DNA of 48,058 nucleotides from Planctomycetaceae bacterium (GTDB lineage: Bacteria; Planctomycetota; Planctomycetia; Pirellulales; Pirellulaceae), in NCBI GenBank assembly GCA_005798335.1, contig SYJV01000212.1:1-48058 (forward strand), read 5' to 3'. Positions within the stretch are counted from its first letter, which is position 1. Every line of letters begins with the position of its first letter. Below, one piece after another: positions 1 to 48,058 of the stretch. The notes beneath the pieces are model-generated. The model saw only the letters and a list, made by a program, of their open reading frames with translations. It searched no databases and was not told the origin of the DNA. The position numbers were made by a program, and so were the translations under genes.

Positions 1-113
1 AGCGCAAGCGAGTGAGAGCCTGGATTGACGTGTGCTCTTTTAACACGTGCTGGTTTGACGCACTCGCTTGCGCTTCGGGCTTGTATTGGTAAATTCCCAT
101 CTGCCGCTCGCCT
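1..113. repeat. Palindromic intergenic repeat, copy A (left end cut by window)
   Basis: The arm AGCGCAAGCGAGTG at 1-14 is the reverse complement of CACTCGCTTGCGCT at 61-74. The sequence from 55 to 113 (TTGACGCACTCGCTTGCGC, then TCGGGCTTGTATT, then GGTAAATTCCCATCTGCC, then GCTCGCC) recurs at 1408-1478 with one substitution and an 11-base insertion. The two copies bracket the sialidase-like gene. The element has no coding capacity of its own; small frames in it are low complexity (repeats of Ala-Arg-Ser). Such repeats are, to my knowledge, common between planctomycete genes, but their function is unknown. Confidence 0.75.
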
Positions 114-139
114 AACAGACCGTATTGCACTGCTTGAGC

Positions 140-1288
140 TTACGGCTGCCAAATCGTGGCACCGATATAGCGATCAGACTTTGGCTGGTCGTGAAAGTAA
201 TAAATAGTTACTACCTTGCCATCAGGTCGTTGAATGCTGCGCGGATAGCCTACATCGCGTCCACCACCATGATCTCGCAATATGATTTCGTCACTCCATG
301 TGTGTCCACCATCTTTGCTCAGCTTGGCTCGCAGTCCAAAGGGTTCGGCTCGGTAACCGTAAGTTAAACAAACTCGTCCGTCTGCCAATCGAATCATGGA
401 CGCGGGATTTCCTTCGCCCGTCGTGGGAACCGGCCGAGTATCCCATTGCCAAGTTTTCCCCGCATCAATCGAACGATAGTTTTCAATCCAGCTTTTCGCA
501 CCTTCGCGACAGCGTAGCGCTGTCAAGAATTCTGATTCACCAAGTCGAATCGTGGATGGCATAATCGAGTATCCGTTTGGTTCAGCGCCGATCCAAGCCA
601 CAAATTGCCAAGTCTTGCCACCATCGTCGGTTCGTACGCACAAGGGTCGACCTTCTTTCCCATCGGACTTGCCTGCGGTCAAAAACAGCAGACAACTTGT
701 TCGGCCCAGCACAACATAATCGGTGCGCGCCGCGATTCCTGGCAAGCCAAACAGAGGCAATCGAAACGGCCCTTGCCAGGTGCGTCCACGATCCGTGGAG
801 TAGTAAAAGCGCGACGGCCCAGCGTGCGCGTCCGTCATGCGCACCGTCAAAGCGAAATCCGGATGCGTAAAATCGATGCCCCCGGGACAATCTTGCCAGG
901 TACGTTCTACCACTCCCGGTAGAGGCGCTCCGTGCAAAGATCTTCCCGACGGAATCAACACGCCGTGCTTGGCAGGATTTTCGATCGTCCACGACTCGCC
1001 GCCATCCATGCTGCGAGCTAACAAGTGCTCCTCAGGTTTGTCACGATCGATATGATGGCGGTCTCCCAGATCCTTGTAATAGCCGGCGCTAAGGCCGACA
1101 AGAATCTCGTTGCCCCAAGACCAAGCACCGTGATTGGCAGGCCATCCACCAAATCGCCCGGGTTGATAGTACACTTGCACATGCTTGGTGCTAGCGGCAT
1201 CTATCTTGGGTCGTCCGTCCTCGGCGCGAGATTGTCGTCCAACAGCGCCTATGACACATGCCAAAATCGCGATGGCTATTGGTTTCAT
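140..1288 (-). CDS. Exported Asp-box (BNR) sialidase-like protein
   Basis: A 382-residue protein predicted to fold as a six-bladed beta-propeller of the sialidase/neuraminidase superfamily. Five Asp-box motifs (S/T-x-D-x-G-x-T-W type) are visible near residues 93-100, 164-171, 219-227, 273-280 and 324-331. The start at 1288 gives a short signal peptide (MKPIAIAILACVIGAVG, then a polar stretch), so export is likely. The same frame is open upstream to 1516, but that extension is a translation of the palindromic repeat and is rejected. Family members include exo-alpha-sialidases and non-catalytic sugar-binding or other glycan-active propellers; I cannot assign the substrate. It stands alone, transcribed away from the DUF1501 operon, and is bracketed by two copies of one repeat. 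Confidence 0.85.
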   Translation of the reverse strand: MKPIAIAILACVIGAVGRQSRAEDGRPKIDAASTKHVQVYYQPGRFGGWPANHGAWSWGNEILVGLSAGYYKDLGDRHHIDRDKPEEHLLARSMDGGESWTIENPAKHGVLIPSGRSLHGAPLPGVVERTWQDCPGGIDFTHPDFALTVRMTDAHAGPSRFYYSTDRGRTWQGPFRLPLFGLPGIAARTDYVVLGRTSCLLFLTAGKSDGKEGRPLCVRTDDGGKTWQFVAWIGAEPNGYSIMPSTIRLGESEFLTALRCREGAKSWIENYRSIDAGKTWQWDTRPVPTTGEGNPASMIRLADGRVCLTYGYRAEPFGLRAKLSKDGGHTWSDEIILRDHGGGRDVGYPRSIQRPDGKVVTIYYFHDQPKSDRYIGATIWQP

Positions 1289-1318
1289 TGCCTGCTCCAG
1301 AAATCCTGCATGTTCTTG

Positions 1319-1478
1319 GGCGAGCGGCAGATAGTTTCTTACCAATACAAGCCCGAAGCGCAAGCAAGTGTATGCCAGCCCGAAGCGCAGGCGAGTGTAT
1401 GCCAGGATTGACGCACTCGCTTGCGCATCGGGCTTGTATTCGCTTAGGCCTTGGTAAATTCCCATCTGCCGCTCGCCT
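1319..1478. repeat. Palindromic intergenic repeat, copy B
   Basis: Outer arms GCGAGCGGCAGAT (1320-1332) and ATCTGCCGCTCGC (1464-1476) are exact reverse complements. The inner arm at 1344-1370 (AATACAAGCCCGAAGCGCAA, then GCAAGTG) pairs with 1414-1440 with two mismatches. A third direct copy of the core AGCCCGAAGCGCAGGCGAGTG-like unit lies between the arms at about 1377-1397. It is the same family as the copy at 1-113. The rest of the 351-bp gap from 1289 to 1639 shows no gene; it should hold the promoters for the two divergent genes, but I could not pick a convincing promoter. Confidence 0.75.
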
Positions 1479-1639
1479 TGGGGAAGGTACTTTGGGAGAT
1501 CAAACGAGCAAAACATGATATAGTATTTCGTCCCCGGTTGTGGTTCTCTTTCTCAGAAAATGGGCCAGCGATGTGGGTTGTTGCGTCGGGGATCTCGACG
1601 TGGGACCGCTCGCGAATGGATCATTAGGTTAGAAAATTC

Positions 1640-3073
1640 ATGATGTTTCGATCGCAGCTCGATAGTTCCCAACTTACGTTATCGCGACGTCGCTGGTTAC
1701 ACCATGGGTTTACCGGTGCAGGCCTTTGTTTATCTAACCTCTTGCAAATGCGCGCTTGGGCGCAACCAGCTAGCGACTCTCCGCTCCAGCCGCTCGAGGC
1801 GTGCATCGTCATTTTCTACTACGGTGGTCCAAGCCATCTGGATACCTACGATCTCAAGCCCAATGCCCCTGCGGATATACGTGGAGAATTTAACCCCATC
1901 TCGACGAAAGTACCTGGTTTGGCGATTTGCGAACACTTGCCGCAAATGGCTCGCATGATGCACAAGGTTGCATTGATTCGTTCGATGCATCATTCCAATC
2001 GGTTGCACGACTCGGCCTCGACCGAAGTGCTAACCGGTCGGCAGTCGCCGGTGGGTGATCGCGAAGAGTTCGCACCGATTCGCCAATTCTATCCATCGGT
2101 GGGATCAACGGTTTCCTATCTGCGGCGTGAGCTTGATATCGAGTTGCCGCATGCAGCGTTGCCCTTTGTATTTCACAACGTCGTTGACGTTCCATGTCAA
2201 GGTGGCGGTTTTCTCGGATCGATCTATGATCCATTACAGATTGACGTCGACGCCGCCGAGCGAAAATATCGCGCAGGAACGATTTCGATGGTCGATGGCC
2301 TCACGACGCCTACTGTCGAAAGCCGAAGGCGCCTACTGGCATCAATGCAACCCGCGGCTTTCGGCGCTCAGGCTATGCCGTTGGCTCTCCAATGGCAGAA
2401 CGTCAGTGACCGCGCGTTTCGATTATTGGCATCGAAATCCGTAATTGGCGCGCTTGATTTAACGCAAGAACTTGCGAGTGTCCGCGAGCGATATGGCTAT
2501 GGTCTGCAGCCCAAAAGCGTTGGTGAGGGTGGTAACGGAGCTGAACTGGGAACCGCTCGACATATGCGAGGGCAGAATTTGCTGGTGGCGCGTCGATTGG
2601 TCGAAGCAGGCGTTCCTTTTGTAAATGTCTATGACTTCAAGCAACAAGGGCAGAACTGGGATGCCCATTCCAAGAACTTCAATCAACACAAAACGCATTT
2701 GTTGCCATTGGCGGATCAAAGCCTGAGTGCGTTGATTGAAGATCTGGATGCGCGCGGTATGCTGGAGACTACGCTGGTCGTGGCGATGGGCGAGTTTGGA
2801 CGAACTCCTAAGATTAATAAGGAAGGTGGTCGAGATCACTGGCCCGATTGTTACACGGTTCTTTTGGCCGGTGGCGGAGTTCATGGTGGCGCCGTTTGGG
2901 GTGCCAGTGATCGCCTGGGTGCGTTTCCTGCCAACGACCCCGTGACGCCAGCAGATTTGGTGGCAACCATTTTTTGGCGATTCGGATTTGATCCTACGAC
3001 TGAAATGCACGATGCCAGCGGTCGCCCCTGGCGCATCGCGGATGGTCAACCACTAAAGAGGCTCTTCGCGTAA
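1640..3073 (+). CDS. DUF1501 family protein with Tat signal
   Basis: A 477-residue DUF1501 protein, a family with an alkaline-phosphatase/sulfatase-like fold that is greatly expanded in planctomycetes. Its N-terminus has a twin-arginine type signal (SRRRWL at residues 15-20, then a hydrophobic stretch ending near AWAQ), so export in folded form is likely. Family signatures seen are YYGGPSHLDTYDLKP near residue 60, the GEFGRTPKIN and GGRDHWP motifs, VLLAGGGVHGG, and a C-terminal TPADLVATIFWRFGFD. Two ATG codons stand in tandem at the start (1640 and 1643); no clear Shine-Dalgarno is visible. The stop codon is one base before the next ATG, which suggests coupled translation with the SxtJ-like gene. 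The biochemical role of the family is not established. Confidence 0.92.
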   Translation: MMFRSQLDSSQLTLSRRRWLHHGFTGAGLCLSNLLQMRAWAQPASDSPLQPLEACIVIFYYGGPSHLDTYDLKPNAPADIRGEFNPISTKVPGLAICEHLPQMARMMHKVALIRSMHHSNRLHDSASTEVLTGRQSPVGDREEFAPIRQFYPSVGSTVSYLRRELDIELPHAALPFVFHNVVDVPCQGGGFLGSIYDPLQIDVDAAERKYRAGTISMVDGLTTPTVESRRRLLASMQPAAFGAQAMPLALQWQNVSDRAFRLLASKSVIGALDLTQELASVRERYGYGLQPKSVGEGGNGAELGTARHMRGQNLLVARRLVEAGVPFVNVYDFKQQGQNWDAHSKNFNQHKTHLLPLADQSLSALIEDLDARGMLETTLVVAMGEFGRTPKINKEGGRDHWPDCYTVLLAGGGVHGGAVWGASDRLGAFPANDPVTPADLVATIFWRFGFDPTTEMHDASGRPWRIADGQPLKRLFA

Positions 3074-3074
3074 C

Positions 3075-3482
3075 ATGGCAATGTTGCATATTAATTTGCG
3101 GCCAGGCCCTAAGCAGCTTCGCCAGTTCGCGGCGATTGCTGCTGGCGTGGTGCCATTGGTGATGTGGCTTTGGGGATTTGCGCTAAACTCAATTTTACTG
3201 GGTGGTCTTGCCGGAGCTCTGTTCGGTTTGCTGAGTTTCTTTTTTCCTGTCATCGCATGGCCCACCTATGTTCTGCTAACCTTGTGTGCTGCACCGATTG
3301 GATGGATTGTCGGTGAGCTCGCGTTGCTGGTCGTGTTTTTCGGAGTCTTTATGCCGGTCGGACTGCTGTTAAGGTGCTTGAAGCGAGATTTGTTGCAGCT
3401 AAAGTTGGATAGCCGCGCAACTTCCTATTGGAGCAAGAAGGACGCTCCCGTTTCGCCGGCGAGTTACTATCGCCAGTTTTAG
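3075..3482 (+). CDS. SxtJ-like small membrane protein
   Basis: A 135-residue inner-membrane protein with three hydrophobic segments (about residues 18-40, 42-62 and 63-95). The C-terminal motif LRCLKRDLLQLKLDSRATSYW is the signature I associate with the SxtJ family, named from the cyanobacterial saxitoxin cluster; its molecular role is unknown. The ATG is one base after the DUF1501 stop, and the DUF5989 gene follows 16 bases later. In other bacteria SxtJ and DUF5989 genes commonly sit beside a carbamoyltransferase gene (recalled, not checked). None is present here, which makes this an unusual context. Confidence is good for the family and low for any function. Confidence 0.82.
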   Translation: MAMLHINLRPGPKQLRQFAAIAAGVVPLVMWLWGFALNSILLGGLAGALFGLLSFFFPVIAWPTYVLLTLCAAPIGWIVGELALLVVFFGVFMPVGLLLRCLKRDLLQLKLDSRATSYWSKKDAPVSPASYYRQF

Positions 3483-3498
3483 AGCAGCCACCTGTACC

Positions 3499-3717
3499 AT
3501 GAATCTACCACTTAAGACACGGAACGAAGATGCTAAGAACGAGTTCGAGCGCGCCGGCCAAGAAGACGATTTAAGTTTGTTCCAAGAATTTACGATTTTC
3601 CTCAGAGAGAATCGCAAGTGGTGGTTAGTCCCTATATTCGTTTCGTTGGCGCTGATCGCAATGTTGGTGGCGCTGAGTGCTACCGGAGCGGCCCCCTTCA
3701 TTTACACGCTCTTCTAA
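3499..3717 (+). CDS. DUF5989 family small membrane protein
   Basis: A 72-residue protein with one transmembrane helix (about residues 43-64). The conserved stretch FLRENRKWWLVPIFVSLAL followed by GAAPFIYTLF at the C-terminus is characteristic of DUF5989. The preceding half is charged and probably cytoplasmic. It follows the SxtJ-like gene by 16 bases and precedes the KaiC-like ATPase gene by 17 bases, so the three are almost certainly co-transcribed. The usual SxtJ/DUF5989 pairing is kept, which supports both calls. Function is unknown. The two small membrane proteins may act as a complex; that is inference from conserved pairing only. Confidence 0.85.
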   Translation: MNLPLKTRNEDAKNEFERAGQEDDLSLFQEFTIFLRENRKWWLVPIFVSLALIAMLVALSATGAAPFIYTLF

Positions 3718-3734
3718 GTACCGCGTGAACATTG

Positions 3735-4607
3735 ATGAATGATCGGCAATCGACAGGAATACTCGCACTGGATCGCGCGCTGGGTGGAGGCTTGATCCCA
3801 GGTACGCTGACGATGGTGCTCGGCGCGACGGGAGTTGGCAAGACGCAACTGGGCATGCATTACAGTTTTGCTGGCCAGAGCCAGGATGGTTGCTGCGGAG
3901 CGATTGTCGATTTTTCCAGTCGAGGTGATTCGCAGAATCATGACGGCTACAGCTCGCGGATGTTCGAGCGCGCACTGGAATTGTCGGACCCGGCGGCCGA
4001 GACACTGCCTTGTCCATTTCGCGACGGCAGGCCCAAAGATGTCTTGCCGTTTCTCGGCTATCGAGGCCAACGAGTATTGCGCAGTCAGATGGATGTGGAT
4101 GCTTGGCACGCCTGGCAAAGTGAACTCAATCGACGTTTGCCACTACTGGTTCGATTCGTCTACGGCCATTTGGTTCATGGCACGCGGCGATTCTTGATCG
4201 ACGGGATCGAGCCACAAGAAAACGCCGAGGACTCGCTGCAACTGGACTTGCTAGAATACTTATACCATCGCATGTTGCGCAAAGAACACGATTGGTTAGC
4301 GCGAGAAGTATTTCGTCACGAGTTTCTCGCCATGTCCGGCCACGTCGCCCAACATGCCTATGATAATCGTCAAGCAACTGCGATGGTCTTGGTGACAACC
4401 AAGGAGACCATGCTGGAACAATTGATGACGCGGCCCTGGTCGGACGGTGATCTGGCGGCTGGAGCGAACACGATTGTGCTGATGGGACGCATCTTCGCCG
4501 ATGGCCGTATGGGACGCGGATTGTATATTGCAAAACATCGCGGCAGCGCGACCGATGACCGAATCCATCGATTTGAAATTAATGATGCTGGTTTAGAAAT
4601 TCAGTGA
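3735..4607 (+). CDS. KaiC/RecA-superfamily ATPase
   Basis: A 290-residue RecA-fold ATPase. The N-terminus TGILALDRALGGGLIPG is the typical KaiC-type lead-in, followed by the Walker A motif GATGVGKT (residues 30-37) and a hydrophobic Walker-B-like strand RFLID (152-156). The middle (about 60-150) is not typical of KaiC and has an insertion rich in charged residues. There is a single ATPase domain, so it is not a circadian KaiC, which has two. The ATG at 3735 is preferred over a TTG directly before it. The last four bases overlap a GTG of the next gene. It could be a regulatory or membrane-recruited ATPase acting with the SxtJ/DUF5989 proteins; that is conjecture from the operon. Confidence 0.82.
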   Translation: MNDRQSTGILALDRALGGGLIPGTLTMVLGATGVGKTQLGMHYSFAGQSQDGCCGAIVDFSSRGDSQNHDGYSSRMFERALELSDPAAETLPCPFRDGRPKDVLPFLGYRGQRVLRSQMDVDAWHAWQSELNRRLPLLVRFVYGHLVHGTRRFLIDGIEPQENAEDSLQLDLLEYLYHRMLRKEHDWLAREVFRHEFLAMSGHVAQHAYDNRQATAMVLVTTKETMLEQLMTRPWSDGDLAAGANTIVLMGRIFADGRMGRGLYIAKHRGSATDDRIHRFEINDAGLEIQ

Positions 4608-4615
4608 GGTTGAAC

Positions 4616-4942
4616 ATGGAAATTGGCGCTCTGAATGCAAGACAAGAAATATTGAAGACTCCCAAAGGGGACGTCTTAGGTACTAGTTACAGATGGCCGA
4701 AAGGTCAGTATTGCGCGATTCATACCGATCGTGGTGTTGTAGGTTGTGGCATTTACGATGTGCACATCGCATCCAAGTTTGGTATGGTCGTGGCAATCGC
4801 CCGCGGAACCCCAGAGAAACCGCTGTGTGAGCCAGAAGACTTGCTCGGCGCGAAAATCGCCGACGTCAGCCAGCCGGCAGCCGCACTTGGTATCGAAATT
4901 GGCATGACCGGTTTGCAAGCGATCGAAAAGCTCTTGGCTTGA
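4616..4942 (+). CDS. YunC-like DUF1805 protein
   Basis: A 108-residue cytoplasmic protein matching the DUF1805/YunC family: the segment YCAIHTDRGVVGCGIYDVHI (residues about 32-51), then a central ARG motif and the C-terminal ALGIEIGMTGLQAIEKLL, which is the family hallmark. Bacillus YunC is structurally known but has no assigned activity. An upstream GTG at 4604 overlaps the ATPase stop, but the ATG at 4616 has a GAGG Shine-Dalgarno-like sequence at a proper distance and fits the family length, so it is preferred. It is the last gene of the 1640-4942 operon. The translational closeness to the KaiC-like ATPase suggests a functional link. Confidence 0.85.
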   Translation: MEIGALNARQEILKTPKGDVLGTSYRWPKGQYCAIHTDRGVVGCGIYDVHIASKFGMVVAIARGTPEKPLCEPEDLLGAKIADVSQPAAALGIEIGMTGLQAIEKLLA

Positions 4943-5132
4943 CGATAAAGTCTGCGTACGCAGGGCTGATCCATGAGCAGTGAGGGTGAGCGAAAGGGCG
5001 CAAGCCCCGGCGGCCATCACGCTGTGCAATTCCGTGGGCTGGTTGGTCTGGTTAGCACTGCCGCAGAGGGCTAGCGTCTTTTCGCTCACAAAATCGGCCA
5101 ATTCTGTGCTGCCTGCGGCGCACGCCTAGCCC
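4943..5132. other. Non-coding gap after yunC-like gene
   Basis: No gene is supported here. A perfect 12-bp palindrome CTGCGTACGCAG lies at 4952-4963, just after the stop of the operon, without a T tract. The stretch around 4993-5013 (GGGCGCAAGCCCCGG) can form a small GC hairpin and may be a decayed interspersed repeat. Frames on either strand are short and of low quality. Confidence 0.5.
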
Positions 5133-5264
5133 CAATACCGTTCAACGAACGTGGGATAAGCTTCCAGCTTGTCAACCTGTAGCGGAGTTTCGCCATTGCT
5201 TGCACAAGATATTGACAAGCTGGAAGCTTATCCCACGTTCGTTGAACGGTATTGCGCCTAGCCC
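5123..5264. mobile_element. MITE-like palindromic element with 10-bp target duplication
   Basis: The arms at 5133-5175 and 5212-5254 are perfect 43-bp reverse complements, starting CAATACCGTTCAACG and ending CGTTGAACGGTATTG, around a 36-base centre. The element of 122 bp is immediately flanked by the direct repeat CGCCTAGCCC at 5123-5132 and 5255-5264, exactly as expected for a target-site duplication. It has no coding capacity. It lies between two convergent genes (yunC-like and the FliN-like gene), where its long hairpin could also end transcription. The perfect arms suggest recent movement, presumably by a transposase elsewhere in the genome. Confidence 0.85.
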
Positions 5265-5298
5265 AGCAATGAATAGGAACGCAGTAGGTAGACGACCG

Positions 5299-5586
5299 TC
5301 AGGATTTGGGGGCTAGTTTAATGAATCGTTCGCCTGGTGACATGATTTCGTTGATGCGGAGACCGAATTTGTCGCCGATCTTGACGACTTCGCCTTGCGC
5401 GATTGATTGGTCGCCGACCTCGACGGTCATTGGGCTCTCGCATGGTTTGTCGAACTGAATCATCACGCCCGGTACCAACCGCAACACTTGTTCGACGGGC
5501 AGTTTCTTACTTGCCAGAGTTACCTTCACACACACATCCACTCGCAAAAGGCTTTGGCAAAATGGCGCGAGTAGATGCTGGGACAT
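5299..5586 (-). CDS. FliN/SpoA-domain (flagellar motor switch-like) protein
   Basis: A 95-residue protein made almost entirely of one SpoA (FliM/FliN C-terminal) domain. Features seen are VDVCVKVTLASKKLPVEQVLRLVPGVMI (about residues 16-43), where the hydrophobic-alternating strand and the L-x-P-G-x-x-I turn are typical, then VEVGDQSIAQGEVVKIGDKFGLRI (55-78), the classic A-x-G-E-V-V-x-I-x-x-x-x-G-x-R-I motif. In flagellar FliN this domain forms the lower ring of the C-ring switch; it also occurs in type III secretion. No other flagellar or secretion gene is in the window, so this is an orphan copy. The start at 5586 leaves a normal short N-terminus. Confidence 0.82.
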   Translation of the reverse strand: MSQHLLAPFCQSLLRVDVCVKVTLASKKLPVEQVLRLVPGVMIQFDKPCESPMTVEVGDQSIAQGEVVKIGDKFGLRINEIMSPGERFIKLAPKS

Positions 5587-5811
5587 GGAGGTCGGTACCT
5601 TTGAAGCTACAATACGGTCTTATCTCTCGTATCGGCAGTTGTCGATCAATGACTTGATTCCTGCCAACGTGGCGACCGATAATGCTAGCAAAATACATGT
5701 CGAGCCCGAAGACGTGTTTTGCAGGCACATCCCGCACCGAATGGACTGGCATCTTGTTTTGACCTACATCCCTAAACCGCTACAGCTTGTTCCGTAGTCC
5801 TGGAAACACCT

Positions 5812-6960
5812 ATGTTGATCGCGCCCCCCCTGATAAACTCTTCCGGAAAATTTCCCCTCCCGACATTCAAGACCCAGAGCAATGACTCGCTGGCCGTAAG
5901 GATTACGCAGGCGAAGGAGAAACTGGGCTCGCGACTGTTGATTCTCGGGCATCATTACCAACAAGATGAAGTCATCGCGCACGCAGATTTGACCGGCGAC
6001 AGCTATCAACTTAGCCAGCAAGCTGCATCCAGCGCCGATTGCCGCACAATCGTGTTCTGCGGCGTCCATTTCATGGCTGAGACGGCTGACATCCTTGCCA
6101 ATCGCCCGGAGAAACTGGCAGAGCGCGGCGGGGAACGCGTCACGGTGATTTTGCCGGATATGGCCGCCGGTTGCTCGATGGCCGATATGGCCGCAATTCG
6201 GCAGGTCGACGATGCCTGGGAGCAGCTTGAAGAGGTGATCGACGTCCAGCGCTTGATTCCAGTTACGTACATCAATTCGGCGGCTAGCCTTAAAGCGTTT
6301 TGCGGACGCCACGGGGGGATCGTCTGTACCAGCAGTAACGCTGCGGCAGTGATTCGCTGGGCATTCGCGCGCGGCGAGCGGGTCTTTTTTTTCCCAGACC
6401 AGCACTTGGGCCGCAATACGTCGCTGAAGATGGGAATCACCCAAGAACAGATGCCAGTGTGGGATCCTCACACAGAGCAACTTGGCGGAAATACAGCGCA
6501 AACAATTCGCGACGCAAAAGTGATTCTCTGGAAGGGCCATTGTTCCGTGCACCAGATGTTTCGCGCTGCGCACGTACTACAGTTCCGCGAACGATTTCCC
6601 GGCATTAACATCTTGGTGCACCCAGAGTGTCCTCAAGAGGTGAATGATATTGCGGACATTTCCGGCTCGACCAGCAAGATCATTCAGACAGTAGAAGCAG
6701 CACCGCCAGGAACGAAGTGGGCGATCGGAACGGAGCTGCATTTAGTAAATCGGCTTAAGAAACAGCATCCCGACCAGGAAATCCACTTCCTTTCGCCAGT
6801 GGTCTGCATGTGCGCAACGATGTACCGAATCGACTTAGCTCATTTGGCTTGGACACTGGAAAATCTAGTCGAAGGTTCCATCGTTAATCCCATCCATGTC
6901 GATGCGGAAGTCAGCAGCCAATCGCTGGTAGCGCTCAAACGCATGCTCGAAGTGAACTAA
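5812..6960 (+). CDS. nadA: Quinolinate synthase
   Basis: A 382-residue NadA, which condenses iminoaspartate (from NadB) with dihydroxyacetone phosphate to quinolinate in de novo NAD synthesis. The three cysteines expected to hold the [4Fe-4S] cluster are C121 (in PDMAAGCSMAD), C244 (WKGHCSVHQMF) and C332 or C334 (SPVVCMCATMYRID). Active-site motifs LGHHYQQDEV (45-54), GDSYQLS (62-68), VFCGVHFMAETA, YINSAASLKA, CTSSNAA, FFPDQHLGRNT and HPECP are all present. Length is usual for the longer NadA type. No nadB or nadC lies beside it. A short acidic N-terminal lead of about 35 residues precedes the conserved core. It converges with the TIGR03790 gene across a palindromic repeat. Confidence 0.96.
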   Translation: MLIAPPLINSSGKFPLPTFKTQSNDSLAVRITQAKEKLGSRLLILGHHYQQDEVIAHADLTGDSYQLSQQAASSADCRTIVFCGVHFMAETADILANRPEKLAERGGERVTVILPDMAAGCSMADMAAIRQVDDAWEQLEEVIDVQRLIPVTYINSAASLKAFCGRHGGIVCTSSNAAAVIRWAFARGERVFFFPDQHLGRNTSLKMGITQEQMPVWDPHTEQLGGNTAQTIRDAKVILWKGHCSVHQMFRAAHVLQFRERFPGINILVHPECPQEVNDIADISGSTSKIIQTVEAAPPGTKWAIGTELHLVNRLKKQHPDQEIHFLSPVVCMCATMYRIDLAHLAWTLENLVEGSIVNPIHVDAEVSSQSLVALKRMLEVN

Positions 6961-7001
6961 CGTCGCGGCGCAAAATTCCCGAAGAGACTGTGATTGTTTG
7001 T

Positions 7002-7129
7002 AACCCGAAGCGTAAGCGAGGCGCGATGATCGGCCCTGGGAAAGTGTGATTGTTTCCTGCATCACAGAATCGTAGGCCCAAGAGTAGCCGAGGGACCGAT
7101 TATCGTACCTCGCTTACGCTTCGGGTTTC
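7002..7129. repeat. Palindromic intergenic repeat of the CCCGAAGCG(C/T)AAGCGAG family
   Basis: The arm at 7002-7037 (AACCCGAAGCGTAAGCGAGG, then a diverged CGCGATGATCGGCCCT) pairs with 7090-7129 reading in reverse complement, with about five mismatches. The core CCCGAAGCG(C/T)AAGCGAG is shared with the repeats at 1-113 and 1319-1478, but the outer parts differ, so it is a related subtype. It sits between the convergent nadA and TIGR03790 genes and may serve as a bidirectional terminator, which is inference. No gene is seen between 6961 and 7201. Confidence 0.7.
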
Positions 7130-7201
7130 AAAAAATCACATCCTCTACGGGACGATAACGCAGCCCGGGACTGAATTACTAACACTGGCAGGTTTTTTTG
7201 G

Positions 7202-9355
7202 CTACGGTTCAACCTCGATTACGACAGGTGAACTGCGGACTGACTCTTCGTCAATAGTTGCGTTTGCAAACAACCGAGCTGGTCCAAGTCCGAGGCGGTT
7301 GGGATCGATCTCGAAAGTAGCCTCTGCGGCCTGTTTCGTTTCCAATCGCTCGTAGTCGTGCCACACACTAACCGCGCTGGCGCCGGTAGCGCGTACGGAA
7401 ACATTCAGCTTTTTGGCATTGCGTAGGTTGATCTTCTTCGGCGCGTCCAGGCGGATGATCCCTTCTTCGCCAATCCAAATAGGAATGGCTATTTCACGCC
7501 GAATAGCCAGATCGCCAACACCCTGTGCCGCCAATCGAAGATCGTGGTAACCACGCGATTCATTACCGGTCAGTTTAACGTTGATATTCTCGCGAAACAC
7601 ACCAAATTGCGGTGGCGATGCGTCGACAGATGCGGAAATGATGGCCGGAGCGAGGGCCGGTTTCCAGCTCGATCGAGCTAATTTAGCTTGCCGTGGTCCG
7701 TCGTCCCTAAAATGAAAAGTAAGCTGCTCGCCGCTGCTGGCTTTTCGCAACTTGGTATTCGTACTGACCAGCGGTGGGTTAGCACATGGTTGACATAACG
7801 GGTCGCCGATAATCAACAATTGGTAGGGACCGGTGACGTTCAAGTAAAATGCTTCTGCCAGCGAAGCACCCTGTGCGTAATGCACGTACATCATCGGGTG
7901 TGGGAATTTGGCTTGCAAGGCATACGGTTCCGTCACAGTACCGCTGCTTCCTGCTGCTCCAGCGAGCAGCAATTCTGTGATTTTGACCTGATCGCCACTG
8001 GTGTGCATTGAGCCGGCCAGACTGGTCAGGTTATCCGCCAAAGCGCCTGGCAACATAACGCTATGCGATTCTGCCCATTTAAAACCGGCCGAACCAACGC
8101 AGACGCCAAGTACCTTGAGTTTTACACTCGGCAATATGCCATTTACCACTTCTGCTTCGAAGCCGAGCTGTTTCAACTGCGAAATTGCCATTTCAAAATT
8201 TGGCTCGCGCGTCGTCGTGCGTACGTCAGGCGTCAGGCAAAAATAAAATCCTCCGTCAGGCTGAGAAAAGTCCGCTGTGGCAGATCTGCGTAGCCCTTCG
8301 ATCGCTTGTTGAGTGGTCGTGCCGGGACCTCGAGTGACTGCCAGTACCGTGCTCAGCAAATAGTTGATACCTGTACCCTCTTTCGCTTTGGGCACGCCAT
8401 TGGTCGACCAGAATTCGCGAGAATCAAAAGCAACTGCCTCTTGATATGGAATGACTTTGTCGTCCAAAGACAATTGCAGAGCCTGAAACTCTGCATCATC
8501 GCGGCAACTTACAAATCGCTCATCGTCGCTAAGGTATTTGCCGTTGGTCCAGCCAAGTTCGATAGATTTACTGAGCAGTTGGATGGCCTTTTTCTTGTCG
8601 CCACTCATCGCCGCTTGACCTGCAGCGAGGTAAGCCACAGGATACTGATGAGGCAGCTCGGCGAAGACCTTTTCTAGCTCGACCACGGCTTCAGCATGTT
8701 GCTTGTTTTCCATCATCGCCTTGATGGCTTCCCACTGAGTTCGTAATTTGTCGCCAATTGGATTGGCAAAACAAGCTTCCAGCGGACGCCGCGCGTAGAA
8801 ATTGGCTTCCAATCCAATGTAGCTCGGGTTGCCATTAATCACCCAGCGATAAAAGTAAGTCAGGCTATTGATCGAGGCCATCGGTGTGAAAACAATCGGT
8901 AATTCACCCTGGGGTTTCAAATCTTCTTGAATATCGATCGCCGTGGGAAAATCTGCCGAGTAGGCTACACAGTGAATCACGCCTCCCAAGCCACGTCGGT
9001 CGATCTCGGCCAACAAAGGACCGAGAATTCGTTCGCGAAACTCGGCTACCGAAGCAGTTTCCGAATTCGGTACATTGTCGAGCACGACAACGTTCTTGGC
9101 CGGTATGTTGCGCAGCGCGATATAGTGGTTGGCGATCGTCCTGGATCGCAACGATCCACCGTTAATTACCACAACGACTTGCGAGGCACTCAACCCAGCC
9201 AATACCGGCTGAGAAAACTCAGTGGCCACAGAAGTCCATATGGCCAGCGCCAACATCCCCAGCGCGCGTGAGGCGCCCGCATTAGGTGCGCGTACAAACG
9301 CCGACGTCAAACAGAACCGATGCGCATTGCGCCCACGGCAGGGTAGGTTTCCCAA
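7202..9355 (-). CDS. TIGR03790-type exported protein with TPR-like insert
   Basis: A 717-residue protein. The segment from residue 66 to 90 (NGGSLRSRTIANHYIALRNI, then PAKNVV) and the following AEFRERILGPLLAEIDRRG and VIHCVAYSADFPTAI are what I recognise as the TIGR03790 family, predicted exported proteins of unknown function found in planctomycetes and relatives. A region at about 215-290 with pairs of helices (AEAVVELEKVFAELPHQYPV, AAGQAAMSGDKKKAIQLL) resembles tetratricopeptide repeats. The C-terminal 180 residues look like beta-sandwich domains. The start at 9355 is 14 bases after the upstream peptidase gene; an internal ATG at 9256 would give a more compact signal peptide (MLALAIWTSVATEFSQPVLA) and may be the real start. 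It is probably co-transcribed with the two M16 genes. Confidence 0.78.
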   Translation of the reverse strand: MGNLPCRGRNAHRFCLTSAFVRAPNAGASRALGMLALAIWTSVATEFSQPVLAGLSASQVVVVINGGSLRSRTIANHYIALRNIPAKNVVVLDNVPNSETASVAEFRERILGPLLAEIDRRGLGGVIHCVAYSADFPTAIDIQEDLKPQGELPIVFTPMASINSLTYFYRWVINGNPSYIGLEANFYARRPLEACFANPIGDKLRTQWEAIKAMMENKQHAEAVVELEKVFAELPHQYPVAYLAAGQAAMSGDKKKAIQLLSKSIELGWTNGKYLSDDERFVSCRDDAEFQALQLSLDDKVIPYQEAVAFDSREFWSTNGVPKAKEGTGINYLLSTVLAVTRGPGTTTQQAIEGLRRSATADFSQPDGGFYFCLTPDVRTTTREPNFEMAISQLKQLGFEAEVVNGILPSVKLKVLGVCVGSAGFKWAESHSVMLPGALADNLTSLAGSMHTSGDQVKITELLLAGAAGSSGTVTEPYALQAKFPHPMMYVHYAQGASLAEAFYLNVTGPYQLLIIGDPLCQPCANPPLVSTNTKLRKASSGEQLTFHFRDDGPRQAKLARSSWKPALAPAIISASVDASPPQFGVFRENINVKLTGNESRGYHDLRLAAQGVGDLAIRREIAIPIWIGEEGIIRLDAPKKINLRNAKKLNVSVRATGASAVSVWHDYERLETKQAAEATFEIDPNRLGLGPARLFANATIDEESVRSSPVVIEVEP

Positions 9356-9369
9356 AGCAACAACTCGCT

Positions 9370-10590
9370 TTATTCCTCGTTGACCACGGTTACGGTCGTA
9401 GGTTGTTTCGAGAGCGTCCGCTTGGCCACTTGTTGAATATCGTCGACCGAGACCGCCGCGAAGCGTTTAAGGATAACATCCAGCGGTTCGTAGTGGCGGC
9501 GCGACAACCAGGACTCGCCGATCGCAAATAGCCGATTGCTGGGCCGTTCATCCGACAGGATCAAACTAGCGACGATTTTGTTTCGCGCTAAATCGAGCTC
9601 TCGCTCGGTAACGCCCTTTTCCGAGACTTCCCGAATAACACGCATCATTATATCGGTGTTTTTCTCTGCGTCTTCCGGAGCGCAGCAAAGGTATCCCACG
9701 ACGCACCCACAGTCGTCGAACATTTGCGGATACAAGGACGCGGTTTCTGCTTGGCCGGTATCAATCAATTCCCAGAACAATCGGCTGCCTGAGTCGTCGG
9801 CAATGATACTGCACATCAGTCGCAGTGCGTAACGCTCCGGATCATTCGCACTGGCACCGGGCCAGATTTTGATGATGTACTGCTGGTGCGTTGCATCGCG
9901 CGCGATGACGTCATCGGCGTAATGGTATCCGGGCACAATCAGCTTACGGGGCGCCGGCTTGGCAGACCAACCCTGGGTCAGGGCTTCGACTTGCTCAACC
10001 AATCCATCGAAATTGATTTGGCCGCTGGCTACCATGAACATATTATCCAGGGAGTAACGCTGCGCATGATACTGTCGCATGTCGTCAACGGTTAATTCGG
10101 AGACCGTTTCGGCCGTCCCCAGCACGCGCGTCGCCAGTGGATGACCGGCGAAGAACAACTCCATCGCGCGTTCAAACGCGCCGTAGGGAGGTTGATCGTC
10201 GTACATCGCAATTTCTTCCAAGATGACCTGACGCTCGGTTTCGAAATCGTCGGGTTCCAGGCTTGGTCGCATCAAATCGGTCAGCAGATCTACAGCCCGG
10301 TCTTGGCATTCTGGCAAAACAGAAGCATAAAAAATCGTTGCGTCTTCCGAGGTACAGGCATTCGACTGAGCCCCGAGGTGATCGAGTTCGCGATTGACTT
10401 GCTCAGCCGTTCGGCGCGCCGTCCCCTTGAACACCATATGCTCCAGGAAATGGCTGACTCCCGCAAGGCTAGCCTTTTCGTCGCGCGCTCCGGTAGCTAC
10501 GAACCAACCTATCGAAGTCGTAAACGCCTCAGAATCGCACGACGCAATAATCTGTGGTCCGCTACCCGATCTATGAGTCAACAGTTCCAC
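9370..10590 (-). CDS. M16 family zinc peptidase, catalytic-type subunit
   Basis: A 406-residue M16B (processing-peptidase/pitrilysin-like) protein. The inverted zinc motif HFLEH is at residues 47-51, and the third ligand Glu is at about residue 126 in VILEEIAMYDDQP, at the expected distance of about 75 residues. Two roughly 200-residue halves are apparent. The second half lacks the Arg/Tyr pair that binds substrate in active M16 enzymes: the matching segment reads LFWELIDTGQAETAS. That feature is present in the neighbouring gene instead, so the two probably form a heterodimer. Its first codon overlaps the end of the upstream partner gene by 20 bases. No signal peptide is seen; cytoplasmic or periplasm-facing location cannot be decided. 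Substrate is unknown. Confidence 0.92.
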   Translation of the reverse strand: MELLTHRSGSGPQIIASCDSEAFTTSIGWFVATGARDEKASLAGVSHFLEHMVFKGTARRTAEQVNRELDHLGAQSNACTSEDATIFYASVLPECQDRAVDLLTDLMRPSLEPDDFETERQVILEEIAMYDDQPPYGAFERAMELFFAGHPLATRVLGTAETVSELTVDDMRQYHAQRYSLDNMFMVASGQINFDGLVEQVEALTQGWSAKPAPRKLIVPGYHYADDVIARDATHQQYIIKIWPGASANDPERYALRLMCSIIADDSGSRLFWELIDTGQAETASLYPQMFDDCGCVVGYLCCAPEDAEKNTDIMMRVIREVSEKGVTERELDLARNKIVASLILSDERPSNRLFAIGESWLSRRHYEPLDVILKRFAAVSVDDIQQVAKRTLSKQPTTVTVVNEE

Positions 10591-11821
10591 TCGGCAACTC
10601 CAACGGCTGTGAGCCTACGGTAACCAATGAGAAGTTCTTCGGTGCATGCTGGTGAAAATGCTTCAGCAAACTGTCGCACGTCAAAGCGTCTATTTCCTTG
10701 CAAACTTCGGTGCGTGTCGGCACGCGTCCTAAATGATACCAATCGCTGGCAATCTGATTGGAGCGAGCGGCGGATGACTCTTGTTCCATGACCAACGAAC
10801 TTTTAATGCGAACCTTCAGTCGATCGAGTTCATCCTCAGTCACACCGTCACCCAGCGATCGAACCGTTTCCAATAGCACTTGCAAGGTTTCTTCCGCCCG
10901 ATTCGTTGTCGTGCCTGCATAGCACAACACGCTCCCTTGTCCAGCCAGTGAGAAACACGTTGCGAAGACCGAATACACTAAGCCGCGTTTTTCGCGAACT
11001 TCGGTAAAGAGCCTCGAACTCATTCCATCGCTCAATACTCCCACGAGTGCCCGAGCCTGATAGTATTCTGCGCTTTCATAGGGCACGCAATCATAAGCCA
11101 ATGCAAGGTGCGTTTGGTTCGAAGCATGATCCGTGTGGCGACTGCCATAGCAGGCCACCAAAGCCGGCATTGACTTGGACTTCAAATCGGGCCAATCACC
11201 CAGCAGTTTCTCCACTTGCAAGCAAACATCATCCCAGTCGAAGTCCCCGGCAATCGCCAGAATTGAGCCCGAAGGGTGATAGCTGTTTTGAAAAAAATCG
11301 CGCACGTGCGCTATGCGAATCGCCGCCAAGCCTTCGCGAGTCCCCTGCGCCGTGCGACCATAGGGAATCGGAAAGCGAAAACGTTTCAACTCGCTAAAAC
11401 AACGGTGTGTCGGCTCGTCCTCGAGCGCACGCATTTCCTGAAACGCCAACTGCCGAGCATCCTCGAGTTGCTTGCCTGGTAGATGAGGACGACGAACTAA
11501 GTCGGCATACAGTTCCAACGCCCGCGGCAGAACCGCGCTAGGCATCGCACAACTGAACGAAACATGGCTGGTAGTAATCGAACTGCCGCGTTCAATTCCC
11601 AAATAGTCGAGTTCCTCCAGATAGGCTCGACTATCAAGCCTGCCACAGCCACGTTGAGCCATTTCGCAGGTAACGCCCGCCAGTCCATCGAAGCCAGTTG
11701 GTTCGTAACAGGTACCCGCCGGCAACATGAAGGTGAATGCGGCGGATCTTAGCCACGGCATATGTTCACCAAGCAAGACGAGTCCGTTGGCGAATTGCCG
11801 ATGGCGTAGCTGCTGATTCAT
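10571..11821 (-). CDS. M16 family peptidase homologue lacking zinc site
   Basis: A 416-residue M16 homologue. Where active members have HxxEH, this one reads GLAGVTCEMAQRG (residues 46-58), so it cannot bind catalytic zinc in the usual way. The Arg/Tyr pair of the second half is intact: R276 and Y283 in SSRLFTEVREKRGLVYSV, seven residues apart as in mitochondrial processing peptidase. This is the known pattern of the non-catalytic subunit of heterodimeric M16B enzymes. It overlaps the catalytic-type gene by 20 bases, which suggests coupled translation and equal expression. It starts 124 bases after the DUF1501 gene stop. Confidence 0.92.
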   Translation of the reverse strand: MNQQLRHRQFANGLVLLGEHMPWLRSAAFTFMLPAGTCYEPTGFDGLAGVTCEMAQRGCGRLDSRAYLEELDYLGIERGSSITTSHVSFSCAMPSAVLPRALELYADLVRRPHLPGKQLEDARQLAFQEMRALEDEPTHRCFSELKRFRFPIPYGRTAQGTREGLAAIRIAHVRDFFQNSYHPSGSILAIAGDFDWDDVCLQVEKLLGDWPDLKSKSMPALVACYGSRHTDHASNQTHLALAYDCVPYESAEYYQARALVGVLSDGMSSRLFTEVREKRGLVYSVFATCFSLAGQGSVLCYAGTTTNRAEETLQVLLETVRSLGDGVTEDELDRLKVRIKSSLVMEQESSAARSNQIASDWYHLGRVPTRTEVCKEIDALTCDSLLKHFHQHAPKNFSLVTVGSQPLELPSGTVDS

Positions 11822-11945
11822 GCGTGTGTTGCTTACCGTGGTCTAAGCGTAGCTTTTGTTGGGTTCAAAACTGTAAGGGATGTGGACTTTCCGGCAACTC
11901 TTCCCCGGGCCAGAAAGCGACAATGACTCGTCAGCCAAAATCGAA

Positions 11946-13370
11946 TTAAAATAACTCTGCGATTGGCTTGCCTTCTTCCAGTAAATGAAAGGGCCGACCA
12001 AGGCTGTCGCGGGCGTATAGGTCAGTGACACCCATCGCGTGATATACCGTCTTGGTCACATCCGCAGGGGTAACAGGCAGATCGGCCGGATATTCACCGA
12101 ATCGGTCGCTGGAACCATATGCTTGACCGCCGCGAATGCCACCGCCCGCCATAACGACACTCAAACAATGAGTCCAATGGTCGCGGCCAGCTCCGGATAC
12201 TCCTCCCGAGCGTGGATCGCCGATCTTGGGCTTGCGCCCCATTTCACTAGTAACCATCAGCAGAGTTTCATCGAGCAGTTCGCGCTGCGCGAGATCTTCG
12301 ACAAGCGCAGAAAAACCACGATCAAACTCGGGAAGCAGATTCTCTTTTAAGCAAACGAAATTATTTCCGTGGGTATCCCAGCCGCCAGCACTTTTGCACT
12401 TGTCCGCGATCGCTTCGTTCTCTTTCCAAAACACGGTGATGAACGGCACTCCAGCTTCGACCAACCGTCGAGCCAACAGCAGGCTCATGCCATTGACGGT
12501 GGAACCATATCGTTCGCGCAACGCGACCGGTTCGCTCTCGACATCGAATGCCTTAGTCGTCGTCGCAGACAGCAACAGAGAAACGGTCCGAGCTTGATGT
12601 TTGCGCCACAAGTTTTCCGCGGGATACTGTTCGAATTCGCGTTTGGCAATATTCAGCCGCTGCAATAATTCTTGGCGTGATTGAAGTTGGTCACGCGTTA
12701 CATCACCTTGCAGAACTAGCGCCGGTGCGGTGAATTTCAGTGGCTCGTTAATACTCCCGGAGATGTACATCGGATCGTGTTCCACACCCAATCGCGCCGC
12801 AAACTGGCCAGGTCGAGTGTAGGGCGCGCGACTTGGCTTGTGAGGCAAAGTAATTGCATTTGGCAAGCTGCTATGTGGCGGTCGGCGCGCGGCGACAACC
12901 GAACCCATAAACGGCCAATCGTCGGGATAGGGCGTACGGTCATTTCCTAGCGACAGAAAAGTTGGATCGGGTACATGCCCAGTCAAGTTGTAGTAATATC
13001 CAGCGTGGTGATCATTCGTGTTCACTCGCCCCGAGACTGACTTGATGATTGCCAGATGGTGCGCTTGCTTGGCCAGCAATGGAAGATGTTCGCTCAGTTG
13101 GACGCCTGGCGCTGATGTCGAAATTGGTGCAAATGGACCTCGGTATTCCAGGGGAGCGTGAGGTTTCAAATCCCACATGTCGATATGCGACGAGCCCCCG
13201 CACAGAAAGAACAGAATCGTCGATTTGGCCTTGCCGCCCGATTTCGCGCCAGGGCTGGACGCAGCTTGAGTGAGCGAAGGCAATCCAAATTGATAGCCGG
13301 CAAATCCTAATCCGGACGCGACCAGAAACGTTCGTCGGCTTGAGTTGTGAGTTGAGGTTTGCGGTAGCAT
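11946..13370 (-). CDS. DUF1501 family protein with Tat signal
   Basis: A 474-residue second DUF1501 protein, clearly distinct from the one at 1640. The Tat-type signal SRRTFL (residues 11-16) is followed by a hydrophobic run and a Ser/Ala-rich cleavage region. Family motifs are LCGGSSHIDMWDLKPHAP, TSEMGRKPKIGDPRSGG, GRDHWTHCLSVVMAGGGIRGG and VTPADVTKTVYHAMGV. A longer frame to 13412 is open, but the ATG at 13370 places the Tat signal at the usual distance. It lies 63 bases behind a sulfatase gene, a common partnership in planctomycete polysaccharide-related clusters; the DUF1549/1553 cytochrome-type partner often seen with such genes is absent. Confidence 0.92.
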   Translation of the reverse strand: MLPQTSTHNSSRRTFLVASGLGFAGYQFGLPSLTQAASSPGAKSGGKAKSTILFFLCGGSSHIDMWDLKPHAPLEYRGPFAPISTSAPGVQLSEHLPLLAKQAHHLAIIKSVSGRVNTNDHHAGYYYNLTGHVPDPTFLSLGNDRTPYPDDWPFMGSVVAARRPPHSSLPNAITLPHKPSRAPYTRPGQFAARLGVEHDPMYISGSINEPLKFTAPALVLQGDVTRDQLQSRQELLQRLNIAKREFEQYPAENLWRKHQARTVSLLLSATTTKAFDVESEPVALRERYGSTVNGMSLLLARRLVEAGVPFITVFWKENEAIADKCKSAGGWDTHGNNFVCLKENLLPEFDRGFSALVEDLAQRELLDETLLMVTSEMGRKPKIGDPRSGGVSGAGRDHWTHCLSVVMAGGGIRGGQAYGSSDRFGEYPADLPVTPADVTKTVYHAMGVTDLYARDSLGRPFHLLEEGKPIAELF

Positions 13371-13433
13371 TTTTCGTTTTCCTCGAATTGAGAAAATCTC
13401 ATTGTAAACCACGATCAGGCCAAATGAGCACGC

Positions 13434-14867
13434 TCACTTCTTTTTTGGTACTTCGGTACGAATTGGCCAGTCTGCCGACTCGCTGCGGGCAGACTTCAAG
13501 TAATCGTCCAATTTCCGAGCGATAATTGAATTGCTGGAGGAAATATCCAGTTTTTCTCCGATATCGCTATGCAAATCGTACAGCGCGATGGGCGCCTCTG
13601 GGTTCCTCTCGCGAATTGCCTTCCAGCGCCCTTGGTAGAGGGCCGCTTGGCTGAAGCCTCGTTCGTGAAACTCCCAATATAAAAACTCGTGTTTGGCTTG
13701 AGCTGCTGGGTTACTTCGCAACGTGGCAGCGAAGCTGATCGAATCCAGATCGCTTGGCTTGGCTGCCCCTGTTAATTCGCAGGCAGTAGCGAACCAGTCA
13801 CCATGATAGGCCACGTGGTCGGATTGTTTCGCAGCCGCCACAGTCCCGGGCCACCAGGCAATGCAAGGCACGCGAATACCGCCTTCTGTTAGACTTCTTT
13901 TGATGCCCGTCAGCGGTCCAGCGGGCTGGAATCGGCTGAGGTTGTGATTGCTTTCATTGTGTGGACCATTGTCGCTAGTAAAGATGACAACCGTGTTTTC
14001 GGCTAGCCCAAGTCGACGCAGTTCGTCCAGCATCTTGCCGACGTTCGTGTCTAATCGTGTGATCATCGCAGCCTGGCCTTTATCTTGATTAGGCCAGTTC
14101 TGAGTTGCGTAGGGGCCGTAGTCCGGCACGTGCGCACCATCTTTCAAATCGCGATTGCGTTCGTTGTTGGCATGTGGAATCACCATACTCCAATACAAGA
14201 AAAACGGCTGGTTCTTATTTTGGTTGACAAACTTGATCGCTTCATCGACAAACAAATCATCGGCATATATCTTTGCTTCGGTTGCATACCCGGCGCCCGT
14301 TTCACCTACTGCGGTAATGACATTGGGCAAGGGGACTCGTTCTTCGTTGCGCCACAGAAAACTTGGAAAATGGTTGTGGGCATGATGCTGATTCAAGTAG
14401 CCGAAAAAGTACTCAAAGCCTTGTTTGCGTGGTAATCCCGACTCAGCCAGACCGATGTCACCCAGCCCCCACTTGCCGACTAGCGCAGTGCGATATCCAG
14501 CCGACTGGAGCGTTTTAGCGACCGTTAAATCCTCTGGACGGAGCGCTTGTGCTTTAGGATTGACCGTACCAGCATTTCCACGCACGCGCGTATGACCATG
14601 GTGCTGGCCCGTCATCAAAACGCTGCGCGACGGAGCGCATACCGTTGCTCCCGCGTAGAACTGCGTAAATCGCAGACCTTCTCTGGCCATCTGATCCAAG
14701 CGTGGAGTCTGAATTACCTTTTGTCCGTAGCAACCAAGATCGCCGTACCCAAGGTCGTCCGCCATGATCCAAATCAAGTTTGGCGCTGCCCAGCCCATTG
14801 GCGAACAAACCAACACAGTACACAAAGCGATCCAAACACGGTTCAAAGAAACAATTGCTCGACGCAT
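13434..14867 (-). CDS. Exported sulfatase (arylsulfatase A type)
   Basis: A 477-residue sulfatase. Calcium-binding aspartates D37 and D38 (WIMADDLGYGD) and the formylglycine signature C77-A-P-S-R81 are intact, followed by SVLMTGQHHGHTRVRGN. Later motifs WGLGDIG and FTSDNGPHNES supply further active-site residues. It hydrolyses a sulfate ester after conversion of C77 to formylglycine by a maturase that is not in this window; the substrate (probably a sulfated sugar) cannot be told. The N-terminus MRRAIVSLNRVWIALCTVLV is a signal peptide, so it is exported. The frame continues to 14969, but that would overlap the thioesterase gene and bury the signal peptide, so 14867 is chosen. Confidence 0.94.
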   Translation of the reverse strand: MRRAIVSLNRVWIALCTVLVCSPMGWAAPNLIWIMADDLGYGDLGCYGQKVIQTPRLDQMAREGLRFTQFYAGATVCAPSRSVLMTGQHHGHTRVRGNAGTVNPKAQALRPEDLTVAKTLQSAGYRTALVGKWGLGDIGLAESGLPRKQGFEYFFGYLNQHHAHNHFPSFLWRNEERVPLPNVITAVGETGAGYATEAKIYADDLFVDEAIKFVNQNKNQPFFLYWSMVIPHANNERNRDLKDGAHVPDYGPYATQNWPNQDKGQAAMITRLDTNVGKMLDELRRLGLAENTVVIFTSDNGPHNESNHNLSRFQPAGPLTGIKRSLTEGGIRVPCIAWWPGTVAAAKQSDHVAYHGDWFATACELTGAAKPSDLDSISFAATLRSNPAAQAKHEFLYWEFHERGFSQAALYQGRWKAIRERNPEAPIALYDLHSDIGEKLDISSSNSIIARKLDDYLKSARSESADWPIRTEVPKKK

Positions 14868-14901
14868 GAAAACGATCTCACCTAGCGGTACAACGGCAAA
14901 A

Positions 14902-15294
14902 TTACTCAGATGCTTGGCGAAGGAAGTCGGGCAGTCGGCGAACTTGACCTTGTTTATCGATGCAGGCAATGCGACTGGTCCCTTCGACGATTACTAGCTG
15001 ATCAGGTTGACGAATTATGCGATAGCTGTGGTAAATGCTGGCTCCCCGCGCTTTGTCGACTTTGGTATTCAAGTGCAGCACATCGTCAAATTCGGCCCCT
15101 GCCAAGTATTGTACATTCATTTCCGCCACGACCAGCATTAGGCCAGTAGCCTCGAAATCTTTGTAACTGTGACCCATTTCGCGCATCAATTCGACTCGTC
15201 CACGCTCGAAGTAATTCAAATACTGTGCGTGATGAACTCGTCCTTGCCCGTCGGTCTCGTTGTAGCGAACGCGAATTTCCAGGTGGTGTTGCAT
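14902..15294 (-). CDS. Acyl-CoA thioesterase, YbgC/4HBT type
   Basis: A 130-residue single hot-dog domain protein. The N-terminal stretch RVRYNETDGQGRVHHAQYLN contains the catalytic Asp (D15) and the H22-A-Q-Y-L-N-Y-F-E helix start typical of 4-hydroxybenzoyl-CoA thioesterase/YbgC enzymes. It hydrolyses acyl-CoA thioesters in the cytoplasm; in proteobacteria YbgC sits in the tol-pal region, but no tol genes are here. It is the first gene of a run of minus-strand genes, 34 bases before the sulfatase start. Confidence 0.92.
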   Translation of the reverse strand: MQHHLEIRVRYNETDGQGRVHHAQYLNYFERGRVELMREMGHSYKDFEATGLMLVVAEMNVQYLAGAEFDDVLHLNTKVDKARGASIYHSYRIIRQPDQLVIVEGTSRIACIDKQGQVRRLPDFLRQASE

Positions 15295-15541
15295 GGGTCA
15301 CGAGAAAAAACGTTATTGAATCCACGAAGAGAATTGGTAACACTGGTGCTTCCGTAACGTGCCTGCTTCCTGGCTGGGCCTCCCCTCGCGAAGTTGTTTT
15401 CCGCGCAAGGTTGGATTGACCTATAGCAGTGCGAAACCGTAAATTGGTGGGCGAGATAATAACCGGTAAGACACCATTCGCAAACTACTTTTCAAGTAAT
15501 CCTTGCAACTCTTCTCTATTCTTCCACTAAATTGAACCAAC
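15295..15541. other. Divergent intergenic region, no gene seen
   Basis: A 247-bp gap between the divergent thioesterase and ACT-domain genes. It should hold the two promoters. I saw no tRNA, hairpin terminator or riboswitch fold, and no convincing -35/-10 pair. Confidence 0.4.
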
Positions 15542-16039
15542 ATGAGTACAGGTGAAGGAGCAGTTACCGACTATCAAACGGCTCGGGGAAGGGATTACCC
15601 GACGATTCGGCAATTTACGGTATTCTTGGAGAATCGTGTTGGCCAGCTATTGGAAGTAGTTCGCAGATTTGAAGGGACCGGAATTCGAATCGTAGCACTT
15701 TCGATCAGCGATTCGGCTGAGTGTGCGTTTGTCAGATTTCTGCTGAGCCATCCCGAGCGCGGTCGCGAAATTCTCGAACGAGCAGGATTGGCGCTCATCG
15801 AAACCGACCTCATCGGACTCGAATTGCCCGGTGGAAGCCAACCGCTATTGCAGATTTGCACTGCGCTGTTGCAAGCCGAAATCAACATCATTCAAGCTTA
15901 TCCCTTGATGCTTCGCGCACACGGCGCGCCTGCGGTCGCAATCATGGTCGACAATACCGAGGTCGCGTTAGACATGTTGGCTCGCAAAGGATTTCGCATG
16001 ATCACCGAAGACGACTTGCTCGAAGAAGTCACTGAGTAG
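15542..16039 (+). CDS. Tandem ACT-domain protein
   Basis: A 165-residue protein with two ACT domains and no catalytic domain: the first at about residues 22-88 (QFTVFLENRVGQLLEVVRRF, then GIRIVALSISDS), the second at about 90-160 (PLLQICTALLQAEINIIQAY, then GAPAVAIMVDNTEVALDML). ACT domains bind small ligands, most often amino acids. Stand-alone two-ACT proteins are presumed regulators; the ligand and target are not known. The first 18 residues are polar and not conserved. It converges on queE, with 9 bases between the stops. Confidence 0.86.
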   Translation: MSTGEGAVTDYQTARGRDYPTIRQFTVFLENRVGQLLEVVRRFEGTGIRIVALSISDSAECAFVRFLLSHPERGREILERAGLALIETDLIGLELPGGSQPLLQICTALLQAEINIIQAYPLMLRAHGAPAVAIMVDNTEVALDMLARKGFRMITEDDLLEEVTE

Positions 16040-16048
16040 TCCTTGGCA

Positions 16049-16768
16049 TCATGTTCCACGCGTGTTGCCATACCAGTGAATGTGGGCGCGAGAACAGTAT
16101 CGTACGTGATGGTCGCTGCACCATGGGACCAGCCACTGTGCTTGCTGGTCAAGGGCATCGGTTGTGATACCTTGCGGCATCAGCAACACGCGTTGCCCGT
16201 CATAATCGACTAACTCGTCTAGAAACCTCAATACCTCCTCGGCGTCCGCAGTCGTATCAACTACGAATTTCAATTGATAGGCATGTTCAGACATCAATCG
16301 CAGGATGATATCGACACGTTTCCTGCGATGCTCGTGGGCATGAATCCAACCTGCGGATGCGCCCCGCGGAGCTGAGCTGGAAAGCTTGGGACTGATTGAA
16401 ATCAAATCGCATGGTACTGACTGATAGATCGTGGCCGCAGTTTCTATGGTGATATGTCGATTGGCCGCAGCGATTGAGGCGCACAACTCCGGCAGCGCTC
16501 CATATATCATGGGCTCGCCTCCTGTCAGCACAACGTGCGAAGCCGAAAACGCCAAGACGCGCTCGGCGACCTGAGTTGCTGTAAGGTAATCACCTTCGGG
16601 CCGCCACGAACTGTAGGGGGTATCGCAGAACCAGCATCGTAAATTGCAACCGCTGGTCCTGGCAAATACGCTGGGCACACCCGTCAGAAATCCTTCGCCT
16701 TGGACGCTTTGGTAGATTTCGCTGATCCGAATCAGGGCCCCCTTTCGCAATCGAATTTTGGATTCCAT
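16049..16768 (-). CDS. queE: 7-carboxy-7-deazaguanine synthase
   Basis: A 239-residue radical SAM enzyme that turns 6-carboxytetrahydropterin into 7-carboxy-7-deazaguanine in the preQ0/queuosine pathway. The cluster cysteines are C41, C45 and C48 (GCNLRCWFCDTPYSSW), the lead-in SEIYQSVQGEGFLTGVPSVF is diagnostic for QueE, and TGGEPMIY provides the SAM-binding GGEP motif. Length is usual for the family. It is divergent from queF across 110 bases, which fits a shared control region. QueC and QueD are not in the window. Confidence 0.94.
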   Translation of the reverse strand: MESKIRLRKGALIRISEIYQSVQGEGFLTGVPSVFARTSGCNLRCWFCDTPYSSWRPEGDYLTATQVAERVLAFSASHVVLTGGEPMIYGALPELCASIAAANRHITIETAATIYQSVPCDLISISPKLSSSAPRGASAGWIHAHEHRRKRVDIILRLMSEHAYQLKFVVDTTADAEEVLRFLDELVDYDGQRVLLMPQGITTDALDQQAQWLVPWCSDHHVRYCSRAHIHWYGNTRGT

Positions 16769-16878
16769 ACTTCACAAACTATAAAATCTACCCATAGTTA
16801 GCAAAACAGTTGGCCAGTCGGAAGCACACGTATTGAAAGCAAGTAACGCCGCTAACCATTTTTGTTGAGAGGAAATTC

Positions 16879-17238
16879 GTGCCTACTCCGTTCCAGGACC
16901 AATTGGAAATTTTTGAAAACAGTTTTCCAGACCGAGACTATACGATCGAGATTACTTGCCCCGAGTTCACGTCGATTTGCCCAAAGACTGGTCAGCCTGA
17001 TTTCGCTACACTGGTGATTTCGTACGTTCCAAACAAAAAGTGCGTTGAATTGAAGAGCCTGAAACTTTACCTACAAAAGTTTCGCAATGAAGGCATCTTC
17101 TACGAGAATGTTACCAATCGCATCCTGGATGATTTCGTGGCGGTCGCCGAACCGCGCAGCGCAACGCTGCGCAGTCATTGGGGAGCACGCGGCGGAATAA
17201 CCTCAGTTATCACAGTATCTTTCACAGCCCAACGATAG
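16879..17238 (+). CDS. queF: NADPH-dependent preQ0 reductase (short, unimodular type)
   Basis: A 119-residue QueF, which reduces the nitrile of preQ0 to the amine of preQ1 for queuosine tRNA modification. The catalytic cysteine C34 and aspartate D41 lie in [11 protein letters not shown], and the QueF motif ELKSLKLYL spans residues 57-65. The size fits the unimodular (YkvM-like) type. The start is GTG at 16879, supported by an unusually good Shine-Dalgarno sequence GAGAGGA at 16867-16873. The next gene starts 7 bases after its stop, so the two are co-transcribed. Confidence 0.95.
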
Positions 17239-17245
17239 ACGAAAA

Positions 17246-18259
17246 ATGAACGATCGACCAAGTGTACTATTGAGTGGTTTTGGCGACGAGGCCGCAAACG
17301 AAAAGTTGGCGATTCAACAGTTCGCAGCCTTTGCGGCGATTGGCCTGCAGTATTATTCGATTCGCTTTATTGACGTCGGTGAGGGCATTAAGAATGTAAT
17401 GTTGCTGTCGAACGCTGAATTGAAAAAAGTGAAGGAGATGCAAGAAGCCTATGGCCTCAGCGTAGCTTCGATCGGCTCGCCCATCGGGAAAGTCAAATTG
17501 CTGGATATCGACGACGGAACACACAACAAATACATTCCGTTTAAACAATATTTGGCCAAAGACGTCAAACACATGTGCGAAGTGGCCAACATGCTGGGTA
17601 CCAAATTGGTGCGCGGATTTTCCTTCTACCATCCGAAGGGAACCCGACCCGAGGATCACATGACGCAAGTCTGCGACCAGCTCGGCCAAATCGCGGACGC
17701 GTGCGAAAAAACGGGGCTGACCTTTGGCTTGGAAGTAGAGGCCAATCTCGTTGGTCAAACTGGCAAACTGCTGGCGGATATTCACAAGAAAGTCAAGAGT
17801 TCCGCGCTGGTACTGATTTTTGATGGCGCCAACTTAATTTGCCAAGGGATGACGCCCGACGAGGTTTTCTCGGAATACTTGGCGATGAAGAACGGTTTGG
17901 GGTGGTTGCATATCAAGGACTATCGACATCCGACTGCCGCCCAGCGATTGGAACACGTCGATGAAGCCTCGCTGAAGAACTTCGTACCGGCTCATATCGG
18001 CGATACTGGCCACGAAGCGATTCTGCGGGACTTGGCAACCGAAATTCCAAAGATCGAGAAACGCATGAAGAAACGGGGCGCTCCGGGCGTATTCCTGGAC
18101 TTGGAACCGCACGTAAAAGGTGGCGGACAGTTTGGCGGATTCTCCGGTCCCGATGGTTTTGGCGTCGCTCTGCGAGGGCTCTGCAAAGTTCTCGACTACG
18201 TCGGCATCGGATATCATATTCGGGACTTTGACGATATTCGGCACGCGCGAGGATTCTAG
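17246..18259 (+). CDS. TIM-barrel (xylose isomerase-like) protein
   Basis: A 337-residue protein of the AP endonuclease 2/sugar isomerase-epimerase fold. Candidate metal ligands of this family are visible: E163 or E165 in FGLEVEANLVG, D193 in LIFDGANL, H222 in WLHIKDY, and E in FLDLEPHV near residue 285. The barrel strands occur in the expected order. Members epimerise or isomerise sugars or inositol derivatives; the substrate here is not determinable. No signal peptide is seen, so it is probably cytoplasmic. It is directly downstream of queF, but there is no known pathway link. Confidence 0.83.
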   Translation: MNDRPSVLLSGFGDEAANEKLAIQQFAAFAAIGLQYYSIRFIDVGEGIKNVMLLSNAELKKVKEMQEAYGLSVASIGSPIGKVKLLDIDDGTHNKYIPFKQYLAKDVKHMCEVANMLGTKLVRGFSFYHPKGTRPEDHMTQVCDQLGQIADACEKTGLTFGLEVEANLVGQTGKLLADIHKKVKSSALVLIFDGANLICQGMTPDEVFSEYLAMKNGLGWLHIKDYRHPTAAQRLEHVDEASLKNFVPAHIGDTGHEAILRDLATEIPKIEKRMKKRGAPGVFLDLEPHVKGGGQFGGFSGPDGFGVALRGLCKVLDYVGIGYHIRDFDDIRHARGF

Positions 18260-18340
18260 AGTATTGAGTGCACAAACGCACGCGTCGACTTTTCCCAGGA
18301 ACGATTTCGAAATTGTCATTTTATTCAAAATTGGGCAAAT

Positions 18341-19684
18341 ATGTTGGCAGCACTTTCCCTCAGTCGTGTTCGCTCGGTGAGCCTTTATGCTTTGCTGGGA
18401 GTTTTGTTGCTGGAGAATTCGGCTGCTGCGCAAGACGGTGCACCAACGATTAACTCTGGCGACACAGCGTGGATCTTGGTGGCAACGGCGCTCGTTCTGT
18501 TTATGAACATTCCTGGCTTGGCCCTATTCTATGGCGGATTAGTACGATCGAAAAATGTACTCTCGTTGCTGATGCAATGTTTGGCGCTGACTGCGGTGAT
18601 CTCGCTGCTGTGGATGGTCTGCGGTTACAGCCTTGCCTTCAGTACGGTTGGGATGTCCAAAGGGGAAATTGGACTGCACTCGTTTATTGGCGGCTTGGAC
18701 AAGTGTTTCTTTGCGGGAATAACGGCGGAATCCGTCAGCGGATCAATACCCGAAATATTGTTCGCGGCATATCAAATGACTTTCGCCGTGATCACGCCTG
18801 CGCTGATAATTGGCGCGTTTACCGAACGCATGAAGTTTTCCGCAGTCTTGCTGTTTTCATCGCTGTGGTTGCTGGTGGTCTACGTACCAATCTGCCATAT
18901 GACATGGTCGGGTGATGGCGCCTATTTTTACGACCTGGGAGTCAAGGACTTTGCCGGCGGAATTGTGGTTCACATCACCGCAGGTTTTGCAGCGCTGGTC
19001 GCTTGTGTTTTAGTTGGTCCGCGCGCCGGGTACCCGCAGCAACTTCAACCACCACACAATATGACCATGACGGTAACTGGCACGGCCATGTTGTGGGTCG
19101 GCTGGTATGGATTTAACGCTGGCAGCGCTTTGAAGGCCAATGGTGACGCAGCCATGGCGCTGATGGTCACGCATATTTCCGCGTGCGCCGCGACTGTAGT
19201 CTGGATGGCGATCGAGTGGATCAAGCTGCGCAAACCCAGCGTGTTGGGTGCCGCGACCGGTTCCGTTGCCGGACTAGCAGCCGTAACTCCGGCCAGCGGT
19301 TATATTGGACCCATCGGCGCATTAATGATCGGAGCGACTGCGGCTGCGGTTTGTTACCTGTTTGCCACCACCATCAAACGCCGCGTCGGCTATGATGATT
19401 CTTTAGACGTGTTCGGCGTTCACGGAGTCGGGGGTTTTTGGGGAACAGTTCTGGCCGGCGTCTTTTGCGCTGGGATGTTTGGCGGAAAATCAGGCGACGT
19501 CAACATACTCTCCCAGTTGGGTATCCAGTTTGGTGCAGCCGCAGGCAGCGCCGTTTTCGCGCTAATCGCGAGCTATTTGCTGCTCAAGATCATTGACGCA
19601 ACCATCGGTCTACGAGTCAGTGGCCAGTCCGAATTCGAAGGCCTAGATTTGGCCGAACACGGCGAACGTGGATACAACTATTGA
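18341..19684 (+). CDS. amt: Ammonium transporter
   Basis: A 447-residue Amt/MEP/Rh channel with about eleven transmembrane helices after an N-terminal signal-like stretch (residues 5-30), which matches the cleaved signal of AmtB. The pore twin-histidine residues are H211 (GGIVVHITAGFAAL) and H361 (DVFGVHGVGGFWGT), and the structural Asp of the recruitment site is D203 (KDFAGG). The motif GNIPGLALFYGGLVRSKNVLS-like segment at about 55-75 is classic. It transports ammonium across the inner membrane. No glnK/glnB gene adjoins it, unlike many bacterial amt operons. Confidence 0.95.
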   Translation: MLAALSLSRVRSVSLYALLGVLLLENSAAAQDGAPTINSGDTAWILVATALVLFMNIPGLALFYGGLVRSKNVLSLLMQCLALTAVISLLWMVCGYSLAFSTVGMSKGEIGLHSFIGGLDKCFFAGITAESVSGSIPEILFAAYQMTFAVITPALIIGAFTERMKFSAVLLFSSLWLLVVYVPICHMTWSGDGAYFYDLGVKDFAGGIVVHITAGFAALVACVLVGPRAGYPQQLQPPHNMTMTVTGTAMLWVGWYGFNAGSALKANGDAAMALMVTHISACAATVVWMAIEWIKLRKPSVLGAATGSVAGLAAVTPASGYIGPIGALMIGATAAAVCYLFATTIKRRVGYDDSLDVFGVHGVGGFWGTVLAGVFCAGMFGGKSGDVNILSQLGIQFGAAAGSAVFALIASYLLLKIIDATIGLRVSGQSEFEGLDLAEHGERGYNY

Positions 19685-19799
19685 CACCCTCTCAAGCATT
19701 GCCAATCTGCAATTTCACGTTGAGAAAAAACCCAGGCGCTATTCGAAGAAGATAAACAGTTACCAGAAGGTCCGAGCGAACATGAATCGCCAGCGTTGA

Positions 19800-20268
19800 T
19801 TGTGAGCTTGGCGGCTATGCCGAACAGGAAGGTAGTCCCGCATTGGTCGTCGAAATTGTTAGCTCTTTCTCCGTCGCGAAGGACTCCAATTTGCCGCGAG
19901 AACAGTATGCCAAAGCCGGTGTTATGGAGTATTGGCTGATCGACGCTCGCTCCCAGTCGCATTCGATGGAGATTCAGCACTTAACGGAAGGCGCCTATCC
20001 ATCCGCGTCTCGAACGGACGCCGCATCGCCTTCGTGGGCTTTGTCGCGCTATATCGCGCTGATCCAGGCGAACAGTGGCGCACCAGAAGGCGAGCATCGA
20101 ATTCGTTTCGATCCCGGCACCACCCACATGCAAGCCAGCCCAGAGATCGCGTTGGGCAAGAAGATGCCCGTTCGTTACTTGGAGTTTCGCACTTCGAAGC
20201 TCAAGCAAGTAATCGTACGAGGTGACAATGTATTCACTGTTGAAGTCGATCCGCCAACCAGCAAGTGA
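19800..20268 (+). pseudogene. Decayed Uma2-family (DUF820) endonuclease-like gene
   Basis: The frame through 19820-19990 encodes GYAEQEGSPALVVEIVSSFS, then YAKAGVMEYWLIDARSQS and HLTEGAY, the distinctive PD-(D/E)xK-type core of Uma2 (DUF820) proteins. A possible N-terminal piece (LPEGPSEH) lies in another frame at about 19755-19785, with stops before the core. The part after residue TEGAY (to 20268) no longer looks like Uma2 and I do not recognise it. The gene thus lacks its N-terminal half and is frame-disrupted. Uma2 genes are abundant and often mobile in planctomycetes and cyanobacteria. The remaining stretches 19685-19800 and 20269-20364 show nothing coding. Confidence 0.55.
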
Positions 20269-20364
20269 CCCAACTTGTTCTAGTTGGGCTCCCCGCCGTG
20301 GCAAGCCACACCAGGACACTCATGCGCAGCCCAAAGAGCACCAGTGCGCGCGGCCAAGATTGCG

Positions 20365-23300
20365 TCAATTGCCTGGAAAGAGTTCATCAATCCAAGTGCC
20401 GACCAAATCATTATCACCGGCGGTAATCGGACCATTTGCACGCGGTTCGTTCGCGTTGAGTTCATTGATGATCCACAGGCTATCCAAGGGTGTCAATCGA
20501 CCGTCGTCGTTGACGTCCAAGTATGCGGTCCGATCGGTCGATTCGAAGACTCTTGGAAGCACACCGGTAGTGGGATGACTGACCCGCGGCGCATTCAGTT
20601 CGTTTGCGATTAGAAGGGCGTCCAGTGCTGAGATGTATCCATCGCGGTTCACGTCACTCGGTTTGGCAGCGTTATGCCATGCCAAAGAATGTTCGCCGCC
20701 AAGTCCTCCGCCCCTTACAGCTCGCGTGTTGAGATAGTTGATAACGATCAGCGCATCCAGAGGCGAGGCGAATCCATCTTCAAAGACATCATAATATGGC
20801 GGCGGACCGAGCGAACTGGTGATGGCTGGAAACCGAGGACTCGGGCCAGTCACCGCATGCGAGTTGAGTTCGTTGATTACCAGCAGTGCATCCAGGGGCG
20901 TCACGAATCCATCGTCGTTGACATCGACATCGAGGGTAGAGTTGTGCCAACTGAGCGCCTTGGCGGCAACCAGTTTGACGTTTTCGATCTTGACTCGCGA
21001 ATTGTCGGTCGTGCCAAGGCCGACCAGATCGACGTAAAGCGTATTAACGGAGCCGGCCGGCAACTGCGCCAGATCGATCGACACATTCATGGGCTGCGCC
21101 AAGTTCACCGTACTTCCGCTGGACTGAAGTCCGGTAACGGTCACACCCGGCGCGACGAAAACTCGACCGTCGGCTTGGATATTGAGCAATCCGTCGCTGC
21201 CGGTCAAACCGGTAATGGGTGCTAGCTGTGATAGTGTTTCATTGGCTCGCAGCAGCGCGACTTCGATCGCGTCGCCCGGCTGGCTAGCGCTACCGACATC
21301 CAACTGGATGCCGCTGAGCGTGAAAGTCAGTTTTTGAGTTCCCACGGGCAGAATGAATGTTTGCGAGAGGTCCGTCAACATCGAGCCGACGGTCTCAGTC
21401 AGCGTGGCTCCCGCGCCAATGCTGACGCTGCCGACGATATCCCAAGTGAATTGAGGATTGGCTGGATCATTGATCGTAAATGCACCATTCATGATACCGG
21501 TCGCGGGACCGTCGGCGATGGCTTGGCTGACATGCGATGCCAGCAGAACGAATCCGTTCTGATCACCCATCAATCGATTTCCGTCGATCATTCTTCGGCG
21601 GTCGCTGGGTTCAGCAGACGATTTCCATACTCGGTTGATGATATCGAGATCGATTTGTGTTGGAGTCTTACGCGATCCAGGCGCGAGCGAGGCAGCCATA
21701 AGCGCCTCTGGGTGGGCTATCGGATCTAGCTCGCTGTACGGCCCGAACAATTCGTATTGACCATAGTCACCTAAAATGAATTTCTTGCCGCGATAATCGG
21801 TCATTACTTGGCGATCAAATCCGTCAAAGGCAAACGAGAAACCGATCAAGTGTCCAATCTCGTGCAGCGCCGTGGAGTACAAATCATATCTGCCTCGAAC
21901 CTGTTCATTGTTCGGGTCTGCGAATTCCGAACTATCCCAAGGAGTTCGATCGATGTACCAGCCGTTTGCATCCGCATTCACATCGAACACGATCGACGCG
22001 CGCGTGACACCGCCGTTCGGGCTGAACTCGATAATGCGAGCTTCGGCCAATTGACCTTGGGGCAGGTCTTCGACGAACACGTCCACGGCAGGCACGAAGA
22101 AATTGGGTGCGTCGACCAGCGAGTTCCAACTAGCTATCGCTGCGGATACAGCATTCAATATGCGTCCGTCAAAACTACCCGTCAGTATTGTCTGGCTGAT
22201 CGATTCGTCAACCGCAGGAGAAAGTCCCGAAAGGAAAGTGGAATTGGCCAGTAGGCGAAGTAAGGTCGCCGATGGCAACTGAGGAGCCCGCACATCGTTC
22301 CAAACTCCGAAGATACTCGTATCATCCGGTATCGCGGTGACCCTTGCATAATATTGCTGAGTGGGGTCGTTACCGACTTGGTCTGGACGACGGCGTTTCG
22401 CAGCCTCATAGGTGGGACGTAGGAAACCGATTCCCGCGTCGCTGCCATGTTGTTGAATAATAGCATCGAATCCTGCCTGATCCATAATTTCGATCAGATG
22501 CATGGCCCCATGTGCTTTGGTTACAAGTTCATGCACTTCCACTCCGGAAAGGTCAAACTTCGGCAAGGTCGAATCGGGAGCATGGTGTTTTCTGGCCTGG
22601 TCCTCAAGTGCTTTGAGCACGACGTCAAGCGCACCACCTTGATCGAAATGGTCAAACTCTTTTGAGAGATTGATGCCGAAGTGCCCGGTTCCGTCACTGA
22701 TCGCTTTGAGCTCCCCATTGACGATTTGCAATTCACCGCCGCCGACAATTTTCGTATTTGGCCCTAGGAACTGTGAGTGTTTGAACTCGTCGAGCAAAAC
22801 ACCATTTGGCAGAGTCCCAGCACCGGCATGTTCGATGCGCTGTTTGCCGTAGAGATTGCCGTGTTCATCCATAACAAATATGAACGATGAATTAGTGTAT
22901 TGACCGTCAGGGTAACTTGTAAGACCATGCAGGGACGTGATTGGCTGACCATTGTGCGCCCAGTAAAGGCGGCGGTCTCTGCCTACTACAATTCTCGTCA
23001 ACTTCAGGTCGTCGGGCGCCAGTCCCTGCAGGTTATTGTGAGCGTCTTGAAACGCTTTGGCGTTAGAATGCTTATCCGAAAAATGTTTGAGCTGCGAATC
23101 CGTAAAAGCAGGGTAAAATTCGGGATGTGGCTTTGCTGGCGGTGTCGCGGCGGCCCCGGCGGGTACGGCCGCGCTTGGATTGTCGATGACTTGGCTCTGG
23201 TGCAGCGACTGAAGTTGGTTCATCTCCATTTTATAGTAGTGCGAGTTGTATCCCCCCAGGTCATCCGGACTGAGATGACTTGCGCCCTGGCTGAGCTTTT

Positions 23301-26300
23301 CCGCTTCATAATCGAGCGTACCGTAATGCCATATATCGTTCGGCTCAATCGGTGAGCCGTTGACGGAAACTGTGGCCGTTTGTTGACTTTTGCCCAGCAA
23401 CGGTGTTTGGCCGGGACGATCGACTTCGTCCGCAACGAACGCCACGATGGCCGACTTCTCCATCCGACTGGCCGGTTCATGTTGTAGTCGAGTTAGTTGT
23501 TTTCTCAGTTGCAGTGCCACCAATTGTCGTCGCGCGTAGGCCAAACTGCGTTCAATGGCACCGGCGCTGTCGCCCGCCAAATTCAGCTTCTGGACCATGT
23601 TGCGAGAAAAACTCTGCAAGTCTGCTGAGCGCACAATACTGGAACCGACGTCGATAACGCTGGTCGCCAAATTGGTACTCAACCGACCAACTTGACCGGC
23701 CATGACGATCGATTGTTCGACTAATCCGCCAAACGCTCGCGCCGCTCCTCCGCCGACATGGATCGTCGCGCCGAGTGCCGACGAGCCGACAATTGAAACG
23801 CCGCTGGCCAAGCCAGTCGCCGCACTGCGGACTCCTGTACCAACGGCCGAAGCGGTCGAGCGCCCCACGGCGAGCGCACCCGCACCGGCGGCCAGTCCTG
23901 CCTCATTGACGAATGCTCGCGAAGCGCCGAAGACCGTTTTCAGACCACCGGCGATACCCGACATTTTGCCAACTCGTCCCAACAGGCCTACGGCTGCGCC
24001 ACCAACATTGAGCAAGTTGAAATCGGCGGCTAGCTGTCCCAGATGAGCGGTTTCGCCGTTGAGTATCAAGTCGGGTATGCTGGCGACTTCGTTAACGATC
24101 GCTTCGAAAGTCGCTTTCGCAGTCATTACCGCTCCTTGCTGAGCGACTGCCTGACCCACCATTGAATAGTAGCGACGCTGTGAACGATCGCTGAGCAATC
24201 CGTTATCGCGTAACCCGAGGCTAGTAAAGTCGGCAGCCATCGCGCCCAACTCGGTGAACGCTTGCGCGGTACCGACCAAGGCTCCGCCGATAAACGCGTC
24301 GACATGCAGCAACGACGCGAACAGGAATCCACCCAGCGACGATTTCGAAATCTTGTTCGCATCGCGAGACATTCGATTCAACGAGTCCATATTTCTCGTC
24401 AAACCCGCCGTACTGTCTTTCGAGAATTGGCCGAGTTGGTTCGCGTAAGCGTTCAGTCGTTCGCGTCCTGTCTTGAGAGCTTCATCAATGTTCCCGGTGT
24501 AATACCAGGCTGCAATTCCTTCAGGTTTGGCCGCGAGCAGCGACGCCGCGAACACAGATGCTCCAGCCACAACTCGAAACGAATCGCCGATTCGCTTGTC
24601 GATTTGCTTGATATTTTCCTTGTAAGACTCGCCGAATTCCATCGCGGTCGAACCAAAGGGATTCGCAACTCTAGAGCCCCAGACATGGGCAGCGATATTC
24701 TGCCGCGAGCCGCGCGATTGTGCGCTGGCCATCCAGCTATCGCCGCCCGCGGTCGACCTGCCTGTGAAAAACTCTCTCGATAAACCAGTTGGATCGAAGT
24801 AATTGGCGGGATCGCCACCGGCGTAGCGATACAGGTTGAGATCGCCACCGCCAAATCCTGACGGGTCAACCGAAATAAATCTCCCCAGCGCTGGATCATA
24901 ATATCGCGCGCGGTAGTAATAGAACCCCGTCGCGGCGTCCAACATACGACCCGTATAAAAATAATTGCCCACGAGGGATGGGTTCTCGCGGAACGCAAAT
25001 TTCCCATAAGCGTCGTAGCGAATTCTGTCCAGCGCAACTCCTGTGGGGTCGATGATGTTGCGCACCGAACCCATTCGATCAGTCAACAGCCAGTGGTAAT
25101 TGGCTGCTCCAAGGTCTTGCGCAAATATCTGATCGGTCATGGGACCGTGCATGTAGGCAACGCTGGGGACCAAGCTGTTGTTCTGCACTGAAAACTCGAC
25201 CATTACGTCATCGCCATCGTATGCGTAGACGCGGTCGAGCACGGTACTACCACTGCGCTGGACCGTCTGTCGAATCCGCCGATTTAAGCCATCGTAAACA
25301 AACTGGACTCTTTGCACGACATTCTCTTGCGCATCGACATCCGAAACCGAGGTCATGCGATTGCGATGGTCCCATTCCATCAGTCGTTTGGCCCCGGTTT
25401 GCTGCTCGCGCACCAGCACAATATTCCCTTCGGCATCGTATTCGTAGGTGTGCCTACCATCCGATACGACTCGGTTTCGACCACCGATGACAATGGAACT
25501 ACTGGTACTCGTGGCAGTCGTATTACCAGCCGCGTCGTAACGATAGATCTCATCGGCTAGGTTACCGGAGTAGTCAATACCGGCCAGTCGATGTAACGGA
25601 TCGTAAGAGTAGATCGCTTGACCAAACTCGTCAGAGTGCGTGGCGATTTCCCCAGAAGCATTGTAGGTATAGTCGAGCTGATGCAGTTTACTTCCCGATG
25701 CCGATTGAACGATCTGCCGCACCATGCCGCGATCTTCGTAATCCATGTCGCTGGTGGAGACAACTTGCCCAGCAGCGCTTGCGCGCTCCAAGCGATCGAT
25801 GCGGTACGACAGGTCAGCAACGTACTCGAAATTGACTCGCTTGTCCGTTGCAAATGAACCTGTTTGACGAATAGTAGTTATGCGGTCCTTGGTTAAATCG
25901 CGCAAGTAGCTGTTCTGGACCAGAACTGGGCCCGCAGCCAGTCGAAGCTGAGTTACCTCGGGTCTGCCAAGTGGATCAGGCGTGTAATTCACTTGGATCG
26001 GTGACAAACCAACGAGCGTCATTGATTGATTGGCAATTCGATTGGATGCGTCCTGAGTAAACCCAATCGTGAAATTTGAAACCGAGTCACGAACCGTAGT
26101 TGCACGGCCGACGGCATCGGTATCCATGAAAATCGAGTGGATGATCGTCCCTTGACTATCGAGCCATTTTTCCGTTCGAACTCGATTTGCGAAATCGTAT
26201 TCGTATTCTTTGCGGCGCCCGTTTCGATCGACGCTGGATATCGCTTGACCAGCGGCGTTGTACGTTGTTGTGCGTGTGCCAAATGAAGTCGTTTCCGTAA

Positions 26301-29300
26301 TCGGCCGATCCAGTCCGTCGAATTTGATGGTGGTCACATTTTGCGAAGGATCGCTGACGCTCTCCACATTGCCGCCCAGATCGTAGGAGACTAACGAGCG
26401 TCCTCGAAGCGAATCGATGGTCAGAACGCGTCGGTTCAATCCGTCGTATTGAAACTCTGTCGGCGGATTTCCAACTGCATCAAAGTGAAATCTCAAGTTG
26501 CCAATCGAATCAACGACGAAGCGTTGTTCGTTGGTGGCTGCATCCGACTCGCTCTCAAGATGATTTCGCTTGTCATATTTGCGAGTGACAAACCATCGGC
26601 CTTGCTGTACCTTGGCAACATTCCCCACAGCGTCGTAGGTAGTAACTCGATCCGGTTCACCGCGGATCGATTCACGCGACACGCGCCCCAGTCCGTCATA
26701 ATGGATGCTCGAGCTGCTGGTTCCCAAAGCGTCGATTTGTTCGACTCGGAAGCCGCTCGCGTCGGTAATATAACGATTGGTCGTGACCAGTGGACTCGCA
26801 CCTGGTACCATTATGGACCGCTTAGTCACACGACCAATTTGATCGTATTGCCACTCTGTACGCTGGCCCAATGCATCCACCATAGCGGCAACATCGCCGG
26901 CGTGGTTATACTCGAATCGGGAAACGCTGGTTCGCGGTGCTTGTCGAGTCCCCGTCGGAGCTTGAGTCTCGATTCGTCGATTCATGCGATCATAGGCTTG
27001 CGTAATCGCAAACTCTTCACCGCCGATTGGAACTTGTTTAGTTACATTTCCAACCGCATCGTAAAACGTCTGCGTCACGAGTCCCTTGGAGAATCCGGGA
27101 GTTACGAGCGTCGAGGCTTGAACGGGAGTGGCTGCGGAATGTAGCGTGCGAATTACTCGTCCCAAATCGTCGTATTCGGTTCGCGTGGCGTAGAATTCGC
27201 CGGTCAAGTCGCGTGGATCAGTACTTAGGATCGGTCTACCCAGGGCATCATATTCTGTGCGAGTCTTCTCCTGTTCGGGACGGCCCTTGGCCATGACTTG
27301 CTCGACAGGCAATGATCGAGCATCAAACGTGGTGGTGTGCACAAGGCCAATCGAGTTGGTGACTTGAGTCATGTTTCCAATCGCATCGAACTGATTGAGA
27401 GTCACCGAGCCGAGTGGATCTGTTTCTCGAATGGTCCGCCCCAGGCCATCGTTGTCCTTTTTCCAGTCGTTTTTGCGAGCATCTGTGGTGATTTGCGTGC
27501 TGCCACTGCGGGCGTAGGCGATCAAAGTCTCATGACCCAACGGATCTTTCTTGTAGGTCATGCGATTGAGAGAGTCGAATTCCTGATGCGTTGTTCCAAA
27601 TTTGTCCGTAGTCGATACTGGGTTTCCCCAGCGATCCAAGACGACTCTCACCGATTCTCCGACAGGATTGATAGCCAGAACTGGCCGCCCCAAATTGTCA
27701 TATTGACGCAAGCTGACATAGACTGGCCCGCCGATCCCAATGTGTTTAATTTGGCGACCGTCTTCGTCATATTCGTAACGCTCGGTTAGCTGCGCAGGGA
27801 CATCGACCGTTCCCGCTGCATAGGTAACACTGCGCAAGAGGCTGGCGGCATCGTATTCATAAGTCGTTGCAAACGCTGCTCCGCGCGGATCGACGTAAGT
27901 CGCTAAATTGCCCGCCAAATCATAGCGCCATTTCTGCACATCTCTGTGACCATCCCCATCGCGTCCTGCCGCTCGTGCCAACGAAGCTTGCGAACCGCTG
28001 GCCGTGTAGGTCGCGACTGTTGCAAACGTCGGGCCGCGCGGATCGACATGAGTAGTCTTTGCACCGCCCACCTGATACGTCGTCGTGTAAACGCTTGGCG
28101 TGCCAGGGACTTCGGGAGTACCAGTGGGTTGTTCCATGCGAATGATGCGGCCAAGCGCGTCATATTGCATGCGTTTGGCGTAGAACGCTCCTCGCGCGTC
28201 TTGATCGACAATTACGTGCCCCGCACTGTTGTATTGCAGTCGCTGGACGCCACCTTCTGCGTCCGTGAACGAGCGCTTGCGGTTGGCGGCGTCGTAGACA
28301 AACGTCGTTGTCGATCGAGTATCAAGTGAATTTAGCTCGGGCTGAATGGTCTTAATGATATTTCCGACCGGGTCGTAGAAAATCTCGGAAATTCGCGCTG
28401 TGGGATCCGTGGTCCTGATCAACTGGTTTTTCCGATCGTAGGTATAGCGAATCACTCGATCAGGAGAATCTTGGCCAGCGCTAGCGCCCTTGCCAATTTG
28501 TTTTTCGACAATGACGTTTCCATTTCGATCGTGCGTGTGTTCCTTAACAAAGCCACCCGAGTCGGTGATTTTGACTTGCCGCCCGAGCAAGTCTTGATCG
28601 TAGACGATCGAGAGTTGTTCACTGCCAGTCGAGTTCTTCCGCGCCAGGATATGTGCGTCCAAATATCCGGCTGAGTCAAAAACGAAAGACTCGACGCGTG
28701 GTGGCAACGGTGCGGCAGGTGTACCGCGAGGTTGGCTGGTGCGCTCCAAACGACCCAGCGCGTCGTAATCGTTGAACGAAGTGTAGTAGGCTCCCCGTGG
28801 ATCTTGTGTCGATTTCAAATTATTGCTTGGGTCGAAAGTCTTAATCGTGGTTGCGATTTCGCCTGGGTCCTCGGGAGTGCCTGTGCGGAAACTGGTTTCA
28901 ACCCGATTTCCCTGCGCGTCGTAATTGTGGAACATCGTGTAAAAGGCACCACGTGGATCGGTTAATTCCTTTAAGTTGCCCGCTTGGTCGTATTTGAAAG
29001 TCGTGACGTACAATTCGCCGCCATGGTATCCTTCGTTGGGCACCGATGTGTTCACGGTCGATTTCTTCAGACGGCCGAGAATATCGTACTCAAGCGAGGT
29101 CTTAACGCCGCGCGGATCAGTTCGCGAATCTACGTTGCCAGCGGCGTCATATCCGGTCAGGGTGACAAGTTTTTCGTCGTTGCCATTGAGTCCCGACGCT
29201 CGTTCGACTTTGATCGGCCGCGAGCGTTGGTCATAGGTGTAGCTGGTAACAAACTGAGCTCCGCTTTCCACGCTCCGCGCATCCGAGAAGGCTACAACTC

Positions 29301-32300
29301 GTCCGAGCGTGTCGTAAACGTAACGAGTCTTGTGGCCCTCGGCGTCGGTAGATTCGATGCGGCGTCCGAACTTGTCGTAGGAGAATCGCTCGGTGTGAGT
29401 CAAGCCGCCGATACCGCCCACTAAGATCGAAGAAGCCGAATTCTGTAAGCCCGCATTGGGAGACACGGTCGCCAGCACGTTACCATACGGATCGAATTGC
29501 GTGGCGGTGACGTAGCCGAACGCATTGACCGTACCGTACAACCGATTTAGCGCATCGTACTCGTAGGTCAATGATATGCCGTGCGGATTCGTGGACTTTA
29601 TCCGATTACCCACAGCGTCGTAATCGTACAGCCAATCTTTGCTGAGAGCATCGGTTTTCTTGATCAGCCGATTGGATTTATCGTAAGCGTATTGAGTGAT
29701 CCACTGGCGATTGCGGGGGTCGGTTTCGCTGATCAAATTCCCGGCTTTGTCGTAGTCGAGAACAATTTCTGCCACCGCAGGACCGATAGCGCTGCCAATG
29801 GGGCGCGTTTCCTTGATCTTGCGGCCAAGCCCATCGTAGGTGAATTGCGTCTTGATCTGATCTCCGCGCGGATCGGACTGCGATATCAAATTGCCTGTGT
29901 CGTCGAATTCGGTCTTGATGACGATCTCGTCGATGGTTCCAACGCCCTGCCGCGTTTCGCTCAGCCGCATGCGACTATCATACTTGAAATCGGTAATCAT
30001 TCCGCGCGGATCGATCGTGCGCGACTGCAAGCCGCGCGCGTCAAATACAATTTGATACGTTGCGGCAACGGTGGTTCCAGGCGCCTCGATGCGTTTGCGA
30101 ACGCGATTTAGTTTGTCGTACTCGAGGCGCGTAGCTACTCCGACTGCCTCTGGGCGATCAACTGAAGCCTCTTTCAAAATAAGATTGCCAAGCGCATCGA
30201 ACGATTGACGGGAAACGATGGTATTGTTCGTCTTCTGGCCGACGGTTGTGGTTAACTGTCGGCGATTGGCGGACCATTCATTGTGGGTGATAATGCGCGC
30301 GTCGCGGTCGCTGCCTGGCTGGGGAGCATCAATGTCGATGATCGTGTCCCAGACGTCGTATTCGTACTTCGTCGTGTGGCCGAGCGCGTCCGCATGCTCT
30401 TTGAGTCGCCCTATTGCATCGTAGGCCAAACGCTCAACGTATAGTTTCGAGTCGATATTGCCCTTCGCCCGAGCATCTGCCATCGCAATCTTGCGGCCCA
30501 TCTTGTCATAGGCATATACTGTCGTGTTGTTGAGCGGATCGACCGTGGTGACCAGGCGGCGGGCATGATCGTATTGAAACGTCGTCTTGTATTCTGCACC
30601 GCGTCCATCGGTCGTGGACAACAAATCGCCTTCGCCGCTAAACTGGGTGCGGATCGTATTCTTTTCGGCATCGATGGTTTCGTAGACACGGTTCATTCCG
30701 TCCAGACGATACTCGGTCTTGTAATCGCGTTCATCGGTTGCGACGCGCAAGTGACCGCTGGCGTAGTAAACGAATGTCTTGGGCGCCGCCGTGCCACGTT
30801 TTTCGGATTCGACTCGATTGCGTTTGTCGAATACCCACTCGGTACGAAAAGCAATGGCAGTACCAAAGCCAATCGTTTCCGCGGTTCGGTTACCAGCTAG
30901 ATCGTACTCTCGACGGGTCTTGTGGTTTTCGGCATTGGTCAGTTCAACCACTTGATCAAACAGATTGTATGTCTGCTTGGTTACCTGCTCCTGTTTGCCG
31001 TTGTACACAGTTTGCGTGACGAGCCGGTCGGCATTGTCATATGCGAATTTGACCTTCTGGTCGGGCAATGGACCAGTCTGCAATTCGATGCGTCCGCGCG
31101 CGTCCAAGTCCAAGGTCACTGCTTTCCCATGCGGAGGAATTTCGCCGATCTTGCGCCCAGCCTTATCACGCAGTGTCTTCGTGAGGCGGCCCAGTCCGTC
31201 GTAGGTTCGAATCAAGTCGCCGTGTTTGTCGTGGACTTCGACGTTAAACGTTCCATCGGGGCGCTGGGTGACTTGAGTTGCACCGCCGGGTTCTTCCAGC
31301 ACATCGTACGTTGGCTTGAGATTCACTAATTTGTATGCGTTCTTGGTCGTCAGACTCAGCCCACCTGGCTCGACAACGGTAGTCACATTTCGGTCGAGTA
31401 CATCGTAAGTGAAAGTCGTGACATTTCCGTCCAAATCCACACGCCGAATTAGATTACCTTGCGCGTCATAGTCCATCTTCGAACCGAATTGCGGCGTGAC
31501 CGGGTTGGCCACATGATTGGTTTCGAGCACGCGATTCATTTTGTCGCGTTTGTATATGGTTCGATTGTTATTCGCGTCAAACGTCTCCGTGGGTTTCCCG
31601 GTCAAATCCGCATAGACGAATTTCTCGAAGCCATCGACATAAATAGCGCGGTCCAGCCGACCGTAAATGTCGTAGGTATAGTTGATGTCATTGCCTCGTC
31701 CATCTTTGACTTGCCTGCGCAGCCCTTGCGAATTGTATACATAATGCGTGGTCACCGCAGATGGACTACCTGTCGGAGCGTGCGGGTCGGTAACGGTCGC
31801 GCTGAGAATGTTCCCTTTGCCGTCGAGTTTGTTTTCCGTACGTCGGCCGACACCATCGACCGTTATCACGACCTGATTGAAGCTCTGGCTATACAAACTC
31901 GGAAATTCGTAGTCGTATTGATAGATCGTCTCCGAGGTCGTCGATTTGTTGGGACAATCTTTGATCGATTTGACGTTGTCGAAAGCATCATAGGTATAGC
32001 ACATGAGATTTCCGACGGCATCTTCTTCCGCAGTAATCCTGCCCGACGAGCTGTTGCGACCTTGAACCGAGGTTCGCCTTTCGTCTTGGCGCGAGTCGTG
32101 ATACTGGCCATAGCTGGTCATGCCAAACGTAGTTGCGGTGCCACGAAAATCCTTATAGTCGGCCTGCGCTAGGTACTTGGTTTTTTCGCTAGCCGTTTGC
32201 TCGGGCGTGGCGCCGCAACGAATCGCCAGTAGCGAGCTTTGGTCGATCGTCTCTGGCGATGACAATTCAAACAGCTCAGGTGCGTTTTCGGCGTCGGTGG

Positions 32301-35300
32301 ACTTGCTGACCGAGTAGGTGAATTTTACCTGAGCCGCCTTGAGCGAAAACGTCTCACCATCGACGCGCCGACCGGAGGCAATGCGCCCGACCTCGTCGTA
32401 CTTGTACGTTTCTTGGAATGGGTCGTCGAGCGGTTCGTTGGGTGCGTGACCGCGTTTGAGTATTTGACTGGTCAGCAGATGCTTGGTTCCTTCGCGGATC
32501 GTGCCTTTCTCGGGTTGGGTCAACCCAACGGACGCGCCGTAAGCGAAAGTCCGCTTCGAACCATCTGGGTCGGTGATCGACTCCAAGTGACCGTCTTTAT
32601 AGGAGAAGCGAGTAATTCGTCCGTCGGGATCTTTCATGCTCTCGACTCGGTTACCAAGATAAATAAACTCGGTCGCCAATCCGACCGGATCGATAATCTT
32701 GGTTAGGTTTTTGTCGACGTGCTCGAATCGAGTCACATTTCCATTGCGATCGGTGACGGTGTTGAGCCTGCCTTGGCTGTCAAAGCGTTCGATAGTTCCA
32801 TCGCGCAAGCGGCGTTCGAACAGCTTGTTGACGATGCGCAAAACGGAGTGGTCGTTGGCCAGTGAAGTGTAAGGCTGATCGGCTTGTTGCGGTGCGAGGA
32901 AAATTTGCTCTTGGCCGTTGCCATCGACCAGCAAAGCGCCAGCATCGCCCGGGTAGAGTCGCAGGTAACCCGCGATTCCCCAGCCGGCGCCGATGGGACC
33001 ATCGGTCGAGTTGACGACTGCGACCGGAAAAGTCTGCCGCAGTAGATCGCCTTGATATTTTCCGTCGACGTTGCGCAGAATTCCGTAATCCAATAGGAAG
33101 GTATACAATCCCGTCTCGCCTTTGCCGAGATCGATTTGCAATCCCGCTCCAAAAGAATGTTCGGCGACGCTTACTAAGTTTGAAGGAGTCTTGTTTTCGA
33201 ACTTTGGTATCTTGAATAGGTTCTCGCTGCCTACTAGTCCAAGTTTGCGAGCATCGGCCTCTTCAAGGCCCAAACCGGCAATTCGCGTGTCGCCCAATTG
33301 CGCTGTCAGGCGTGCTACGAATCGATCTTTCGCGACATCGACTGTCTGCTTATCCAAGTTGGATGCTGCAAAGTGGAAGACTTGCAGCGGGTCCGCTCGC
33401 AATGAGTCGTAATGCAAGACGAGCCCTCGGTCCTGCTCCTGCGAACGATAACTGACGAGGGAATGCATTTCATGAAGAGCCCCCGTATGCACTTCGACGT
33501 TGGCGGTGATTCCCGCTTCGACCTGAAACGGCCCGTTGGGGAATGCGTTCATCGAAGGTGTTTGGTTGTAGGGCGTTGGCACCAAGAGAATGGATTGCTC
33601 GTCAACTGCGGGCTGCACCGAAACACCGCGTGGCAATCGACCACCTGGCAAAGGCGCGTAACTGTTGGGACTATTATTGTCGGGGCCTCTAGGCGGAACT
33701 CCGTACCCGAGAACGACCGAGCCATCGGTGCCCGTCGTTCTAAAGAAACGGAAATCAGCCGCTACGGCGGATAACGGATTGACCCAATCGATGGGAACCG
33801 TCGACAGCGGTCCGCGCAGGAGATTCGATAGTGGACCATTGCTGGCGGGATCTTCTGGGAACTGGCTCCACGAACTCAGTTTTGGTCCGCGGGCCGATGA
33901 TTCGACTGACTTGATCATCGCAGCAAGATCATATCCCAACACCAAGCCGCGCGATTGAAAACCTGCCAACACTAAACCGCTTTGTGAGGCGACCGCCAAG
34001 TCATCTGGAAAGCCATTGATCACGGGCATAGTTGCCGCCACCACACGTGGCTTGGTGAGCGACTCGCCGAATTTGCCGAGCGGATTGCGAATCAGTGCAA
34101 AATTGCCACCTGCCGCCACCGCAACTGACTTGGGAATTGTGACGCGCAGATCTTTATCGTTGCTGGGGTCGCTATCCTTGACGTTGCCAGGCAGCGTAAT
34201 CGTTTCAGTGAAATAAGCGTTGTATGCAAAGAAGGGCCCGATATTGGGATCGTGCTTCGGATCGCCCTCGGCAAAGGTTCTAAAGCCGGTAATGATGGCA
34301 TATCCAGGATGGGAACCGATCTTGTCCTTGAATTTGTCGGCTGGTACGTATTGAATTCCCTGCGCGTTGCTGACTCCGTGGACTTGAGTGCCGCGCCCTT
34401 CGATCAATCGCGGAATGATCCCGTATCCGGTCAAATCGACTTGATCGACAACGTGCCCACCCGAACTCTCGCGGCGAACGATAGTCACGCCATGTTTGTC
34501 GTCAACTCGATCAGCGACGAGCATGACGTTCGGATCATCGGTGGCAGTGATTTCATACGGCCCAACTCCAACGACGGTTACGGCATCCAAGTCTCGCGGA
34601 TCAAAGGTTGGAATTGCGATCGGTAACCCCTTTTCGTCTCGCAACTTGACGCTCAGCAACACGCCTTGCGAACCACCGACGACGCCAAACAGATCGCGTG
34701 CCGGAGCTGTGACGTACAATCGGTTTCCGTCAGGCGTAACCGCTAGTCCGCGCAGTCCAATCTTGCCAATGGCGCTGATGCCGCTAGCAACGCTTGGAAA
34801 ATTGATCGTTTGAATGAGCTGGTGATACTTAGACGAGTAAGGGTCAATATCGATCACATACACACTTGCGCGGCCACGATCGCTTACGTAGAGTCGACGG
34901 CCAAGTGGATCGGAGGTCACGTCGAATGGACGCGAGCCCGGGGGCAGGGTGATGTGATTGGTGCCTTGTGTGTCCGGAGTTGGTCCGCTGGCTGCGTCGG
35001 GTTTGAGATCGATTTCATGCAAGGCCAATGCGTCTATGACTGAAACACCGCCATTCTCGAGCGTCACATAAAATCGCGTGCCATCGGGTGTTGCCAGTGT
35101 CTTTCGCGGTGCGAGAGTTCGGCCGAGGCCGACGCCCAGGCGGATCGATGCGGCCACCGAAGGTTCGAGCTTGGGTGGATCATCGGTGGTCGCGGTCGCT
35201 GACTTCTTGCACGCGTTCACTACCTTATCGTCCAACTCAGCCGCGCAGATGTTGTAAATGACCACGCGATCTTCGCCGCCTGAAGCTGCCGCTGCATAAA

Positions 35301-38300
35301 GACCTTCGGACAGAACGGCGATGGGATTGCTGGTGAATTCCTGACGCTTGAATCGTCCATCCAATGGCATATCCATCGGTCGGGTCACAGTGATCGTTCC
35401 GGCACCTATGGCAGCGCCGGCAGGCACGGCTGCCGAGAGGATCTTGTCTTTCAGTGTCAACTTCGAGCCGGGAATGCGTACGTCTGGGCTGCCGACAACT
35501 TTCACTGTCCCTTGCTCGTCGAAGGTATCTCTGCCACCGATCTCCAGCGTAAGATAAATATCTGCGAGTTTGCTTCCCAAAGTGCTTGAGTTGAAGTTGG
35601 GTGCGTTCTTGTAGGGATTTTCTTGCAACAAGTTGTCGACTTGTAGGACGATTTCAACACTGCCACCGCTAGTCGTCGGGAATTGGATTTGACCCCTGAC
35701 AAGCGCGGGACTGGTGAAATACTGATCGACGCGCGGAATTCCAGGCAACACATAATTGTGAACTTGACCTGCTGCCAACTGAACTTGGCTGGATTCGATT
35801 TCGACCAAACCCTGTGGGCTGGTTCGATACGTTGTCACTAGATAGGGAATGTTGACGACCGCCGGCACCAGCACAGTCCCAAAGATATCGTTGGCGGCAT
35901 AATAAATCGAATCTGCTGTTCCACCGAACGCGTCCATCCGCATCACGTAGCTGCCAAACCGCGCATCGCCAAACAGAGCATTGCGAGTGTTCAGATCCTG
36001 AATCGCACCCAATGCGGTTAATACCGTAGGAACACCTGCAAAGAGAATTCCAGATGCACTTGGATGCATCAGGCCTCGCAGGTCTGCTGGCGATCGTGCC
36101 AGGACTCCAACATTCGGCGGCGAAGTCGTCCGCACTCGCCCATCCTGGTCAACACGGGCCGAATCGACCAACTGCCAAGTGCGCTGAATGGGTTGTCCTT
36201 CAAGCTGTACGTCGACAGGTTGGAACAAATAAATTGGTTGACCCGCGGCAATTCCCAATGGCGCGGGAAACGAAACGCTCAGCGGATAATCGCTTCCCTC
36301 TTCGATGCCGCTGATTTTGATCCCCGAGCCAAATTGGAATCCCGTTGGTAGTCCGTAAGGCAGATCACTCGACTGTAGAGCCGAAACGCTAACCGAAGTA
36401 TTGCGAGCCAAAGCCCCCGAGGGGACTTCAACCTGGATACCAGCGACATCACCAACAATTCCTCCACCCTGGCCAATCGTCGCCGTCGAGCCCAAAGGCG
36501 ACGCCACAGTGATCGTGGAAATGAAACTCTGACCACCTTGGAATACAAACACGCGCGTCGTGCCGTTGGCAAGTGCCGTGAGCAAACCGTCGGTACCGAT
36601 GGTTGCAATAGCTGGACTCTCGACCACGTACATTGCACCAGAGCTGGCCGAGGAAACGTTGCTGACGGATGCGATATCGCGCTCGCGAACGACGAATTGC
36701 CGAGTCTTTCCCACTGGCAACGTATAGCTTGAGGGAAAGACATCGATGCGGTGTTGATCGCGGGTCGCGATGCGCACCAAGGCGCCCGTTTGCAATCCTG
36801 CAGCGGCGATGGTGACCAACGTCTTGCCCACTTCCTTGGCAATGACAACGCCACGATCAGTGACTTGTGCAAGCGAGTTTGCTCGGCTGCCAAACGTAAC
36901 TTCGCTGGCGGGCAACGCCTCGAGAGCACCATCGAAAAGCACGCCGAATACTTGAATTCGCTGGGTTTGGCCGACTTCGAGGTCGACTACGCGGCTGTCA
37001 AGTTCCAGTCCGACATAGGCCAGGCTTTGAACGGCGATCGAGATCGGCTGCGACGCCGAATCCAACAATCCGTCGGTGGCCTTGATCGTCAGTTGCATGG
37101 GATCGGTGCGACCGACGTCGGGAACGACCAGCACCAGCGAATCGCCGAGATACCGAACCGTTCCACCGGTAATTTGTGACGACCAAACGATTAACTCGTC
37201 TGCATGTGGATCTGCCCAAAGTGTCGCTAGATCGACAACGGTGCCGCGCTGGCCTCGGCTGACCAGAGGCTGCGTCGACGCGCGAAATTCGGGTGCTAAA
37301 TTCAATAGCGTTCCTAGTGCGGAGATATACGCCGACTGGTCGAGGGCATCAATTTTTCCGTCGCGATTAAAATCGGCGCGCGAATTGAACGCGGCTTGTC
37401 CAGACTGTGCACCCAATGCCGCCGCCAACAACGAACCATCTGCCGCGGTCACACTACCGTTGTCATCGACGTCGCCCACCAACTGGGTCGTCAACGTAAA
37501 CGGCCCAGACGTGGCGTCGCGAGAGGCGAATCGCAGTACATACACGCCACTGCGATCAAAACTCAATAGAGTCACGCTCCGGCCATTCGACGTGACTCCC
37601 GACCGCGCTACGGAGCCATCGGCCGCTATGAGGTCGGGTTGCAAGCCAGTCGAGCCCACAACGTCGAAAGCAAATGTGATGTGACCGTGAGCTGTGGCAG
37701 CGAGTTCCGTTTCTGAGATGACAAGCGAGAAGCGCGATTCGAGTCCGGAAGCAAGTGAGCCACTGTGAGTTTGGAACAGCAAGTTGCGAGTTGAACCAAA
37801 TTGGCGATCAATCGATTGTTGCCCGACGAAAAGGCCCTCGTTCGAGTATTTGATCTGCTGTCCAGTTTCGCTCAGAGGAACGATCGTTATCAATCGACCT
37901 GCCGCATCGTAACCGAAGTGAGTTTTTGCCGCGCTGGTGGTATCGCTCAAATCGATCGCCAACACCAATCTGCCCGAGTTGTCGTAACGGTACGATTGCC
38001 GCTGGCCACCAGGTTGGATCGCTTCGGATATTCTTCCCGCGGCATCGTTGATGACGGACCAGCGCGCGCCGTCCGCCGCGATGAGACCACTGTCGCTCCA
38101 GATCACTTGACGACCACTGGCCCCAACACTTGAATGGAGCGAATAATCGCTGGAGGCAAGTTCCGCTGCGCGATATCGGTATGACAGGCCGCCTAGCGAG
38201 TCGAGCTGGAATGACCATGAGTCGTCGCGCGCGAGGACTTCCGATGAGTAGGGCAAGCCGTTACCCAGAACGTACATTCTACCCGCCACAGCGCGCAGCT

Positions 38301-41300
38301 CAGCGAAGGGAACTTGCAAAGTCCATCCATCGGTGCGGTCGGCCAAGAATGCCGGTGTGAAAATCGTGAGCCCGCCTACGGTCCTGGACACCGGCTGAAA
38401 CGTAAAACCAACTCGCTCGCCATCGGGGCGACTGATGTAGACTCGCTGACCGATTCTCCAAGCTGAGTCCGCAAGCGACGTGCCTTGACTGGACGAATGG
38501 TGTTGCGACACAGAAATCCGCGGCTCGAGCATCGGCAGGGACCAACCGGTTCCCAGCAGACCACTGCGATTGTTCGAGAGACTGTCGTAGCGCCGGATTA
38601 TTTCGATTGGCACGCCATCGAGATTGATTGACGCATCGATTCGTTGAGTCGTGAACGAAGCCTGCTTTTCTGTCGAGCTAATTTCGAGCCTGCGCTCTAG
38701 GGTTGATTCCAATCCTCCGAGATCCACTGCGCGAGCTCGCAGTGTATAGAAACCATTTTCAAAGCGGCTCGAGTCGATGACAACTTGCTGAGTACCACTC
38801 GCGCGACCGGTGGCAAGTACCGTTCCGGTCAAAGCACTCTCTGGCACTAATTCAATCGTGAACAAGTCCAACGAATCATCCAAAACTTGAAACGCGGTTT
38901 CCAAACGACCCGCCAGAATTCGTTGGCCGTCGATCAAGGTCGTCGAGAGGATCGGCTTGTTTAGGTCAACCGGATTGCGAACTCGTATCGTTGTTCGCAC
39001 GACCGTTTCAGCGTTATCGATCGTGCGTACTGTGGCGACGGCTTCATAGCTGCCAACCGCAGTTGGCTTGAAGTTTGCGCGACCCAGCGAGTCCAGAGAA
39101 TAGGCGCGACCGGCGATTGTGAGTTGAATCGATGCCACTGGGTTAACGCTATCGACGATCGGCTGCACGAGGACTTCCGAGCCAGGAATGACTGCGAAAC
39201 TGGGCGTCACGACAAGCTGAACTTGGGGAGCCGGTGAAGCAGCCAGCACCTCGATCTCCATCGTTCTGGCAACACTGAACTCGCCGTCCTCGGCGATAAA
39301 GCGTATCGTGTATCGTCCGATTTGAAAGGCTTCTGCGGTCCAACGAAACGTCTGTGATGGGATGTCGAACGTGGCACCAGGCGGCATGCCCTCAACCTTC
39401 CACGCAAGTGCGTCGCGATCAGGATCAGTCGCGTTAATCGAAACACTCAGGGGAACTCCCACGACTGCGGTTCTTGTCGTCGGAACGGTCAACTGTGGTG
39501 AGCGATTGATGTTGAGTACTTGTATGGCCAGCGCTCCCTGCGCAGTTCCTCCGCGCGCGTCGGCACCCTCGTAGGAAATTGTATAGCCACCAGCACTGTC
39601 GTAGCCGGGTGTCCAAAGCAATAGCCCGCTATTCTCATCCAAACTAACGCCGGTCGGGTTCGTTCCAGTTAATCGAAACCGCACGGGATCGCCATCCGGG
39701 TCGGAGATCGGCACGACGAAACTGAAGTTATCGCCTTCGGATATCAACAGCCGCGGAGGTTGGCTGGCGACTGGTAAGCGATTCGCATCCAAAACAATGA
39801 TCGAGACGTCTTCGCCACGCGATTCGGCGCCATCGGAAACGGTCAATCGGACAGAGTAATTGCCAGCTTGCTCAAACGTCGGCCGCCACTCGATCTTGCC
39901 TGATAACATATCAAACTGAAAACCGAGCGGAACTTGAGAAGTCGTCGTCGTGCCATCGGGTGACAAGAGGTTGGCGGTGAAAAATAACGAGTTATTGTCC
40001 GGATCGGTTGCCACCGGAGCGATACTCAGTAAGTCGCCTTCGCGCACCGACTGCGTTCCTAGGGGAACTAGATTCGGTCGAGTGTTGCTCGTACGAACAT
40101 CGATCGCAAATTCTCTGGTCGACGATAGGGGACTTGTCGCGCCAGCGTGACCGTCGTCGGCAACGGTAATTTTGAAGGAATGAACACCTAGTTGTGCTTG
40201 CGTGGGAGTCCAGCGAAACCGCGACAATCCATAGATCGAGGTTGGTTCCAAAACAGCTCCCGTCGGCCAAGTTGACGCCGAAAACTGCAATGGATCTTGA
40301 TCGGCATCGGTTGCTCGAACATCGAATACCATCTGTTGACCAACGACGGCCACACGACTGGGAAGTGTTGCGAGTTTCGGCGGCTCATTCAGGCTAGTGA
40401 CGTTGATCAGAAATTGTGATGTTCCTACTAGCGCCGGTGTTCCCGTAGCTTCGGTAGCGCGCAACACGATCAAGTAACTTCCTCGGTCGCCGGCAGCAGG
40501 ATTCGCGCGTAGCGTTGCGGTACCGTCACCGTTATCGGTGAAGGCGACGAATCCAGGCAGTTGATTGAGCGATCCTACGACGGACTCATCGAGACTGGCG
40601 GAAAGGATTAAACGTCCAGACTCAGGATCTTGTGATCGCAGCGTCGCAGTTAGTGTTTCGCCCGCCGCGATCGACTTGTCGCTGATCGCGTCCCACCGCG
40701 GCGCGCCATTGGCATCGTTGACTCGAATGCTCAACGTTGACGTATCGGTGGTCGGTAGATTCGTTCCGTCACCATCATCGCGAGCGGTAAATGTTACATC
40801 GTAGGTACCGGCTTGGTCGAAGGTGGGCGTCCACTGGAAAATTTGAGTCGCGGCGTCGTATTTGGCGCCGGATGGCAACGCAGTATGCGTATATGACAAC
40901 AAGGCTTGCAGGCTTCCTTGATCGGCTTGAAAATCGTCGGCCGTTGGCAGCGGATTCGAAGAGCTGGTCGGCGTCTCGGGATCGTAACCGGCGATACGGA
41001 GCCGAATTGTCTGCCCCTCGAATACTGTAAAGGCATCGAGCTGCGGCATCGTAACCGCTCCGTTGACGTTTTCGACAACGATTTGGAAACTCGTTTCTAC
41101 TGCTGCAAGTCCGTCATTGACTAACACTGTGATCGGGTAAATGCCATGTTGGTTGTAGGCGGGAGTCCATTGGAGAACGCCACTGTTCGGATCGAGAAAC
41201 GCGCCCGGTGGCAGATTAGGCGATCGATAAGTCAAACGGTCGCCATCCGCATCCGTGGCGCGGATCAGCATTGAGAGTGAATCGCCCTCGCGCAATGACC

Positions 41301-44300
41301 GATTGGTTAGCGGCTGCAGATCCGGAGAGCTGTTGCGGTTGCTGACCACAATTTCAAACTGCCGTCTTTCGATCGCAAGTCCATCGCTGGCATACACGGT
41401 TACTTTTTCGTAGCGTCCGGCGCCACTGGCGTTTGGACGATAGCGAATGGCGTTGTTCAGTGAATCGAAAGCTGCACCCGGCGGAAGGCGATCAGCCCAA
41501 TAGAACAACCGGTCGCCATCAGCATCAAAGGCACTGACGGGAATTTCGATCAACGAACCTTCTAGAGTTGACACGTTCTCAATCGGAGCCAAAACAGGTG
41601 GCGTATTGATGCCGCTCACATCGACTGACCAAGATTGCGCGCGATAAGCGCCGCGAGAATCAAATGCCCGCATTTCGAATGGGACTGAGGTGGTAGCGCT
41701 ACGCGGTGGAGCCCAATTGACCAGGCCCGTGTTGGCATCGACCGTGGCTCCCTCTGGTCCGCGAACGAGCACATAGGCGACGCTACTGCCGTCTGGATCG
41801 TCGGCGTTTGCATCATAGGCGTAAGCGGTCCCCACGCTGGCCGCTACCGATGGTGTTGTCGTAAAAACTGGCAATTGGTTCTTGGGGAGCGACGCCAATA
41901 CCTGGGACTGAAAACCGACTTCGAGCAGATTGGGATTCTTGAGCGCGAGCGTTACTTTGCTGCTAGTCGCTCCTACCGCCAGTGTCGTCCCCGTCCGATA
42001 TATCTCGATGTAAGGCACTAGAGCGGGATTCAATCCAGTCGTCGTTGGTTCGCCTGGCCCAATCGTGGCCAACTCCATGCCACCGCTGGTCCAAGCATCA
42101 AAACTGACCCGAATAGGACCGGCGATATCCGTTACGCCGTTATTGGTAACCGTCATGTCCACCAATAGTGTACCATCGTGACGGTTGACGCGCGGCGTAC
42201 TGAAACGTACCGCGGCCGTCGCCGAAACGTTGTCCATAACATTAAATCGCGTTGTATGACCGGTGCCACCCAAGGCGAGCCCCTGATCACTCTGGATCGA
42301 AGGCTTGACGGTGAGTTCGTAGGCGGCAGGTGGCAACGCCTCAAAGAGCAAATGACTGGTGCGAGTCTGACCGTGGTGAACAATGCGCGCGATCGACATG
42401 CCTTGACCGGTGTCGGTATTGACCAACTGATAGTTGGCAGGATTCGTCGCGGACGCCAAATCTTTGGGATCGTCAAAAATCACGCCCACATCAAACGTCA
42501 CCGAAGCCGTATTGACGACCGGGACAACACCGTCGCCAGCAATCGGAGTGGTTGATATCACGCGCGGGGCCACGATAGGTTGCAGGACATCAATCTGACC
42601 TTGCTTGGTCAGCATGACTCGACCGTCACTCAAGATTTCGATCGTCTCGATTCGCTTCGCGCCACCAGAAGCCAACGTCACGTGCCGCAGAGTTCGCAGA
42701 TCGATGGCGACAAGTTTTCCAGTGCGATCGGTCCCGGCCAGCAACAGACCGTCGAATAGCGTCCCTGGTTTGCCAATGGCCAGTGATTCCGCGGGTTCAT
42801 CCAAAGTCGCGACCACCAGGGCTCGTCCTCGATGGTCGAATCGTAATATCTCGCCGCCTCGCGGCCAAGCCGTACCATAGATAGTTCCGTCCTGGGCTAC
42901 GGCAATCGCATCCACGCGTGTTTCGCTCACTGGAATAAAACGCCGCGACAACACGTCAAAACGTTGAATGCCAGTCATGGTCGAGACGATCAACTCAGCC
43001 TTCCCCGGGACCGGCGCAATACCTAACGTTACTCCAGCCCCATAAACCGAGAGTATTTGCCCGGTCGCTGGATCGAGCTGTACCAGGCCCAGTCCGCCAC
43101 TGGTTCCCCATAGTTGGCCAACCGCGTCAAAAGCCAGCTCGTAAATGGGATGTTCGAGGGTGCTCAACAAAGTTGTTTGAGTCGTTGCCCCATCGAGTGC
43201 AAACCGAAATAGTGTTCGTCGCCCATTGCCGCCCGATGCGTATAGATACTTGCCGTCGGGACTGGACGCCAAAGCTAACGAACCAATCGACGCACCGCTG
43301 TCGCCCAACCCCACGGCAAAACTCTCCGCAGATAGCGGTTCCAAGACTCGAGTGAAAGAACTCGGTCGAGTCGTACTAGCGCGCGATGTCACGCCCGCTT
43401 GTGCTTGGATGAACAACCGGTTCGCTGAATTTACTGCGACCGGTGAGATCGATGCCAAAGCGGTTTCTATTTCGACGGGTGCCGTGGGCGGCTCACCCAA
43501 ATTTACTCTTGGTACCAACCTCGGCGCTCGGATCCCGGCAGCGACCGGCTCGACATTTCCGGCCAAATCGATAGTGCGTACTAAGAATACAGGTGGACTT
43601 GCCCCAAAGCTTGCATCCGAATAGGTAAACTCGTTTTGTCCAGCGTCCAATCGCGCGATCGTGCTATAGCGCACGCCATCTCGGCTCATCAGCACAACGG
43701 ACTCTGCCACGCCTCCATTGGGCAAGCCGTACTTGTTGGAATCGTCAGTCACTGAAAATATTATCCGATAGCGGTTGCCAGACAGCTCTGTAACAGTTGA
43801 AGTCGACACCGGCGGCCGAGCGTCAAGAGTAACGATATTGGCAAGCGACTCAATTGGTTTAGCGTCATCGAATTGAATCGTCGCAACTGTGCGAGCGGTC
43901 ATTCCAGTCTCGAGCGTCGAAATTTCGTCGGCGCTGGCGTCAATCCAGTAACCGACTTGAATCTTCTGGCCTGGCGCGATCAAGCCGACCGACGGATTGG
44001 CAGGTGGCAATCCATCGATTGGATCGATGGCCGATAAATTCCAAATCGCGGTGCGGGTAAGCACGTCGACACCGGCCGTTACTTGCAACGAGAAACCTAG
44101 CGACGAAGAAAGGTCGAATTCGCCTGTGAAAGCCGGACGGCCATCTGGAATAGCGATTCGCAAGTCACCCAGTTGTAAATCCGACAATTGGAATCGCCGT
44201 ACATCCAAGTGTGAATCCATGGGGACGGTAATGCGGATCGAGCGAGCAGCGGCTGTCGCGTTCTTGGGCAACGTGGCTTCCACCGTAAATGGTAGCGGAG

Positions 44301-47300
44301 TATCGATCGGTACGATGTTCTCAATGCCAATACCGGTGGGACCAAGAATGCCAACCTGATTCGCGTCGACCTCACCGGCAAGTTGAACGTTCAGCGGCAC
44401 AGTTGCCGACGAACTTGTGGCGAGTCGTTCGCCAACAATCATGCGAAAGGCAACAAATGATGTCTCGCTACTGGTACCCAAGTCAAATTGGCTGCGATTG
44501 GGAATACCGCTTCCACCATAAACCTGCGGTGTATGTCCGAGGTAGCCGCGAAGCCGGTCGATCAGCTCAAGCCGCTTTGTCGCGGCTGTTAGCGGGCCGC
44601 GTTCGATCTCCCGCAATAGCGCTTGTCCCGCATCGTTTCCAAGCAAGCCCGACACTGCCACAAAGAAACTAGACACGGACTCGGCCCGCGCATCGGGAAT
44701 CGGCGCGCGATCTTCTGGTCGCACCAGACCTGCCGACGACAATGCGTTTAAGTAAGCATCGGTCCAGGTGGCAACGTCGCTTGCCAGCGATACCAACTGA
44801 GTAGGCGCGGACGCATCGTTCAGAATTGCATTGCGAATCTTGCTCGCCTCAGTTCGCTTGCGCGCCAGGTATTCGTCTGGAGTCAGCGGTGTGGCGGCGG
44901 CTGCGACATAAAACTCGAACGATAGCAATTCCTTTGTTTGCGGATCGAGCTTTTGCAAGAACAGCGGATCCTCTTGGAGCAGCTCGGCCAGCCCAGGATA
45001 AGTCTCTACAAAAATCGAAGTGCTCTCAACTCTGCCCGTTGGCAAATCCATGACCAACGCGCCCGCCGTATACACGCCATTCAGATTGAGGACGGGATCG
45101 TACTGGGAAAAGTCCATCGGCGGACGGGCGGGCAAGCCGTTCAATCCCGATGCCAACTTGATCGCTTCGCCCGGAATAATATCGGGAGCTGGATTGCGTA
45201 CGTTGGGAACGCTAATGTACAGTTCTGTATAGGGCGTATCGAGATTGGCCAAGTTCCGAATCGTGACACCGTAAACACCGGTTTCACCGATTTGCAACTG
45301 CGCTTTACCACCCACGCCGACGTCAACCGTGTAGTCGTCTGCCGACTCGACCTGAAATCGGTACGGTTCCACGGCGACTCGACCATCGGGATGGAGTACT
45401 TGGACGTCGTACAGACCAGCGATCGCCGTCCTTAAATCGAACACGGCAATGATTTTCGTCGCGTCGACTCGGTGTATCGAAACAGGAGCGAGTTCGGACA
45501 GCGTCGGGCGCACTAATCGCGCTGTGACATTCTGTGGAAATTCCGCGCCATGAATTTCTAACGTCACATATCGGGATTGGCCGCCGCGCTCAGGCGATAC
45601 ATTGGTTACGCCAAACGGAATTGCTTCAGCGAACAAACGAATCGGGTGCAGTGGAGGCGGCGGTAGTGGATTGCCATCTGCCCCAATTCGCTGGTCGCTG
45701 AGAATTCCTCCACGGGCTAATACGTAGTAATTACCGGCTGACGTTTCAGGAATCAGCACGCGCTGATTCGGCTTTAAGTATCCGTTAAACGCATGATCAT
45801 AGAGGATCGGAGATGGCAAACCCTCGTGGCGAACGTACAGTTCGTGAGCGCCCGCGCCGTCGAGACTGGTTAAATCGATTTGCAGCGTCTGTCCAGCAAT
45901 TGTTTCGATCCGCAGCAGTCGCCAACCGCCGACTTGGAGCGTATCATCCAGCGCGACTCCCAATCGCAATTGCTGCACGTCGATGCGCAGCTCGGTAGCC
46001 GAAAAGCCGGTGTTATTGCGATTACTTTCCCCTTCGAAAATGTCGTCGAAAATATCGGTCCTGACCAAGACGCGATAGTCGCCAGGCAGCCTGGGAGGTA
46101 GTTTGACATCCATGCTCGCAGTGTAAGTCTCACCCGGTGCGAGCGTTCGCGATTGCTTGGTTTCACTGCGGCCTAACAAGGCATCCCCTAGGTCCCATTG
46201 ACTATCACTGGATAGATAGATCGCGTCATCCCAATAACCACGCGCCGGTTCGTTGCCTCGATTCGCAATGGTCCAGGAAACAGTTACCGTTTGGCCAACC
46301 TGACCAGTTGTGGGAATTGAAATTTCGGTGACTTGCAGGTCTGTCGGGGGCGGCGCCTGGATCAATAGAGGCGTGCTGCCGGGCGCGTCGTTATCCTTTT
46401 CGTTGGACTCGCGGACGATTCCCTGGGGATACTTGATCGTTCGAGTCGAGTCGGCGCGCACAATCACGTAATACGTGCCGGTCAGTCCCCTGGGCAAACG
46501 AACGATTCGGCTAACATCGCGCGCCTGGCCGGGCAACAATGTTTGAGAATGTTCAATCGTTCCAATCAGGTGATCGCTCTGAGTATCAAGTACCGGATCG
46601 CGCGACAAGTAAATGTTATCGGTCCATGGCATCTGACGAGCTGGAATCGCGCCACCGTTGTTCCGTATCGTGTAACGCACCAAGAAATCGCCGCCAATCT
46701 CAACGCGTGCATCCGAGGTGACCGAAGTGATTTGCAGATTGGGACGCTGTACTTGCGTAACTTGAATGTCAATAGTCGACGTGTTGTTACCTTCATCGCG
46801 ATACTCGGGCACGCGCCCATCGCCGCCGCCAGAGATCCGATCCGCGTTTTCGGGATACGGAGGATTCAACCCTACGGCTTCGCCATAGCTGACCGAAAAT
46901 GGCGAATCGGTGTAAAGGATGATTCGAAAAGCACCGCCGATATTGTCGGGGAGCTGAAGTTGGACTTCGCTGGAATAGCTTTCACCCGGCGCTAATGCTC
47001 CATTTCGACCTAGGCCTCCCAAGTACAAATCGTTGGAGGCCAGGGATGCGTCTTCGGAAAGGAAGAGAGCATCTTCCCATCGCGCCACTTCGGTACTACG
47101 CGTACCCTTGTTCATAACCGTCCAACGAGCAGTGGCCAGCCCTCCCGAATCGGACGTTGGAGGCGTGATCGAAAAACTCGTAACCTGTAGGTCAGGCTCC
47201 TTGTACGTCACGTCAATAATGTTGCTCGAAGCGCGATTGTTGATAATTCTCGAATGCGTCGAGCCAACTCGACCCTCCCACTGCCGAATGCTGAAATGCT

Positions 47301-47919
47301 CGGGCCAGTTCGGAAACTCCGATGCTGACCAACCGCCGTAGAATAGGCCGTAACGCGTAAGTTGTGCGTTGGCAATCACGTGAGCATACCACTTCCCTTC
47401 GATACCTCGCGGCAAGCGAATATCGAGGCTCATTCGTCGCGCATCGCCCGGCGCTATCGACTCTCCAGAGTCGACCGTAGAGCCTACGTAACTGGCTCGC
47501 GACTCGATGAAACTCGGGTCCTTCGACACGTATACGTAGTAATTGAATTTTGCACCGGGCCAGGTCTTCTCGGGACCGAGGTTGGCGATGTCCCACGAAA
47601 CTCGGATCGACTGGCCCGAATCCGCGGTGGCGTCGGTTTGAACATTGCGAACTTGCAAATCGACATTCAAGTCGACGATATTCGAAGGCAAAGCGGCATG
47701 ATTGTTTTGTGTGAATGGCCCTTCGAAAACTGTGGCGATAACGTTGGTTGGTCCACGCAGGATTTCCAGCAATGTGCTGCGGTCAAATCGCTGGAGGTCG
47801 GTTAACTTGATTTCTCCGATCGGTTTGCCGGTAGCCTGTTCGAACCGTTCGAGGATCGCCCGCACTTGTCCCAGCAACCCCGGATCTGCGACACCCGCGG
47901 CAATCGACGGATCGACATT
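20365..47919 (-). CDS. Giant RHS/YD-repeat surface protein, probably cut at its 5' end
   Basis: One uninterrupted frame of more than 9,170 codons. Residues are counted from the TTG at 47877. Modules in order: four CARDB (about 70-640), PPC-like and TIG (640-850), propeller-like (1515-1770), nine cadherin-type Ig repeats (2000-2885), an RHS-type N-terminal segment (3070-3350), internal dockerin (3465-3525), Big_2 and ZU5-like (3620-3950), YVTN propeller (4190-4660), YD repeats (5010-7530), RHS core (7570-7700), Ala/Gly-rich helices (7700-8130), toxin-like module (8250-8405), metzincin-like module (8580-8750), four C-terminal dockerin-type repeats (8980-9145). It is probably an exported adhesin or polymorphic-toxin-like protein. 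The N-terminus lacks a signal peptide, and the frame continues coding-like from 47877 to 47919 (NVDPSIAAGVADPG), then meets an apparent insertion sequence, so the true start is likely lost. No immunity gene is seen. Confidence 0.9.
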   Translation of the reverse strand, partial: NVDPSIAAGVADPGLLGQVRAILERFEQATGKPIGEIKLTDLQRFDRSTLLEILRGPTNVIATVFEGPFTQNNHAALPSNIVDLNVDLQVRNVQTDATADSGQSIRVSWDIANLGPEKTWPGAKFNYYVYVSKDPSFIESRASYVGSTVDSGESIAPGDARRMSLDIRLPRGIEGKWYAHVIANAQLTRYGLFYGGWSASEFPNWPEHFSIRQWEGRVGSTHSRIINNRASSNIIDVTYKEPDLQVTSFSITPPTSDSGGLATARWTVMNKGTRSTEVARWEDALFLSEDASLASNDLYLGGLGRNGALAPGESYSSEVQLQLPDNIGGAFRIILYTDSPFSVSYGEAVGLNPPYPENADRISGGGDGRVPEYRDEGNNTSTIDIQVTQVQRPNLQITSVTSDARVEIGGDFLVRYTIRNNGGAIPARQMPWTDNIYLSRDPVLDTQSDHLIGTIEHSQTLLPGQARDVSRIVRLPRGLTGTYYVIVRADSTRTIKYPQGIVRESNEKDNDAPGSTPLLIQAPPPTDLQVTEISIPTTGQVGQTVTVSWTIANRGNEPARGYWDDAIYLSSDSQWDLGDALLGRSETKQSRTLAPGETYTASMDVKLPPRLPGDYRVLVRTDIFDDIFEGESNRNNTGFSATELRIDVQQLRLGVALDDTLQVGGWRLLRIETIAGQTLQIDLTSLDGAGAHELYVRHEGLPSPILYDHAFNGYLKPNQRVLIPETSAGNYYVLARGGILSDQRIGADGNPLPPPPLHPIRLFAEAIPFGVTNVSPERGGQSRYVTLEIHGAEFPQNVTARLVRPTLSELAPVSIHRVDATKIIAVFDLRTAIAGLYDVQVLHPDGRVAVEPYRFQVESADDYTVDVGVGGKAQLQIGETGVYGVTIRNLANLDTPYTELYISVPNVRNPAPDIIPGEAIKLASGLNGLPARPPMDFSQYDPVLNLNGVYTAGALVMDLPTGRVESTSIFVETYPGLAELLQEDPLFLQKLDPQTKELLSFEFYVAAAATPLTPDEYLARKRTEASKIRNAILNDASAPTQLVSLASDVATWTDAYLNALSSAGLVRPEDRAPIPDARAESVSSFFVAVSGLLGNDAGQALLREIERGPLTAATKRLELIDRLRGYLGHTPQVYGGSGIPNRSQFDLGTSSETSFVAFRMIVGERLATSSSATVPLNVQLAGEVDANQVGILGPTGIGIENIVPIDTPLPFTVEATLPKNATAAARSIRITVPMDSHLDVRRFQLSDLQLGDLRIAIPDGRPAFTGEFDLSSSLGFSLQVTAGVDVLTRTAIWNLSAIDPIDGLPPANPSVGLIAPGQKIQVGYWIDASADEISTLETGMTARTVATIQFDDAKPIESLANIVTLDARPPVSTSTVTELSGNRYRIIFSVTDDSNKYGLPNGGVAESVVLMSRDGVRYSTIARLDAGQNEFTYSDASFGASPPVFLVRTIDLAGNVEPVAAGIRAPRLVPRVNLGEPPTAPVEIETALASISPVAVNSANRLFIQAQAGVTSRASTTRPSSFTRVLEPLSAESFAVGLGDSGASIGSLALASSPDGKYLYASGGNGRRTLFRFALDGATTQTTLLSTLEHPIYELAFDAVGQLWGTSGGLGLVQLDPATGQILSVYGAGVTLGIAPVPGKAELIVSTMTGIQRFDVLSRRFIPVSETRVDAIAVAQDGTIYGTAWPRGGEILRFDHRGRALVVATLDEPAESLAIGKPGTLFDGLLLAGTDRTGKLVAIDLRTLRHVTLASGGAKRIETIEILSDGRVMLTKQGQIDVLQPIVAPRVISTTPIAGDGVVPVVNTASVTFDVGVIFDDPKDLASATNPANYQLVNTDTGQGMSIARIVHHGQTRTSHLLFEALPPAAYELTVKPSIQSDQGLALGGTGHTTRFNVMDNVSATAAVRFSTPRVNRHDGTLLVDMTVTNNGVTDIAGPIRVSFDAWTSGGMELATIGPGEPTTTGLNPALVPYIEIYRTGTTLAVGATSSKVTLALKNPNLLEVGFQSQVLASLPKNQLPVFTTTPSVAASVGTAYAYDANADDPDGSSVAYVLVRGPEGATVDANTGLVNWAPPRSATTSVPFEMRAFDSRGAYRAQSWSVDVSGINTPPVLAPIENVSTLEGSLIEIPVSAFDADGDRLFYWADRLPPGAAFDSLNNAIRYRPNASGAGRYEKVTVYASDGLAIERRQFEIVVSNRNSSPDLQPLTNRSLREGDSLSMLIRATDADGDRLTYRSPNLPPGAFLDPNSGVLQWTPAYNQHGIYPITVLVNDGLAAVETSFQIVVENVNGAVTMPQLDAFTVFEGQTIRLRIAGYDPETPTSSSNPLPTADDFQADQGSLQALLSYTHTALPSGAKYDAATQIFQWTPTFDQAGTYDVTFTARDDGDGTNLPTTDTSTLSIRVNDANGAPRWDAISDKSIAAGETLTATLRSQDPESGRLILSASLDESVVGSLNQLPGFVAFTDNGDGTATLRANPAAGDRGSYLIVLRATEATGTPALVGTSQFLINVTSLNEPPKLATLPSRVAVVGQQMVFDVRATDADQDPLQFSASTWPTGAVLEPTSIYGLSRFRWTPTQAQLGVHSFKITVADDGHAGATSPLSSTREFAIDVRTSNTRPNLVPLGTQSVREGDLLSIAPVATDPDNNSLFFTANLLSPDGTTTTSQVPLGFQFDMLSGKIEWRPTFEQAGNYSVRLTVSDGAESRGEDVSIIVLDANRLPVASQPPRLLISEGDNFSFVVPISDPDGDPVRFRLTGTNPTGVSLDENSGLLLWTPGYDSAGGYTISYEGADARGGTAQGALAIQVLNINRSPQLTVPTTRTAVVGVPLSVSINATDPDRDALAWKVEGMPPGATFDIPSQTFRWTAEAFQIGRYTIRFIAEDGEFSVARTMEIEVLAASPAPQVQLVVTPSFAVIPGSEVLVQPIVDSVNPVASIQLTIAGRAYSLDSLGRANFKPTAVGSYEAVATVRTIDNAETVVRTTIRVRNPVDLNKPILSTTLIDGQRILAGRLETAFQVLDDSLDLFTIELVPESALTGTVLATGRASGTQQVVIDSSRFENGFYTLRARAVDLGGLESTLERRLEISSTEKQASFTTQRIDASINLDGVPIEIIRRYDSLSNNRSGLLGTGWSLPMLEPRISVSQHHSSSQGTSLADSAWRIGQRVYISRPDGERVGFTFQPVSRTVGGLTIFTPAFLADRTDGWTLQVPFAELRAVAGRMYVLGNGLPYSSEVLARDDSWSFQLDSLGGLSYRYRAAELASSDYSLHSSVGASGRQVIWSDSGLIAADGARWSVINDAAGRISEAIQPGGQRQSYRYDNSGRLVLAIDLSDTTSAAKTHFGYDAAGRLITIVPLSETGQQIKYSNEGLFVGQQSIDRQFGSTRNLLFQTHSGSLASGLESRFSLVISETELAATAHGHITFAFDVVGSTGLQPDLIAADGSVARSGVTSNGRSVTLLSFDRSGVYVLRFASRDATSGPFTLTTQLVGDVDDNGSVTAADGSLLAAALGAQSGQAAFNSRADFNRDGKIDALDQSAYISALGTLLNLAPEFRASTQPLVSRGQRGTVVDLATLWADPHADELIVWSSQITGGTVRYLGDSLVLVVPDVGRTDPMQLTIKATDGLLDSASQPISIAVQSLAYVGLELDSRVVDLEVGQTQRIQVFGVLFDGALEALPASEVTFGSRANSLAQVTDRGVVIAKEVGKTLVTIAAAGLQTGALVRIATRDQHRIDVFPSSYTLPVGKTRQFVVRERDIASVSNVSSASSGAMYVVESPAIATIGTDGLLTALANGTTRVFVFQGGQSFISTITVASPLGSTATIGQGGGIVGDVAGIQVEVPSGALARNTSVSVSALQSSDLPYGLPTGFQFGSGIKISGIEEGSDYPLSVSFPAPLGIAAGQPIYLFQPVDVQLEGQPIQRTWQLVDSARVDQDGRVRTTSPPNVGVLARSPADLRGLMHPSASGILFAGVPTVLTALGAIQDLNTRNALFGDARFGSYVMRMDAFGGTADSIYYAANDIFGTVLVPAVVNIPYLVTTYRTSPQGLVEIESSQVQLAAGQVHNYVLPGIPRVDQYFTSPALVRGQIQFPTTSGGSVEIVLQVDNLLQENPYKNAPNFNSSTLGSKLADIYLTLEIGGRDTFDEQGTVKVVGSPDVRIPGSKLTLKDKILSAAVPAGAAIGAGTITVTRPMDMPLDGRFKRQEFTSNPIAVLSEGLYAAAASGGEDRVVIYNICAAELDDKVVNACKKSATATTDDPPKLEPSVAASIRLGVGLGRTLAPRKTLATPDGTRFYVTLENGGVSVIDALALHEIDLKPDAASGPTPDTQGTNHITLPPGSRPFDVTSDPLGRRLYVSDRGRASVYVIDIDPYSSKYHQLIQTINFPSVASGISAIGKIGLRGLAVTPDGNRLYVTAPARDLFGVVGGSQGVLLSVKLRDEKGLPIAIPTFDPRDLDAVTVVGVGPYEITATDDPNVMLVADRVDDKHGVTIVRRESSGGHVVDQVDLTGYGIIPRLIEGRGTQVHGVSNAQGIQYVPADKFKDKIGSHPGYAIITGFRTFAEGDPKHDPNIGPFFAYNAYFTETITLPGNVKDSDPSNDKDLRVTIPKSVAVAAGGNFALIRNPLGKFGESLTKPRVVAATMPVINGFPDDLAVASQSGLVLAGFQSRGLVLGYDLAAMIKSVESSARGPKLSSWSQFPEDPASNGPLSNLLRGPLSTVPIDWVNPLSAVAADFRFFRTTGTDGSVVLGYGVPPRGPDNNSPNSYAPLPGGRLPRGVSVQPAVDEQSILLVPTPYNQTPSMNAFPNGPFQVEAGITANVEVHTGALHEMHSLVSYRSQEQDRGLVLHYDSLRADPLQVFHFAASNLDKQTVDVAKDRFVARLTAQLGDTRIAGLGLEEADARKLGLVGSENLFKIPKFENKTPSNLVSVAEHSFGAGLQIDLGKGETGLYTFLLDYGILRNVDGKYQGDLLRQTFPVAVVNSTDGPIGAGWGIAGYLRLYPGDAGALLVDGNGQEQIFLAPQQADQPYTSLANDHSVLRIVNKLFERRLRDGTIERFDSQGRLNTVTDRNGNVTRFEHVDKNLTKIIDPVGLATEFIYLGNRVESMKDPDGRITRFSYKDGHLESITDPDGSKRTFAYGASVGLTQPEKGTIREGTKHLLTSQILKRGHAPNEPLDDPFQETYKYDEVGRIASGRRVDGETFSLKAAQVKFTYSVSKSTDAENAPELFELSSPETIDQSSLLAIRCGATPEQTASEKTKYLAQADYKDFRGTATTFGMTSYGQYHDSRQDERRTSVQGRNSSSGRITAEEDAVGNLMCYTYDAFDNVKSIKDCPNKSTTSETIYQYDYEFPSLYSQSFNQVVITVDGVGRRTENKLDGKGNILSATVTDPHAPTGSPSAVTTHYVYNSQGLRRQVKDGRGNDINYTYDIYGRLDRAIYVDGFEKFVYADLTGKPTETFDANNNRTIYKRDKMNRVLETNHVANPVTPQFGSKMDYDAQGNLIRRVDLDGNVTTFTYDVLDRNVTTVVEPGGLSLTTKNAYKLVNLKPTYDVLEEPGGATQVTQRPDGTFNVEVHDKHGDLIRTYDGLGRLTKTLRDKAGRKIGEIPPHGKAVTLDLDARGRIELQTGPLPDQKVKFAYDNADRLVTQTVYNGKQEQVTKQTYNLFDQVVELTNAENHKTRREYDLAGNRTAETIGFGTAIAFRTEWVFDKRNRVESEKRGTAAPKTFVYYASGHLRVATDERDYKTEYRLDGMNRVYETIDAEKNTIRTQFSGEGDLLSTTDGRGAEYKTTFQYDHARRLVTTVDPLNNTTVYAYDKMGRKIAMADARAKGNIDSKLYVERLAYDAIGRLKEHADALGHTTKYEYDVWDTIIDIDAPQPGSDRDARIITHNEWSANRRQLTTTVGQKTNNTIVSRQSFDALGNLILKEASVDRPEAVGVATRLEYDKLNRVRKRIEAPGTTVAATYQIVFDARGLQSRTIDPRGMITDFKYDSRMRLSETRQGVGTIDEIVIKTEFDDTGNLISQSDPRGDQIKTQFTYDGLGRKIKETRPIGSAIGPAVAEIVLDYDKAGNLISETDPRNRQWITQYAYDKSNRLIKKTDALSKDWLYDYDAVGNRIKSTNPHGISLTYEYDALNRLYGTVNAFGYVTATQFDPYGNVLATVSPNAGLQNSASSILVGGIGGLTHTERFSYDKFGRRIESTDAEGHKTRYVYDTLGRVVAFSDARSVESGAQFVTSYTYDQRSRPIKVERASGLNGNDEKLVTLTGYDAAGNVDSRTDPRGVKTSLEYDILGRLKKSTVNTSVPNEGYHGGELYVTTFKYDQAGNLKELTDPRGAFYTMFHNYDAQGNRVETSFRTGTPEDPGEIATTIKTFDPSNNLKSTQDPRGAYYTSFNDYDALGRLERTSQPRGTPAAPLPPRVESFVFDSAGYLDAHILARKNSTGSEQLSIVYDQDLLGRQVKITDSGGFVKEHTHDRNGNVIVEKQIGKGASAGQDSPDRVIRYTYDRKNQLIRTTDPTARISEIFYDPVGNIIKTIQPELNSLDTRSTTTFVYDAANRKRSFTDAEGGVQRLQYNSAGHVIVDQDARGAFYAKRMQYDALGRIIRMEQPTGTPEVPGTPSVYTTTYQVGGAKTTHVDPRGPTFATVATYTASGSQASLARAAGRDGDGHRDVQKWRYDLAGNLATYVDPRGAAFATTYEYDAASLLRSVTYAAGTVDVPAQLTERYEYDEDGRQIKHIGIGGPVYVSLRQYDNLGRPVLAINPVGESVRVVLDRWGNPVSTTDKFGTTHQEFDSLNRMTYKKDPLGHETLIAYARSGSTQITTDARKNDWKKDNDGLGRTIRETDPLGSVTLNQFDAIGNMTQVTNSIGLVHTTTFDARSLPVEQVMAKGRPEQEKTRTEYDALGRPILSTDPRDLTGEFYATRTEYDDLGRVIRTLHSAATPVQASTLVTPGFSKGLVTQTFYDAVGNVTKQVPIGGEEFAITQAYDRMNRRIETQAPTGTRQAPRTSVSRFEYNHAGDVAAMVDALGQRTEWQYDQIGRVTKRSIMVPGASPLVTTNRYITDASGFRVEQIDALGTSSSSIHYDGLGRVSRESIRGEPDRVTTYDAVGNVAKVQQGRWFVTRKYDKRNHLESESDAATNEQRFVVDSIGNLRFHFDAVGNPPTEFQYDGLNRRVLTIDSLRGRSLVSYDLGGNVESVSDPSQNVTTIKFDGLDRPITETTSFGTRTTTYNAAGQAISSVDRNGRRKEYEYDFANRVRTEKWLDSQGTIIHSIFMDTDAVGRATTVRDSVSNFTIGFTQDASNRIANQSMTLVGLSPIQVNYTPDPLGRPEVTQLRLAAGPVLVQNSYLRDLTKDRITTIRQTGSFATDKRVNFEYVADLSYRIDRLERASAAGQVVSTSDMDYEDRGMVRQIVQSASGSKLHQLDYTYNASGEIATHSDEFGQAIYSYDPLHRLAGIDYSGNLADEIYRYDAAGNTTATSTSSSIVIGGRNRVVSDGRHTYEYDAEGNIVLVREQQTGAKRLMEWDHRNRMTSVSDVDAQENVVQRVQFVYDGLNRRIRQTVQRSGSTVLDRVYAYDGDDVMVEFSVQNNSLVPSVAYMHGPMTDQIFAQDLGAANYHWLLTDRMGSVRNIIDPTGVALDRIRYDAYGKFAFRENPSLVGNYFYTGRMLDAATGFYYYRARYYDPALGRFISVDPSGFGGGDLNLYRYAGGDPANYFDPTGLSREFFTGRSTAGGDSWMASAQSRGSRQNIAAHVWGSRVANPFGSTAMEFGESYKENIKQIDKRIGDSFRVVAGASVFAASLLAAKPEGIAAWYYTGNIDEALKTGRERLNAYANQLGQFSKDSTAGLTRNMDSLNRMSRDANKISKSSLGGFLFASLLHVDAFIGGALVGTAQAFTELGAMAADFTSLGLRDNGLLSDRSQRRYYSMVGQAVAQQGAVMTAKATFEAIVNEVASIPDLILNGETAHLGQLAADFNLLNVGGAAVGLLGRVGKMSGIAGGLKTVFGASRAFVNEAGLAAGAGALAVGRSTASAVGTGVRSAATGLASGVSIVGSSALGATIHVGGGAARAFGGLVEQSIVMAGQVGRLSTNLATSVIDVGSSIVRSADLQSFSRNMVQKLNLAGDSAGAIERSLAYARRQLVALQLRKQLTRLQHEPASRMEKSAIVAFVADEVDRPGQTPLLGKSQQTATVSVNGSPIEPNDIWHYGTLDYEAEKLSQGASHLSPDDLGGYNSHYYKMEMNQLQSLHQSQVIDNPSAAVPAGAAATPPAKPHPEFYPAFTDSQLKHFSDKHSNAKAFQDAHNNLQGLAPDDLKLTRIVVGRDRRLYWAHNGQPITSLHGLTSYPDGQYTNSSFIFVMDEHGNLYGKQRIEHAGAGTLPNGVLLDEFKHSQFLGPNTKIVGGGELQIVNGELKAISDGTGHFGINLSKEFDHFDQGGALDVVLKALEDQARKHHAPDSTLPKFDLSGVEVHELVTKAHGAMHLIEIMDQAGFDAIIQQHGSDAGIGFLRPTYEAAKRRRPDQVGNDPTQQYYARVTAIPDDTSIFGVWNDVRAPQLPSATLLRLLANSTFLSGLSPAVDESISQTILTGSFDGRILNAVSAAIASWNSLVDAPNFFVPAVDVFVEDLPQGQLAEARIIEFSPNGGVTRASIVFDVNADANGWYIDRTPWDSSEFADPNNEQVRGRYDLYSTALHEIGHLIGFSFAFDGFDRQVMTDYRGKKFILGDYGQYELFGPYSELDPIAHPEALMAASLAPGSRKTPTQIDLDIINRVWKSSAEPSDRRRMIDGNRLMGDQNGFVLLASHVSQAIADGPATGIMNGAFTINDPANPQFTWDIVGSVSIGAGATLTETVGSMLTDLSQTFILPVGTQKLTFTLSGIQLDVGSASQPGDAIEVALLRANETLSQLAPITGLTGSDGLLNIQADGRVFVAPGVTVTGLQSSGSTVNLAQPMNVSIDLAQLPAGSVNTLYVDLVGLGTTDNSRVKIENVKLVAAKALSWHNSTLDVDVNDDGFVTPLDALLVINELNSHAVTGPSPRFPAITSSLGPPPYYDVFEDGFASPLDALIVINYLNTRAVRGGGLGGEHSLAWHNAAKPSDVNRDGYISALDALLIANELNAPRVSHPTTGVLPRVFESTDRTAYLDVNDDGRLTPLDSLWIINELNANEPRANGPITAGDNDLVGTWIDELFPGN
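20450..20940 (-). repeat. Four C-terminal dockerin-like EF-hand repeats
   Basis: Four copies of D-x-N-x-D-G-x-x-x-x-x-D-A/S-L-x-x-I/A-N-x-L-N: DVNDDGFVTPLDALLVINEL, DVFEDGFASPLDALIVINYL, DVNRDGYISALDALLIANEL and DVNDDGRLTPLDSLWIINEL, spaced 40-45 residues apart near the C-terminus. Such modules end many planctomycete extracellular proteins. The second has lost the Asn of the calcium loop. They probably anchor or stabilise the protein with calcium. Confidence 0.88.
21625..22150 (-). other. Metzincin-like metallopeptidase module with incomplete zinc site
   Basis: The motif HEIGHLIGFSF has zinc ligands H8672 and H8676 and the catalytic Glu E8673 (DNA 21850-21864). A later ALMAASLAPG stretch followed by QIDLDIINRVW matches the Met-turn and last helix of matrixin-like peptidases. 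The third histidine, expected at the eleventh position of the motif, is Phe, so the site is incomplete or uses another ligand. It may be inactive or autoproteolytic; neither is shown. Confidence 0.65.
22660..23126 (-). other. Post-core toxin-like module of the giant protein
   Basis: Residues about 8251-8405. The pattern FVMDEHGNLY ... FKHSQFLGPNTKIVGGGELQ ... GELKAISDGTGHF resembles an H-S-S-F-L-x-G-x-P-V-x-x-A-G-E and S-G-H-Y motif that I recall from C-terminal regions of bacterial effector and polymorphic-toxin proteins. The enzymatic role of that motif is not known to me. An Ala/Gly-rich helical region (23500-24780) lies between it and the RHS core, as is common before toxin domains. Confidence 0.5.
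24783..25165 (-). other. RHS-associated core domain
   Basis: The segment carries WLLTDRMGSVRNIIDPTG (residues about 7595-7612), GRMLDAATGFYYYRARYYDP and LGRFISVDPSGF, and ends with LYRYAGGDPANYFDPTG. This is the canonical RHS repeat-associated core (TIGR03696 type), which caps the cocoon and ends in DPxG, where the variable C-terminal region begins. Confidence 0.92.
25300..32840 (-). repeat. YD (RHS) repeat array
   Basis: About 2,500 residues of tandem YD repeats of the form YDxxGRLxxxxDPxGxxxxxxYD. Dozens of copies can be read by eye, for example YDALGRLERTSQPRGT and YDAAGNVDSRTDPRGVKTS. In known RHS/teneurin/Tc-toxin proteins these build a hollow beta-barrel cocoon that encloses the C-terminal cargo. 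This array is long for the family. An early short piece of the same kind sits at about 37830-38010, about 1,700 residues upstream. Confidence 0.92.
33900..35310 (-). other. YVTN-type beta-propeller in the giant protein
   Basis: Repeated segments such as TLATPDGTRFYVTLENGGVS, DVTSDPLGRRLYVSDRG and LAVTPDGNRLYVTAPARD (residues about 4190-4660) are typical of YVTN/YncE-like propeller blades. A related propeller-like region with SPDGKYLYASGGNG lies at about 42560-43330. The blades usually mediate binding or adhesion; no catalytic residues are recognisable. Confidence 0.75.
37310..37475 (-). other. Internal dockerin-like EF-hand pair in the giant protein
   Basis: Two calcium-loop motifs, DVDDNGSVTAAD and DFNRDGKIDALD, separated by about 30 residues, form a dockerin-type I module in the middle of the protein (residues about 3465-3525). 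It lies just after the first RHS-type segment, far from the C-terminal dockerin-like repeats. Confidence 0.75.
39230..41870 (-). repeat. Nine cadherin/He_PIG-type Ig repeats in the giant protein
   Basis: Nine modules of about 85-120 residues in a row, each with E-G-x-x-hydrophobic, A-x-D-x-D-x-D, L-P-x-G-A and F/L-x-W-x-P signatures (for example PPGAFLDPNSGVLQWTP). They match the putative Ig/cadherin-like repeat type known from large bacterial surface proteins. The A-x-D-x-D-x-D segments probably bind calcium. The copies have diverged, so the expansion is not recent. Confidence 0.8.
45965..47680 (-). other. CARDB block in the giant protein (four modules)
   Basis: Four successive modules of about 130-150 residues, each beginning with a hydrophobic strand such as VDLQVRNV, PDLQVTSF, PNLQITSV or TDLQVTEI and containing a V-x-W-T-I/V-x-N-x-G strand, a pattern typical of the CARDB (bacterial adhesion-related Ig-like) domain. 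They form the exposed N-terminal end seen here. A PPC-like and a TIG module follow downstream to about 45330. Confidence 0.8.
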
Positions 47920-47920
47920 A

Positions 47921-48058
47921 GGGCCTGTGTAAAAATAACTTTTACAAGTTGCTATTGGTCGAATTCAGTCGGATATGTGATAACGAAAGCATCATGGATG
48001 CAAAAGTTATCGCAGGAATTCGTCGCAAGTATAAGTTGTTGGCTCCAGAACTGCATGA
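47921..48058 (+). mobile_element. Left end of an insertion sequence (ISAzo13-like), runs out of window
   Basis: At 47921 the sequence changes from coding-like on the minus strand to GGGCCTGTGTAAAAATAACT, which looks like an insertion-sequence terminal repeat, followed by about 50 AT-rich bases and the start of a plus-strand gene at 47994. The junction lies exactly where the giant gene's coding character stops. The right end and target duplication are outside the window, so the boundary is approximate. Confidence 0.6.
47994..48058 (+). CDS. Transposase N-terminus, ISAzo13-like (partial)
   Basis: The frame from the ATG at 47994 reads MDAKVIAGIRRKYKLLAPEL and then H before the window ends. This agrees with the N-terminal pattern of ISAzo13-family transposases (Rhodopirellula transposase DDE domain), which typically start with M-D-x-x-x-I-x-x-I-R-x-K-Y-x-x-L-x-P-x-L-D/H-E-R. 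Only 21 residues are visible, so the family call is tentative. It is too short to appear as a long open frame. Confidence 0.55.
   Translation, partial: MDAKVIAGIRRKYKLLAPELH

Follow-up and report, generated by a model that had tools for sequence, protein, structure and literature searches.

We found that a long minus-strand frame in a window of 48,058 nucleotides (contig SYJV01000212.1 of a Planctomycetaceae bacterium, family Pirellulaceae) is only the 3' part of a gene that an insertion sequence has severed. Judged by comparison with its relatives, the frame makes up three quarters of that gene, whose product would be a surface RHS protein of ~12,200 residues. Across the relatives, a middle unit, mostly of ~5,300 codons and made up of the YD cocoon, the RHS core, the cargo and an HExxH module, appears to have a history that differs from that of its flanks, and block exchange by recombination inside one gene is the best explanation. 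The planctomycete giant gene looks like an RHS system with a swappable middle. It is found in cultured Stieleria strains, so comparisons between strains with different units should make its function testable. A different route to RHS diversity is suggested, in which the shell changes along with the cargo; if true, it is the entire RHS capsule, and not the toxin tip, that would be polymorphic.

A giant gene cut by an insertion sequence

The frame runs from 47919 to a stop at 20365-20367, giving 9,184 codons plus the stop. An earlier note on this DNA had described a single intact frame of 27.5 kb; the frame is real, but an insertion sequence cuts the gene. A 30-base terminal repeat of the element lies at 47921-47950, and the last 138 bases of the window have eight matches in the genome (136-138 bases, 100% identity), each at a contig edge, the window's included. 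The opposite end of the element is carried by six further contig ends of the same genome. At all 14 ends seen, the flank was TAA or TTA, which fits a 3-base target duplication. The first TTG of the window frame, at 47877, is not a natural start.

Among the six contigs with the other end of the element, only contig C198 combines the right phase with CARDB-like sequence. Its ATG frame of 3,012 codons reaches the element in the phase needed by the window, contains beta-helix, Ig and CARDB repeats, and has an LExRR-type start, as in relatives, which we take to be a planctomycete leader. Contig C91 is also open into the element and was rejected as the 5' piece, since it carries the other flank and its sequence is unrelated. 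In all 12 relatives tested, the alignment of the C198 piece stops at one residue and that of the window frame starts at the next, indicating that the gene had about 12,200 codons. The two pieces were treated separately, not joined. With the leader separated from the remainder, the giant gene is probably off in this genome.

A search with 1,077 post-core residues gave matches in 74 of 199 family genomes, own included, and in 14 of these the match lies within a single frame of 12,015-12,513 codons. The size, which had been held to be unusual, is therefore not unique. The source assembly is a draft of 558 contigs (97.5% complete) and the window is one of them, so an assembly artefact or chance could be suspected; homologous frames of 12,019-12,513 codons in four single-contig genomes (G179, G148, G011 and G055) reject this reading, to which we give next to no credence.

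Several relatives are named below by genome code. We took G191 as Stieleria sedimenti, G172 as Rhodopirellula sp. JC639 (S. mannarensis), G179 as S. neptunia Enr13, G148 as S. maiorica Mal15, G055 as K23_9, G087 as CA13, G021 as KatS3mg110 and G171 as HKST-UBA45; Stieleria belongs to the Pirellulaceae according to NCBI. The giant frames of G048 and G198 lie outside the stretches examined, and the stretches of G111 and G086 begin after the first ~190 and ~140 codons. In G164 (L125/L126), three frames that overlap (4,410, 4,419 and 3,642 codons) together hold the giant, a result of frameshifts or draft errors.

Domain layout

From the N-terminus, the layout is an adhesin stalk, a YD cocoon, the RHS core, a variable cargo, an HExxH module, a sandwich-like module and dockerins, and it is common to the relatives (Table 1). 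Pfam and NCBIfam matches cover the CARDB repeats, the He_PIG/Big_9/cadherin-like repeats, Big_2, the RHS repeats (also matched by TIGR01643 of NCBIfam), the RHS core and the dockerins. The modules named in the earlier note (CARDB, cadherin-type Ig repeats, YD cocoon, RHS core and dockerins) are confirmed by these matches, as is its layout of a cocoon with several post-core modules and dockerins last, shared by the relatives. Of the two propeller-like regions it proposed, the second is matched by a beta-propeller model and the first is covered by no Pfam match.

Table 1. Features of the giant gene in the window (positions on the 48,058-nucleotide stretch; residues of the window frame).
Feature	Position	Strand	Basis and remarks
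Truncated giant-gene frame	20365..47919	-	3' three quarters of ~12,200-codon gene
Terminal dockerin type I domains	20449..20943	-	Pfam PF00404, over cut-off
Conserved sandwich-like module (DLSQTF)	20956..21552	-	Begins at exchange unit 3' border
Exchange unit, about 5,360 codons (residues 3482-8842)	21394..37476	-	Position transferred from relatives
Metallopeptidase-like module	21610..22152	-	Invariant HExxH motif; weak models
Cargo region (residues 7714-8589)	22153..24780	-	Varies between relatives
RHS core (residues 7635-7713)	24781..25017	-	TIGR03696, E 1.3e-21
YD-repeat cocoon (residues ~4807-7634)	25018..33501	-	PF05593, best segment E 1.6e-92
Second propeller-like region	33760..35232	-	TIGR02276 beta-propeller repeat, E 6.1e-7; borders approximate
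Internal dockerin (residues 3482-3535), close to exchange unit 5' border	37315..37476	-	Pfam dockerin match
First short RHS-like stretch, N part	37885..38655	-	DUF6531 below cut-off, RHS_repeat above
He_PIG/Big_9/cadherin-like Ig repeats (residues ~1900-3080)	38680..42222	-	Pfam; borders approximate
CARDB repeats, adhesin stalk (residues ~80-640)	46000..47682	-	Pfam PF07705, E 1e-21; borders approximate
Insertion sequence end, contig stops inside element	47921..48058		8 copies at contig edges, TAA flank

The core carries the motifs DPSGF (24853-24867) and DPTGL (24781-24795), a pair of the autocleavage type. The pattern DPxG...DPxGL was seen in the window and in 15 of 20 relatives examined. 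G151, G156 and G009 have no core motif and 3-6 YD motifs, compared with 31-55 in the 15 with the motif. A propeller-like region ahead of a YD shell is a likeness to teneurins, with which the protein had been compared; the comparison is weak, as the shell model PF25023 reaches only 25.5 bits where its cut-off is 50, and a search at E <= 0.01 turned up no EGF domain.

Within the ~1,470 residues that follow the core, the HExxH module contains HEIGHLIGF at 21838-21864 and HPEALM at 21697-21714. Residues H, E, G, H, G and F of HExxHxxGF are invariant in 14 of 14 aligned members, and in all 14 the module adjoins the tail. Its model matches are below curated cut-offs (Pfam Matrixin, E 0.0084; NCBIfam metallo_LGF, 27 bits against 80). 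The metzincin motif is HExxHxxGxxH/D, and the place of the third ligand is taken by F in the window, so the metzincin-like label fits only in a loose sense. Further on, the H of HPxxLM is retained by 12 of the 14 close members; in a wider set of 22, with proteobacteria among them, just 9 retain it. The M of the same motif is retained by 13 of 14 and 21 of 22, respectively.

Between this module and the dockerins lies a sandwich-like module (residues ~8790-8988; mean column identity 62%) that was missing from the earlier list of modules; "sandwich" is our guess at the fold. In a search with a model of it, 47 of the family's 199 genomes had matches, as did 8 from a phylum-wide sample of 392, own included in both counts. 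A genome has up to nine such matches, and the frames that hold them reach 13,995 codons. Three loci, G138:C1:1785670, G185:C52:26988 and G191:C66:24723, each carry this module in a single frame of 13,983-13,995 codons.

The frame had been said to end in four dockerin-like EF hands; dockerin matches over the cut-off are present, and the count of four is our own reading of the sequence. Its own genome has 34 dockerin matches (Pfam), and no cohesin (PF00963) was matched in this draft, so a cellulosome was rejected in spite of the dockerin domain (PF00404). The dockerins are perhaps a general C-terminal tag in this genome.

Probable exchange of the middle unit

We compared seven same-genus pairs, with a change-point test that left out the first 2,000 residues, which are more variable. 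In five of the pairs, identity is 86-94% from residue 2,000 to ~6,170-6,900, 24-39% over the middle ~5,230-5,510 residues, and 87-93% over the last 245-355 residues. The sixth pair, G179/G172, shows the reverse, with unit DNA 96-98% identical between flanks of 70-92% and borders at residues ~6,660 and ~12,140. In the seventh, G111/G086, there was no drop in the unit. Variation is not restricted to the unit, as the first ~1,500-2,000 residues are also variable in some pairs (53-74% over the first 1,500 in G159/G187; 0-74% over the first 1,000 in G148/G172).

The unit holds the propeller, cocoon, core, cargo and HExxH module. Its left border lies at most about 70 residues from the internal dockerin in four of the five pairs, and about 220 residues ahead of it in G159/G187. 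The right border is 9-27 residues ahead of SQTF or, for G179/G172, within the sandwich-like module. Downstream DNA is continuous in three of the five pairs, with an extra stretch in two; this shared downstream DNA indicates exchange at one locus.

Identities and trees were computed for 12 sequences, the window and 11 relatives. The trees used only the 1,500 residues preceding the internal dockerin and the 1,500 preceding the core. G171, G021, G111 and G086 were excluded from both; they have the core, but our search pattern did not locate the internal dockerin where expected. Across the 12 sequences, the N part and the tail group alike, at 84-93% and 85-93% in close groups. The unit groups differently: class I comprises G087, G112 and G159 (51%), another class G179, G172 and G011 (53-98%), and class III G148, G187, G055 and the window (37-65%), with G191 and G075 standing apart; background identity is 32-39%. 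Against the unit data, three N-part groups are rejected: {G191, G179, G148, G172} (p 9e-65), {G159, G187} (3e-60) and {G011, G075} (4e-5). The converse also holds, with three unit groups rejected by the N-part data (p at most 6.2e-5); these groups were chosen after viewing the matrix, so the p values are descriptive. In each of the 11 relatives, the unit has a lower GC content than the N part, the difference ranging from 0.2 to 4.7 points.

Unit classes cross genus codes, with 44-65% identity in classes I to III when the window is left out, so between-genus exchange would be old or indirect. Only the G179/G172 exchange appears recent. The window's unit is 37-41% like its class III relatives, and its borders are taken from relatives, since none is close enough to the window to reveal them directly; exchange is not demonstrated for the window's own copy. 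In G171, of the window's genus, the unit resembles that of G075, mostly at 38-54%.

A detached copy of the G087 type of unit was seen in G112. The frame L124:6775-17982 (3,736 codons) lies away from contig ends and has neither leader nor stalk. From its residue 74 it is 80% identical to residues 8850-12501 of G087 (76.6% over 10.9 kb of DNA), compared with 46% to G112's own full gene. Two other candidates for leaderless copies were rejected: L128 of G185 carries a separate small gene, and L129 of G148 is another giant broken into several frames. The latter (L129:1-12332) has an intervening 521-codon frame that we guess to be a mobile element. No second copy with this tail was seen in G011, G055, G075, G159 or G187, each with one sandwich match; a donor that lacks the sandwich-like module may exist inside these five genomes.

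A competing account is that there is no exchange and that the middle merely evolves faster than the surrounding parts. The even divergence of G111/G086 along the gene agrees with it. It is contradicted by the rejected clades and by the G179/G172 unit, which is more alike than its flanks, and sharp borders and the leaderless alternative copy also stand against it. We consider it highly improbable.

The cargo region

The first ~250 residues of the window cargo are like those of G111, G086, G055, G187 and G148. The window cargo also has a module (22285-23127) with similarity to parts of G075 and G279; among 392 genomes taken phylum-wide, G279 is the one other genome in which part of it recurs. 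Cargo is shared almost entirely by the classmates G179/G011, G148/G187 and G087/G159. In G055 it departs from class III after ~315 residues, and in G112 from class I after ~570, with the front shared in both. One module is common to G087, G159, G021, L093, G148, G187, G111 and G086; in our view, it recalls a small domain of other secreted effectors and of plant IQM proteins.

The toxin-like module claimed for the window was not borne out by Pfam, NCBIfam or PADLOC, which found no known toxin in the window cargo; the best Pfam match, NEL (E 0.015), was below cut-off. No toxin family exceeded its curated cut-off in the planctomycete cargos scanned (overlapping sets of 10 cargos, 10 loci and 10 by NCBIfam), and the G191 cargo has a DUF6861 match below cut-off. 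A PDB sequence search gave no match for the window cargo module and two for the part after it (E 0.27 and 0.76). There was no support for a membrane-crossing region, as predicted helices were not clearly above shuffles.

The best hint of effectors in the cargo slot comes by analogy from L113 of Plasticicumulans lactativorans, where RHS repeats are followed by a pretoxin HINT domain (E 4.3e-14), a DNA/RNA endonuclease (E 2.8e-9), and then an HExxH and a sandwich module. L113 does not have the core motif pattern and is a proteobacterial cousin, not a family member.

No immunity gene was recognised by Pfam beside the window gene. The next Pfam-matched gene past the stop, apart from a Uma2-like frame, is a convergent ammonium transporter, and the gap before it has two same-strand ORFs (100 and 112 codons) with no Pfam match. 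In relatives, too, small ORFs lie downstream. The Uma2-like frame, of 141 codons on the plus strand at 19843-20268, has a partial Uma2 nuclease match just above the Pfam cut-off and is possibly a remnant.

Comparison with known systems

In Enterobacteriaceae rhs loci, as described in the available portion of PMC2935791, the core and the variable C-terminal tip are decoupled, tips are displaced, and dissociated tips occur. In Photorhabdus Rhs1, the available portion of PMC8636562 reports that self-cleavage after DPxGL was shown by experiment. As far as these portions go, the giant gene resembles Rhs polymorphic toxins in its YD shell, two DPxG core motifs, variable region past the core, recombination and detached copies (PMC2935791, PMC8636562), and the G112 leaderless frame is reminiscent of the dissociated tips known from classical rhs loci (PMC2935791). 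Unlike in those toxins, shell, core, cargo and HExxH module vary jointly, mid-gene and before a conserved tail. In five of the seven pairs, the variable region neither starts at the core nor is C-terminal; it begins ~4,000 or more residues ahead of the core (~3,000 in the shorter G075). The giant is also roughly 4 to 9 times the 1,400-3,000 residues that the earlier note cites as usual for RHS proteins, and no adjacent immunity gene was recognised by Pfam.

Metallopeptidase domains behind RHS repeats (PVC-metallopeptidase, Tox-MPTase1-5) are described in the sections seen of PMC3482391, as is a notable share of PVC-type systems without adjacent immunity genes. Compared by these descriptions, the HExxH domain likewise follows RHS repeats here; those domains are described as releasing peptidases or terminal toxins, whereas here the module sits between the cargo and the sandwich-dockerin tail. 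Post-core modules of the kind found are thus partly familiar, as regards metallopeptidases, but such a tail is not mentioned in those sections (PMC3482391).

Planctomycete surface proteins encoded by over 15-20 kb with cadherin-like and Ig repeats appear in the parts consulted of PMC5177795 and PMC7717043, and dockerin is among the leading domains of huge planctomycete proteins in that of PMC11573180. Table 2 of PMC7717043, part of the same excerpt, lists a 6,872-residue protein of S. varia with "toxin system" among its putative functions, and another named Matrixin. These excerpts mostly portray such giant genes as adhesins or as enzymes acting outside the cell, going by domain content alone, and mention no RHS cocoon, cargo slot or unit exchange (PMC5177795, PMC7717043, PMC11573180). 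Among the literature matches listed, with few subscription papers, none was on planctomycete RHS giants or whole-unit RHS exchange; this silence is weak evidence of novelty.

Proposed function and alternatives

Cargo delivery is the likeliest function, even though none of the planctomycete cargos scanned matched a known toxin. That the protein is a giant surface RHS protein with an exchanged shell-cargo unit, its cargo delivered on contact, seems to us an even call. The N part, with its leader-like start, beta-helix, Ig, CARDB and cadherin-like stalk, would hold the cocoon away from the cell, and the cocoon would shield the variable cargo. The core would putatively self-cleave after DPxGL, by its motif pair and the analogy with Photorhabdus Rhs1. 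The HExxH module, travelling with its cargo, could perform a second cut or serve as an effector, while the C tail of sandwich-like module and dockerins may tether the far end. Cargo would be passed on contact to a rival or prey, and a unit swap would alter weapon and shell together. Should an immunity gene be truly absent, it would become more probable that the targets differ from the producer or that there is no toxin.

A more specific version holds somewhat less firmly, at a little short of even. Here the protein would be a surface-tethered RHS weapon whose shell, cargo and processing peptidase make up one ~16-kb unit. Homologous recombination would place this unit between a stalk and a tail that stay fixed; it would act within genera and, further back in time, across them, and leaderless copies would serve as a reserve.

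The protein might instead be a diversifying surface adhesin or recognition protein, its unit swapped against phages or grazers or as a kin mark, and its cocoon a rigid display head. The stalk is built of adhesin repeats, the planctomycete cargos scanned have no known toxin, and the immunity gene was not recognised. G151 (L073/L074) and G156 (L077/L078) keep the HExxH module, sandwich-like module and dockerin tail with no core motif and 5-6 YD motifs. We find this reading doubtful, if by no means negligible, because 15 of 20 relatives retain the autocleavage-type motif pair and the cousin L113 has a HINT-nuclease between its RHS repeats and HExxH.

Improbable in our estimation is a digestive or predatory surface machine, with external polymers or prey as the targets of its HExxH module and cargo, and with partner proteins bound by the dockerins. 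The dockerins and the constant place of the HExxH module beside the tail speak for it, and the part seen of PMC6461901 proposes a peptidase complex of the cohesin-dockerin type in other planctomycetes. However, no cohesin accompanies the 34 dockerin matches in its own draft genome, and the HExxH module sits within the exchanged unit.

We also noted another RHS gene in the window's own genome (L025, G000:C372; 1,791 codons). By eye, it ends in EF-hand-like repeats that are absent from the Pfam dockerin matches, and its contig ends in the same insertion sequence.
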